Assembly: GCA_026545225.1 (NCBI GenBank)
Contig: CM048845.1
Span: 56,148,033-56,212,032, forward strand
Direction of reading: 5' to 3'
DNA length: 64,000 bases
Source: Cornus controversa
Taxonomy: Eukaryota; Streptophyta; Magnoliopsida; Cornales; Cornaceae
Positions 1-64,000 of this stretch are shown here, piece by piece. Each line of letters opens with the position of its first letter. Within the stretch, counting starts at the first letter, position 1. Position numbers and translations under genes: made by a program. Under the pieces are notes generated by a model. That model was given only the letters and a program-made list of their open reading frames with translations, was not told the origin of the DNA and did no database searches.

Positions 1-1381
1 TCCATATCATCTGGGATCATCAATACTCAAAGTCATTCTATCATTGTCAAACATAACTTTCCAATCTGGCATACCATTCCTGGGCTTAGTCTAATATCCT
101 ATGCATTGTCACAACACAAATCACATCAATCCAATGCACATCACAAGCGCATTCACCAGAAAGGCATATGACAGTGTACTCGCCGATAAAAATCACATAA
201 ATAGTGTACTTGCCATAGCAAGCCACATAATTCTGCCTAGTCTCATAGACTACAACCTACTAGAATCCAACGCCAAGTCCAGGATCTTACATCCCACTGA
301 TTTCACAATCTCATTACTCAAGAGAAGAACTATTTCTCATTTTCATCTTTTACACCAAGGAACCAGTTGACAGTTAGAGAGAATCTCTTTCATATTAGCA
401 CTTCATTTTAGATAACCCTTACCAATGAGAGTTTGAGGTCACCTATAGTAGCCAAACAACAGCCATACAGTGGCTGCAGCCCACTGCATCTACACGTCCA
501 CTACGTCCACCTCTTCCCTTTCATGACAAGAAACTATCCTCACTTCAGATACCATATGTCAGGATCCTCGTCCATTATTAACTCATCCTTCTCTTAACAT
601 CATATCCACACTATGATCCAACTACATCAATCATGCACATATCATAACACACCACCGAGGTCAAGGCACATAAGGAGTGCACTTATCAAAACAAATCATC
701 CAGTCCTGTCCATCTTTGCGGATTACGATCCATTGGCATTTAGTGTCAAGATTAGGGTTTTACATGCCCTTAACTTCACAATCTCATTCCATCCTTTCAC
801 TCCAAGGAATTATCTAACAGTTAGAAAGAATACCTTTCATATAGAGCTTCACCTCAGATAACCCCTTCCAATGAGATTTTGAGGTCACCTACAGCAGCCA
901 AACAACAGCCATACAGTGGCCGCAGCCCACTGCGTCTACACGTCCACTGCGTCCACCTCTTTCCTATCATGGAAGAAATTATCCCTACTTCAGACACTAC
1001 ATGTCAGGGTTCTAACCGACTATCAGCTTATCCTTTACTTAACCATCATATTCAACATATGATACAACTTCTCAATTCTTTTCATATAGTCCCAATGTCT
1101 TATTTTCAGACATAACAATCATCAAATGTTCACCGACTCAAAGAATTTGGTCATTTTTGAGTCCACATCCGACTACTTCAATAATCACCTCTTAGACATA
1201 CCCTGTCTAGAATCCCGGTATTACAACACCACCAATACCCTTAGTCAATTAGCTGGTCACAAGTCTTCACTGGTCGTGCAAGATTGCAACGCTACTTTTA
1301 AACCTCTACCAAACTCTCAGTTCAGAAGTCATTAAGGTAATTCATACATTTCCCCACAATCCCAGACTTACACTCTCAAAG
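1..1381 (-). mobile_element. Non-coding internal region of a minus-strand LTR element (first part)
   Basis: No convincing protein is visible on either strand; the open frames are short and unrelated to known families. The stretch is pyrimidine- and AC-rich on the plus strand. It continues on the far side of the LTR copy inserted at 1382-17432: the 5 bases before that copy (CAAAG, 1377-1381) are repeated just after it (17433-17437). Together with 17433-18394 it forms the interior of an element whose 5' LTR is 18524-21459 on the minus strand. About 2.3 kb next to the primer site lacks gag-like coding, so this resembles a large non-autonomous derivative. The other end lies outside the window. 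Confidence 0.5.
111..1060. repeat. Two-unit tandem repeat, period about 450 bp
   Basis: Two diverged direct copies are visible, roughly 111-600 and 618-1060. The best-conserved part is the block with the words GCCAAACAACAGCCATACAG and ACACGTCCACT, at about 453-520 and 895-960. Unit ends are blurred. It lies inside the non-coding element interior and probably arose there. Confidence 0.6.
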
Positions 1382-1760
1382 TGTAGAGACCGAAACCAAA
1401 TTTGACCGATTTTTAAATTTTATTTTCATCATTTTTGCTATGAATGCATTTTGAATGATGTTTTGAGTGTTTCGAGAGTGGAAAACATGTTTGAAAATAT
1501 GTTATGAGGCTTTTGGAATTTTCAGAAGATTTGAAGAAGTTTGACTTTTTGGTCAAACCAGAGCCTGGGATACTGTCCGAGTGGGCCCGAAAATTCAAAG
1601 AATTTTGAAAAATAATTATTTTTGAGATTGGACGTAACAAAATATTTAATGAGTTAAGGAAGTGATTTTGAAGCCGTAGGAGTTTTCAAAATAAAAAACG
1701 AAGCCCGGGAAGGTACGTTAAGTGACTTAGGGGCAAAAGGGTAATTTACTCTTAGTGAGG

Positions 1761-1775
1761 TGGCCTATATAAGCG
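1761..1775 (+). promoter_or_regulatory. TATA-box-like element in the plus-strand LTR
   Basis: GGCCTATATAAGCG lies about 380 bp inside the LTR, just after a block conserved in all copies (ACGTTAAGTGACTTAGGGG). Other copies have TATA-like words at the equivalent place, for example around 29642-29656 on the minus strand. A transcript starting here would carry the hairpin and palindrome arrays in its leader. No transcript evidence is available. Confidence 0.45.
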
Positions 1776-2984
1776 TGTATATTGCTGGGGCAAAGGTGAT
1801 ACATACAGATTTCTGCCATGGGAGCTCCTCCTTCTTCCCTAAGCTTTTCCCTTAGTTTTCATCACCTTGTAGTGTGATTTAGGGCTTGTCTCAAGAGAGA
1901 GAGCTTGTCCTCTCTCCTTCCTCTATACGTTGGTGGGTTCTAGGTCTCCCAAATGTGAGTTCTAAAAATTGAGAGTTTCTAAAGTGTGGATTTGGACTTA
2001 GTCCAAGAAGGAAAGAGTGTTCACCTTGTCCCGGTCTACGGTCCTGCGGAAAGAAGTTACATTTTGGAGGAACTTGAAGTTTGGTGGATTCTAGGGTTTG
2101 CTAGGAAAGACTCCAAACTTGAGGTAGGGGTGTCTTCTCATTCCTTTCATCGATTCTCTAGGATCTTTGTGATATATGGTAGTGTTAACATGGTTTAGGA
2201 AGGTAGAAAGCTTTGTCTTGATTTTTTCTTCATGTTTAAACATGTAAAAAATGTTCCTTGTATGATTTATGTGATGTATATGAAGCATGCTAGCCTTATA
2301 CATGTTAAAGCTAACTCATGTGCATATATGTGAAATATGGTGTATGTGACATGTATAAATATTATGTATGAGATTTGGTGAAAATGACATGCTAGGTATA
2401 GCTTAATTGTGCTTTGCATATGTTGTATATGTTTAGTTGAGAAGCATGAGACTCATTAGGTTTACTTGAGCCATGATTGGAATTATGTGCACTTTTGAAT
2501 GTCATATGTCCAAGTAAATACATCAAAAGAGTAGTTTTTCCATGTTAATGCATTTGGTGATATTTATAGATGGAATGGTATGCAATATGGTATGGGTTTA
2601 CTTACCTCGTGTAGGTTGTTCTTGGCGAAAAGTGAGATGAGTGTTGGAATTGGGATGATTGTTAAATGAGTTGAATTATGAGAATGGATGCACACGAATG
2701 GTGATGAGTTTATGACCCCAATTGGCGGATTCCAATTGTTGGGAAAATGGATTTCTCTCTTTCAATTGGCAGTTTTCAATTGAAGAGGAACCATAGAGTT
2801 TGGTTCATGAATTGTGAATTCATGTTAAGATTGCGGTTTGGAAAATTGAGAGGCATATTGTGTTGTTTCATGTTCATGAATGGTTGAGTGATTACTTGCT
2901 ATTTGTTATGTTGTTGCCTAGTTGATAGCATGAGTGTTCGAGCATGCCATGTAGTGTAGGAATGACATGGTGCATATCATGTAG

Positions 2985-2989
2985 GTCGG
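2985..2989. repeat. Target-site duplication GTCGG of the Athila composite
   Basis: GTCGG directly precedes the Athila LTR (2990) and is repeated at 16241-16245 right after its last base (16240). Reading across the insertion restores the host LTR word GTAGGTCGG(C)GTCGAG, which matches intact copies of that LTR elsewhere in the window. Confidence 0.85.
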
Positions 2990-4377
2990 TGATGTGGTTG
3001 AAACTTGAATTATATTGTAAGCTTATTTTTGCCCCTTTTATCAAAATATAATTTAACCACTCGCAAGAGCACGAATCTTTGTAGACATGGTTCTATATAG
3101 AGGGTATCGATCCCACGAGGACTAGTCGTAATTGTCTTAAAGAAATATTACTTCCACTTTAATCCTAAAAACAAGGTTTTGAGTTTTGTTTATAAAACTA
3201 TTGCATGAATGTAATAACAATAAATTTAAAGAGTAAAAGTTGGGAGAGAGAGAACTAGGGGTGGTTTCCACCACTAACCATTCACATGTTCATAAGTGTA
3301 GCAAGCTTGGGATTCATAAATTAAATGCCTAACAATGTCATTAGGCTTGTGACCTCAATGACATATCAAAAGATTAATGTGAGCACCAACCTATCATAAT
3401 CCATCTTCAACAAGCATAGTTCTTCAACCTAACTAATTACCCTACTTTCTAAATGAACCTACATGCATCCAAACTACCTTATCTTGGCATGGTTTATACA
3501 AGCAAGCACACCACATACATTTAAAGTACCATTACTTAGCCATCATTTGCCCTTCTTGTGGAAGAAACAAATGTTGTGCATTCACAAGATAGATTCTACT
3601 CTAAGACAAGAATAAAATCAAAATCAAATGAATATATAAAAGAAATGTATTAGTGTACATGGTCACTAGGCTAAATAATCAACATTTAAGAACAAATCCC
3701 AAAATGCTACAACAATGAACAAGTTTACATGGCTAGGGGCTTCAACAACACCCTAGTATAGAAGTTAGTTGCTCATGGTTGCCTTGCACTCTTCCATTGA
3801 TGAAGAAAATGGAGCTTCAAGGTCTGGTTTAGCTCCTTCTTCCCCTCTCCCGAATGTCTCTCCTTGTGTATTCTGATGTGTGTGAGAGATATGTGAGAAT
3901 GGCTTCTTTTTGTGCTTTATGGCTACCTTTTCAACCTTGGGGCCCACCATATATATATATGTATCAATATATATACCAACTATATCAAGAAGGTCCCCAA
4001 AGGTCTTGTTCAAGTCAGACAATCCCTCTAAGTCGTGCAAAAAGGGGGATTTTGTTACAAGTGGGAGAGCAGGTGAGCAAGTGGGCAAGTGGCTCTGTAG
4101 AATCTCGATCAATCGAGATTGGATCTCGATTGATCGAGGTTTCGATCAATCGAAGTAAGATCTCGATCAATCGAGATCTCGATTGATCGAGATGCCTTGA
4201 CTGCAATTCTGACTTTTCTCTTCAGCTGCAAAAAGCCTCAAACTTTGCTCCTTTTACTGCAAGACCTGCAATACATCAAAAACACAAAAATACCGTAAAC
4301 ATATCTCGGTAAACGTAGAAACGGGACTAACATATGCAATAAAGAGGGTTCAAATGCATAGAATTGAACACTTATCA
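2990..4377 (-). repeat. Athila LTR (low-coordinate, 3' LTR)
   Basis: About 1.39 kb; TGATGTGG at 2990 and CTTATCA at 4371-4377 on the plus strand. The first bases inside the element at 4378 read CAGCCCCAAACTTAC, the reverse of a polypurine tract. The LTR contains a five-unit palindrome array at 4102-4195. Confidence 0.85.
4102..4195. repeat. Palindrome array (ATCTCGATYRATCGAGAT type) in Athila LTR
   Basis: Five copies of an inverted repeat with 7-8 bp arms (TCTCGAT / ATCGAGA) around a 2-bp centre (CA or TG) are packed nearly end to end. The centre orientation alternates between copies. Each unit keeps two CpG sites in otherwise CpG-poor DNA. Confidence 0.9.
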
Positions 4378-6215
4378 CAGCCCCAAACTTACATATTGCT
4401 AGTCCCTTAGAAATGCAATATTACAAAAATGAAATTAACTATCTTATACAAAGATTTAATCATGCTGAGTCATCAACTAGATAAAGGGCGATTATCCGTT
4501 CATTTCACATTTGGCAAATGCAACAAGTATTACAGAACTATGCAGTCATTAGCAAAAATGGACTTTCACAAGCTATAAATAAATGACGGTTCCCACATAA
4601 TGGCCAGTCCGAACAAACATACCGATTCCGACCCCAAAATTCTCTTTGAAAAGTGAACATGCATTCTAGCGCGTGACTTTGTCATATTTGGAGAAGAATA
4701 AGAACAAATCTGCTTTTGAAAGAAAAACTCATTGAAACGGTTCGACACTGTTGTTCATTATCACAAAACATTCATTATTGCTCATGTGCGGATGACCGTG
4801 CAATGCTTAGCTCTTTTTGCTTTCTTTCAAGCCCATGTAGCGGCATTGGGCCAATGACTCCCAAACCAATTGGTTTTAGGGCATTAGGTGAAGAAACACC
4901 TCTCGGACTTAATAACCAAGCTTGCAAGGCGATGAGCTTAAGCAAGCCACCCGCTTCTTATTGCTCAACCTTGCACACTTATATGCGAATACTCCCTACT
5001 TTGAGGCATAGAGATCCGGTTTATTGAGTGAGAAGGCTTATTGCATTTATTTTATAATGTTTTTTTTTTACAACAACCGGAAGAACTTATTCTTTAAGTT
5101 GTTCGAATAAAAACAGAAATTTATAAAATTCTCCATCAAACTTATACCCCACAATTTAAAATGCATGTGTGCGAATTTGTGCGGTTAAGGACAAATTTAG
5201 GGCAAGAACTGTACGTGCTCATATTTGGACAAAAATGTAGACCGTTCTAGCTTATTACACAGCTTGCAAAAGTGCGGGTATTTACAATGTTAAAGTTCTT
5301 AACTACCTGCTGCATTTACCTCGGACATTTATTCGAATGATCTTCCTTTAAAAAGCAAGACATCATAGCAAGCATGCAAAAGAAACTTGCTCTACAATGA
5401 CAATCAATACAAAGACTGAACATTGCATGCATATGCAAGTGGTATAGCATACCGCACCCCCAAACTTAGATGCAACATTGTCCTCAATGTTTGGACAAGA
5501 AGAACAAGGAAAGAATTTACCGGGATGGCAGAACGCGACAAAAATGACATTCCAATACCGGCGGTCATGGTGGAAATGAGAAAAACCTGCACGGAACACC
5601 AACTAGATACCACGAGCATTAAATGGAACAAAAAGTAGATAAAAAGAACATAATAAAATTATTATGCACAAACGGACAATGCCAAGATCACTACATATCC
5701 AAGGCTCTGAACTGGTGATTCCCAATTGACTAAGAGGTCTATGCGATAAGATATTGACTATCCAGGCACGCTAACGTATAGCATGCAAAGGGGCTGCCTT
5801 TCTTTATTAACGCCATACTGCATTGAAGCAATCTCAACAGTATCGGGAATTGAAACCAGGCGGTAATAAACGAAAATCATCAACTGAATCGCATATAACA
5901 ATTAGGCAAGTGGTACTACATATATAATCAAAGTAGAGAGAGAGCATTGATATTGGCAAAAAGTAAAAATAAAGACAGAAAATATAACACATGGTATAAA
6001 AGAAAGGAGAACTGTATTCCATATATGTGAACATAAGTTTCAGTACAAAGGGTACATGGATGTGGAATACACAAAAACTAATATGGTCACATGGCCTATC
6101 AAAAATAAAGAAAGAAAAATACAGACAGTAAAACAGAAAGTGCAAATAGATAGATCTACTCGAGGGCGGGTGGTGGTGGTGGTGGCTCGGTGGGAGTAGA
6201 GGTGGAGGTGGAAGC
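4378..6215 (-). mobile_element. Athila 3' non-coding region with polypurine tract
   Basis: Starts with the polypurine tract next to the LTR. It aligns along its length with 13085-14895 in the second interior, including a block around 5155-5340 nearly identical to 13855-14045. No protein is supported. Such a long region between the extra ORF and the 3' LTR is usual for Athila elements. Confidence 0.7.
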
Positions 6216-7379
6216 TCATCCTGTAAACAGGAACTGCAGGTCCTGCCGGAAGGCCCGAAACTCGTCTAAAATTGCCCTCTGACCCTGTGCCAGAGATGAA
6301 ATATCCGATCTAATGCCTTCCAGCTGACTCTGCGTCACCTGGACGTGCTCCTCAAAACCCTGCTGGAGCCGCTCAACGTCAGCTGCCAGACAGGAATAGC
6401 CAGTCGCTAGGATGTCATGCCGCTCTGCAACAATATCCATCTCATCCTCCTCCATCTCCTCATCAGATGACTCACCCTCTGCAGGCTCACCCTCATCCAT
6501 CTCCACTGGGGCATCCATGTCTACATCCTCTGGTGGATCGCCCTGGTGGTCCTGTCGCTCCAAGTGTCGCCTCACCCTCTCCCACTGAGTAGGTGTGAAG
6601 CGGGTGGGCGGTGCCAACTGAATGTCAGTATCACTGACCGGTATACTGGCACGACTCAGGAAAGCGGCGACGAGGAAAGGAAAGGGAAGCCACCAACTCG
6701 CTGATCGCCTCATCCTCTTGTTGACAAGGTCGTCCCAGATCTTGAACATCTGCCCCCATATCAGCGACGGGACAGAAAACCACGTGCCAGTGTGGAAAGC
6801 GTAAAGGCAACGGAGGAGGTCGCCTCTACGCTCTGCCACATGCTGCAGAGGACACGCTTTCTTGATGAGAACGGTGTCCAGGAACCATACTCTACTCGGG
6901 TACATCGATTTGGACGTGCAGTTGTGACTGGGTGTGGTAAACGCCCCGCCACACATGTCCATCACGATGGAGAACAGTGTCGTGTCCGCTGGCAGCGTGG
7001 CCTTGTAAACCAGTCGACCATCCTGGTCAACCATATCTGGAGGACGCTGGTGAGGAATGCCGAGCATTTGTGCAATCCGGCTCGGCGTGATAGTGATCGT
7101 CATGCCGCCCACGACCGTCTCCAATGTGTCCGGCGCGGTGCAGGAATAGGTCATGTGCTCATAAAAGACCTGCACCAAATGCTCGTGTGCCACATCAGTG
7201 GGAGGCACACATAATCGGTCGAGGCGACGCCTCCTGAGCTCTGCGACAGCCCACGAGCTGTCCGGACGCATCTCGTACTCTCCTAGATCAAATCTCTGTT
7301 TCGGGTGAAACTTCCGAGTCCGAAAGGCTCGCCCGGGCACCTCTCGAACAGCACCGGGGGCATTCTTCACCCTCGCCAT
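6216..7379 (-). CDS. Athila env-position ORF, 387 aa (plant transposon-associated protein)
   Basis: An uninterrupted 387-residue frame on the minus strand, downstream of integrase and before the 3' LTR, where Athila elements carry their extra ORF. Residues about 30-260 form a globular region rich in W and R (VFYEHMTYSCTAPDTLE, MDMCGGAFTTP). It resembles, from memory, the putative plant transposon protein domain found in Athila-related ORFs. Then come a strongly acidic stretch (about residues 283-315, EESS/EEMEEDEMD-like) and a C-terminal region likely to form a coiled coil (about 325-385). No signal peptide or membrane segment is obvious, so the name env describes position, not proven function. 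A second, shorter copy is at 14896-15914. It belongs to a broken fossil element. Confidence 0.65.
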   Translation of the reverse strand: MARVKNAPGAVREVPGRAFRTRKFHPKQRFDLGEYEMRPDSSWAVAELRRRRLDRLCVPPTDVAHEHLVQVFYEHMTYSCTAPDTLETVVGGMTITITPSRIAQMLGIPHQRPPDMVDQDGRLVYKATLPADTTLFSIVMDMCGGAFTTPSHNCTSKSMYPSRVWFLDTVLIKKACPLQHVAERRGDLLRCLYAFHTGTWFSVPSLIWGQMFKIWDDLVNKRMRRSASWWLPFPFLVAAFLSRASIPVSDTDIQLAPPTRFTPTQWERVRRHLERQDHQGDPPEDVDMDAPVEMDEGEPAEGESSDEEMEEDEMDIVAERHDILATGYSCLAADVERLQQGFEEHVQVTQSQLEGIRSDISSLAQGQRAILDEFRAFRQDLQFLFTG

Positions 7380-8083
7380 AGTCTCGGAACCGTCTGCACT
7401 TTATTCCAAAAACATACGTAAATAAAAAGAAAATAAAATGAATACTAAAATAAGAATGGAAAAAGAAAAAAAAAGAAAAAAAAAATGAAAAATGAGGTTA
7501 TAGTCCATGGTGCCGACACATGCATTCCAAGGCACGTTTGAATCAACTCGATGAGGTGCACTAGGAAGCAGCGTAAGCGGATGCAACCGACACGATGGAT
7601 CAGCAGTTGCAAACCATATATCAAGCATTCAAAACAAAAATAATGCAACATCTCACCTATACATACACTCCTACCCCCGAAACCCGCAAAATCCCATTAT
7701 GAACATAGCGAATGCACCATTCCACCCAACATCACCGGTCTATGCTTATTACGCCGAGAAACTAACAAAAATGGCAAGAAAGTAAGCAAAATATAGCCAT
7801 GCATCACTTACCTCAAGGTGAAGATGATGATCGACACAAAGAGATGAAGACCCAACTCGCAGCCGCAAAGAGATGAGCGTGCGCGTGCTCGCGGAGATCT
7901 CGGACTACGACGAACGACGCTGGATGGTCGGGAATGGTAGATCAAGTGTGGGACGGTGCTCCGGGAAGCTTTGGATCGCTCGGAGAAGAGAAGGGAGTCG
8001 GATGGTCTTGGAAAGATTCGTAGAAATGAGAGGGAAGCCCAACGGTTTAAATAAGTAATCGGCTCACATGCAGGCATCGTGTC
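7380..8083 (-). mobile_element. Athila spacer upstream of the env-position ORF
   Basis: About 0.7 kb without a supported gene. It holds an A/T-rich tract at about 7440-7495 and short open frames only. It links the extra ORF to the palindrome array at 8084. Confidence 0.5.
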
Positions 8084-8362
8084 CATCTCGATTGATCGAG
8101 ATGCACATCTCGATCAATCGAGATTGTGATCAATTGGAATCCTACCTCGATCAATCGAGATCAACTTCGATCAATCGAGATTTCACTTCGATCAATCGAG
8201 ATTTCGATTGATCGAGGACCTATCGAAGTGCTATCGAAGAATACTACCTCTCGGGACTTTGGACTTAGCAAAATCTCTGCATTATTTCGATCAATTGAGA
8301 CCAAAATCTCGATCAATCGAAATCTCGATTGATCGAGATCTCTGCTTCGATCAATCGGGATG
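8084..8362. repeat. Palindrome array in Athila interior with a spacer shared with other LTRs
   Basis: About ten inverted repeats of the CGATYRATCG type lie between 8084 and 8362 in two groups. The groups are separated by a spacer (about 8225-8285) containing CTCTCGGGACTTTGGAC and GCATTATTTCGAT. The same spacer occurs in the palindrome array of the unrelated long LTR at 39538-39782 and, with another motif, at 44901-45085. This points to common descent or capture of the whole cassette, not chance. Confidence 0.85.
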
Positions 8363-8531
8363 CTCAAAAACAGCCAGCTTGAGTTATACTTCATGGCCTT
8401 GGACTTATGGGACTTAGATACTAAATTGCTTAAATACAAAATTTACCTTGGATTAAAGGGACATTATGGAAGCATGATAGCTACCATGGCCTCGCCACCT
8501 TACACGTCTATGGCATGACGTCCGAATCGGC

Positions 8532-11500
8532 TCACAAGTCAAAATACACGGGATCCGTCAAGGTGATAACATCCACATATTCCGTGGTAACTTGGTCATC
8601 CACGCACAATTTTAAACGCTGCCCGTTTACTTTGAACAACGATCCGTCTTTCAAGTCCTTCAATTCCACCGCTCCGTGGGGAGCAACGGAATTAACCAAA
8701 AATGGACCATCCCAACGGGAGCGAAGTTTTCCGGGAAACAAATGGAGGCGTGAATTGTACAACCATACTTTTTGGCCCGGGGAAAACGTTTTAACTCGAA
8801 TATTGCGATCATGAAAGGCTTTTGCCTTTGCCTTATAGATTTTAGCGTTTTCATATGCATCATGTCGCAATTCTTCCAATTCATTTAATTGAAGCTTTCG
8901 ATTAGATTCGGCCATTTGCATGTCAAAATTGAAAGTTTTGGTGGCCCACATAGCTTTGTGCTCTAATTCAACCGAAAGATGGCACACTTTACCATAAACC
9001 AACCGGTAAGGTGACATTCCAATGGGAGTCTTATAAGCAGTTCGGTAAGCCCATAATGCATCATTTAGTCGCAATGACCAATCCTTCCGGTCAGGCCGAA
9101 CTATTTTCTCAAGAATGTTCTTAACCTCCCTATTGGATACATCCACTTGGCCACTAGTTTGAGGATGGTATGGGGTGGCTACCTTGTGTGTGACAGAGTA
9201 TTTGGTAAGCAAGGTTTGAAGGAACTGGTTACAGAAATGTTTACCTCCGTCACTGATGAGGGCCCGAGGTGTACCAAACCGGCTAAAGATATTCGCTTGA
9301 ATGAACTTAACCACGACTGCGTGATCATTGGTTTTGGTAGCAACGACCTCTATCCATTTAGATACATAGTCCACCGCCATAAGTATGTACTCATGACCAG
9401 TAGAGGGTGGAAAAGGTCCCATGAAGTCAATGCCCCACACATCAAATATCTCAATAATAAGAATAGGGTTAAGAGGCATCATGTCCTTCCGAGACATCGC
9501 GCCAAGGCGCTGACATCGCTCACAAGAGCGGCAGAATGAGTATGCATCCCGATGAAGAGTTGGCCAGAAAAACCCGCATTGAAGAATTTTGGTTGCGGTT
9601 TTCTTAGCACTAAAGTGTCCCTCACAAGCGAGTGTATGACAGAATTTGAGAATACTTTGGAATTCACTGTTGGGTACACACTTTCGGATTATTTGATCGG
9701 GGCAATATTTGAACAATTGAGGATCGTCCCAATAATATGATCGTGATTGAGAGAAAAAACGATCCTTCTCTTGCTTGGTCCAAGAAGACGGTATTTTGCC
9801 GGTTGCCAAATAGTTGACAATGTCCGCATACCAAGGGATACTCTCTTGAGAAATGAGAAAGAGTTGTTCATCCGGGAAGGATTCACAAACTGGAATGGAG
9901 TTATGGAGGGATTCAACAAGAATTCTAGATAGGTGGTCAACTACCACATTTTCGGTGCCCTTTTTATCTTTAATCTCAAAATTAAACTCTTGCAACAAGA
10001 GTATCCATCGGATCAACCTAGGTTTGGTGTCCTTTTTGGCCAAAAGATGCCGGAGGGCAGCATGGTCCGAATAGACAATGACCTTAGAACCTAGTAGATA
10101 AGCTCAAAATTTGTCCAAGGCAAATACTACCGCAAGCAACTCCTTTTCCATTGTGGTATAATTGATTTGAGCCTCAGAAAGGGTTTTACTTGCATAATAG
10201 ATGACATGTGGCAATTTGTCTACTCGTTGCCCTAAAACCGCACCCATGGCGTAATTGGATGCATCACACATGATCTCAAATGGGAGAGCCCAATTTGGAG
10301 GGATGAGAATTGGAGCAGTTGTAAGCATGGTACGAAGTTTTTCAAAAGCGTTAAGCACGCTTCATCAAAGGTAAAGCAAGACTCTTTTTCAAGAAGGTGA
10401 CACAAAGGCCGGGAGATCTTGCTAAAGTCTTTGATGAAATGGCGATAACAACCCGCATGCCCAAGGAATGAACGAATCTCTCTCACCGTTGATGGTGGAG
10501 GAAGTTTGGAAATGAGTTCAACCTTGGCTTTGTCAACCTCGATTCCTCTCTTAGACACAATGTGCCCAAGGACAATACCCTCTTGAACCATAAAATGGCT
10601 CTTTTCCCAACTGAGAATTAGGTTGGTCTCTTGACATCGTGTGAGAACACGGGATAGATTTTTGAGACATGCTTCAAATGAAGGTCCAAACACGGAAAAA
10701 TCATCCATGAACACTTCCAAGAATTTTTCCACCATGTCCGAAAAGATAGACATCATACACCATTGAAAAGTCGCCGATGCATTGCACAACCCAAAGGGCA
10801 TGCGTCTATAAGCAAATGTGCCGAAAGGACATGTAAAGGTGGTTTTCTCTTGGTCCCTCGGGTCTATAGCAACCTGATTATAGCCGGAATATCCATCTAA
10901 GAAGCAATAAAAACTTTACCCGGCTAATCTTTTCAAGATTTGATTAATAAATGGGAGAGGAAAATGATCTTTCCGAGTTGCCGAATTTAATTTTCGATAA
11001 TCTATCCACACTCTCCATCCCCGTGGTGGTGCGTTAGGGAACTAATTCACCCTTATCATTTGGTTGCACTGTAATACCGGACTTCTTTGGAACCACTTGA
11101 GTGGGACTAACCCACTTACTATCTGAGATGGGGTAAATGATTCCCGCATCTAGTAACTTCACCACCTCCTTCATTACAACGTCCTTCATATTTGGATTTA
11201 ATCGACGTTGCGCCTCTCTTGAGGTTTTTGCATCTTCTTCCAAGTGTATGCGGTGCATACAAATAGAAGGATCTATTCTCTTAAGATCTGCCACACTCCA
11301 TCCTATTGCTTCCTTGTGCTCTTTTAGCACTTTTAGGAGTTCCATCTCTTGATCATTGGTGAGATTGGAAGCAATAATGACTAGAAGGGTCTCATTAGCG
11401 CCCAAGAAAACATACTTGAGTGTAGCCGGTAGAGGCTTGAGCTCAAGTTGTGGTGGGAAAATTAGAGAAGGAGTTTGGGAAGTTTTGGACAAAGGAGGCA

Positions 11501-11662
11501 AGGGTTCTCTCGGAACTCTCCATTTAGGCAAATCCATGACAATAGTGACATCGAGCATTGAATTAACTTCACAAATGGATTGCCCAATGTCAAAATCATC
11601 ACAGTTGAAATGACTTAGGCATGCCTCTAGAGGATCCTTAGAAAGAATAGAAGGAAGTGCTT
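8532..11662 (-). pseudogene. Athila pol region: RT, RNase H, integrase
   Basis: Minus-strand reading gives recognisable Ty3/gypsy pol parts in this order. Near 11.5-11.0 kb is the pre-RT segment (LKYVFLGANETLLVI; GWSVADLKRIDPSICMHRI). Reverse transcriptase covers about 10.8-10.3 kb, with MPFGLCNASATFQ and FMDDFSVFG. RNase H lies around 10.3-9.9 kb. Integrase occupies 9.8-8.6 kb, with a His-Cys zinc segment ([16 protein letters not shown]), the core [10 protein letters not shown] and [15 protein letters not shown]. The family copies its RNA into DNA and inserts it. The region is broken, with several breaks, and is treated as a fossil. Confidence 0.85.
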
Positions 11663-13084
11663 TGATGTGGTCGGAACTAAATTATATTGTAAGCTTAATT
11701 TTGCCCTTTTTATCAAAATATAATTTAACCACTCGCAAGAGCACGAATCTTTGTAGATAAGGTTCTATATAGAGGGTATCGATCCCACGAGGACTAGTCG
11801 TTAATTGTCATAAAGAAAGATTAATTCTACTTTAATTCTAAAAACAGGTTTTTGGTTTTGTGTTTAAAACTATTGCGTAAATGAAATGACGATAAAATTA
11901 AAGAGTAAAGTTGGGAGAGAGAACTAGGGTTAGTTTCCACCACTAGCCATTCACATGTTCATAAGTGTAGCAAGCATGGGATTCATTAATTAAATGCCTA
12001 ACAATGTCATTAGGCTTGTGACCTCAATGACATATCAAAAGATCAATGTGTGTGCTAACCTATCATAATCCATCTTCAACAAGCATAGCTCTTCAACCTA
12101 ACTAACTATCTAATTACTCTACTCTCTACGTAAACACTACATGCATCCAAACTACCTTGTCTTGGCATGGTCTATACAAACTAGCATCACACATTCATTT
12201 AAACACCATTATCTAGCCATCATTTGCACTTCTTGTGGAATATGCAAATGTTGTGCATTCAAGTGACAAAACCTACTCTAAGACAAGAATAAATTCCATA
12301 TCAAATGAATATATATAAGAAATGTATTTGTGTACATAATCACTAGGCTAAATAATCAACATTTAATTACAAATCCCCAAGAGCTACAAAGATGAACAAG
12401 TTTACATGGTTAGGGGTTGAAACCAACACCCTAGTAGAAGAGTTAGTTGCTCATGGTTGCCTTGCACCCTTCCATTGATGAAGAGAATGAAGCTTCTTGG
12501 TCTGGTTCAGCTTTTCTCTTCCTCTCCCGAAGGTCTCTCCTCAAGTCTTCTGATGTGTATGTTGAGAGATATGAGATATGTGGCTTTTGGTGCTTTTTGT
12601 ATACTTTTTGGCTCCTTTGGGCCCACCATATATATATATATATATATCATTATATATATCTCTTGTATCAAGAAGGCCCCCAAAAGTCTTGTTCAAGTCA
12701 GACAATCCCCCTAAGTCGTGCAAAAAGGGGGATTTTGTTGCAAGTGGGAGAGCAGGTGAGCAAGTGGCCAAGTGGGCTCTGCAGCATTTCGATTGATCGA
12801 AATTGCATTTCGATTGATCGAGATTTCGATCAATCGAAATGAGATTTCGATCAATCGAAATCTCGATTGATCGAAATCCACATCTCGATTGATCGAGATG
12901 CCTTGGCAACATTTTCTGATTTCATCTCTTGACTGCAGAAAGCTTCCAACTTTGCTCCATTTACTCTAATACCTGCAAAACATCAAAAACACAAAAATAC
13001 CGTAAACATATCTCGGTAAACGCAAAAACGGAACTAACATATGCAATAAAGATGGTTCAAATGCATAGAATTGAACACTTATCA
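11663..13084 (-). repeat. Athila LTR (middle)
   Basis: About 1.42 kb, TGATGTGG at 11663 to CTTATCA ending at 13084, aligning with 2990-4377. It is followed at 13085 by a polypurine tract (CACCCCCAAACTTAC on the plus strand). It differs from the outer LTRs more than they differ from each other, and its palindrome array (12786-12900) has TTTCGAT arms where the outer copies mostly have CTCGAT. Confidence 0.85.
12786..12900. repeat. Palindrome array in middle Athila LTR
   Basis: Six near-contiguous inverted repeats of the TTTCGATYRATCGAAA type. The arms are mostly TTTCGAT here against CTCGAT in the outer LTRs, and several neighbouring units share the change. Confidence 0.9.
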
Positions 13085-15914
13085 CACCCCCAAACTTACA
13101 TATTGCTAGTCCCTTAGCAATACAATATTACAAAAATGAAATCAACTATCTTATACAAAAGTTTAATCATGCTCAGTCATCAACTAGATAAAGGGCGCTC
13201 ATCCATTCATTTCACAATTGGCAAATGCAACAAGTATTACAGAACTATGTGGTCATTAGCAAAAATGGACTTTCACAAGCTATAAATGAACGACAGTCCC
13301 CACATACTGGCCAGCCCGAACAACTATAACAGTTCCAACCCCAAAATCCTCTTTGAAAAGTGAACATGCATTCTAACGTGTGGCTTTTGTCATATTTGGA
13401 GAAGAAAACGAACAAATCTGTTTTTAAGAGAAAAACTCATTAAAAATGCTCAACACGGCTGTTTCATTATCACAAAACATTCATGATTGCTCATGTGCGG
13501 ATGACCGTGCAATGCTTAGCTCTTTTTGCTTTCTTGTAAGCCCATGTAGCGGCATTGGGCCAATGACTCCCAAACCAATTGGTTTTAGGGCATTAGGTGA
13601 AGAAGCACCCCTCGGACTTAACAACCGAGCTTACAAGGCGATGAGCGTAAGCAAGCCACCCGCTTATTACTGCTCAACCTTACACACTTTTACACGAATA
13701 TTTCTTGCTTTGAGGCATAGAAATCCGGTTTATTTAGTGAGAAGGCTTATTGCATATTTTTCTCTTTTTATTTTTTTTTACAACAACCGGAAGAACTTAT
13801 TCTCTAAGTTGTTCAGATAAAAACAGAAATTTCAAAAATTCTCCCTCAGACTTATACCCCACAATTTAAAATGCATGTGTGCGAATTTGTGCGGTTAAGG
13901 ACAAATTTAGGGCAAGAACTGTACGTGCTCGAGTTTGGACAATAATGTAGACCGTTCTAGCTTACTATCAAGCTTGCAAAAGTGCGGGTATTTACAATGC
14001 TACAGTTCTTAACTACCTGCTGCATTTACCTCGGACATTCATTCGAATGACTTCCTTTAAAAAGCAAGACATCATGGCAAGCATCCAAAAATATCGAGAA
14101 GAAGAAAAGAAAGAAAAAAAAACTGCTCTACAATGACACTCAAAATAATAACCGAACATTGCATGCGTATGCAAGTGGTATAGCATACCGCACCCCCAAA
14201 CTTATATGCAACATTGTCCTCAATGTTTGGACAAGAAGAGCAAGGAAAGAAGTTACCGGGATGGCAGAATGCGAGAAAAATGGAATTCCACAGCAGCGGT
14301 CATCCTGTAAATAAGAAAAATCTGCACAGAATACCAACTGGATACCACGAGCATTACAAGGAACAAAAAGTAGATAAATAGAACATAATGAAATAATTAT
14401 GCACAAACAGACAATGCCAATATCACTGTAAATCTAATGGTCTGAACTGGTGTTTCCCGATTGTCTAAGAGGTCTATGCGATAAGATATTGACTATCCAG
14501 GCGCGCTAACGTATAGCACGCAAAGGGGCTGCCTTTCTTCATTACCGCCATACTGTGTTGAAGCAATCTCAACAGTATTGGGAATTGAAACCAGGTGGTA
14601 ATAAACGGAAATCATCAACTGAATTGCATATAACAATTAGACAAGTGGTACTACATACATAGTTAAAGTATAGAGAACAGATAGCTTGACGGAAAGCAAA
14701 AAAAAAGACAGTAAAGATAACACATGGCATAAAAGAAAATATAAATGTATTCCATATAACTGAAAATGAGTTGTAGTACAAAGTGTACCTGCAGGTGGAA
14801 TACTCAAAAAGAAACTAAACATGGCCAACATGGCCTCTCAAAAATAAAGAAAGAAAAATACAGAAAATAAAGCAGAAAAGATGAATAAGGTGCAGCTACT
14901 CGAGGGCGGGTGGTGGTGGTGGTGGCTCGGTGGGAGCAGAAGTGGAGGTGGAGGCTCGACCTGCGAACAGGAACTGCAGATCCTGCCGGAAGGCTCGGAA
15001 CTCGTCTAAGATCGCTCTCTGGCCCTGTACCAGAGAAGAAATGTCCGTCCGAATACCTGCCAGCTGACTCTGCATCACCTGGACGTGCTCGTCAAAACCC
15101 TGCTGGAGCCGCTCTACGTCAGCTGCCAGGCAGGAATAGCCTGTCGCTAAGATATCATGCCGCTCTGCAGCGACATCCATCTCCTCCTCCTCCATCTCCT
15201 CGTCCTCTGTCTCAGCCCCTGCTGGCTCTCCCTCATCCATCTCCACCGGGGCATCCATATCTACATCGTCTGATGGATTACCCTGATGGTCCTGTCGCTC
15301 TAGGTGTCGCCTCACCCGATCCCACTGAGTAGATGTGAAGCGGGTGGGCGGTGCCAACTGAATGTCAGTCCGACTGACCGGTATACTGGCACTGCTGAGA
15401 AAAGCGGCGATCAGGAATGGAAAGGGAAGACGCCAACTCGCTGCTCTCCTCTTCCTCTTGTTGACGAGGCCATCCCAAACTTTGTGCATCTGCCCCCAGA
15501 TAAGCGATGGGACAGAAAACCAAGCGCCCGTATGGAAAGCATAGAGGCAACGGAGGAGGTCGCCCCTGCGCTCGGCCACGTGCTGCAACGGACACGCGTT
15601 CTTGAGGAGAACGGTGTCCAGGAACCAATATCTGCTCGGGCACATCGACTTGGACGTGCAGTTGTGGTTGGGCGTGGTAAACGCCCCGCCACACATGTCC
15701 ATCACTATCGAGAAGAGCGTGGTGTCTGCTGGGAGCGCTGCACTATAGAGTGGCTGACCATCCGGGCCAACCATGTCCGGCGGCTGCTGGTGAGGGATGC
15801 CGAGCATATGAGCAATCCGACTCGGCGTAATCGTGATCGTGACAGTGGCCACGGTAGTCTCGAGTGTATCTGGCGCTGTGCAGGAGTAGGTCATATGCTC
15901 GTAAAAGACCTGCA
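13085..15914 (-). mobile_element. Second Athila interior: 3' region and env-position ORF copy
   Basis: Aligns with 4378-about 7170. The non-coding 3' region (13085-14895) is followed by a second env-position reading frame (14896-15914, minus strand). That frame has the same acidic stretch and coiled-coil end as the first copy (RHDILATGYSCLAADVERLQ). The two ORFs are clearly homologous but differ at many residues, so this is not a very recent duplication. Fossil, broken. Confidence 0.75.
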
Positions 15915-15916
15915 CT

Positions 15917-16240
15917 AGTGGGAGAGCAGGTGAGCAAGTGGGCAAGTGGCTCTACAGAATCTCGATCAATCGAGATTGGATCTCGATTGATCGAGATTTC
16001 GATCAATCGAAGTAAGATCTTGATTGATCGAGATCAACATCTCGATCGATCGAGATGCCTTGACTGCAATTCTGACTTTTCTCTTCAGCTGCAAAAAGCC
16101 TTAAACTTTGCTCCTTTTACTACAAGACCTGCAATACATCAAAAACACAAAAATACCGTAAATATATCTCGGTAAACGTTGAAACGGGACTAACATATGC
16201 AATAAAGAGGGTTCAAATGCATAGAATTGAACACTTATCA
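15917..16240 (-). repeat. Athila LTR part (outer, high-coordinate)
   Basis: Matches 4056-4377 closely and ends CTTATCA at 16240, directly followed by the duplication GTCGG. It contains a five-unit palindrome array at 15959-16056 whose last units are arranged differently from those in 4102-4195. Confidence 0.85.
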
Positions 16241-16774
16241 GTCGGCGTCGAGTTGATGCTTAGGTGGGTTTGGTCATCTCTACTAAGCCGCTGTGGTGCT
16301 CACCCCTTTCTCCCCAAACATTTTTACAGGTAAGGCACCAATGGGAGACAAAGCATGATTAGCTCAGTGGATTTTGTTGAGTTCCTTTTTGGACTTTTAA
16401 ACTTTTGATATATGGATTGATGTCCATGCCGGTTTGTGGCATGTAGACTATGTTAATGATGTTAAATTTACATTTGATTTATGTTGATGCACTCTAGTTT
16501 CAAATGTAATGATCATATATGGATCATATGTGATTTGTGGGTTTTGAATGGGAGAATGTTGGTTTTGATTCCATTATGTATAAATTCTTGGATATGATTG
16601 TTAGAGATGTAAATCCTTGCTTAGAATGTTGTATCAAGATTATTTATCTCTTGTGGATGATTAGAATGTCATTTGGATGATGAGATTGTAATTGTGGATG
16701 TTTGGAAATGTTTATGTATGAGTTTTGGAGCTAGTTTTGAGATAAAAGAGACTAAAAGAAGTGCCCAAGTGAAA

Positions 16775-17000
16775 ATAGTCGACTTTCTCTTCAAAAGAAG
16801 TCGACTTTTTTGTTCAGTAGCTTTTAGAGCTTTCTAGGAAGGTAAGATAGTCGACTTTCCCTTTTGGGACAGAAGACTATTTTACTGCCCTAAAAATCTC
16901 ATTTTTCTGGAAATCAGTATTTTGCACTTTCTGGGAGGGAAAGACAGTCGACTATTTGTTTTTGGGCATTTCTGGAAGGGTAAGACAAAAGACTATCTTA
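16775..17000. repeat. Palindrome array, AGTCGACT type, in plus-strand LTR
   Basis: AGTCGACT-centred words occur near 16777, 16799, 16849 and 16946, with degenerate AGACTAT forms between. The spacing is 20-100 bp. The array sits at the same place in the LTR where other copies carry different palindromes, beside the conserved block around 17040-17160 (CCAATGGTGTAAGTTTCAA-like words). Confidence 0.75.
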
Positions 17001-17329
17001 CTGCTCCAGATTTTCAAATTCTTGAATCAAGCATAACTTGGTTGTTTCAAAACCGAATCAAGTGATTCTTTTTTTGAAATTGATTCCTTTTGAACCCTCT
17101 TTTCAATGGTGTAAGTTTCAAGTTCAAATTCCACTCACATATAGAGTTGAATTCCGAAACTTGGTTGTTATATGTATAGTCCCATTGTAAAGGGTATTGA
17201 TGTGTTCACGGCAATGTAACGACATTAGTTTGAAAGCTTCCACATTGAGTTTGAGAATTGTGAGATGATTTGGTAAGGTGAGAACCCAGTCACCCTTGGT
17301 TTTTGGAGAACAGAAGTCGGGGCGTGACA

Positions 17330-17432
17330 ACTTAGTATCAGAGCATGATATCAAAGAATGGCGGTGATTAGGGTGTGGATGATTAGCTTAAGTCATCACT
17401 AGTTTCCGAGAGATGAAAACCGGGGCGTGACA
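17330..17432 (+). repeat. 103-bp tail: primer-site-like sequence and second LTR-end word
   Basis: Begins ACTTAGTATCAGAGC, close to the plant initiator-Met primer site, and ends GGGGCGTGACA. It lies inside the CAAAG duplication, so it moved with the LTR. An equivalent 103-bp tail follows the LTR end at 26350-26452. Confidence 0.65.
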
Positions 17433-18394
17433 CAAAGTCTATCACCTCATGTCTATTTCAATATCACAATTCGATCAATTTTCAAACCTCTACCTAGGTT
17501 TACCATTCCTCAGAACAGGAATTTCTAAGTGATGACTACATGTAACTACTAACCATGTGATGCAAAATGTAACACTCTCATGCAATGCTCAGTCACATAA
17601 ATCACGTATTCCACATAGCATATAACATATAACATGTTAAATTAAATAAACACATACCATGCATGATATGACATATGATGCATAAATTAATACCCTAGCC
17701 CTCGGCTAAAACTAGGAAAATACCCCTGACCATGTACGGTCCTGGCATATCCTCTGCCAGAGTGAGCGTGAAAACACAGCCTAATTTTCCCTATTATACA
17801 CACATACTAGAACGAACCACTCTCATCATCTGTACTCATTGGTAAACACCTACCAATCTATCCACATATCTTAAGCCCCTAAGTATTTGTTAGGACTCAA
17901 ACACTCGCAACATTCCTTGCGGTATCAATTCGTTGCTCAATCAACAAGACTAAATCATCAAGTCAAAAATCCAAACTCAACCAACTTTGGGAGTATTACC
18001 AAATGAAATTGGTTTCCCACACCAACACTTTGATATTTCCTTATGATTACTCAAACCGAGTTAATTATTCCACTATCGTCCATAGGTAATCAAACCTATC
18101 GTCTAAACAACTATCAATCACTGCATATCTCTAAATCAATAAGTGATTTGACCCTCCATCCTTAGGTATTCAAACATATGACTTTGATACCCTATGTCTT
18201 CAAACCTAATGCTTTAACCACAATCTAGAAATCCTCAAATCTTCAACCCTTACCCATCGCCCCCAGGTATTCCAACCTAGTGCTTTGATACCACTCTGAT
18301 ATCAGGTACATAGTCCAACATTCTCAACCTTACACGCAATATGTCTGTTCCCCGTCGTCCCTAGGTATTCCAACCTCGTGCTCTGATACTATTC
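17433..18394 (-). mobile_element. Non-coding internal region of a minus-strand LTR element (second part)
   Basis: Continues 1-1381 across the insertion. No gene is supported. Its right half has about four diverged direct repeats, near 18080, 18155, 18255 and 18350, with words like CCTAGGTATTCCAACCT and GTGCTTTGATACC. The GCTYTGATACC part is the reverse of an initiator-Met primer site. The last one (18381-18394) abuts an LTR-end word TGTCAC at 18395. Confidence 0.5.
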
Positions 18395-18915
18395 TGTCAC
18401 TCCTCAGAATCCGGACTACCGGGACTCCCTCAGACCGACCCAAATCTTGAGTGTGAGCCCATTCACTTAACCCCATGAATAACCTTAACCACACTCATGC
18501 AACGGTATCAAGTTTTGATACCATGTTACCACGCCCCGGTTTCTCGACTCCTAGAAAACTGGAGGTTAACCTGTCCATTAAGCCCAATGAACCCTCATTA
18601 CCCTAAAGTACCGTGGAAGCTTAAATCTATTATTGCACATAGGTGTGCATAACTCCACCTCATCCAATCCCAATGGGCCTTGCATCAAATCATATCCCCC
18701 TAGTGGGGATTTACTTATCCACACTATCATGAATCACTCACTTAAAAAGACTCAATACTTCATGTGTTTGGAATCTGAAAATAATACCTAAACCATTGGA
18801 TAGAGAATCTAAAAATACTCAATTTCAAAACAAATCACACTCAATTCCGATCTCAAACGAAGAAATTACGTCAAATCGAAGTTTGGACAGATTTTTGAGT
18901 TTGCTGTGAATAGTA

Positions 18916-19170
18916 ACTTCGATTGTGCGAAAATGGGATTTCGATTGTGTGAAACTGAGGTTTCGTTGTGCGAAAAAAAGTTCGATTATGCAAAAATTTC
19001 ACCTATTCGGTACCTTGAACTTGCAATATTTCGCACGATCGAAATGGGGGTTTCGATTGTGCAAAATTGCCCCTGTCTGGACCCTAAAAATCACCATAAT
19101 TCACCACCACTTCGCACAATTGAAATGGGGGTTTCGATTGTACGAAATGGGAATTTTGCAAGATCGAAAT
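18916..19170. repeat. Palindrome array, TTTCGCACGATCGAAA type
   Basis: About eight units of TTCGATTGTGCGAAA or its reverse. The mid-array spacer (CACCTATTCGGTACCTTGAACTT, then GCAATATTTCG) aligns base for base with the spacer of 39538-39782. The units on both sides fall at the same aligned places although the core bases differ. Confidence 0.85.
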
Positions 19171-19889
19171 GCCCTCCACAGAACTTCCAACAACCCTATA
19201 CATGGTCCAGTTGGAGCTCAATCCACATTCAATCATCCTAGAACCTCCCATACATGATCCATAACATAATTGAAAGGTACCAACATCAATCACATACTCA
19301 AAATCATATTCATGATTAAATCATACATTGAAATGAATCATTCTCTTTCACAGCCATAATCCATTCCTAATGAAAACATCATCAAATGAATAAAAGCTAC
19401 CACGAGCACTACACAAAAAAATTCGTTATCTTTTCATGCCTAACAAGCTCATAATCCAATACATACATCAAAAGTACATTTGTCCAAAATATAACTACAA
19501 CTCAGAGAGGAGTCACATGCCACAAGCCGGCATGAATAGCCACAAAATGTACAATATCCAAAAGATAGCAAAATGCTACTAGAGTTCCACTTGGACACTT
19601 AAGTCCCATCAGTCATCGGTGTCTTATCTGTAAAAGAGTTTAGAATAAAGGGGTGGGCACTACTGCGGCTCAGTAAAGATACCCCAACCCTCCTAAGTGT
19701 CGACTCGACACCGACCTACATAGAATGCATATGAATACACTAGATGCCACATCCACAATCTCATAAACATATCAATAAATGCAATTAAAAAGATTTGCAT
19801 ATTTCACGAATCATGTATAACATGTTCCAACATAAAATAATTACAGAAAATAAATGATCTCTCTCTCTCGGTCCTCATCTGATACCCTA

Positions 19890-20260
19890 CATAATTGGCC
19901 CGCTCCGAGGATCATGTAACCTTGGACACCTCCGATAACCATCCAATGACCGGGACAACTCCGAAGGGTCATTCTACCATAAAAATATATAGGATTGCCA
20001 TAGAGTGAGGGGACAACTCCAAGGCTCACAATTCTTGGACATTCTCCGATAACCTTCCTATGACCGGAACAACTCCGAGGGGTCATTATTTCATAGCAAT
20101 GTATAGTATTGTCGTAGGGTGAGGGGACAACTCCGAGGCTCACTGATGTTGGACACACTCCGATCCTAGGCATTAAGCCTTAGTATAGCGGGTCCACTCT
20201 GAGGGCCATACATAGTGGGTAACTATACCATAATTCATAACACAGTTGGGCCACTCTAAA
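19890..20260. repeat. Tandem hairpin array, loop GGACAACTCCGA
   Basis: Units have stems that change and a near-constant loop: AATGACC/GGTCATT at 19945-19973, GTGAG/CTCAC near 20005, ATGACC/GGTCAT at 20060-20086, GTGAG/CTCAC near 20120. See the finding on covarying stems. Confidence 0.8.
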
Positions 20261-21459
20261 GTCCCGTGTACCTCCTTTTCGTTATTTTTTCCGCAACCTC
20301 CCACATATGTCATATGAATGCATACATGCCTTGCATTTTATTTTCATGCATTGTTCATGCTCAATAATACCAAAAGAAAGTATACGGCATATCTCCCATC
20401 ACAACATACTACATATAACACATATATGTACAACACATGCATATTACATCACATATGCATACTATTTCAAAATTAGCATATTTTAATCATGCTTCACTCA
20501 ATGCATACGTTTAGTATATAGAAATAGTATGCATTCAACACCCACATATAATCACATATATGACACTTGACACACATTTTTCACATATACACCAAATTGA
20601 TCACATAATGCCTATATACCAATTTCTTTCACTCACACACTTCAAACCCACATACTACAACCAACACAATGGACACAATTGTGAAATGATAGGACTCTAG
20701 AGAAGGATAAAACACAACTTTTCACACTTCTCACCATCCTAAAGCATGTGAAACATAACCTACACCTCTCCTCTTCCCCCAAAACCCTAGAATCGATAAT
20801 TAGAAGAGAAAAAAAACCCCTACCTCAAATTTGAAGGCCTTACAAGCACTTCCCAAAAATCCCAGCAATGTCCACCTTACCGAATCATGACTTTCTTTAG
20901 TTCAAACCGAAGCTCTTGTCGTCCCCTATGTATCTCCCTTCTTCGGCGGATCACGAATCACACTCGAAGGCCTCAAAAACTTAGAGAGAAGGAAGGAGGA
21001 GGAAGAAGAGAGAGAAAGGAGCCATGACTGGCTGTTGGAACATTAGAGATATGAAATATCTCTGCCACATCTGATATATGAAGTCCCTAGGCCACAAAAA
21101 GACCAAAATACCCCTAGGTCACTTAACGTAACTTCTCGGGTGCCATTTTCGATTTTGAAAGCTCCTACGGCCTTGTAATCACTTCCTCTACTCTCTAAAC
21201 ATTTCATCTAAGTCATTCCCAAAAATAAATATTTTCAAAAAATTTCTGGATTGTCGGGCCCACTTAAGTCGCACCCCGGGCCTTAGTTTGACCAAAAAGT
21301 TAAACTTCTCCAAATGTCCTAAAAATTTTCAAAAACCTCAAATTAACCTTCCAAACATGTTTTCCACTCTCGAAACATCCATAGCATCATTTTAAACGCA
21401 TCTATACCGAAAACGATAAAAAATTGGTAAACTGGCCAAAATTGGTCACGGTCTCTACA

Positions 21460-24242
21460 ATACGTTAAGTGGCCCGAGGGTGTTTTGGTCATTTTGCACC
21501 CTAGATATTATAAATATCTAAGGCTAAGAATCCTATCCATTTGAAAATTTGCCCAACTCTCTCTCTTCTCTCCCATTTCTTCTCTCCTTCTCTCTTCATT
21601 TCAGAGGTTATGGGCTTGGATTTGGGAGTTGTTGGTGAAAAATAACTTGTAGTACAGGCCAAGGGCTTTGGTGCAGGGACTCCCTCAGTCCAAGCCTGAA
21701 CTCCAGGGTAGTGAGGTGTCATGATCGCCCGATCGTCAACCTATGACCTAGACAACCATGGAAAAATTATTGCCAACATCATTCTCGGTTCCTACCCGAA
21801 CCACCGAGATCATTACATACAGCAAAAGTCTTTACATTTACCAATACATCAATCCCTTATCAGATATATCACAATAAACAACAATCTAAGTTGTTAACTC
21901 AAAGTCTAGCGGAAGCATTATTTATACCATTAATACCATGTATACATACATGTATAAGCACTTCAAATACAATGATCATTCTCACTACGGAGCCCAAATA
22001 AACATTACACTGCATATCCAATATGGCCATGGACTGTCAATTTTGCACAATCGAAGTGCCAGTTTCACATGATCGAAGCTATGATTTCGCTCAATCAAAA
22101 TTCTCACATGATCAAAGTACTTGCGAAGTACTATCGAGATCGTACTAGAATTTCACCTATCTTCCATCAAAAATTTTGCAACATGGTTCGCACGATCGAA
22201 ATAGCCCTCTGCAATTTTCCAACAATTCCACACATGGTTCATTTTATGCTCAAATTTTATTATATCAGCCTAGAATCAACTATACAACATTGCAATCATC
22301 TACAAATGTTATATCATCATACACTTACTCCAAATCATGCATTTTGATCACTATAGTCTCATTTTACCAATTCATCAATATAACCATTCTCACAAGTTAT
22401 ACATGTAAAAATGAACATAAATGAAGGATTGTCATTTAAATCATCTAGCATTCTACTATGCTTATAATGTATGAAATCATAAAGCATAAATAATATATGT
22501 TCCCGAAGTATAATTGGTCTTTACATGTTCTTCTCATTCATATAGTCCACAATCCAGACATGCATTCAAATAAAGTCTTTAAATGAAATCAACCCGCTCC
22601 ATGCCAAATTTACCATTGGGGAGACTCCATCACTTCTTTTTCATTTCTTGAAAAGAGTTAATACTCATGGGATGAGTAACCCCACACTCAGTAGGAATGT
22701 CTAAAACATAATTCCACAAGTTCTATGAATACCACATAAACATACATTTGCATTTAATTATATTAAGAAAATATCTATATATCACAACCATATTATAAGC
22801 AATGTACGATACAATATGATATGCACAACTCCCTCAAGCTCTCTACACATCTATTGGACTCCGCTACCCAGGATCATCTAATACCACCTAACCAAGGCTC
22901 CTTTACCGGTTTACCTCATCATAGGACTCCGTTTTAAGGAGTATCCTATTTCCTTTACCAGATTTTCTCACGAAGGTTTCCTTTATCAGATTACCTCATC
23001 ACTCCTCAAATGAACTTAACCGCCCAATTGAGCTCACCACCCTCACCACATGCTTACCCACATATGAAGATGAATTATACATGCTTATGAGTACTATACA
23101 TACATAATTGAAAATAATATTTTAACTACTCAAAATACTTATACATTTCCATACAATTCCCATATGCGTTCACATTGAGTATATATCACATTTTCCACAT
23201 TCCATGTCATTCATGTAAACAATTGAACATATTTCATATTTAAACATGCATTCATGGTATTTTATCAAACATAAAAGTACTAACTTCACATAAATATGTG
23301 AGTACACCTAATTCATTCATTTGTCAACTTCAACATGCCTACAAAATCATCTAAGGCAACTATAAACATGCAATTACATCAATTAACATTAATAATTCAT
23401 TAAATGACACAATTTATCATGCTTAGGTATTGAAAGACATCTAATTATACCCACATACCTAATTGGTTATCAAGACAACCAATATACTCACTAAAACCCT
23501 GAATTATATGGGCTAGGCATCCCTACCTCAATTTGGAAGAGCTTCCAAATGATTTTCCCAATTCCTCACCAAAAATAAATTTTCTCTGAATTCGATTCTG
23601 AACAAATCAAACTCGAGGCCTCAATGCGTTGACCATTTCTCTCTTCTTCAGCGTCTTCTAATTCTTGCCCCAAGCCCCTCTAATTCAATAGAAAATGAAT
23701 AAGATGATATAGATACATATATAGATATATATTTGCTCTCTCCTGGCTATTGGAGAATGAGAAATGAATTATTGAATTCTCTACTTTGTTATTTATTGAC
23801 CTAACTGTCATATTTACAAAAATACCACTAATCTCTCCTAAAACCTTCTTGGACTCCATTTTCAATTTTCATAACTCGGATGGACTCGAATTCGAATACT
23901 TAGTGTATTAAATATTTTATTTAAGCTGCTCTCCAAATTTGCTATCAGTCCAACACTTTAAAATTTTTTGGGCCCACAGGACCCACTTCCCGAGCTCACT
24001 TGACCCGAAAAAGTCAACTTTTGCCAAACGCTCCCAAATTTTTTTTGAATACTTATAAAGGTCCTTAAACATGTATTTTACATTTAAAACACATTTATAC
24101 TCATTTAAATCATTTATTTGAATTTAAATTAAATAAAAATAAAAACGGCTGAACAAACGTGAATTTTGGCAAGCTAGAACTTGGAGGATTTCTTGAGAAT
24201 TAGCTACAAAGTCTTCAAATTGGAGGTAGGGGTGTTTCTTCC
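21460..24242. mobile_element. Composite of LTR pieces: plus-strand fragment holding a minus-strand LTR (about 21717-24163)
   Basis: 21460-21716 and about 24164-24242 read as two parts of one plus-strand LTR. The words ACGTTAAGTGGCC and AATTGGAGGTAGGGGTGT match conserved blocks. Between them is a minus-strand LTR that starts TGTCATGATCGCCCG and carries its own palindrome array (22037-22206) and a hairpin-like region (about 22840-23010). The outer boundaries and target duplication are not clear to me. Fossil. Confidence 0.5.
22037..22206. repeat. Degenerate palindrome array, TTCGCACGATCGAAA type
   Basis: Units such as TTTTGCACAATCGAAG, TTTCACATGATCGAAG and TTCGCACGATCGAAA. It is more decayed than the array at 18916-19170 but of the same type. 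Confidence 0.65.
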
Positions 24243-25281
24243 TACTTATTATTTTTGAAAAAAATTTATTTTTGGTAATAGACCAAACAAAATGTATAAA
24301 GAGTTAAGGAAGTGATTTCGAGGTCATAGCCACTTTCGAAATCAGAAATAGAGGCTGAGAGGGTGCATTATGTGGCCTGGGGGCATTTTGGTTATTTCGT
24401 GCCTCAGGGACTTTAAATATTTGGGTTGTAGAGATATTTCACTTTTCACGGATCAAAACACATGCCCAAGTGTTGTATCTCTCTCTTCTCTCCCTCTTCC
24501 TTCTCTCTTCATTTCGGAGGCCACGGGCTTGGATTCGGGAGTTGCCAAAGAAGGACAAATTGTAGAGCTTGGTGAGGGCTTCAGTTTGAACCAAACAAAC
24601 TCAAGTTTTGGCAAGTTGGAACCCACTGGAAATCTTGGAAAGCCTTCAAATTCGAGGTAGGGGTGTCTTCTCCTTCTTTTCATCAATTTCTTAGGATTCT
24701 TTGTGAATTGTGGTAGTGTTAGCATGGTGTAGAAAGGTAGAAAACTATTTCTTTGATTTCCTTTCATGTAATTACATGCGGAGAATGTTCTTCATATGTT
24801 ATATGTGGTGTATGTGAAGCATGTTAGTTCTATGCATGTTAAATTGAGTTTTATGCCATCTATGTGGACTATATGAGGAGTGTGGGGTATATAAGTGTTA
24901 TATATGAGATTTGGTGAAATTGACATGCTAAGTATATCTTAATTGTGTTTTGCATGTGTTGTATAGGTTGAGTTGCGAAGCATGAGGTTTATTAGATTTA
25001 CTTTGAATCATGACTTGAGTTATGTGAACTTTGAGTGCCATATATTTAAGAAAATGCATTAAAGTAAGTGATTTTCCATGTTAATGCATTTGATGTTAGT
25101 TGTGGGTGAAATTGCATGTAATGCAATAACTGTGTCGTGCTTACCTAGTGTAGGTTGTCTCGGTAGGAAATGGAATTAGTATTGAAGGAGTTGAACTATG
25201 ATGATGGATACATACGAGTAGTGTGGTGAGATTGTGTCTTAATTGACGGATTTCAATTGATGAGGACCCTTGATGGTTTGT

Positions 25282-25360
25282 GAGGTTAACAGGTGTCAAC
25301 ATGTGATAATCTTGGTTTATGAGGTTGACAGGTGTCAACATGTGATAATCTTGGTTTGTC
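25282..25360. repeat. 39-bp tandem repeat with hairpins GTTGAC-AGGT-GTCAAC
   Basis: Two units starting at 25282 and 25321. The second contains a perfect 6-bp stem with an AGGT loop (25324-25339); the first has one changed base in the stem. Confidence 0.8.
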
Positions 25361-25803
25361 AAAACTTTTTATAGGTAAGACAATGATGACGAAAAGGACT
25401 TTTGTCAAAAGGAGCTCATAGGTGCATGTTAGTGCATTTTAGATATTTTGTATGGACTATGTATATGTTATCCGTGCCAGCACGTGGCATGTGAATTATG
25501 TTAATATTGTAGTTACATTTACATTATATGTAACTTGTGTATTCATTTGGACCTTGTATATATATGCACATGCAATGGAATTGCTTTATGGATATTATGT
25601 ATATATAAAATGATGTATATGATTTGTAAAAAATGTATGAGGATTGTGAGAGTTTTGTGATTCAAATGTACAATTTGGAGTATGTGGATGATGTTATATC
25701 ACTTGTAAATGATTGAGAGGTCGTATGAATGATCCTAGGTTATTGGGATGAGATTAGGACTCAAAATGATCAAGTGTAAGGTTGTAGGAGTGTCTGTAGA
25801 GGG

Positions 25804-25930
25804 CATTTCGCATGATCAAAGCTAATTTTTTATTATGCAAATTAGTTGTGAAATATTTCAGCTTTTGGGATCTTTGCAGAGGAAATTTCGCATTTGCAAA
25901 ATCTACATTTTGCATGTGTGAAATTTTTTA
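25804..25930. repeat. Weak palindrome array, TTTCGCATGATCAAAG type
   Basis: Degenerate units near 25805, 25835, 25887 and 25911, at the array position of the LTR. It is related to the CGCACGATCG class but decayed. Confidence 0.5.
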
Positions 25931-26753
25931 TTTTGTCCAAACTTTAATCGAGCGTAACTCTTCGTTTTAGATCGAAATTGAGTGTGATTTTTTTTTTAAA
26001 ATCAAGTATTTTTGAATCCTCTATCCAATGGTGTAGGTTTCAATTTCAAGTTCTAATCACACAAGAAGTTTCTTCCTAAAATTGAGTAGTTTATATGTGT
26101 GACTAGGTGTGGGGCCATTGAGGTTAAGGTTGGATGATATTGACTCATACATATATGAATGTATGTAGATGATTACGCTTCCGCAGTGATGAAAAAGGAT
26201 ATGATGGTTCATTAGGATAATGGATGGTTTTACCCTTGTGGTTCAGGCATAGGGACGGAGTCTCCGGTGACCCGAAGAGTTGATGTTGATTCCACCATTC
26301 ACCCCATTTCCCTCGCTTTTAACCGGGTGTTAGAAATTGGAGTGTGACAACTTGATATAAAAGCATGGTATCATGGTGGGATTAGAGATATGAGGTGATG
26401 ATGTAAAAACCTAATCAGCCTAGTTTCGGGAGTCAAAAATCAGGGCGTGACATAGCCACTCAAGTTCCATCTACCACCGGTGCCTTATCTGTAAAAAGGT
26501 TTGGGGAAGAGGGGTGAGCAAAACAACTAGCTCAGTAGGAATGCCCTAACCCACCTAGGCATCTACCCAACACCGACCTATGTGATATGCAATCATGATG
26601 TCACTACTCTACATGGCATAATCAATGCTCTCATGTCAAATTAACGTAAGTGCAATTCAATATGAATGTATTTAATCCATTCACCATGCTTAACAGTTAA
26701 ACACATAAGCATCACGATATTTACATTTTTTGGATCATAATCCGATACATAGA

Positions 26754-27025
26754 CATGATTGGTCAACCCTGACGATCATGTGGTGTTGGAAAACTCCGAC
26801 GACACCCGTATGATTTGGACAACTCCAAAAAATCATACATTCCCGGCAATATATTGGTCTTGCCATTGTGAGTGGGCAACTCTGATAGTCACAAGATATT
26901 TTGAACAACTCCGATTTCTAGGCATTAGCATTAGTATGATTAGGCAACTCCAAAGGTCATACTATAATGGTTAATTTCAACACTTCTATAACATGGTTGG
27001 GCAACTCCGAACCCTATGTATGGCT
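26754..27025. repeat. Tandem hairpin array, loop GGCAACTCCGA
   Basis: CATGATTG/CGATCATG (26754-26780), GGTGTTG/CGACACC (26782-26806), GTATGATTT/AAATCATAC (26808-26838, nine perfect pairs) and TAGTATGATT/GGTCATACTA (26932-26964). Loops are variants of GGACAACTCCGA. Confidence 0.85.
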
Positions 27026-27786
27026 CACTTGGACAATCCTCCAATATATAAACATATATGCACATTAGGCACATATAACACATAGCATACTTTTCATGCT
27101 CTTCAATGCACATTCTTGCTTTATATGATTTCTCGCATGCATTTCATCCTCACATTCTCACATACAACATATAATCACATATATGTTCACAATTATGCAT
27201 ATAATTCAAGTATCCATACAACTCATCATATTTCCAAATATGCTCATAATTTCATACACATTGCATGTATACATTCACCATATTATATATCACAATATGA
27301 ATAACATAAACATGTATAATTTATAATGAAAGAGGGGAAAGACAAAATCATTAAACCCCACTATTATCCCATACATGCCAACACAACCAAACTACTCCCA
27401 AACTGTCACGCCCCGAAATCCGGACCACCAGGACTCTCCCGGACCGATCCAAATCCCGAGTGTGAACTCATTCACCCAACGTGTCCCAAAGCTCAACAAC
27501 ACAAATCATACATAATCAGCAGAAGCATTTCTTACACATCAAAACCATTGATTTCAAGGGTCATTCTCAATATGGAATCCCACGTGCACAACACACTCAC
27601 CTGTTCACTAATTCTAAGTTAACTCAACTCACTTTTAGGACTCATCACTTCGTGTGTCTAAAATCTGAAGCTGACACCTACACCATTGGATAGAGAATCC
27701 AAAAATACTCAATTTCAAAAAAAGAATCACTTGATTCGGGTTTGAAAGGACCAAGTTATGCCCATTTGAAAATTTTGAAAATTTGT

Positions 27787-27925
27787 ATTAGTCGACTTGT
27801 CAGTCGACTTATAAGTGCATTAGTCGACTTATGAAGTCCATCAGTCAACTAATTTGCTGCCCTAGAAAACTCTAAAATACACTGCCAATGTTAGTCGACT
27901 TATAGAAAGGCGTCAGCCGACTTAT
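27787..27925. repeat. Palindrome array, TAAGTCGACTTA type
   Basis: TAGTCGACTT, CAGTCGACTTAT and TTAGTCGACTTAT units at about 27788, 27801, 27820 and 27891, with decayed ones at 27842 and 27913. Confidence 0.8.
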
Positions 27926-28664
27926 TCAACCTGGAAACCCCACTTAACACATTTTTAATCAAATTTCACCCCAAATCTCATATCTAAACCTTTCCAACAC
28001 ATGAAACTCATCCAACAACACCCAAATCATATAAAAATACCATATCACCATACCCGTTTATCAAATAATACATTTGAATCACAAAGACTACACAATCCAC
28101 AATTCATTCCCATTAACCAACCTCATCTTTATACATACAAGGTTCAAATGGAAAACATAAGTTACATATATGATAATGTAACTACAACATGTATATAACC
28201 CCAAAACATTTATTGGGTCCAAAATATACATCCCAAATCCAAGTGGCTTCCAAGTTCATAGTCATTACAAGGATTTCATGCATGAAGTACAAAAATGCTA
28301 AAAATCCAACCATGACTACAACTACATAGATAACGTGCCACAAACCAGCACGGATAGCCAAAAATACAATGTCCCAATATACATCAAAATATGACAGGAG
28401 TTTCACTTGGACACTCAAGTCCCATCTATCACCGGCGCCTTATCTGTAAAAGAGTTTAGAATAAAGGGGTGAGCACCATTACGGCTCAGTAGGAACGTCT
28501 AAAACACAATTCCGTAAGATTCGTGAATACCACGTAAACATACATTTGCATTTAACATGTTGAATAATTATACACATAACACAACCATATCATAAGCAAA
28601 GTAAAAATGCAACATGATATGCACAACTCCCCCATCCTTTCCACACATCCATTGATCTCCAATT

Positions 28665-28805
28665 CTACCATAGAGGGTTACCTTTACCGGAATACCTCTT
28701 GAGGGTTACCTTTACCGGAATACCTCACTACACATCAATCCATGGGGGTACCTTGACCGGAATACCTCATGAGGGTTACCTTTACCGGAATACCTCGCCA
28801 TTTTA
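28665..28805. repeat. Repeats GAGGGTTACC-TTTACC-GGAATACCTC
   Basis: Three exact or near-exact units plus one variant (GGGGGTACCTTGACCGGAATACC at 28744) at the hairpin position of the LTR. The ends pair (GAGG/CCTC and CC/GG) around TTTACC, the same loop as in 40677-40975. Confidence 0.75.
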
Positions 28806-29539
28806 CCGAATGGATTCCACCATCCACATTACGCTCGCCTCCCTCACCATGCCAATTAAGATGAACCCCACAATTTTATCCAATGTACATTCATTAACTA
28901 CAACCAATGAGGCATTTAACGATTACATTTGTACAAGTTCTCATTTAAGCACCATAGGTGTTTACAATGAACATACTTCACAACCCCACATCTCACATAA
29001 CCACGTATCCTTCACATTTCACCAATTTCACAAATTTGACAATAAAATCTTGCCTTGCAATAAAACATGTCTCTAAAGTAATTTATCAAACATATAAAAG
29101 TCACCTTCACAATTACACACGAACCCATCAAATAAATTCACAAAACAATTCCAACATGCTTATAAATTTCCCTAAGGCACTTATAAACTTATAATTACAT
29201 CAACCAATAGAAAAAAATCACATTTAAATGGTAAGAATAACATGCTTGAACATTGAAGAACATGTAATTACCCCACAAAACCAATTGGTTGTCATAGACA
29301 ACCAATATACTCACAAAACCCCCAGATTTTATGGGTTAGACATCCCTACCTCAAGTTGGAAGAGCTTCCAATTGGATTTTCCCAAATTTCACCCAAAAGA
29401 TCAACCTTCTCCAAAATTGATTTTGGACCGATGAATCTCAAGCCCTCAACGCATAGATCGTTTCTTCCTTCTTCGGCGAACTCAAATTCTCACTCAAGAC
29501 CCCTCAATATCTATGAAGAAAGGAAGAAGATGAAAAAGC

Positions 29540-29542
<3 letters not shown>

Positions 29543-29587
<45 letters not shown>
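29543..29587. repeat. (AT)n microsatellite
   Basis: About 45 bp of alternating TA, inside the solo LTR 27404-30034. Confidence 0.95.
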
Positions 29588-29588
<1 letters not shown>

Positions 29589-30816
29589 GTATAAATGCTT
29601 ATATGGCTAGGAGAAGAGAGTGAGAATGGCTGAGTTCTCATGGCTATTTATAGCCTAAATGACCTACTTATAATTACAAGTATGCCATCACCTTTTCACT
29701 GAACCTTCCCGGGCTCATTTTTGGAGTTTCGTAACTTCGATTGACACGAAATCAATTTCGTTACGCGTCAAATATTTTATTTAAGCTACCCTCCAAATTT
29801 GAGATCGTTTCGAGACTTTCGGATTTTCTCGGCCCATGGGGCCCGCGCCCATGGGTTGACCGGACCCGAAAGAGTCAACTTTTGCCAATTGCTCCGAAAA
29901 CTTCTCCAAACCTTAAATAAGTTATTTAAACATGCATTTTACATTTAAAACACATATACAATCATTTAATGTCTTAATATGATAATTAAACGAAAATTCA
30001 AGAAAATTGGCCAAAAATGGTCACGGTTCTTACAAAAACATAGGAATTGATGAATAGAGGGAAGAAACACCCCTACCTCAAGATTGAAGCTTTTCCTAGC
30101 CAACCCTAGAAATCACCAAGCTTCAAACTCCGCCAAATTGTACTTTCTTTTTATACAATTGTAGATCGGTACAAAGAGAACAACTTTTCCTTCTTAGACA
30201 AGACCCAAATCCAAGCTTCAACCCCATTCAATTTCTAAAATATTCCAAAATGTGACTTTGAACCCACCAACTTGAAGAGAAAAAAGAGGAGAACAATTTT
30301 CTCTCTTGGAGCAAGCCCGAAATTTCACTCTAAGGCTCTCAAAATAAAGGAATAAGATGAAGAGATTGGAGAGAGCTCTAATGGCTGACCTTCTCTCTTC
30401 TAAAATTTGTCTAGCAATATACACTTACATGTATTTACAATACATTAAGTGTAAAATGACCATTTTACCCTCAAGTCACTTAACGTACCTCCCGAATTTC
30501 ATTTTCAATTTTGAAAGCAGCTACGGCTCCGAAATCACTTCCATATCTCTTAAAATATTTCAAATATTCTAAAACAAAAAATAAATATTTTTTTAAAATT
30601 TTTTGAATTTTTGGGCTCACCCGACCCAAGTTTCAGGCCCCGCCGACCCAAAAATCTCAAATTTCACCAAAAGTCTCCCAAAACTTCTCTGAACCTCTAA
30701 ACAAGTTCCCAAACATGTTTATCACATTCAAAACACACATAACATCATTTAAAATCCATTTATGACAAAAATGATGAATAAAAGAAAATCGGTCAAAATT
30801 GAACCCGGTCTCTACA

Positions 30817-32405
30817 CAATGAGGCAAAGTATCAAGATATCATTGAGGACCTTAATGTGATCATAGTCCTTGCTAGGGGGGGTCATATCCAATCCTTAAC
30901 ATAGAGGCCTTGAGTGTGTGTGTGTGTGTATGCAGAGTAGTGGGACTTTAGAGAGAGGTGAGATCTCTATGTTAGAGAGAGAGGGGGATGTGAACGTGTG
31001 TGAATTGATGGTTTGAATGTTGTATGATAGGGTTTTGGGGCTAGAGTCTGGCTGTTTGAGAGTGCCTTAGAGATGAATGAAGCTCCCTATATATCTTTCA
31101 ACTTCCCCTACTACTATTGTATTCTACTAGAACTTCCTCTATTTTAAGTGGAATTCCTTAGTGAGTGCATTTTAATCTTACAAGTGTTCCTATTTATGGG
31201 AAAAAAAAACTTAATGTGATAAAAAATGAATGTTATAAGCACTAGATTTCTCCTGTTTTAGCTTGCTTTAAGTGTAATTTGATGCTTCTTATAATCAATC
31301 TTCTAAAATATGGGGTGAGGGTCAGTTTACAAGATTTCTAGTGGGAAAATTTTAGTTGCTACAGTCTTCAAATCCCATCAAGTTGTTGACACAACAATGA
31401 AAGAGGCCTCGCATCTTAGGCAAGCTATCCTCCTTCCTTTAGAGCTTGTTTTGAAGGGGACTCTTTACTGGTGCGAAAAGCAACCACGAGATCAACCTAT
31501 TGTCCACTGTTAATTTAAAACATTATGGTTGATTTCTAGTTATGCTTGAGTGATTTTTCTTTTCTTAATTATGCTTGAGTGATTTTCATCATGTTCATTG
31601 GTTTCCAATCAAGTGACTCACTTTCTTGTCAAGCTAGCTTAGATGGATAATAATAATTTGAGGGTTTACTTAATTTCTTATGTTCAATTAGAGATTAAAA
31701 GACTTGATGAAAATGATTGTAATCATGTTTTAAATTAATGAATTGAGTTTGTTTTCTTGGGGAGAAAATAAATATTAGTACAAGTATACATCTCGAAAAT
31801 AAAATCGAGTGACCTACTCAAACGATCTCAACTTGAGTTCAATAACTTGATATTTTTCTAAATAGTCTTAAACTGTACGCAAGCTAATTAAATAAATTTG
31901 AAGGTGCAACAAATTAACAAGTTTAAAATTTTTAATTAAGTTAATTTGATTAATCCCACAAAGTATATGCCAGCCATTACTAATTAATCTCAGGCCAATA
32001 TTAAGTAACTTGTTTGTTTTATTACTGTAAATTAAGAATTTAGCAGTCAGCACACCATTTCACAATTCAGTACCAAGGCATTAATATGTGATTTGTTAAC
32101 ATTTAAAAGACTAGTAATCTTTTCAGAAACTAGGATTCATTCTTATTTTGTACTTTGACATCTGACTTTAACTTAATAGTGAGTTTTTCATTCTTAATCA
32201 TAAAAATCAAACCCTTGATCTCTCTTTTTCTTCTTTAAAAGTTACATCAACAATCTTCATTTCTTCTTTAAATGTTATATCAATGCCTCTTCATTACGCT
32301 ATAAATGATTTTTCTAATATGACCTAAAAGTAGTTTATACCTTAGTAAAAAAATTAATGTCTACAATAAATCAAGTTAAATTTGGTGTTACTTCTTTTTT
32401 TTTTT
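30817..32405. other. Stretch without a supported gene; right part duplicated upstream of kinase copy 2
   Basis: No coding region is supported; the open frames are short. From about 32050 the sequence aligns with 58840-59130 (words such as CAATTCAGTACCAAGGCATTAATATGTG, here cited in part as TTCAGTACYARGRCATTAAT). It therefore belongs to the segmental duplication that carries the kinase genes. A (GT)n stretch lies near 30915. Confidence 0.5.
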
Positions 32406-33551
32406 GGGTTAATTTAATTTATGACCATTTTTGGTGGCCTAATTACAAATATATCAACTTTCAAATAGTATGTGGTCAAAAAATAAATTTTCAAAAGGTA
32501 ATTACAAATACGACAATTTATACTATTTGTGTACAAATTGCCCTTAAGGCCCTTCACATTTCAGTTTACTAAAAATTTTACTATGCAATGTAATAGTTTT
32601 ACTGCATTTATGTAATACTTTAACTGCATGGTGTTATAATCTTACTACACAAAACATTAAGCAGTGTATCATTTTTTTGTAAGGGTATCCATTCAGAAGA
32701 TTTGGTAAAAATATAAAAATTTTATTGCACAATGTAATAGTTTTACTGCATTTATGTAATAGTTTAACTACATCGTGTTATAATTTTACTGCGCAAAATA
32801 TTAAGTGATGCACAGTGAACTACGGAGGGATAATTTGGTCATGTGTATTGAGCAATAGTGAAAAGTGTCAAGTACGTAAATACTTTTATATAAGTTGCTT
32901 TTTAACCATATATTATTTGAAACTTAATATATTTGTAATTAGGCCATAATCACCTTCCATGTGTGAAGAAAATGAGAAAATTGGTTAATTTAATTTATGA
33001 CCACGTTTGATTGCATAATTACAAATACACCAACTTTCGAATAGTATATGGTCAAAAAATAACTTTTCAAAAACTAATTACAAATATAACAATTTATACT
33101 ATTTGGGTCCAAATTACCCTTAAAGCCCTTCACATATCATTTTACTAAAACTTTTACCACACAATGTAATGGTTTTACGGGATTTATGTAATCTTTTAAC
33201 TGCATGATGTTATAATTTTACTGCACAAAATATCAAGCAGTGTACCATTTTTTTTGTAAGGTATCCATTTAGAAGATTTGGTAATAATAAAAAACTTTTA
33301 TTACACAATGTAATAGTTTTACTGCATTTATCTAATATTTTAACTACATCGTGCTATAATTTTACTGCACAAAATATTAAGCAGTTCACAATTAGCTGCA
33401 GATGGGTAATTTGGTCATGTGTATTGAGGAACAATGAAAAGTGTCAAACACATAAATACTTTTGTATAAGTTGCTTTTTAACCATATAAATTTTGAAACT
33501 TGGCATATTTGTAATTAGGCCACCAAAAATGGTCAAAAATTAAATTAACCC
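32406..33551. mobile_element. Tandem non-autonomous DNA transposon with about 90-bp terminal inverted repeats
   Basis: Starts GGGTTAATTTAATTTATGACC at 32406; the end at 33551 is its reverse, with the two ends aligning over about 90 bp. Inside, a second left-end-like block begins near 32977 and a third follows the right end at about 33560, so units of about 575 bp are arranged in tandem. Each unit holds two copies of a subterminal repeat (ACAATGTAATAGTTTTACTGC-like, then TTATAATTTTACTGC). No protein is encoded. The long inverted repeats recall Mutator-like MITEs, but I see no clear target duplication, so the family is open. Confidence 0.7.
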
Positions 33552-34228
33552 GAAAATTGGTTCATTTAATTTATGACCACTTTTGATGGCGAAATTACGA
33601 ATACACCAACTTTCAAATAAAGGGTCAAAGCTAACGCCTAACAAAATGAAACAAAGCAAATAAATAAAAGGCAAAACGATGTTGTATCCCAGTACACCAT
33701 GTACTCGGTTTGGTAGAGGATCCCATCACTAAGTTCATACCATAATAGACCCAATTGCGAGTTGCAACTTTGTATCCACTTATTAAACCTTAATTCTGAA
33801 TAAAAGTTAATTAGAAAAGAATCATGTAGTATACAAATTTTAACAAGGTCCCCTTAAAATGATGATATTGAATATCGCAACATTCAATTATCAAAAAATA
33901 ATTGTACGATATTCCCATTTAAGGTGGTATCTTGTGAAGTAATTGAGGAAGACAATAGTCAATTAGGGGACAAATTACAAAACCTGTATTGCTCTACTTA
34001 AGTTCATACCATAATAGATTAACTTGCAAGTTTGTATCAAACTTATAAAGCCTTTTATAAATAAGAGTTAATTGTAAAAGAATCTGAGTATAATTTTTTT
34101 AGGGTAAATTACTCTGACTACTCCTAAGATTTTTTCTAATTACCCTTGGATTAAAATTTTAAAATATAGTGGTCAACCTTCCTTGAAGTTTGGTTGACTT
34201 TACTCCGGATATTTTTGCCGTTAATTGA
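33552..34228. other. Duplicated upstream segment of kinase copy 1
   Basis: From about 33770 to 34130 this aligns with 59500-59830 upstream of kinase copy 2 (shared words TTGCTCTACTTAAGTT and ATTGAATATCGCAACATTCAATTAT-like). No gene is seen. It was separated from its gene by the copia insertion at 34229. Confidence 0.6.
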
Positions 34229-35051
34229 ATTTTAAAATAAGAGGAAAAGAGAAAGAAATATCTCTAAATCATATTAATGAATGGTATGATCACAATTAAC
34301 GGCAGCAAGTTAACCAATCATAGGAATCCTAATTTGATATAAAAAAAGTTAAATATAAAATATACTAATATATTTCAACACTCCCCCTAAACTAAAGGTA
34401 GGCTATACGACGCCATCTGGAGTTTGAAACAAGCTCTCGAAAGCGACCTGGTGGAAGAGATTTGGTGAAAATATCCGATATCTGATCATGCGAAGTGGCT
34501 GACTGTAACTACAAGGTATTCTGAAGTAGATAATGACAGATAAAATGGCAATCTATCTCAATGTGCTTGGTCCACTCATGAAAAACATCATTGTGTGCAA
34601 TCTGAATAGCACTCTTGTTATCACAATAGATGAGAGTATCAATGGATGAAGAAACACCTATATCCTGAAGAAGCCATTATAACCATAAAAGCTCCGAAGT
34701 AGTATCTACAAGTGCTCTATACTCATCCTCAGTGCTAGAATGAGCAATAACGGACTACTTATTACTACGCTAAGAGATCAGTAAGTCACCAAGAAATAAG
34801 CAATATCCTATAGTGAAATGGTGATTTGTTGGGTCGCCAGCCCAATTTGCATCAGAATAAGCACGAAGCACCAATGAAGACTAATGAGAGAAAAAGAGCC
34901 CAAGAAATATAGTACCCTTGACATAGTAGAGAATACGAAGAACAACAGCAAAGTGAGCTGATTGCGGCAAAGCCATGAACTGACTGACGATATGAATAGC
35001 ATGTGAAATATCTAGACGAGTGACAGTAAGATATACCAAACTACCAACCAA

Positions 35052-35774
35052 CTAACGATACAGAGTACCCTCACGAAGAAGCTCACCATCATGTGGAGTG
35101 AGTCTCACATTAGGCTCAAGTGGAGTATCAACAATCTTGTTGTCTATGATGCCGGAATAGTACTTTGCTTGAGTAAGGTAGTAGCCATCAGTAGCTCTAG
35201 TAATTTCCAGGCTAAGAAAATAACTGAGAGGTCTAAGATCTTTCGTTTTAAACTGATGATTGAGAAACTGCTTAAGTTCCTGACTACCCTTAGTATCATC
35301 CCCGGTGATGATCATATCATCAATATAAAGCAAGAAGAATAACACCATGTGCAATACGCCGAATAAATAAAGCTAAATCATATGTACTGGTAGAATAGCC
35401 AATGCGAGAAAAAGTAGAACTAAACTTGGCGAACTAAACTCGAGGTGCCCGTTTAAGACCATACAAAACACGCGTAAGCCAATAAACCAAATAAGGTGAA
35501 TAATCAAAACCTGGAGAAGGCTTCATATAAACTTCCTCAAGCAAATCACCATTGAAGAAGGCATTTTTGATATCCATCTGAAAAAGTTCCCAATGACGGG
35601 AAGCAACCCCAGCAAGAAGAGTATGAATAGAAGGAAGACGAGCAACAGGGGAAAAAGTCTCCTCAGAATCGATGCCATACTCCTGTGTGAACGCCCTTGC
35701 CACAAGTTGGGCTTTATAGTGCTCAACAGACCCATCTGAACGAGTCTATATTTTGTAGACCCATTTAGATCCAA
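35052..35774 (-). pseudogene. Copia reverse transcriptase region
   Basis: Minus-strand frames read ARAFTQEYGIDSEETFSPVA and DIKNAFFNGDLLEEVYMKP, then LLYIDDMIITGDD (the YxDD-type RT motif). These are standard Ty1/copia RT landmarks in the right order. Fossil copy. Confidence 0.85.
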
Positions 35775-36090
35775 TGGCAGACTGCCCTAGAGGCAATTCA
35801 ACTATATCTAATGTTTAAGTCTGGGCAAGTGCATCTAACTCTTCTTTCATTCCTTACTGCCAAAAAGGGTTAGAGAAGGTGTCATGCCCTGATTTTTTGA
35901 CTCCCGAAAATTGAGGGTGAACCTGTCCATTTTGCCCTAATAAACCATTAATCCCTTTATATTATCGTGAAAGCTTAAATCACGTGCATGTACATATGTG
36001 CATACAATACAGTCTCAACCAATCTCAATGGACCCCACACTTAACTTCACACATTTGTCCCACCATACCTAACTACTAACCCTTCCTATA

Positions 36091-36400
36091 GATTACAATA
36101 CATCGTAATCTTATTTATGATACATCGTAAATTATGATGCATCGGACATGCCACGTAACATGGTGCGAGATCTTCTATCTTCTTTTCTAACCCAAATTCC
36201 TCTAAGGCATTACGATACTTTGAAATATTGATTCCGATGCATCGTCAAGTACGATGCATCGCCAAAGCTACGTAACATGTTGCGAAAAGTTCTATTCTCA
36301 AACCCAGATTCCCAACCTTATTACGATACATCGTTTTAGAGCTTTCGATGCATCGCCAGACTTCGATGGATCGCTAGACTTTGATGCATCGTAATAGGGC
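36091..36400. repeat. Palindrome array, ACGATGCATCGT type, with an internal 125-bp duplication
   Basis: About nine units, some decayed, such as TTACGATACATCG and TACGATGCATCG. A segment containing ATGCATCG...CGTAACATGKTGCGA occurs twice, near 36136 and 36260, showing that array growth included local duplication. Confidence 0.8.
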
Positions 36401-37144
36401 TTAAGATGAATCCTAACCCCTCGAACCTAATTTATGCAGAACTTCCTAATGTTCAACAATCTATACAATCTTTATTCTGTTCGCATCTAAATACATCAAT
36501 CCTAATTTCTTAGAATCATTTATAAAACCTTTGTAAGATCATAAAGGCACATTGATTCATAATTATCATACAATGGAATCAAATTACACATATGATTGAT
36601 CATGATTCCAATATACATACATCATCCCCATTAGACATCTATAAGTGGTCTAAATCATACATTTCATTAAATAGTTTTCCCAAGTCTATAGCCACATATG
36701 AATTGCATGTCTAAGGACTAAAAATAAGAGTAATTCAACTATCACTACAACTATAACAAAAAAATTAACATGCCACAAGCCATCATGGAGCCATATACAA
36801 AATAACCAAAATGAATCCAAAATGCCAAAAAGGACTTCGCTAGGACATTCACGTTCCATCCGTCATGGGCGCTTTATCTGTAAAAAGTTTGAGAGAAAGG
36901 AGTGAGCAACTCAACGGCTCAGTAGGAATGCCCCATCCCACCTAGGCATCGACCCAACACTGACCTATATGATATGCAACTATGATGTCGCTATATTACA
37001 TGACATAGATCAATGTTCTCATGTTCAATACTTCACAAATGCAATTCAATAAATATGCATTTAAACCATACAACATGCTCAACTGTTAAAACACATAAGC
37101 ATCAAGATATTTACATCTTCTTCAGTCATAATCCGATACATAGA

Positions 37145-37415
37145 CATGATTGGTTAACTCTGATGATCATGTTTTGTTGGGCAACTCCGATGATACCAAA
37201 GTGTTGGTCAACTCTGACGACACTTATATGATTGGGCAACTCCAATGGTCATATATTCATGACATTATATAAGCCTTGCACTAGTGATTGGGCAACTCCG
37301 ACAATCACTACACTTGGGGTATGATTGGGCGTCTCCGATGATCATCCCATTGTGGTCATTCCCACCACTTCAAATGCATGGTTGGTCATCTCTGAATTTT
37401 CATGCACACCACACC
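37145..37415. repeat. Tandem hairpin array, loop GGCAACTCCGA, varying stems
   Basis: CATGAT/ATCATG (37145-37171), AAGTGTTG/CGACACTT (37199-37225), TATATGATTG/ATGGTCATATA (37225-37255), TAGTGATTG/CAATCACTA (37282-37310, nine perfect pairs), ATGATTG/TGATCAT (37321-37345) and TGCATG/CATGCA (about 37375-37406). Confidence 0.85.
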
Positions 37416-38610
37416 TGGATAATACTCTGACATACACAAGTATACATGTTCATAAGGCACATATAGCTCACATAACATATAATTCTCATGCTCGTTAATG
37501 CCCCTTCTTGCTATAATAATTCTATTATGCATTTCATCTACTCAAATTCCCATATAGCAATATAGCAACATATATGCTTCAACTCATGCATATCCATCAC
37601 ATATGTATAAAATTCATTTCATAGCAAAACATGCTCTCATTTCATATACATTGCAAGTATAATCACACAATTCATCACATATCATGAATTGAACTACTCT
37701 AGCATGTATAATTACACAATACGAAGAGGGGAAGGATACTTTACTCAACTCCCACCACTAACCCGTATATGCTAGCACACTTTATACAATCTCAAATTCA
37801 CCCATACCTTAGAATCGACAACTAAGAGGGAAGAAACACCCCTACCTCAAGTTTGGAGCTCTTCTTAGCAAGCCCTAGAATTCACCAAACTTCAAGTTTC
37901 TCCAAATTGTAACTTTTTTCATAGAAACGTAGATCGAGACAAGGAGAGTGAACTTTCCTTCTTGGACGAAGCCTGAATCCAAACTTCACTCAACCCAAAT
38001 TTTTGGAACTCTCCAAATGGGAACTTTGAAATAACCAAAGTGAGGAGGAAGATGAGGGGAAGGACTTTCTCTCTTCGAGCAAGCTTTAAATCTCACCACA
38101 AGGCACCTAAAATGAAGAAAGAAGGTTGGAGAAGAAGGAGAGCTTGAGAGGTCTTCACTGGCTGACTTTGTATCTCTCTATAATCTGCCCCAGCAATATA
38201 CACTTAAATGTATTGACACCTCACCAAGGGCAAAATAGTCATTTTGCCCTTAAGTCACTTAACGTACCTTTCAAGCTCCGTTTTTGATTTTGAAAGCGAC
38301 TATGGCTCCAAAATTACTTCTTTAACTCATTAAAAATTTCATTGGATCCAAAATCAAATATAAATATTTCTCAAATTTTTGAACCCACCAGACCCGCTTC
38401 CCGGGGTCCGCCGACCCAAAATTCTCAAATTTACCCAACCGCTCCCAAAACTTCCCAAGACCTCTAAGAAAGTTCCCAAACATGTTTTCAACATTTAAAA
38501 CATGCTAAACATCATTTAAAATGCATTTATGACAAAAATGATTAAAAAAAATAAAAATCAGCCAAAATTGATCTCAATCCCTACAGAAGGCCTCGCGAAA
38601 AGTGTGAGAT

Positions 38611-39141
38611 TCATGAAGGGTTGCAAGAATATGATAACAATGATAGTAATGAAGATGTGTAGGGTTGATCCAAAATAGTGACACCATCAGGAACCTCAAG
38701 CGGGACAGATGATTGGAACTCAACTACAGGAGGGTCAACTATATGTGATGAGCCAGAAGGGTCAACTGTATCTGATGAGCTAGCAAGAGGAAAATCTAGA
38801 AAAAGATCTACAGAAGTATCTAAAGGAGGAATAAGAAATTGGTGATCAGAAATACCAGTGAATCTGGATAAAGTATGAAACATTTTATATTCCCAAAAAA
38901 TAACATGACGAGAGACTCTAAGGTGTATCGTAACTAGATCATAACACCTATATCCCTTTTGTTCAAATCCATACCCAAGAAAAAAAATAAAACTGAGCTT
39001 GAGGTTACAATTTTGTTCGTTCATGAGGATGAAAAAGAACAAAACAAGCACACCCAAAAACTCAAAGATTACTATAGTCAGGAATCTGCCTGTAGAAATG
39101 CTCATAGGGTATTTGATTTTGTAAACATGGTGTGGGTACAC
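38611..39141 (-). pseudogene. Copia integrase C-terminal region
   Basis: The minus-strand reading contains QKGYRCYDLVTIHLRVSRHV and IFWEYKMF, the typical region after the copia integrase core, followed by a low-complexity linker to RT. Flanked by solo LTRs 1 and 2. Fossil. Confidence 0.75.
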
Positions 39142-39537
39142 AATTCATGGTATAGACAGCTGTAACGCCCCGATTCCCCGTCTCCCGGGCAACCGGAGGT
39201 TAACCCGTCCATTAGTCCCAATGGACCCTCATTACCCTTATTCCCTGCGGAAGCTTAACCTAATTCTTGCGTATGAATGCACAAAAATCCATCTTAACCA
39301 ACCCCCATGGGCCCTACATCAAATCACACACCTTAGTGAACATTTACACGCCCACACTTTTAAGAATCACTCACTTTCGAGCCTCAAAACTTTCTGTGTT
39401 TGGAATCTGGAACTGAGGCTTACACCATTGGATATAGAATCCAAAAATACTGAAGTTCAAAAAAAACCACGCTCAATTCCGATCTAGAACGAAGAAATTA
39501 CGTCAAAATGAAGTTTTGAAAAAAGCTGTGAATAGTA

Positions 39538-39782
39538 ATCTCGATCAATCGAAATTGGCATTTCGATCAATCGAAATGCATCTCGATTAATCGAGATTTT
39601 GACCCCATCAATCGAAGCAAACACCCTCTCGGTATCTTGGACCTGCATTATTTCGATTAATCGAAACTGGGACTTCGATTGATCGAAATAAGGCCTGAAA
39701 ATACATAAAATCTCGCAACCATTTCGATCAATCGAAATGGGCATCTCGATTAATCGAAATGGGCATTTCGATTAATCGAAAT
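39538..39782. repeat. Palindrome array, TTTCGATYRATCGAAA type, in a long LTR
   Basis: Eight good units and one decayed unit, at 39538, 39560, 39580, 39605 (decayed), 39650, 39672, 39721, 39742 and 39764. The motif is the one used by the unrelated Athila LTRs. The spacer CCCTCTCGGTATCTTGGAC also matches the Athila interior array. Confidence 0.9.
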
Positions 39783-40676
39783 GCACTGCCCGGAAATTCC
39801 CAAACACCTATACAAGATCAAATTGAACCCAAATCTCAACCAAACCACCTTAGATCATTCATATTTCATATAAATCATCTACCATTGATATAAAATCATA
39901 CTCACACATCAACCTATACATTTGAGTCTCAAATCTTGCATAATCATAGAAATTTCCCTAGGTTCACAATACACCCATAACTCAAGTGTATAAACCAACC
40001 TTGATTTCCAAATTCATTTCCAAAACACCAATCTCACACTCAAATCACTTTCATAATTGAATTCATACACCAAAATGAATCATTTCTTTCACGCACACAA
40101 CCCATTCAAAATGAAAACATCATCAAAATGAATAAAATGCCACCATGGGCGCTACATATATTAAACCATTGTCTTTTCACACCCAACAAGTTTATAATCC
40201 AATACATACATCAAAAGTACATATGTCCAAAGTCCAACCATAACTCAAAACATAAGTCACATGCCACAAGCCGGCATGGATAGCCACAAAAATCAAAAGA
40301 TAGCAAAACCACCACTAGTGTTCCACTTGGACACTCATGTCCCATCCGTCATCGGCGCTTTATCTGTAAAATATTTAGAATAAAGGGGTGAGCACCACTG
40401 CGGCTCAGTAGAGATACCCCAACCCAATTAAGTGCCGACCCGACACGACCTACATGGATGCATGTCACAACATTTCTCATATCATTCAACATATATCATG
40501 TTCACTCACAACAATGCATATATACATATAGGGATGCATTAAACACTTATCATGCTTCATAATTCAAACGAAGGCAAAAATCATACACTTGTCTCTCTCT
40601 CGGACTCAACCCGACATCCCAACATAATTCTTGACCGAATCATGAAACCGAGACACTTTTTCACACCATTCCAATT

Positions 40677-40975
40677 CCGCCACCGAGTATTTACCTACTC
40701 CAAGGTGGATAGACCACCGTCACCGAGTATTTACCTACTCCAAGGTGACTTGGCCCCCTTTCTTGAATTCTCACCGAGTATTTACCTACTCCAAGGTGAC
40801 TAACCACAATCACCGAGTATTTACCTACTCCAAGGCGATTGGGCAACCTTTTTAGAATCTCCACCGAGTATTTACCTACTCCAAGGTGAGTAAACCACCG
40901 TCACCGAGTATCTACCTACTCCAAGGTGACGCAACCACTCCAACGCCCTCTCCGAGTATTGACCTACTCTAGGCA
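40677..40975. repeat. Tandem hairpin array, loop TTTACC
   Basis: Six units of CACCGAGTA-TTTACC-TACTC...GGTG plus a variant, spaced about 55-60 bp. Outer stem bases change in step in several units: CCACC/GGTGG, GTCACC/GGTGAC, and AATCACC/GGCGATT. Confidence 0.85.
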
Positions 40976-42172
40976 ATTCAACCACACTTCCCCGTTTCCT
41001 CATAACGGCCCCAATATATGCATTTTCGAACATATAAACATCAAGCATTTAATTTTATGCCTCACAATGCACATGCTAATTAATAAAAACATAAAGCATG
41101 CATTTTATCTCCACTACACCACACATATATTTACCTATACATGCCACCCTAGCATAATATCCACATATGCTCACAAAACTTCACTTAAGCACATTTTAAT
41201 CATGCTTTACAAATGCACATATTTTCTATACAAATATAGCATGCATTTAACTCACTTACAACATATAACACATATATGCCCAATATAACACATTTCCACA
41301 TATATGCACAAAAGCTAGCATATAAGCATACATGCTCTCATCCTCCCACATTCTCATGCATTTGTCACTCACATCATGCATACTAGGAGATACACATCTA
41401 TTGCACACAAGAGACTCAAGAGAAGAATAAAAACACCTTATCCCATCCCTCTTACATCTCTAAAACATGCAATACTCAACCTTAGCTCTCACCACTTCAC
41501 CCGAAACCCTAGAATCGACAAGTAGATGAGAAAGAACACCCCTACCTCAAAAATGAAGGCCTTCCAAGCACTTCTCAAATTTCCAGCAACGTCAACTTTG
41601 CCAAACCGCAACTTTGATCGGTTCAAAGGGAAGCCCTAGCCGTCCCCTACGTATCTCCCTCCTTCGGCAAGCCTTGAATCCAAGCCGAAGACCACCAAAA
41701 TCTAGAGAGAAGGAAGAGAGAAGAAGTGGGAGCAATATAGAGAGAGAATCAGCCGTGAGATATGAAATATCTCTGCAAATTTTGGCCATTTAAGGCCCCT
41801 AGGTCACGAAAAGACCAAAATACCCCTAGGCCACTTAACGCACCTTCCCGGACTCCTTTTTCGATTCCAAAAACTCCCACGGTCTTGAAATTACTTCCTT
41901 AACTCTATAAACATTTCATCTAAGCCATTCCCAAAAATAAATATTTTTGAGAATTTTCCGGATTTCCGGGCCCACTTAAGTCGCATCCCGGGCCCCGGTT
42001 TGACCAAAAAGTCAAACTTCTCCGATTCTCCCGAAAACTTCCCAAAACCTTAAAAACACTTCCCAAACATGTTTCCTACACTCAAAACATGTTAAACACC
42101 ACTCAAAATGCATTTATGGAAATTAAAATGCGAAAAATGCAAAACCGGCCAAAATTGGTCGCGGTCTCTACA

Positions 42173-44694
42173 ACAGCAGTGAGAGATGTTTCACCCCAAA
42201 ACGATGATGGCACAGAAAAAGGATAAGTGATCGAGCCAAATCTAAAATATGTCAAAGATTTCGTTCAGCTTGACCATTTTGTTGTGATGTACTACGGCAA
42301 GAGGAGTGAAAAATAGTGCTATAGTGTTTGAGAATATTTTGACAATCGTTTTGCCTGTATTCTGTAGCATTATCAGAATGAAAATTTTTGATATTTGTGG
42401 AAAATTGAGCTGCAACCATTTTGGTGAAATCATGAAAGATGTTGAGTAATTCAGAACAAATTTTTTATTAAAAATATTCAGGTGAAACGTAAAAAATCAT
42501 CCAAAAATATAAAAAATATCGTGCCCCACACATGGTGGCTATAGGAGAAGGTCCCCAAACATTAGAGTGAACAAGATCAAATGGAGAAGAAGCAAATGAC
42601 TCACTATTATTAAATGGTAAAGCAGATTTTTTGCCTAATTGACGAGAAATACAATCAAAAGACTCAGTTTTAACCTATCCTCACAAACCCTTAGATACTA
42701 GACTTTTGACTTAAGATACCGATGCATGACCTAAACGAGAATGTCACAACTTAAGAGTAGGTATAATACTTCATGTAGATGTAGCTATGATAGATGAAGT
42801 AGGTATATGTAAGGAAGAAAGCTCAAATAGTTTCCCTGTCTTACGACCTGTACCATTAGAGGAAAAATGTTATATTCAAACCTAGCTCAGTTAATTGACC
42901 AACAGATAAAAGATTAAGAGAAATATTGGGAACAAGATAAACATTGGAAGCAGACAAATTTGACTAAGAGACAGTGCCCATGTGACTAATGGCCATAGTA
43001 GAGCCATTAGTGATGTAAATAACATATGCATAAGATGTAGGAGTTTGAGTAGTGAGCAAAGTTTGGTCAGGTGTTATATGATTGTAGCAGGTAGAGTAAA
43101 AAACTATGAATTAAGTATACCTGGTGTGGTTGAGAAAGCAAAGTTAGATGAGCTTGAACCTGAATGGTTGGATAGAAAGTGGTTGAGAATTGCCCCCAGA
43201 TCAGCAGCAGAAAATGTGGATGGGGACTCCTCGGAAGGAGTAGTAACATGTGCAAAAGGAGAAGAATGATATGACACTATCTCTATAGTAGCTATAGTTG
43301 TAGCATTGCGAGGTCTAGTAAGTTTGAATCATTCCTCAATTGTATATCCTAATTTGTGATATTATCAGCAGAAACGTTCACTAGTTTGGGGTTGAAATGA
43401 CTGTGCTCGCTGTTTGTTACCACCATTGCGATGAAAAGAAGAAGAATATTTGTTGAGTGAAGGCCCTGATTGAAAATACTATGATTGCGAAGATCGTGGG
43501 TGCGCACACTAAAAATGAGCAGATGGTGTAACCAAGATAGGGAGATGAGTCTGAATCGTAGAACAAAGGGTCTGTAGACGTATCTCCTCTCGAACAAGCT
43601 CATTAAAAGCTTCATCCAATGATGGGAGAGGTGAGCGATGAAAAAGCTGACCTCTCACATGGACAAGCTCATAATCATTATAAAGATTCATCAAAAATTG
43701 ATACAGGCGTATTTGATAACGAGACTCATAAAATTTCTTTCTCTCTGAGGTAACTATCTATAATGGTTTTGACGAAGCTTGCTGATCCCAAAGACACTTT
43801 ATGTGAGCAAAAATCTCATTAATCCTCTGACCAGACTCTTGTCTAATATGACAAAGTTGGACCATTAACTGATACTGATGAACATCAATAGAGCCAGAAT
43901 ATCAAAAAATAAGCATGTCCCAAACCTCTTTGGCAATTTCATAACCCCCAAATTCCATACTAATGGAAGAATTGGTTGTGTTGCAGAACCATGTGATAAT
44001 CTTTTGATTATTGTTATCCCAGTCCTCAACACAAGAAGCAAAGGTTTTATCTTTCTCATTGGTATCCTTAACAGGCAATTTTCAATCCCCTGTGATGTAG
44101 GACCATAGCTTGTATCCTTTAAGAAAATTGCGCATAGATTGACTCCAAAAAATACAATTGTCCCCATCAAATGTAACAGAATGGGTTGAGAAATCTCATT
44201 TTGAGCTATTTAGAAATTCCAAATGACAAAACAGACTGGAAAATTAGAATCAGTACAAAATTTCAGGCTGGGTAGGCCCAAGAAATTTTTTTCAGGTGCT
44301 ATTGCTGACGTGGCAAGAAAAGGGCTGACGTGGTAGACGACGAGGCAGAAAAAGATGACGTGACAAGCGACACAACAAAAAAGATGATGTGGAAGACAGT
44401 GTCGCTGATGTGGCAAATATTATATATTTTTGGTGCTGATGTGGCAGACGACGTGGATGATGATATGGCGATGACGTGGCACTTAAAGCTGAGTCAGGGA
44501 TGACTTGGCATTTATGTGGTGTGTGTGTCAGTAGGAAAGAACCCAGAAGATTCAAACAGCACGTGGGGGTACGTGAAGGCTTCGTTTCAGCTGATTTTGG
44601 CGATGATTTGATCATCTGGTTGAGGGCTTCATTCTGATATATTCAGAAGAACAAACGGAGTTCCAAAAGAGAGATTTTTAGCACTAAATAAAAA
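42173..44694 (-). pseudogene. Copia gag and integrase region
   Basis: A stretch between solo LTRs 2 and 3 that continues the minus-strand copia element towards its 5' LTR. Fragments of integrase (about 42.2-42.9 kb) and gag-like frames (about 43.3-44.6 kb) are spread over several frames. Assignment rests mainly on position and on weak similarity. Fossil. Confidence 0.55.
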
Positions 44695-44900
44695 ATAGTT
44701 GTCACGCCCTGATTTTTGACTCCCGAAAATTGGTGGTGACATCCGTCCATTTCACCCTAACAGACCGTTTCAACACCTCAAACACCATAAAAGCATAATT
44801 CACATGGATGCACATATGTACTTACAATGCGGACCTAACCAACCTCAATGGGTCCCACATGTACTACTACACAATGATCTATCTACCAACTCATCTCCAT

Positions 44901-45085
44901 GGATTACGATGCATCGTAATCCACTTTACGATGCATCAAAGTTACGATGCATCGGACAAGTATCGAACTCATTGTCGAGCTCTCGGGACTTTTGATCTCA
45001 AATTCTCTGTAGACATTTACGATACATCGTCTTGTGCATTACGATGCATCGCTGTGTAATGGGGATTATGATGCATCGTAATCCC
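44901..45085. repeat. Palindrome array, ACGATGCATCGT type, with a perfect 22-bp palindrome
   Basis: 44901-44922 is a perfect 22-bp palindrome centred on TGCA. Further units lie at about 44928, 44943, 45020, 45041 and 45067. The spacer CTCTCGGGACTTTTGA (44980-44995) matches the Athila interior spacer, although the palindrome core differs. Confidence 0.9.
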
Positions 45086-45824
45086 TCAACTGATGCTTCT
45101 GTAGAAAATCCTGCAGCTGGGCATTTGGGATGGCCATTTATAATTCAAAAACACCTTTTATCCTTCTAAGTCCAATCATACAACTTCCATAATATAATAA
45201 GAAGGCAATATAATCATATGGAAGTTCTAAATCATGTTTTTATCCAAAATCATACATCCATCCAAGCCTTTCTCATCCACATACACATTTCCACATTCAT
45301 CCACCAACTTCCTTAGATACACAATGAGTCCCAAGTGTTAATTACATCAACATAACACTTCCAAATCCCTAGTCATTACATGAATTACATGTGTATAGTC
45401 AAAAGAGCATTATAATTCGTCCATGACTATAATTTAAACGGAAGTCAACATACCACAAGCCGACATGGATAGCCATATACAAAAATGTCTAAAAGGAAGC
45501 TATAAGCTAGAAGGAGCTCCACTTGGATGCTCAAGTCTCGTTCGTCATAAGCTCCTTATATGTAAAAAGGTTTGGAAAAAAGGGGGTGAGCAACTCAACG
45601 GCTCAGTAGGAATTCCCCAACTTACCTAGGCATCGACTCAACACCAACCTACATGAATTGTATGTCATTACACTACATGTCACCTTCAACATTTACAAGT
45701 TCATTCAAAGCAATGCAAATTAAGGATAGTGCATTTCATTCACATATCATGCTTAGCAATTTAAAACACGTAAGCAACAAGATATGTATATGCTTTCACT
45801 CTCGGCCCTAATCCGATACCCGAA

Positions 45825-46090
45825 TATGATTGGTCCGCTCCGATGATCATGTGACCTTGGACACCTTCGATAACAACCGTATGATCGGGACAACTCTAAA
45901 GGATCATACAACCTTGGCAATGTATTGGTTTGCCAAAATATGAGCGGACAACTTCAAGGCTCATTAGCTTTGGGCATACTTTAATTATAGGCTTTAGCCT
46001 TAGTATGACGGGACCTCTCTGAGGGTCATACCTAGTGGATGATTATACCACTTCTCGTGACATGGTTGGACCACTCCGAAGTCCCGTGCA
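45825..46090. repeat. Tandem hairpin array, loop GGACAACTC
   Basis: ATGATTG/TGATCAT (about 45826-45850), GTATGATC/GATCATAC (45879-45909, eight perfect pairs), ATGAGC/GCTCAT (45940-45964, perfect) and GTATGAC/GTCATAC (46003-46031, perfect). Confidence 0.85.
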
Positions 46091-47563
46091 CATCCCTTGT
46101 ACCATTCCGTGCAACCTCTCATATATGCAATGTAGACATATATAATATATAGCATGTCATTTTTATGCTCCTTTCATGCTTATCAATGCTAAGAGATTAT
46201 CTAGCATGCATTTCATTATCTTATACCACATAGAATCACATATATGTCATAAAACATGCATATCACTCACATATGCCTACAATTTACAATTTAGCATATA
46301 TTGCTCATGCTTCATCAAATGTATACACATGTTACATGTATCTAGCATGCGTTTCTCACTACATTATTAACACATAATCACATACATGTTCAACATTGCA
46401 CATAGTCACATATGCACACAAGGTAGCATATAAGTGTTTATGCTCTCAAACTTCACACATTGTACATATATATACCCACATATCATTACATACATCTCAT
46501 ACACATTACTCTAGCATGTAGGAATTATAAAAGAGGGAAGGAAACCCAACCCCACAACCCTTCCTCTCACTCTCTAGCATGCTAACACAACCTACACTTC
46601 ACCTGAAACCCTAGAATCGACACTTAAAAGAGAAGGAGAACCCCTACCTCAAATTTGGAAGCTTTCCAAGCAATCTCCAAGAATTTCACCGAGGTCTATC
46701 TTTTCAAAATGCTAGTTTTTTCGGTTCAAACTGAAGCCCTTGCCGCCTTTTACGTGTTGTCCTTTTTCGGCAGATCCCGAATCCAAGCCGAAGCCACCCA
46801 AAATGTAGAGAGAGGTGGAGGGATGGAAAATGCAAGAGAAGAGAGAGAGATAGGAATGAGAAAAATGACTGGGATCTCTCATCCCTTGATATTTATAACA
46901 TCTAGGGCGCGAAATGACTAAAACGCCCCCGGACCACTTAACGTACTCTCCTAACCTCCATTTTCAATTTTGAAAGTTGCTACAGACTCGAAATCACTTG
47001 CTTAACTCTCTAAACATTTCATCTAGGATAAAATAAAAAATAATTATTTTTCAAAAATATTTTGAATTCTTGGTCCTACCCAGACCGCATCCCGAGGCCT
47101 CGTTGACTCAAAAAGTCAAATTTCTCTAAATGTTCCCAAAACTTTCCAAAACCTCCATCCTCCTCCCAAATATATTTTCCACACTTAAAACATGCCAAAC
47201 ATCATTCAAAATGCATTTATAACAATTATAATGAAAGAAATGAAAACCAGCCAAAATTGGTCCCAGTCTCTATAATAGTTCTCTTTGAATGATGAGAACA
47301 ATTAAGCGGAAGAAGAAAATGAGGATTTTGAAAACCTTAACTCTGATACCATGTTAAAATAAGAGAAAAAGAGAGAGAAATATCTCTGAATTATATTAAT
47401 GAATGGTATGGTCACAATATACAATGAGATTATATATATAGGATAAGGAAAAGAGATAGGTGAGTGGGAAACAAATTATCCTATACATGGTAAATCCCCA
47501 ATCTTAGGAATCCTAATTTGATATGGAAAATGTTAAATATAAAATATACTAAATATTTCAACA

Positions 47564-48295
47564 TTGATAATCAACTTCGTTAAAATCAATTAACATAAAA
47601 AATCAAAATACTAAAACTACTCTCGGTGGAGGCAGTATTGCTGTGGCATTGATGAGAAAATATATATACAAAATATGTTAATTTTAGTCAAATAATTAGA
47701 AATTGAGGTTATTTTTGCACAAAATTATTATAACTTGAGAGAACTTTTGCAATTGTATATTAGATGTGATTTTATTTAACGAATCGTTAGCCTAACAGAG
47801 AGTGTCAGAGTAATTTTGCAAAAAAATTAATGTAAGGATAATTAAGTTAAATTTCAGAAAAAGTCTGAATAATTTACCCTTTTTTTTTTAACAAGAAGTG
47901 TTCTTACAGTGTTCATATTGCACATTACCAAATTCAATTATTAAAAAAACTATTGTAAGATATTCCTATTAAAGAGACTGGGTATCCTGCAAACTTTTCA
48001 ATAGTTGAGGGAAATAAATTTCAGGAGACAGATTTAGAAAATCTGTATAGTACAAAGAGTTTTCACAATTAATTATGATTTGAAGTTTAATATCTAATGT
48101 GAAAATATCATTTTATTTTATTTTTTTCCTTTTGATTTTCGTCATATTTTTCCTTTTTCATTTATTTTCTCACAAAGTTGCACAAATACATAGGAGTTGA
48201 TTTTCGCGGGAACCGACGATTTGAGTGACTAGTTTTCTGATATCTAAAAAGTGTTGAGCATGACTAGTCAATTTTTGAACTCATACAGTTATGTA

Positions 48296-48331
<36 letters not shown>

Positions 48332-48700
48332 GACCGTTGTTCCGTTAAATTATTAACTTTGAAATTGCTTCAAAGAAACGCGTCTGCTAACGGGGAAAAG
48401 CTAAATATCGGAAACTACAAGGAAACAAACCCTCTTCTCTTGCCTGTTTTAACCCTAAGAATAAGATTGTCGGTCGTGTTTTTGTCCTCCAAAACCTTAG
48501 CTCTTGCTGGGTTTTAATTTTCTCGAAACCCTAAATCGAAATTCCACCAGGTCTGTTACATTCCAATTCTCTCTATATTATATATGTGTGTGTGTGTTAC
48601 ATAGTGGAGTACAAGCCCTAATTTCAAGAAGCATTTGAAAATTTGAGGAACATATATTGTTGAAGGAAGAAAGAGAAGAGGCCAGGGATGTGAAGAAAAG
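47564..48700 (+). promoter_or_regulatory. Upstream region of kinase copy 1
   Basis: The 1.1 kb between the copia element and the kinase start. From about 47890 it aligns with 59860-60860 upstream of copy 2. The most conserved blocks are GAGCATGACTA(A)GTCAA, which holds the W-box-like core TTGAC on the minus strand, and CGCGTCTGCTAACGGGGAAA at 48378-48397 and 60440-60459. A (TA)n run at 48299-48327 is longer here than in copy 2. The core promoter cannot be placed with confidence; a TATA-like stretch lies at about 48574. Confidence 0.5.
48688..48693 (+). promoter_or_regulatory. Start-stop minimal uORF (ATGTGA) before kinase copy 1
   Basis: ATG is followed at once by TGA, ending 7 bases before the main ATG at 48701. 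There is a G three bases before the uORF ATG, a fair initiation context. The same element is kept in copy 2 (60856-60861). In other plant genes such AUG-stop elements can stall ribosomes; here regulation is only inferred. Confidence 0.5.
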
Positions 48701-49969
48701 ATGAAGAGAAAGCAAGAACATGAGCTTCAACACAAGGTTGAGCAGAAGAGTGTTTGTAAACTTGGAGATGGAATAGCATGGTTCAGAGGGGCAATGATAG
48801 GCAAAGGAAGTTACGGGTCAGTTTATTTTGCGAATTTGAAGAAACCCAGATTGCGATACAGCTATTTGCCATCAGTTATTGCTGTGAAATCTGCTGAGAT
48901 CTCTGTTTCGGGTTCAATCCAGAAGGAGAGGGAGGTTTTGAGTAACATCCAATGGTGCCCTTATATTATTCGATCCTTCGGGGATGAGATTACCATGAGT
49001 GAGAATGGTGAGATGGTCTATAATTTGTTGTTGGAGTATGGTTCTGGAGGAACCCTAGCTGGTTTGATTAAGAAATCGAGGGGTTTTGGGTTGCCTGAAT
49101 CCGATGTTAGGGGTTATACGAGGTCCATTCTTCGAGGACTTAATCACGTTCATGAGTGTGGTTATGTTCATTGTGATATAAAGCCTGAGAACATACTACT
49201 TGTGCCTATTACTACAAGTGGTTTTACCAAATTTAAGGCGAAGATTGGTGATTTTGGGTTGGCAAAGAGGGTGGAAAACAACAAGAAGAGAAAGTTGGAT
49301 CCTTACTTGAGAGGCACTCCTATATATTTGTCTCCTGAAGCTGCAGTTGATAACATACAAGAGCCTCCCTCTGATATTTGGGCTCTTGGCTGTATTGTGC
49401 TTGAGATGCTAACAGGGAAGCTGCCTTGGGATACAAAACAAGATCAGGATGCCGAGTCCCTTCTACGTCAAATTGGTAAAGGGCGTGAATTGCCTACAAT
49501 TCCGAGTGAGATATCAAAAGAAGGGAAGGATTTCTTGAAGGGTTGTTTTGTGAGGAAGGCCAAGTTTAGATTGACAGCTGAAATGCTATTGAACCACCCA
49601 TTTCTAGAAGGATTAGTTGATGATGATGGAGAAGTTGAACAAGAGGACGAGGTCTTTAATGTGGACTTGTCATTTCCGTTCTCTGAGAATGATGACGAAC
49701 TCAGTTCTGACACCTTCTCTGATGATTGGAGCTTCATATCTGAAGGGGAATCCTTTTATTCTTTTTCAGAAGAAGATGTAGAGGAGATGGATAATGAAGT
49801 GGTTTCTAGTTTTGCTGAAGAAGAAACATCAGAAGTTCAAGAAAGGGTGGACATTACAAAGTCCAGCAGTGCTTCTGGACTGGACGATATAACTAAAACG
49901 TCAATACAGGTTTCATCAAACAAAATGCTGCACTGTCCAATTGCTTTAACCATTCCTGCTGGAGTATAG
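48701..49969 (+). CDS. MEKK-type MAP kinase kinase kinase, MAPKKK17/18-like (copy 1)
   Basis: An intronless 422-residue serine/threonine kinase. Kinase landmarks: glycine loop GKGSYGSVY (residues 34-42), ATP-binding Lys63 (IAVKSAE), catalytic HCDIKPEN (157-164), DFG (184-186), and activation-segment end GTPIYLSPE (205-213). The domain opens with WFRGAMIGKG and closes near residue 305, as in the small intronless plant MAPKKK group. The C-terminal 115 residues are acidic and Ser-rich, without a named domain. In Arabidopsis, kinases of this group act above MAP kinase kinases in abscisic-acid and stress signalling; the role here is by family only. The start is the first in-frame ATG after a start-stop uORF. 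All catalytic residues are intact. It lies in tandem with copy 2. Confidence 0.9.
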   Translation: MKRKQEHELQHKVEQKSVCKLGDGIAWFRGAMIGKGSYGSVYFANLKKPRLRYSYLPSVIAVKSAEISVSGSIQKEREVLSNIQWCPYIIRSFGDEITMSENGEMVYNLLLEYGSGGTLAGLIKKSRGFGLPESDVRGYTRSILRGLNHVHECGYVHCDIKPENILLVPITTSGFTKFKAKIGDFGLAKRVENNKKRKLDPYLRGTPIYLSPEAAVDNIQEPPSDIWALGCIVLEMLTGKLPWDTKQDQDAESLLRQIGKGRELPTIPSEISKEGKDFLKGCFVRKAKFRLTAEMLLNHPFLEGLVDDDGEVEQEDEVFNVDLSFPFSENDDELSSDTFSDDWSFISEGESFYSFSEEDVEEMDNEVVSSFAEEETSEVQERVDITKSSSASGLDDITKTSIQVSSNKMLHCPIALTIPAGV

Positions 49970-51004
49970 CATTTATTGTGTTGGTACATTGGGTCATTCT
50001 CTCTTTGCAAGTATATTTAGAGATCATTTTGCAAGAGCTTTCTTACTGTACAGATTACGTTATGTCTTCAGGTGTCATGTTAGTTAAAAGTCTAGCAATT
50101 ATGATTCTTTTCAATAGATAATAAACACAGCATTTTAGTATGTTTTAATTGTATTTCTTCCATTTTAAATGAACCAGGTAGTTAAAATTATTATTGACAT
50201 GGATATTATAATCGATTGATACCTCCCAGGAACTCTTCAGATAGCCATCATACATATGCAGACCAGGAAAGTTTAGAATGATTATTCCAATATAAGAAAA
50301 TCTGAAATTTATCCATCTCAAATTGTTTTAGCTAATTAGTTTTCCCGAATTGCCAGCATAAGATTGATGAAGATGGTATATGTTATTTGATCTGCTTAAT
50401 TACAGAACTTTTTAACCATCTAGTTCTACCTCACTTGTTATTGAAGCATCGACTCAATAAATATTAAAGACACAATCATGGGTTGTACGACAGCTGGCAG
50501 AAAATGAGTCTCTGTGCAGCAGATATCCTCAGATAAAATCTATCATGAAATCAAAGTACATATGGCTGTTGATGAACTTATGACTCAGACCAATTCTTAG
50601 AAACTTAGTCATCCGATCTCATTCATTTTCAGTGAACACATGTTAGATTTTTGGCCCTCATGGCTTCAAAGTTTCCATGACTAACAAAACTTCCAGATGT
50701 TTATTTGGTGGAGCACTAATAGAAAATTTCATACTATAAAAAATGTATAGAATTTTCTTTCTCAATGAAGTTTTTTGCTTTTGCATTCCATAGGGATTAT
50801 GGATATGTATTGTCCGGTGTAATGAACTCCAAAGTAAAATGCAGCAACCTTATGCCGTGTGCTATTAGTGAAATGATCCAGTTGATACACTGAGAAGACA
50901 GAGGAAAAGCAACTTTTTATTTATTTATTTGGATCTTAAGATTAAAACAAGACCAGAAAGCTTCCAATTCCAATAGTTGATTTGATCAATGAGACAAAAA
51001 GGAG
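49970..51004. other. 3' flank of kinase copy 1
   Basis: Aligns with 62136-62450 and 62640-62760 downstream of copy 2, so the duplication extends past the gene. Probable 3' UTR with ATAATAAACA-like signals near 50120. No further gene is seen. Confidence 0.5.
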
Positions 51005-51629
51005 AGGGTTAATTAAATCTGATTTTAGGCGCTTTACTAGGTCGATTGCTTGATGGCTAATCACATCATTTTGTGTTGTTATGTTCACTTCAATATAGAA
51101 CCTGAGAACATTCTACTCTTGCCTACTACTACTGTTAGTACTATATGCATGAGAAGCTTGGTAATTGTTGGTTGTTAAGAAGGAAAAATGGAAGAAAAAT
51201 TGGAGGTTTGATCATTACTTGAGAGGCACCTGCTATATCTGATGCTAGAAGCTTTAATTTACAATATACAAGAGCCTCCCCCAATATTTGGGCTCTTGGC
51301 CTTGTTGGGCATGAGATACTTCTAGGAAAGCCTCATTGGTATAGGAAACAAGATTTGGTGAAGGTCATGAATTGTCTAAAATCCCAAGTAAGATACTGAA
51401 AGAGGGAAAAGATTTGAAAAGGTTTGTCTTCTAAAGAAGGCATGTACCGAAAGACTGCTGACATGGTATTGAATCAATCATTAGAAAAGGTTTCAGATGC
51501 AGACCATTGTTGTTGCGTGACCGATGACAATGATAATGATCTTGATCAGGTGAATCAAGCACCAAATCTGACAAGGATGTGTACCAGTTCATTCCATCCA
51601 GCATCCCAAGTAAGCAGAATCAACACTAG
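51005..51629 (+). pseudogene. Decayed third MAPKKK paralog
   Basis: Host kinase remnant. In mixed frames it reads VHFNIEPENILLLPTTT (against VHCDIKPENILLVPITT), DHYLRGTCYI, QEPPPIFGLLALLG and KGMYRKTADMVLNQSLEKVSD, in the same order as residues 134-308 of copy 1. The catalytic Asp is changed to Asn, the glycine loop and DFG segment are not recognisable, and there are frameshifts and internal stops. The last frame (51424-51629) stays open for 69 codons beyond homology, with a poly-acidic segment DDNDNDLDQ, and ends at a good donor site AG|GTAATT. It is more diverged than copies 1 and 2 are from each other. Confidence 0.75.
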
Positions 51630-52127
51630 GTAATTACCTTTTCTTTCTTTTCTTTATTTCAATTGTTTCCATTGTTATTCACTAGTTGCTCCATTAGTGG
51701 GGATGACGTTATATAATTTCTTCATTCCATGGAAATACCTGAATTAGCTTTTGTGAATTTATTTTAAGATTTATGTTCTAATCTAGTAGGCCTAATTTAG
51801 AAATAGAGATGCTCTATAAGAAATTGTTATTATGCCTAGGAAAGTGTAATTTTTCTCTAATTCTGTGCTAGTGAAAGGGCAGAGGCACTATAATCTAATC
51901 ATATCTTTCTTAAAGAACGGCACCACTTTCTATTGGCACTTTTAGGTTAAAACTTGAGATTTTATAATTCAGTTTCCTGATTGTCATGGTAAAACTTCTC
52001 TAAATGTAATATACGCCTTTAAATGTTCGTTTTAGGCATTAGAATTTGGATATCGAATATCTCAATTTTGAAATGGTAATTTAGCATTGTGATTAGTCAT
52101 GAAAGATTTTGTTTTCATAATTGCAAG

Positions 52128-52471
52128 CTATGTTATTGGACTTGGGTACGTGTGTTGGGTACGGGTATGTATCGAGATGTTGGATGTGTCAAACCCCTAA
52201 ATAGAAGGACATGTGGACACTGCTAAATATTAATATTATATCATATTTTTATTTTAGTTTTTAGAGTAAAATAATGTCTTTATGGAACATAGTGTCTAAT
52301 ATAACCATTTTATTCTTTTGAACCAACAATATAATAAAATTGAATTATTGGACGTGTTTTTTAGGTGCATGCCCAATCAAAAGTGCCGGACCCATATCCC
52401 ATGCCCATGTTCGAGTATTGTGTGTCCGACACGGGTACTTCACCTACTTTTGAAGAGTCCATGTAACATAG
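52128..52471. mobile_element. hAT-like MITE, 344 bp
   Basis: Ends CTATGTTATTGGACT and the reverse of CTATGTTACATGGACT, flanked by an exact 8-bp duplication ATTGCAAG (52120-52127 and 52472-52479). Eight-base duplications are typical of hAT elements. The interior has the words GTGTCCGACACGGGTAC and CAAAAGTAGGTG, common in plant MITEs. No coding. Confidence 0.85.
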
Positions 52472-52665
52472 ATTGCAAGTACAAATAAAGTAGGACTGTG
52501 ACAGCAAAAGTATGGTTCTAACCCTACTTTAATTTCATATTTGCTTGACATTTTTAAACTCCAACATGATATCGCAACTATTAGTTCAAGAGATCTAAAA
52601 ATAAAAATCATCTGTAAGATTCATACTTAACTTTCAAGTTGGAAATAATGGCCATCTAGAATTTG

Positions 52666-52670
<5 letters not shown>

Positions 52671-52696
<26 letters not shown>

Positions 52697-52697
52697 T
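52671..52697. repeat. (AT)n microsatellite
   Basis: About 27 bp of alternating TA. Confidence 0.9.
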
Positions 52698-52699
52698 TA

Positions 52700-54191
52700 A
52701 ATGCTTAATAATCAGAAGAAACAGAAAAAAGAAAAAGATAAAGGAAAATTGGGTTAGATCTTGAAGTTTTTAATTTTCTCTTCTCCTCACTAATTTTCTT
52801 CACTGTACATAAGTTGCATTTATGTGCCTTAAAGATTTTAAGTTTCTCTTCTCCTCACTAATTTTCTTAAGTGTACAATAAGTTGCATGTGTGCTGAACT
52901 GTTTAAAATATAAGGAAGCCAAGCAAAGCAACATTTAAAGACATTGCAAGGTGCCACAGAAAAGCAGGGAGAGACCACCGTCCAAATTATTATCAAAGAA
53001 GGTGCACCTTTTATATGTAACAAGGAGGCTTCTCTGCACAAGATATCCTGTGTTTTCTATTTTCAGTTTTTGCATTTTGAATAAGATCTCATTTAATATC
53101 GCTTGTTGTGTGTGGTTGGTATTCTTGTTTTTTCTTTTCTTTTTCTTTTTTTATTTAAAATTTTGTAAATTTTACTTCGCTTATGGATTTATGGAGTTTT
53201 GAATTTTGGGAATGAGTATTCCACTGTTGCTGCATTTTGAAGTGTTAGTCTTACTCAATACGTATGAAAATGGATATACCAATAATGTTATATAGGTAAA
53301 TGATACTCGTAGAGACAGCTTGAAATGATAATATCTTTGTTCTTTTTAAGCAGTAGGATCACTAGCAGAAATGGATCCGATTGGAAAATATTTTTACATG
53401 GTTCTTCATGGGTCTTAAAGAATCACCAAGTCAATGAATTTTGATACATAATGTCACTAGTGATGATTGATTGGTATAGTGTGCTGTTTGGGCTGTGAAG
53501 CATGAGAACTCAATTTCGAGTCCAAGCGAAGCTCTTTATGAAAATAATGTCAAAGGTTAGGTATCTACCCAATCTACCCCTCCCAGAACCTTCCATTAAC
53601 ATATACCACATTGGGTAATGGCCTTTTACATTGTCATACTAGTTCAACAAGGTGACAGAAAATAAGGAAGAATTTCGCAGCAACTGTTCTTGCTATGATA
53701 CGCGGATATTTTCTATAAGGGGAACATACCCTAGTGATGTCTATGTCAGATATCGACACTCCTTAGATACTCGCGGATACGTGTCCGATACTTCCTAAAT
53801 ATATTCATAATTTTAAAATAATAATTTTTATTTCTAGCAAACTTTTCAGATACTCGTGTCACGTGTCCGATACTTATATATTTCATGAGCTATATAACAA
53901 ATCTTGAATATTAAAATGAAACTTTTCCAAGTATGATATCATTGTATAATTGTTGCGAAAGTTATGGATGTCTTCAGAAAAGAAGTATTTAGACATATAT
54001 CATGACTAATTTAGTCCAAAATTTATCCATGTATTAGAACTCTCCACTCCCAACTTGTTTCTCATAATTTTTTAGAAGGAAATGTTAGTCACAATATATA
54101 TCTTGACAAACAATTATTATTTCTAAGTTTATCCATAGATATATACATATATATATATACGTAAATTTTATACACATCTACATTAATATAT
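52700..54191. other. Stretch without a supported gene
   Basis: AT-rich, with two near-identical pieces (TTCTCTTCTCCTCACTAATTTTCTT, in part, at about 52775 and 52840). Words around 53755-53880 (ATACGTGTCCGATACTT) resemble MITE sequence of the type at 52128. Within the presumed intron of the gene remnant 51.0-58.7 kb. Confidence 0.4.
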
Positions 54192-54203
54192 GTTGTCATG
54201 TCC
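54192..54203. repeat. LINE target-site duplication
   Basis: GTTGTCATGTCC at 54192-54203 and again at 54947-54958, flanking the LINE body exactly. Confidence 0.85.
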
Positions 54204-54946
54204 TTTTTTTTCGATAAGGTAAGATTGTATTGAATGAAAGGTGTTTGTACAAAAGCCAAGGCAATTGCCAGGGCAGAATTTACAGCTACAACTCAATTAA
54301 GCAGGCCAACATGCTTAAAAGCTTTAAGCATGAGGGCAACAGCAGTGGCTACTGAGAAAGGAGTCCTAGTCAGGTGGCTTCCTCGGTGGCCTGATTACAG
54401 AGCTTGGGAGAGACCAACAAATCTTCTGTTGCTTCTACAGTTCTTCAGGGAGATGCTGGAAAGCCCAAGTCTGATTAAGCTGTGTTTGTTCTTGATCAGT
54501 GTTTTAGGTGAGGATGATTTATTTCTGAAAATTCTGCAGTTTCTCTCTTTCCGAATGCCATTAGCATACCCTGCCAGTATAAGTTTCTGTGAAATGAATG
54601 TTTGCTTGTTGTCCCAACAGGTGGAAAGCCAGGCAATGAGGTTGCTCCAGGTGGTGATGGTAGGAGGAATGGTAAAGCTGCAAAAGGAAAGGAAATGGTT
54701 CCAAACAGTGGTGGTGTATGGACATTGGAGGAATAGGTGGTTGTGGCTCTCACAAGCCGATAGGCATAAGGAACATGCATTAGGAATGCAAAGTGAAGCC
54801 ATTGAGGGGTTGTCAGTTTTTCCTGGACTGCCATCCAGAGGATGAAGTTCTGTCTAGGAATGCAAGGTTTGAACCATACAATGTGGCCAAGCAATGTCTG
54901 GCAGTGGATCAGAGATGGCAAGGAGGGTGTGAGCCAAGGAGAAGGA
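54204..54946 (-). mobile_element. 5'-truncated LINE (zinc-binding RT tail)
   Basis: 743 bp on the minus strand with the 3' tail as a T run at 54204-54212 and a 12-bp target duplication. The minus-strand reading gives the zinc-binding region that ends plant L1-type reverse transcriptases: WFKPCIPRQNFILWMAVQEKL, then in another frame CSLCLSACESHNHLFLQCPY with its Cys-Cys-His-Cys pattern. A frameshift near 54790 separates the two. Only the last part of ORF2 and the 3' end are present, which is usual for incomplete target-primed insertion. Confidence 0.85.
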
Positions 54947-55049
54947 GTTGTCATGTCCTTGTTGAGTCTATATCTTATATCTTAAGTATTTGTCGTATCA
55001 CCGTATCCATAACGTGTAGTGTTTGTATCCCGTATCCGTGTCTATTCTT

Positions 55050-56160
55050 CATTGGTTCTTTGCCAAATTGCTACTTGAAACCAAAACAATATATGGGAAG
55101 AAAAAATAAATAAGGAATTGTGAAAAGTTTAGTTGACTTAAAAATGTAGGATATTTTCAGGAAGTTAGGCCTTGTTTAGTCCTATAATTTTTAAAATGCC
55201 GGTTTGTTCTACTGCTACTGAAGTTTATTTTTCTCTCCTAAGTAGTGATCGGACCAATTCTTGGACATTTCATCAGCTCAACCATTTGCATTTGACGACA
55301 ACAAGATTCTTACATCTGATGGCTTTGAGGTACTCACTTAAGAAACCTGTTATAATGATTGTTTTTAACACCATAATAACACTTCCATATAATGAGAAGC
55401 AATAGACTTAATTCCATGATCTGTTTGTAAGATACTTCTGAAGAGTGCAATAATTTTAAACCTTTACTGTTTTATTTCCTTTTCATTTAATTATATAGTC
55501 CTATATTAATCAAAGCTCTGTTTGAATGCTCAAAGTTGAGGAACATGGAAAGGAAGTCTAGATTACTATGAACATGTCAGACTTGAAAGGAACTTTTCAA
55601 TGCTTGTATCAAGCTTTACAACCATCGACAAATTTTGTTTAGTGATTGCTGCTAAAGATATCAATCTTATTTTAAAAGAGGGATCGTTATATTACACTTC
55701 CACTTCCTGAAACAGTGAATGATCAATTGTCTTTTGAGGATCTCAGTGAACCAAACTTACTTGATATTGGTTGCTATATGATTTAAATAGTTAGTGGCAT
55801 GTAACAATATCAAGACAAAATCATTTTGGGGTATTTACATTGACACTGTGGTTTCACTTTTTCATTCCACTTCATTCGATGAAACGGTTCATTTAAATGA
55901 GTTTTGAATGGCATGTTATGTCTGAGACATGCCTATGCCACATTTCCGTGAATAAAAGTTAAGTTCTGACTGTTAGAGGCTAAAATGATATGCTTAGATT
56001 TTCTGGTTAAGGGTTCTGGCAGGAAGCTACTTAAGGCTTCCTTTTGACCATGTATGGCTGAAATGGCCACATGGAAGTTAAAATATTGTTTTCAGCTGTA
56101 GGATTTTGAAATGCTCCCCTTTGGAAATGAGACACTTTTGTACTACATTTGATGTTTGTT
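55050..56160. other. Stretch without a supported gene
   Basis: AT-rich DNA with only short unrelated open frames; lies in the presumed long intron. Nothing recognised. Confidence 0.4.
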
Positions 56161-56164
56161 GAAA

Positions 56165-56450
56165 GATTTAAATATTAAAGTTACACTCTCTCTAACGACT
56201 TAAGCTTTTAGAGTAGATGGTTGTCTATCATGGTATCAGAGTAGTCAAAGTCCTGTGTTCAAACCTCACTGTCACCCTGGTAATTAAAATCGAAACACGT
56301 GTTTGACCAAAAAGAAGGTCACACAAGGGGGGAGGGAAAACAAAAATTTTCTTTGCACGTGAGATGATAAAATGGGGGGTTCGTTTTTGAGAAATGCCAA
56401 AAGCTAAGCCAGCTTGCACTCCCAGCACCATCGATTAACAAGGACCACGC
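56165..56450. mobile_element. Possible retroposon remnant with TGGTATCAGAG word
   Basis: AACGACTTAAGCTTTTAGAG, then TATCATGGTATCAGAGTAGTC and TGTTCAAACCTCACTG, follow the pattern of common plant LTR-end/primer-site or tRNA-derived repeats. Ends and family are not resolved. Confidence 0.3.
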
Positions 56451-56872
56451 TAGGTAATGCCCTTTTTTGTGTGAGAAGGTAAATTGATGCTATTTAACAG
56501 AAGTTTTTTAGAAGCTACATTTTGATCTTTAAAAATGAAATGCAGCATATTAAAAAGAGAAGCCAATATTATGTGTTTTGACAGGAAGAAGGATGTGTTT
56601 GTGATGGTTAAAGATAAACTGCTGTTGCATTTTAACCATGAGAAACCCAAATGCCGAATTTTGGCAGCTAGAGGCCAACCAAAATGCTGCATCTTGATAG
56701 TCAGATGCTGGAGTAAACAAAAATGAAGGAGCTTTAAATATGCACGTAAAATTCTTTGAGTTGGGTGACTAACATGGTACATTTAGTAAGTAAGATAAAT
56801 AAATGCTGCATTTTGTATGCACAATTTTATTCATATACTAGTGCACATTCTATGGATGTTTTATGATACCAC

Positions 56873-56899
56873 CACTCTCTCTCTCTCTCTCTCTCTCTG
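56873..56899. repeat. (CT)n microsatellite
   Basis: About 25 bp of CT repeats before the exon candidate at 56941. Confidence 0.85.
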
Positions 56900-56940
56900 T
56901 TTGTCTATCTATCTGTCTCTGTTTGTGCACACATATTCAG

Positions 56941-57002
56941 GCATGCAGATAAATGGGCTCCTGAATATGGCAAAGTGATACCACATATATCGATGTTGCC
57001 AG
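56941..57002 (+). CDS. Candidate internal exon of the gene remnant (62 bp)
   Basis: Bounded by TTCAG| and |GTAAGT, strong plant splice signals. Joined to the donor at 51629 and the acceptor at 58628, the reading phase is kept across both junctions. The exon reads RHADKWAPEYGKVIPHISML with no stop. I do not recognise the peptide. The implied upstream intron is 5.3 kb and contains a MITE and a LINE, both acquired after the gene formed. Transcript data would settle it. Confidence 0.4.
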
Positions 57003-58044
57003 GTAAGTCTGATATTTCGTTGTCTTTTTTTTTTCTGTGGTAGTTCTTTATAATGTTTAAAAATCTAATCTATGGTTGTTAAATATACTGTTTTATTTAC
57101 CTGTCAATGGTGCTCTCTGAGTTTTAGAAATGATATCCACTATTACTCGAGTCAAATTCTACTAATCAATAAAATTAGTTAGTGATTTCAATACACTAAG
57201 TGGTCAGTGATTTCAATACATATTATATTGCATTTGCTTTTGTTTTTTGAAACTCCAGAAACAATTACACTTTGTAAAAAAATTACTCTAATATTGCGAT
57301 AATCTCGTGGCTTCATCAAAGCTAGCTCTTTGTTCATTGTGAGTAAAACAGAGGATAACAAAAGAAAGTGGAATTGGACAACCACCATTTTGTCCCCAAC
57401 TGCTGGTAAGATTCTGTTTTTTTTTTTTTTCCTTCCTTTCTTTTTCACTGTTCTATCTGCAATCAAACCGGAGAATAAAGAAATTTGGTATTAAATCCTG
57501 ATTTTTTTCCCCAACTGCTGCTAAGATTATGTTCCTTTTTTTTATCCCTCCAACTCTTTTCCATTGTTCATTCTGCTATCAAACTGAAGAATAAAGAAAT
57601 TTGGTATTCAATCATGATTTAGCAATAAAATGACAAGGCACATTTGATTGTGATTTTGTCTATCACTCTGCTAATGAAGTCTTTGCATGACTTTACATGA
57701 CCTGAAGGTGGAAAGTGAGCCTGTTTATGGACATTTGCCTATATTCTTGAAATTTATCACCATCTTCGACTCTTCCTATCTTTTTGTATAGACAGAATTT
57801 GTTATGAACTAACACTACTACACCTTGAAATTCTCTCTACCTTATAGGGACATTGGGAGCTGAATAAAGATCAATAAATCTAAACTCTACTCTGTGTTGG
57901 AAATTTCAAATTGCTACTCATTTTTTTCTTATTTTCTAGTGTCATCAACAAAACGTTAGAGAAATTTTAGGAATTGTGTGATTGAAGTGAAAATGACCAC
58001 TTTGCAAGTTTATCGTAAAATATTTTTGGAATTGTGTGATTGAA

Positions 58045-58206
58045 TTGGTGCGATGGCAAGTGCCTTCGCCCAAAAGCGATAAGTCTCGGATTCGAGATTT
58101 GGAAGCAGCCTCTCCAAAAATGGGGGTAAGACTAGCCAACATCTACCTCTCTCAAATCCCGCTTTCAAACCCCGCTCAAGCGGGAGCCTTATGCACGTTT
58201 TTTTTT
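58045..58206 (+). mobile_element. tRNA-derived SINE with T tail, about 160 bp
   Basis: Pol III A-box-like TGGTGCGATGGCAAGTG at the start and B-box-like CTCGGATTCGAGATT about 35 bp on. It ends in a T run and is flanked by the exact 13-bp duplication TTGTGTGATTGAA (58032-58044 and 58207-58219). The layout resembles Au-type plant SINEs, which end in short T runs. Non-coding. Confidence 0.85.
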
Positions 58207-58628
58207 TTGTGTGATTGAACTCAAGAAAGCATCACCTAAATTAGAATATAGTTTTCCATGAAGTTTTCTCCACACAGCATTCATTATTTTTGATTGAGTC
58301 ATTTCTCAACAAGTGGGTATGGTTCTACCTAAAATATTAAGGGCTTTTTTTTCCTCTACATGTATATTGTCTTATAAACCTTTGTCCACATTCTCACATA
58401 TCTATAATTCTGATAATAGAATTCTGACAAGAGTAAGGAAATGATGGAATCCTCTTTGTGTTGGCATAAAAATATAATAAGAACTATCGATTATTATAAT
58501 ACTTACACACACATATACCTTTAACAATTATGATATTCAAAGATACATATACTATCAACTAGTATCACTATATACCTTTGAAAATTAAGCAATTGGAAAT
58601 TAAATTATCTCTCTCTTTTCTCTTTCAG

Positions 58629-58675
58629 GATGGTCATTGTCAGGAATGGATGAATGTAGAATAATGCTGCAGTAG
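58629..58675 (+). CDS. Candidate terminal exon of the gene remnant
   Basis: Follows TCTTTCAG|. In phase with the exon at 56941-57002 it reads GWSLSGMDECRIMLQ and a stop TAG at 58673-58675. Together with 51424-51629 and 56941-57002 it would give a C-terminal tail unlike that of the two intact kinases. Whether the locus is still expressed is unknown, since its kinase part is decayed. Confidence 0.4.
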
Positions 58676-59301
58676 AGTTGCTCTTCGATAAATTATTGTA
58701 ATCATCATTAGTAGTACCAGAGCTCATAAGCCTCTTTTCTTTTATGCATCAGTGTGAAATATCCTCTAAGAATTTCATGCATGAGGCGGCGAGTCTCACA
58801 CATAAAACACAATGAGTACCCATTAAGTGTTCCTATTTACTAGCACAACGTTTGACAATTCAGTACTAGGACATTAATATGTGTTCAATTAACTGTTTAA
58901 TAACTTTTTCATTTTTAGTCATAAAAATAAAATTCTTAATCTCACTCTTTCTTCATTAAAAGTTACATCAAATGCATCCAATGGATGTAAAACTTTCTGT
59001 CTATGAATTCTGTCTACGAATTCTGTTTGAGTAGCATTACCCTTAAATTTTTACTAAAACTAATATTACAATAAAAATTTCCTACAATAAAAGCCCCATG
59101 CTCAGATTAAATTTGGTGTTATTTATTTATTTATTTTTTCAAATTTAATTACCTTTTATAGGTGTTGAAAAACCCCTTAGATAGTTTTACCCTACTTCTT
59201 TATTTTCAAATACAACATAAAAGAATTTTAATATTACATTTCTAATCATTTATTTGGAGTGCATTATACGAACACCCACTTGCGACTATTTACAAAACCT
59301 T

Positions 59302-59528
59302 GATTATTATTATTATTATTATTTTGATAACTAGGGTGTATGAGGCTTTGCCTCGACTAATTCCAAGGACTCAAGAAGGGCGCCTCCCCATTCCGGACTA
59401 GGTAAGTCGTGGAGTATGATTACGAAGACTGTCCCAAGAAATTGTTTGCATTTTAGAAAAGTCGAACATCAAAGATGATGCTTCATGAGGCACAAGGATC
59501 ACCTCACATTTGAACCAACTCCTTGAGG
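59302..59528 (-). mobile_element. SINE-like retroposon with (AAT)n tail, about 227 bp
   Basis: Flanked by the exact 12-bp duplication TTACAAAACCTT (59290-59301 and 59529-59540). On the minus strand it begins CCTCAAGGAGTTGGTTCAAAT, which contains a B-box-like GGTTCAAAT, and ends in a (AAT)n tract (plus 59302-59322). The head looks shortened, as no clear A box is seen. Non-coding. Confidence 0.7.
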
Positions 59529-60855
59529 TTACAAAACCTTCATTATGAATAAAATTTAATTGCAAAAGAATTCTTTAATATACAAATTTAAACAAGATGT
59601 TCCCTTAAATTGATGCTATAGCATATCACCACATTCAATTATCAAACAACAATTGTACAATTTTTCCATCCGAGGGATATAAGTTTCAATTAGGTGACAA
59701 CTTACAAAAGCTATATTGCTCTACTTAAGTTTATACAATAATAGACTCGCCTTGTGAACTTTGTATCAAACTAACAAAACCTTCATTATAAATAAGAGTT
59801 AATTGAATATGTACTATACAAATTTTAACAAGTCTCCTTAAATGGTTGATATTGCATATTATCACGTTCAATTATACGAGAAATATCTTGCCCGTAGATA
59901 TTTAGTGAACTAGGCATACCACTAGCCAATCAAAATGCATCATTTAGTGAAAATGTTTTCACTTATATATGAAAACTGTTCTCAACAAATTAAAATAGTG
60001 ATTTTTCATTGGTCGGATATATCAATAACGTGACATGCCTGTCGCCAAATATCTATTCATCTCTTGCAAATTTTTCAATATTTGAGGGAATTAAGTTTTA
60101 ATTCACGAGACCATTTAGATATGCTTTACGGTAGAAGGAGTTTTTCACAATTAACTGTGAATTGAAGTTTAATAGAATCTAATGTGAAAATATCATTTCA
60201 TATTTATTTTTTCTTTTTGATTTTTGTTCATTTCTTTTCTCACAAAGTTATACTACATATGAGTTGATTTTGGCGGGACCCATGATTTCAATGGACTAGA
60301 TTTTCTGATCACAAAACCTTCGATATGTAAGAAGTGTTGAGCATGACTAAGTCAATATTTGGACTCACACGGTAATGTTGTACCATATATACATGACCGT
60401 TATTCCGTTTAAATTAAACTTTGAAATCGCTTCATAGAAACGCGTCTGCTAACGGGGAAAAGCTAAATATCAGAAATTGCAAGGAAACAAACCCTGATTC
60501 GAAATCCTAAGTCGAATAAGATTGTGTAAACGCTAAGAATTAGATTGTCGGTCGTTTCTGGGTTTTAATCTTATCGAGACCCTAACTAGAAATCCTAATT
60601 CGAATAAGATTGTTTAAACGCTAAGAATAAGATTGTCGGTCATTTTTTTGTCCTTCAAAACCTTAGCCCTTGCTGGGTTTTAATTTTCTCGAAACCCTAA
60701 ATCGAAATTCCACCAGCTCTGTTACATTCCAATTTCCTCTCTCAATATATCATATATATATATATATATATAGTCGTGTATAAACCCTAATTTCAAGAAG
60801 CATTTTAAAATTCGTGGAAGTATATTGGTGAAGGAAGAAAGAGAAGAGGTCAGTG

Positions 60856-60861
60856 ATGTGA
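60856..60861 (+). promoter_or_regulatory. Start-stop minimal uORF (ATGTGA) before kinase copy 2
   Basis: Same element as at 48688-48693, ending 8 bases before the main ATG at 60870. Retained although the surrounding leader has several substitutions. Confidence 0.5.
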
Positions 60862-60869
60862 AGAAAAAA

Positions 60870-62135
60870 ATGAAGAGAAAGCATGAACATGACCTTCAAG
60901 AGAAGGTTGAGCAGAAGAGTGTGTGTAAACTTGGAGATGGAGTGGCATGGTTCAGAGGTGCAATGATAGGCAAAGGAAGTTACGGGTCAGTTTATTTTGC
61001 GAATTTGAAGAAACCCAGATTGCGATATAGCTATTTGCCATCGGCTATTGCTGTAAAATCTGCTGAGATCTCTGTATCAGGTTCAATCCAGAAGGAGAGA
61101 GAGGTTTTAAGTAACATCCAATGGTGCCCTTATATTATTCGATGCTTTGGGGATGAGATTACCACGAGTGAGAATGGTGAGATGGTCTATAATTTGTTGT
61201 TGGAGTTTGGCTCTGGAGGAACCCTAGCTGGTTTGATTAAGAAATCGAGCGGTTGTGGGTTGCCTGAATCCGATGTTAGGGGTTATACGAGGTCCATTCT
61301 TCGAGGGCTTAATCGCGTTCATGAGTGTGGTTATGTTCACTGTGATATAAAGCCTGAGAACATACTACTTGTGCCTATTACTACAGGTGGTGTTACCAAA
61401 TTTAAGGCAAAGATTGGTGATTTTGGGTTGGCAAAGAGGGTGGAAAACAACAAGAAGAGAAAGTTGGATCCTTACTTGAGAGGCACTCCAATATATTTGT
61501 CGCCTGAAGCTGTGGTTGATAACATTCAAGAGCCTCCCTCTGATATTTGGGCTCTTGGCTGTATTGTGCTTGAGATGCTAACAGGGAAGCCGCCTTGGGA
61601 TACGAAACAAGATCAGGATGCCGAGTCCCTTCTACGTCAGATTGGTAAAGGGCGTAAATTGCCTACAATTCCAAGTGAGATATCAAAAGAGGGGAAGGAT
61701 TTCTTGAAGGGTTGTTTTGTGAGGAAGGCCAAGTTTAGATTGACAGCTGAAATGCTATTAAACCACCCTTTTGTAGAAGGATTAGTTGATAATGATGGAG
61801 AAGTTGAACAGGAGGACGAGGTCTTTAATGTGAAGTTTTCATTTCCGTTCTCTGAGAATGATGATGAGCTCAGTTACACCTTCTCTGATGATTGGAGCTT
61901 CATATCTGAAGGGGAATCCTTCTATTCTTCGTCAGAAGAAGATGTAGAGGAGATGGATAATGAAGTGGTTTCTAGTTTTGCTGAAGAAGACACATCAGAA
62001 GTTCAAGAAAGAGTAGACATTACAAAGTCCAGGAATGCACCTGGACTTGACGATATAGCTAAAACATTAATACAGGTTTCATCAAACAAAATGCAGCAGT
62101 GTCCAATTACTTTTACCATTCCTGCTGGAGTATAG
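60870..62135 (+). CDS. MEKK-type MAP kinase kinase kinase, MAPKKK17/18-like (copy 2)
   Basis: An intronless 421-residue kinase, about 33 differences by eye from copy 1 (near 92% identity). The start chosen is the ATG of MKRKHEHD, matching copy 1; an upstream in-frame extension from 60825 begins with TTG, not ATG, and is not used. Catalytic parts are all present: GKGSYGSVY, IAVKSAE, HCDIKPEN, GDFGLAKR, GTPIYLSPE. Differences are scattered in the kinase domain (for example S92C, H149R, L241P relative to copy 1) and denser in the acidic C-terminal tail (VDLSF to VKFSF; SSD to SY). Expected role is activation of MAP kinase kinases in stress or hormone signalling, by family only. Its promoter lacks the copia nest, so the copies may differ in expression. 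Confidence 0.9.
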   Translation: MKRKHEHDLQEKVEQKSVCKLGDGVAWFRGAMIGKGSYGSVYFANLKKPRLRYSYLPSAIAVKSAEISVSGSIQKEREVLSNIQWCPYIIRCFGDEITTSENGEMVYNLLLEFGSGGTLAGLIKKSSGCGLPESDVRGYTRSILRGLNRVHECGYVHCDIKPENILLVPITTGGVTKFKAKIGDFGLAKRVENNKKRKLDPYLRGTPIYLSPEAVVDNIQEPPSDIWALGCIVLEMLTGKPPWDTKQDQDAESLLRQIGKGRKLPTIPSEISKEGKDFLKGCFVRKAKFRLTAEMLLNHPFVEGLVDNDGEVEQEDEVFNVKFSFPFSENDDELSYTFSDDWSFISEGESFYSSSEEDVEEMDNEVVSSFAEEDTSEVQERVDITKSRNAPGLDDIAKTLIQVSSNKMQQCPITFTIPAGV

Positions 62136-62171
62136 CACTTGTAGTGTTGGTACCACTTGTAGTGTTGGTAC
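62136..62171. repeat. 18-bp tandem repeat in the 3' UTR of kinase copy 2
   Basis: CACTTGTAGTGTTGGTAC occurs twice in a row directly after the stop codon; copy 1 has a single diverged version. Confidence 0.9.
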
Positions 62172-62814
62172 ATTGAGTCACTCTCTCTTTACAAGTATAT
62201 TTAGACATCATTTTGCAATAGCTTTCTTACTGTAAAGTTAAAATTCTAGCAAATATGATTCTTTTCAATATATAATAGACACAGCATTTAAGTCTGTTAT
62301 AATTGTATTTCTTCCATTTCTAAGGAACCAGGCAGTTTAATTAATTGTGGACATGGATATTATAATTGATTGTTACCTCCCAGGAATTCTTGAGGAACCC
62401 ATCACACATATTTAGAATCAAATATTTTCTTCAAAACTGTCAGCAATAATTTCTCTCTCTCTCTGTCTCTCTCTCTCTCTCTCCTAGAAGAAATGAATTT
62501 TCTTTCTTTTGCATCCTACAAGTAAATAAATGTCTATCCACTTCCATTTTTTATTGGAACGGTCTAGGAACTTTTAAGGATCTTAGGTCACCTGTATTAA
62601 TATATTGCATTTTGACAATGCTGTCTGGTTATGTGCTTGTCTCACCCGGCAAGTTTAGAATGATTATGCCAATATAAGAAAATATGAAATTTATCCATCT
62701 TGAATTGTCTTAGCTAACTAGTTCTACTAAATTGCTATCATAAGATTGATGAAAATATGAAATTTATCCATCATGACGATCTTACTGAAACCGTGTACAT
62801 GGCTTAATCTCTTA
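62172..62814. other. 3' flank of kinase copy 2
   Basis: Duplicated with the flank of copy 1 except for about 62450-62640, which includes a (CT)n run at 62450-62482. No gene is supported. Confidence 0.5.
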
Positions 62815-64000
62815 GTTTGAGTCCAAGGAGGAGTGTGTTTGTCACCTTAGGAAGTCTAGTTATGGACTCACACAGTCACCTCGTGCATGGTTTGATAAAT
62901 TTAGCCAGGCGGTGGTTGCTCATGACATGACTAGAAGTTAGGTTGATCATTTAGTTTTCTTTAGAAAGACAAAGTGTGTCATTGTGATTTTGGTGGTCTA
63001 TGTGGATGATATTGTCATTACTGGGAGTGACAAGAATTGGATTTAGACCTTGATTCATCATTTAGGTTCAAATTTTCTCACTAAAGATTTGGGCAAGCTT
63101 CGATATTTTCTTGGTATTGAGGTTGCGAGATCAAAGAAAGACATTTGTTTATCTCAGAGAAAATATACTCTTGATCTTTTAAGTGATACAGTTATCTTGG
63201 CCCAATATACAACAACACCCACGGAGACTAATATGAAGCTATTGTCTGATGTCGGTGACTTGTTTGATGTTCCAGAGATGTGCAGACGACTTATAGGCAA
63301 GTTGATTTATCTAACCATTACTTATTCAGATATTGCCTATGTAGTCAGTGTTGAGAGTCAATTTATGGCCAGCCCATGAGTCTCTCACATGGATGAGGTT
63401 ATACGTATTCTGAAGTATCTTAAAGGAGCTTCGGGTCATGGCACATTGAGGGTTACACTAATGCTGCTTGGACAAGCTCTTCTTCAGACAGACGGTTAAT
63501 GACTGGTTACTGCACTTTTGTAGGCGGCAATCTAATAACTTGGAAAAGTAAGAAGTAGTCGGTTGTGGCGCGGTCGAGTGCTGAAGCTGAGTACCATGCA
63601 ATGGCTCATACTTCCTATGAGCTATCTTGGTTCAGAACTCTATTACAAGAGTTTGGTTTTCAGTTCAAGACCCATCTCTTCTCTATTGTGATAACCAGGC
63701 AGCAATTCACATTGCTAATAACCCGGTTTTCCATGACCAAACCAAGCATATTGAAGTTGATTGTCATTTCATTTGTTCTAAGGTGACTTCCAAAGAAATT
63801 GTGACTTCATTTGTATTGTCTGGTAATTAATTAGCAGATATCTTTACTAAGACCCTTTCAAAGCATGCCATCGATTCTATCTACAGCAAGCTAGGAGTTG
63901 TTGACATCTATTCTCCGGCTTGAGGGGGAGTGTCATGAATACATCTAATGATTAGTTGGTCCTTAATTAGGGCCATAATTATTCCTTTCCATAAATTATT
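62815..64000 (+). mobile_element. Ty1/copia element, 3' part: RT, RNase H, purine tract and LTR start
   Basis: Plus-strand frames give SYGLTQSPRAWFDKF, VYVDDIVITGSD (RT), LGKLRYFLGIEVARSKKDIC, then [19 protein letters not shown] (RNase H), as in Ty1/copia pol ends. The purine tract TTGAGGGGGAG (63920-63930) is followed by an LTR starting TGTCATGAATAC at 63931 that runs off the window. Different LTR from the copia element at 34229-47563. Broken, with several breaks. Confidence 0.85.
63931..64000 (+). repeat. Start of copia 3' LTR
   Basis: TGTCATGAATAC directly after the purine tract; the rest lies outside the window. Confidence 0.75.

Follow-up and report, generated by a model that had tools for sequence, protein, structure and literature searches.

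Dyad-unit arrays with differing half-sites on a common scaffold in LTRs of a Cornus controversa Ty3/gypsy family, and related arrays in a second family

Dyad arrays in two Ty3/gypsy families

The window, by which we mean the whole 64,000-nucleotide stretch of Cornus controversa DNA analyzed here, contains copies of two LTR retrotransposon families that carry arrays of short dyad units (Table 1). In the first family, one position of the ~3-kb LTR is occupied by a row of 16-bp dyad units with a pitch of mostly 22 bp. Six alphabets were distinguished, namely XX (TTTCGATYRATCGAAA), XZ (TTTCGATYRTGCGAAA), ZZ (TTTCGCAYRTGCGAAA), GG, BB (TTACGATGCATCGTAA), and EE (AGTCGACT core). The cores read CGATYRATCG, CGCAYRATCG, CGATGCATCG, and AGTCGACT, and in a minority of loci the GG units contain CGG/CCG. 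Each XZ unit of the array at 18916–19170 joins one TTTCGAT half-site to one TTTCGCA half-site. A preliminary description had placed palindrome-unit arrays at eight LTR coordinates, and arrays could be read at all eight. The evidence at 16775–17000 amounts to only four AGTCGACT-like 8-mers, and 25804–25930, listed as a weak CGCACGATCG array, instead holds three units, ZZ, ZZ, and XZ; CGCACGATCG lies one half-site away from CGATYRATCG.

The domains of the first family are of the Ty3/gypsy type (RVP_2, RVT_1, and RT_RNaseH), and the best solved relatives of its RT piece include Ty3 Gag-Pol. Pfam identified SH3_Tf2-1 in the first-family piece and no chromodomain at E-values up to 5; by eye, the tail looks chromodomain-like, and the family may be a Del/Tekay chromovirus, a group with a chromodomain after the integrase. 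In one copy (L009/L010), the coding-strand open reading frames of at least 120 aa, which are those scanned, encode gag-pol domains only, and no element-encoded binding protein was seen among them; the opposite strand holds three more ORFs of 122–146 aa. The LTR carrying the XX array is a mosaic: positions 39161–40463 share 96.6% identity with a C9 element, 41152–42172 only about 79%, and the stretch between 40463 and 41152 has no match longer than 200 nt to that same element. BB arrays are found with two kinds of left flank.

The second family also has Ty3/gypsy-type domains (RVT_1, RT_RNaseH, and rve), and an extra ORF between the integrase and the 3' LTR, as in Athila/Tat elements. XX-type sites are present in three LTR copies in the window, in a solo LTR in L011, and in one internal array, with no half-site alphabet change among the four LTR copies and the internal array. 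The latter sits between the integrase and the extra ORF (6216–7400), upstream of that ORF. Its spacer matches those of XX and BB arrays, taking the best of 1 and of 4 loci, respectively, with none of 300 shuffles as high in either case, and those of XZ arrays with 2 of 300 as high. Thus, the same XX site and a shared spacer occur in two families. In LTRs A and B, a TATATA stretch follows the array at a distance of about 130 nt. No TATA box was found after the array in the six first-family loci inspected, and a TATA-like TATAAAC upstream of the array (sense position 1950) was rejected because it is not conserved; the first-family array may therefore lie in the transcribed leader.

Table 1. Arrays and element features in the window (positions in the window; a dot marks features without strand).
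Feature	Position	Strand	Remarks
LTR A, second family	2990..4377	-	LTRs of ~1.4 kb, TGATG...TATCA
XX-type units in LTR A	4102..4196	.	five, four of them TCTCGATYRATCGAG
Extra ORF after integrase	6216..7400	-	PF20167 at ~28 bits, below the cut-off of 45
TATA-like box TATTTAAA	8046..8053	-	37 nt sense-downstream of internal array
Internal array, second family	8085..8365	.	ten XX-type units and a spacer homologous to first-family spacer 1
RT, RNase H, and integrase pieces, second family	8532..10915	-
LTR B, second family	11663..13084	-	98.7% identity to solo LTR in L011 (351-1770); 90% to LTR A
XX-type units in LTR B	12786..12900	.	six
Partial LTR C, second family	15917..16240	-	five XX-type units at 15959-16057
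Weak EE-like array	16775..17000	.	four AGTYRACT-like cores, reverse orientation
XZ array	18916..19170	.	nine slots in register with XX array; XZ 8/9 units, unclassed 1
XZ-type array, degraded	22037..22206	.	XZ 3 units, unclassed 1
Mixed array ZZ ZZ XZ	25804..25930	.	reverse orientation
EE array	27787..27925	.	six AGTYRACT-like cores
BB array	36091..36400	.	7 units classed BB, core CGATGCATCG
LTR of ~3-kb-LTR Ty3/gypsy family	39161..42174	-	mosaic; pol on minus strand in L009/L010
XX array	39538..39782	.	nine slots, mostly 22-bp pitch; 8 scored TTTCGATYRATCGAAA units and degraded slot 4
Spacer 1 of XX array	39618..39650	.	alignable to spacers of XZ, ZZ/XZ, and the second family's internal array
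BB array	44901..45085	.	5 units classed BB

Uniformity within arrays and the XX/XZ difference

A strict palindrome test (near-perfect 16-mers with 7/8 pairs, 500 shuffles per array) found six units at 39538–39782 (0/500 shuffles as high), two at 44901–45085 (4/500), one each at 27787–27925 (26/500), 16775–17000 (63/500), and 25804–25930 (111/500), and none at 36091–36400, 18916–19170, or 22037–22206. As few or no units pass this test, several of the arrays are imperfect dyads. The strict scan is blind to XZ arrays because XZ units are heterodimeric, and it was therefore replaced by a detector based on the outer pattern TT[T/A]CG-N6-CG[A/T]AA. In searches of the 772-Mb assembly, this detector counted 8.0 units in XX arrays (8 loci) and 8.4 in XZ arrays (30 loci), each versus 0.6 in dinucleotide shuffles. 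The BB (L44-type) group gave 3.4 units (20 loci) versus 0.4 when shuffled, with 1.5 per 302 nt in the BB left flank itself, and the L25-type group gave 3.2 units per LTR array.

Units within an array are highly uniform, as had been predicted, though not absolutely so: 1318 of 1360 pairs (0.969) agreed, compared with 0.422 after shuffling, in the 74 of 84 arrays that had at least two classed units (the remaining 10 had fewer). This set left out L001 and L014, which are copies of window arrays, and 30 EE loci that needed another detector. The preliminary description had held that mixed motifs within single arrays would refute concerted switching, and such mixing does occur in part. ZZ and XZ units are mixed in 5 of the 74 arrays, and two more contain a single odd unit; switching is therefore not always complete. 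Counts of neighboring units genome-wide were 2520 for XX-XX, 63 for ZX-XZ, 2 for ZZ-ZZ, 10 for XX-XZ, and 0 for XX-ZZ; they need intact CpGs, and XX/XZ was counted in one arrangement (XX then XZ with TTTCGAT first, plus the reverse complement), making the XX/XZ mixing a lower bound.

The XX and XZ arrays are colinear, their nine slots and two spacers lining up with each other. When the XX array (L001) was compared with 30 XZ loci, one half of the unit kept AT and the other half carried TG or CA in most loci at all nine slots. The TG/CA half was present in 19 to 29 of the 30 loci depending on the slot, slots 1–3 being without letters in 3 to 8 loci. Divergence between the two was 38% in spacers and linkers, 23% at outer unit positions, 20% in the left flank, and 43% in the right flank. 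With the units masked, the spacers of 39538–39782 and 18916–19170 aligned with a score of 16.0, whereas 1000 shuffles reached at most 15.0; for XX and the highest-scoring of three further XZ loci the score was 20.0, compared with 11.0 in 60 shuffles, none of which came as high. Both the agreement of slots and the alignment of spacers noted earlier are thus borne out. A further LTR, L002:131-770, is itself a mosaic. All seven slots that could be read in it hold XX units, while the scaffold resembles that of XZ: its spacers and right flank differ from XZ loci by 16–21% (closest locus) or 26–30% (mean), as against 41–47% from L001. In a flank tree of 40 rows (35 of 88 L39-, L18-, L27-, and L25-type loci, with thinned or unlabelled ones dropped, plus five window arrays), XX falls inside one supported clade with 11 of 15 XZ rows (99/100), while 23 of 37 inner branches are unresolved. 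In the first family the youngest copies are those with XX, judged from the C9 LTR pair (99.5%) and flank identity.

The claim that most units switched together while spacers stayed fixed is therefore supported for XX/XZ and partly for ZZ/XZ; BB is tied to this scaffold solely via the internal array in the second family, the link is marginal for GG, and none was shown for EE. In the spacer comparisons between alphabets and with the second family, each alphabet was represented by 1 to 4 selected loci, and at this sampling masked-spacer alignment did not show homology of EE and GG spacers to other alphabets. The nearest GG results were 2/60 shuffles against ZZ/XZ and 1/60 against EE, the latter aligning mainly masked letters.

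Candidate explanations for array-wide change

The cores had been described as all keeping CpG sites in CpG-poor DNA. The CpG observed/expected ratio in array versus flank bears this out clearly for XX (1.94 vs 0.74), XZ (1.14 vs 0.39), and EE (0.74 vs 0.37), and the excess is slight for BB (0.97 vs 0.77) and L25-type arrays (0.75 vs 0.69). In older XZ copies (29 loci), 59% of array CpGs were kept compared with 60% in the flank (21 array sites and only 3 flank sites). Array CpGs thus decayed like flank CpGs, which leaves the sites unprotected once a copy is dead; protection of CpGs in place was not seen.

We favor, with a probability of roughly 0.55, the reading that the arrays are clusters of putative dyad binding sites for one or more host dimeric DNA-binding proteins, forming a regulatory module in which array-wide half-site change tracks protein specificity. 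Half-sites (TTTCGAT, TTTCGCA, and others), paired within 16 bp and repeated mostly every 22 bp or about two helical turns, would be bound by putative host-encoded dimers. The module would help to drive retrotransposon transcription, presumably by activation rather than silencing. A lineage may have changed its whole array when the specificity of the available protein shifted or when it escaped a repressor, and recombination or template switching could have carried the module between families and helped new half-sites to spread. Among the explanations offered originally, a dimeric DNA-binding protein fits best. In its favor are the slot-by-slot difference between XX and XZ, the uniformity within arrays, the XX-type sites and shared spacer in two families, the TATA-like sequences of the second family, and the youth of XX copies. 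Points on the other side are the decay of array CpGs in older XZ copies, the mixed ZZ/XZ arrays, in which two site types stand in one copy, the first-family loci with no TATA box after the array, the EE and GG scaffolds, whose homology to the others did not show, and the second family, read only as XX-type.

XX and ZZ are the two perfected forms of XZ, and together with the clade uniting XX and XZ flanks this favors neutral homogenization. In that case a variant would spread through an array by gene conversion, by slippage, or by template switching from unit to unit, with imperfect palindromes corrected (XZ to XX or ZZ) and with no selection by a protein. Mutations that extend identity between quasi-palindrome arms, attributed to template switching, are described (PMC3820800), and XX units show covariation between dyad positions (17 CG, 12 TA, 6 TG, 6 CA; Fisher p 0.013, the units not being independent). 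However, linkers and spacers stayed unhomogenized, and simple gene conversion, one of the original proposals, has no account of this sparing. Moreover, units with starts 20 to 59 bp apart and in both orientations all differ, and XX-type sites occur in arrays about 4 kb apart within one element as well as in two families. We regard homogenization as unlikely.

Still less likely as a general account is wholesale exchange, whereby a foreign-alphabet array replaces the old one through recombination of co-packaged RNAs or DNA copies, and nothing changes in place. Related modules in two element families, the mosaic nature of LTR 39161–42174 and L002:131-770, and the two left flanks of BB arrays all point in this direction, and exchange may well explain BB, GG, and EE. 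For XX and XZ, the nine slots and both spacers shared in register argue against it, as does L002:131-770, which keeps XZ-like spacers with XX units; a donor would already have to combine XX units with an XZ-like scaffold.

Compared with shuffles, the arrays show much stronger folding (sense z of -9.3 for XX at one locus and -4.6 to -7.7 for XZ at four loci), and six of eight array pieces reach z -2.88 or lower. The palindromes of maize Sireviruses are hotspots of small-RNA mapping (PMC10760457, PMC5311732). The hairpin units could act as an RNA signal or as small-RNA templates, with change representing small-RNA escape or stem compensation. Yet in 11 of 17 loci it is the antisense strand that gives the stronger fold, and a DNA-level signal is therefore favored. 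In addition, slots 1–4 of the XZ window copy, which share one orientation, fold poorly (z -0.82), and decayed CpGs did not clearly favor TG above CA (121 to 108), a bias that G-U tolerance would predict. RNA structure was rejected as the main cause because the strong folding is no greater on the sense strand, and we consider a role at the RNA level improbable.

A broader form of the host-protein reading is more tentative. One alphabet of putative sites would be common to different LTR retrotransposon families of one genome and be replaced in succession, driven by the same fast-changing host dimeric factor, with heterodimeric XZ bridging the homodimeric sites. In the first family XZ would have come before XX, and the second family has been read only as XX.

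Comparison with known repeat systems

Bousios et al. (2016) reportedly found the palindromic cis-regions of maize Sirevirus LTRs to be small-RNA hotspots. To describe such arrays as without precedent, as was done at the outset, is too strong: LTRs of Ty1/copia Sireviruses are known to carry palindromic CpG arrays (PMC2829016), and concerted motif change has been reported for VANDAL/VANC (PMC5735166).

Sirevirus RM boxes are element-specific, CpG-bearing LTR palindromes in many copies, and a hairpin or small-RNA role has been proposed for Sirevirus palindromes (PMC2829016; PMC10760457; PMC5311732). The boxes also lie upstream of the ENV gene and of the TATA box and have a CGG-CCG core, which Tnd-1 is without (PMC2829016). 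The arrays here are similarly element-specific, CpG-bearing, and multicopy within the LTR (8.0 units per XX and 8.4 per XZ array, with at least eight per element in Sireviruses). The second family has an array upstream of an ENV-position ORF (8085–8365 before 6216–7400) and arrays 37 nt and about 130 nt upstream of TATA-like sequences, although no TATA box followed the array in the six first-family loci inspected. They resemble maize Sirevirus palindromes further in clustering in LTRs, in strong predicted structure, and in rapid change, and in maize one palindrome is common to Copia elements and Helitrons (PMC10760457, PMC5311732). In contrast to Sireviruses, both families here are Ty3/gypsy with a TTTCG-N6-CGAAA core rather than CGG-CCG, and several alphabets occupy one scaffold within one family with slot-by-slot half-site differences, a feature absent from the sections consulted of the Sirevirus description (PMC2829016).

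The VANDAL/VANC system of Arabidopsis DNA transposons has short motifs in noncoding repeat arrays that diverge together and differ between related elements, and coevolution with a DNA-binding protein has been proposed (PMC5735166, PMC10398659). Our arrays share the short motifs in noncoding repeats, the alphabets differing between related elements, and the joint change of units. In that system, however, VANC is element-encoded, motifs are same-oriented, and repeats are gained and lost (PMC5735166, PMC10398659), whereas in one copy here (L009/L010) the domains found are gag-pol only and the XX/XZ slots stay in place. The VANC target motif is bound and directs loss of methylation. REM/B3 factors resemble the model proposed here in being dimeric host proteins that recognize short DNA motifs set at a fixed spacing, in their case at silenced loci where they recruit Pol IV; unlike the arrays here, their motif consists of TTTTGCTTAT direct repeats with one-base spacing, and the role is silencing (PMC12270911).

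A site-change series on a fixed scaffold makes the coevolution of a protein with many sites at once directly testable, and the identity of such a protein would reveal what the youngest retrotransposons of the genome depend on or are recognized by. Two Ty3/gypsy families now join the Ty1/copia Sireviruses as carriers of palindrome arrays, and the data suggest that such modules pass between elements.

Array units on the main-family LTR

The window belongs to a 772-Mb assembly, which by size and gene content appears to be that of a plant. The main family was defined by two almost identical LTRs on contig C9 (2,988 nt, 99.5% identity) with termini TGT...ACA. Relative to the window its internal region reads on the minus strand and contains pieces of gag, RVP_2 protease, RT, RNase H and integrase, and the family is therefore Ty3/gypsy; the site after the LTR resembles an initiator-Met primer site. 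The array occupies sense positions ~2361-2610 of the 2,988, close to the 3' end of the LTR. Each unit is a 16-bp TT[T/A]CG-N6-CG[A/T]AA, spaced mostly at 22 bp, and its alphabet was assigned from the inner six bases. The central YR and the missing CpGs look like CpG decay.

Querying with the XX array (both half-sites TTTCGAT) yielded eight loci, the best of 40 scored, while flank queries without the array yielded 30 of 40 matches for the L18-type and for the L27-type and 20 of 40 loci each for the L44-type and L25-type groups. Rare or distant arrays are under-sampled because each search scored the best candidates only. A 29-base anchor pattern adjoining the array had 657 genomic occurrences, against none in a reversed control. 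All 64 L39-type units were XX, and L18-type units were XZ (one half-site TTTCGAT, one TTTCGCA) in 241 of 257 cases, with 16 unclassed and no XX or ZZ. L44-type units were BB in 76 of 89 (1 XX, 1 XZ, 11 unclassed), and 30 L27-type loci gave 162 AGTCGACT-like cores. The 20 L25-type loci, a single flank family, carried 24 XZ, 14 ZZ, 10 GG, 6 BB and 14 unclassed units. Flank hexamers fall into each class at a background of 1-3%.

Window features and their coordinates
Feature	Window coordinates	Description
XX array, main family	39538-39782	
XZ array, main family	18916-19170	
ZZ/XZ mixed array, main family	25804-25930	
Mosaic LTR	39161-42174	1.3 kb 96.6% identical to C9 element; final 1.0 kb ~79%
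Conserved LTR block, distant from array	40235-40456	recurs in five other window LTRs; TTTTACAG in 5/6 window copies, sense-strand resemblance to 3' splice site
Second Ty3/gypsy family	2990-16240	LTRs ~1.4 kb, TGATG...TATCA; 3' half present twice in tandem (86% identity), with a weak PF20167 match in an ORF of either copy
Internal array, second family	8085-8365	ten XX-type units; between integrase and extra ORF, sense-upstream of ORF
Segment sense-downstream of internal array	7786-8085	TATA-like box, CT-rich stretch, GAGGTAAGT (5' splice site resemblance)
Protein kinase gene pair	48445-50257; 60611-62411	~90% identical; probably a local duplication

Switching of XX and XZ on a common scaffold

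The preliminary description had reported matching spacers between the XX and XZ window arrays, and with units masked their alignment indeed scored better than 1000 shuffles. XX and XZ arrays are in register over nine slots, differing in the right half at slots 1-4, 6 and 8 (AT versus TG) and in the left half at slots 5, 7 and 9 (AT versus CA); the unchanged half is AT in both array types, in nearly all loci with letters. The preliminary description had also proposed that most units of an array switched together. This is supported for XX and XZ, but ZZ and XZ are mixed in five arrays: four L25-type loci (L102, L103, L108, L113) and one in the window. Slots 5, 6 and 9 are ZZ and slots 7 and 8 XZ in L113, L103 and L108. 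Within-array uniformity of the L25-type was 0.548 versus 0.319 shuffled (1 of 2000 shuffles equally high). Genome-wide, XX and XZ units were neighbours at 10 places, a lower bound requiring intact CpGs and one arrangement, versus ~136 expected from counts under independence of types.

A flank tree of 40 rows with six alphabet labels, most of its inner branches unresolved, required seven label changes (minimum 5; shuffled mean 22.5, equally low in 0 of 200). XX formed one clade, united with 11 XZ rows at 99/100. XX looks youngest because median nearest-neighbour flank identity peaks there (0.974, then EE 0.937, XZ 0.917, L25-type 0.903 and L44-type 0.860), although choosing XX loci by best array match biases this value upward. 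A separate LTR (L002:131-770) is XX in 7 of 7 readable slots; its left flank is 8.8% from the XX family, and its spacers and right flank are closer to XZ.

XX-type arrays in a second Ty3/gypsy family

Scanning all sequence retrieved for analysis revealed further XX clusters. A second Ty3/gypsy family occupies 2990-16240 of the window. Its three window LTR copies hold 5, 6 and 5 XX-type units. The outer bases are TCTCGA...TCGAG in four of five units in each of copies A and C, one C unit having a decayed CpG, and TTTCGA...TCGAAA in three of six in copy B. The first XX pairs listed on contig C1 (~1-16 Mb) follow the same plan, with pairs ~11.6 kb apart and internal pairs ~4 kb from one of those. 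A solo LTR of this family, flanked by a 5-base target duplication, lies in locus L011.

The internal-array spacer matched the XX and BB spacers (0 of 300 shuffles each) and the XZ spacer (2/300), and more weakly the ZZ/XZ spacer (16/300); it showed no match to GG (255/300) or EE (220/300). The two families therefore share the module, at least in part.

Separately, XX-array matches recur at 7,995-7,996-base intervals on contig C3 of G000 (~4371716-4403943; at least five among the matches listed), which looks like a tandem array of LTR-internal units. In L011, the single unit read, the second family's solo LTR is nested in the LTR. In L012 and L013 a retrotransposon copy lies within a tandem repeat of 738 bases, which has a sub-repeat of its own.

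Putative host-factor sites and known systems

Sequence features point to the arrays as putative DNA-binding sites of a host dimer, since two families carry the same dyad in three types of location, second-family arrays lie upstream of TATA-like boxes, sites are retained while linkers drift, and folding has no sense-strand preference. We infer selection on these sites. New half-sites would probably have spread partly by template switching that perfects quasi-palindromes, together with module exchange.

Our searches of open-licence PubMed Central turned up no account of half-sites switching slot by slot, nor of arrays like these in Ty3/gypsy elements. In maize, one study reports palindromes in Copia LTRs, with Ty3 elements generally lacking an obvious peak (PMC10760457). 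The nearest relatives in kind are the RM boxes of Sireviruses, element-specific palindromes present within the LTR as well as upstream of ENV (PMC2829016). The closest evolutionary precedent is the targets of VANC (PMC5735166, PMC10398659).
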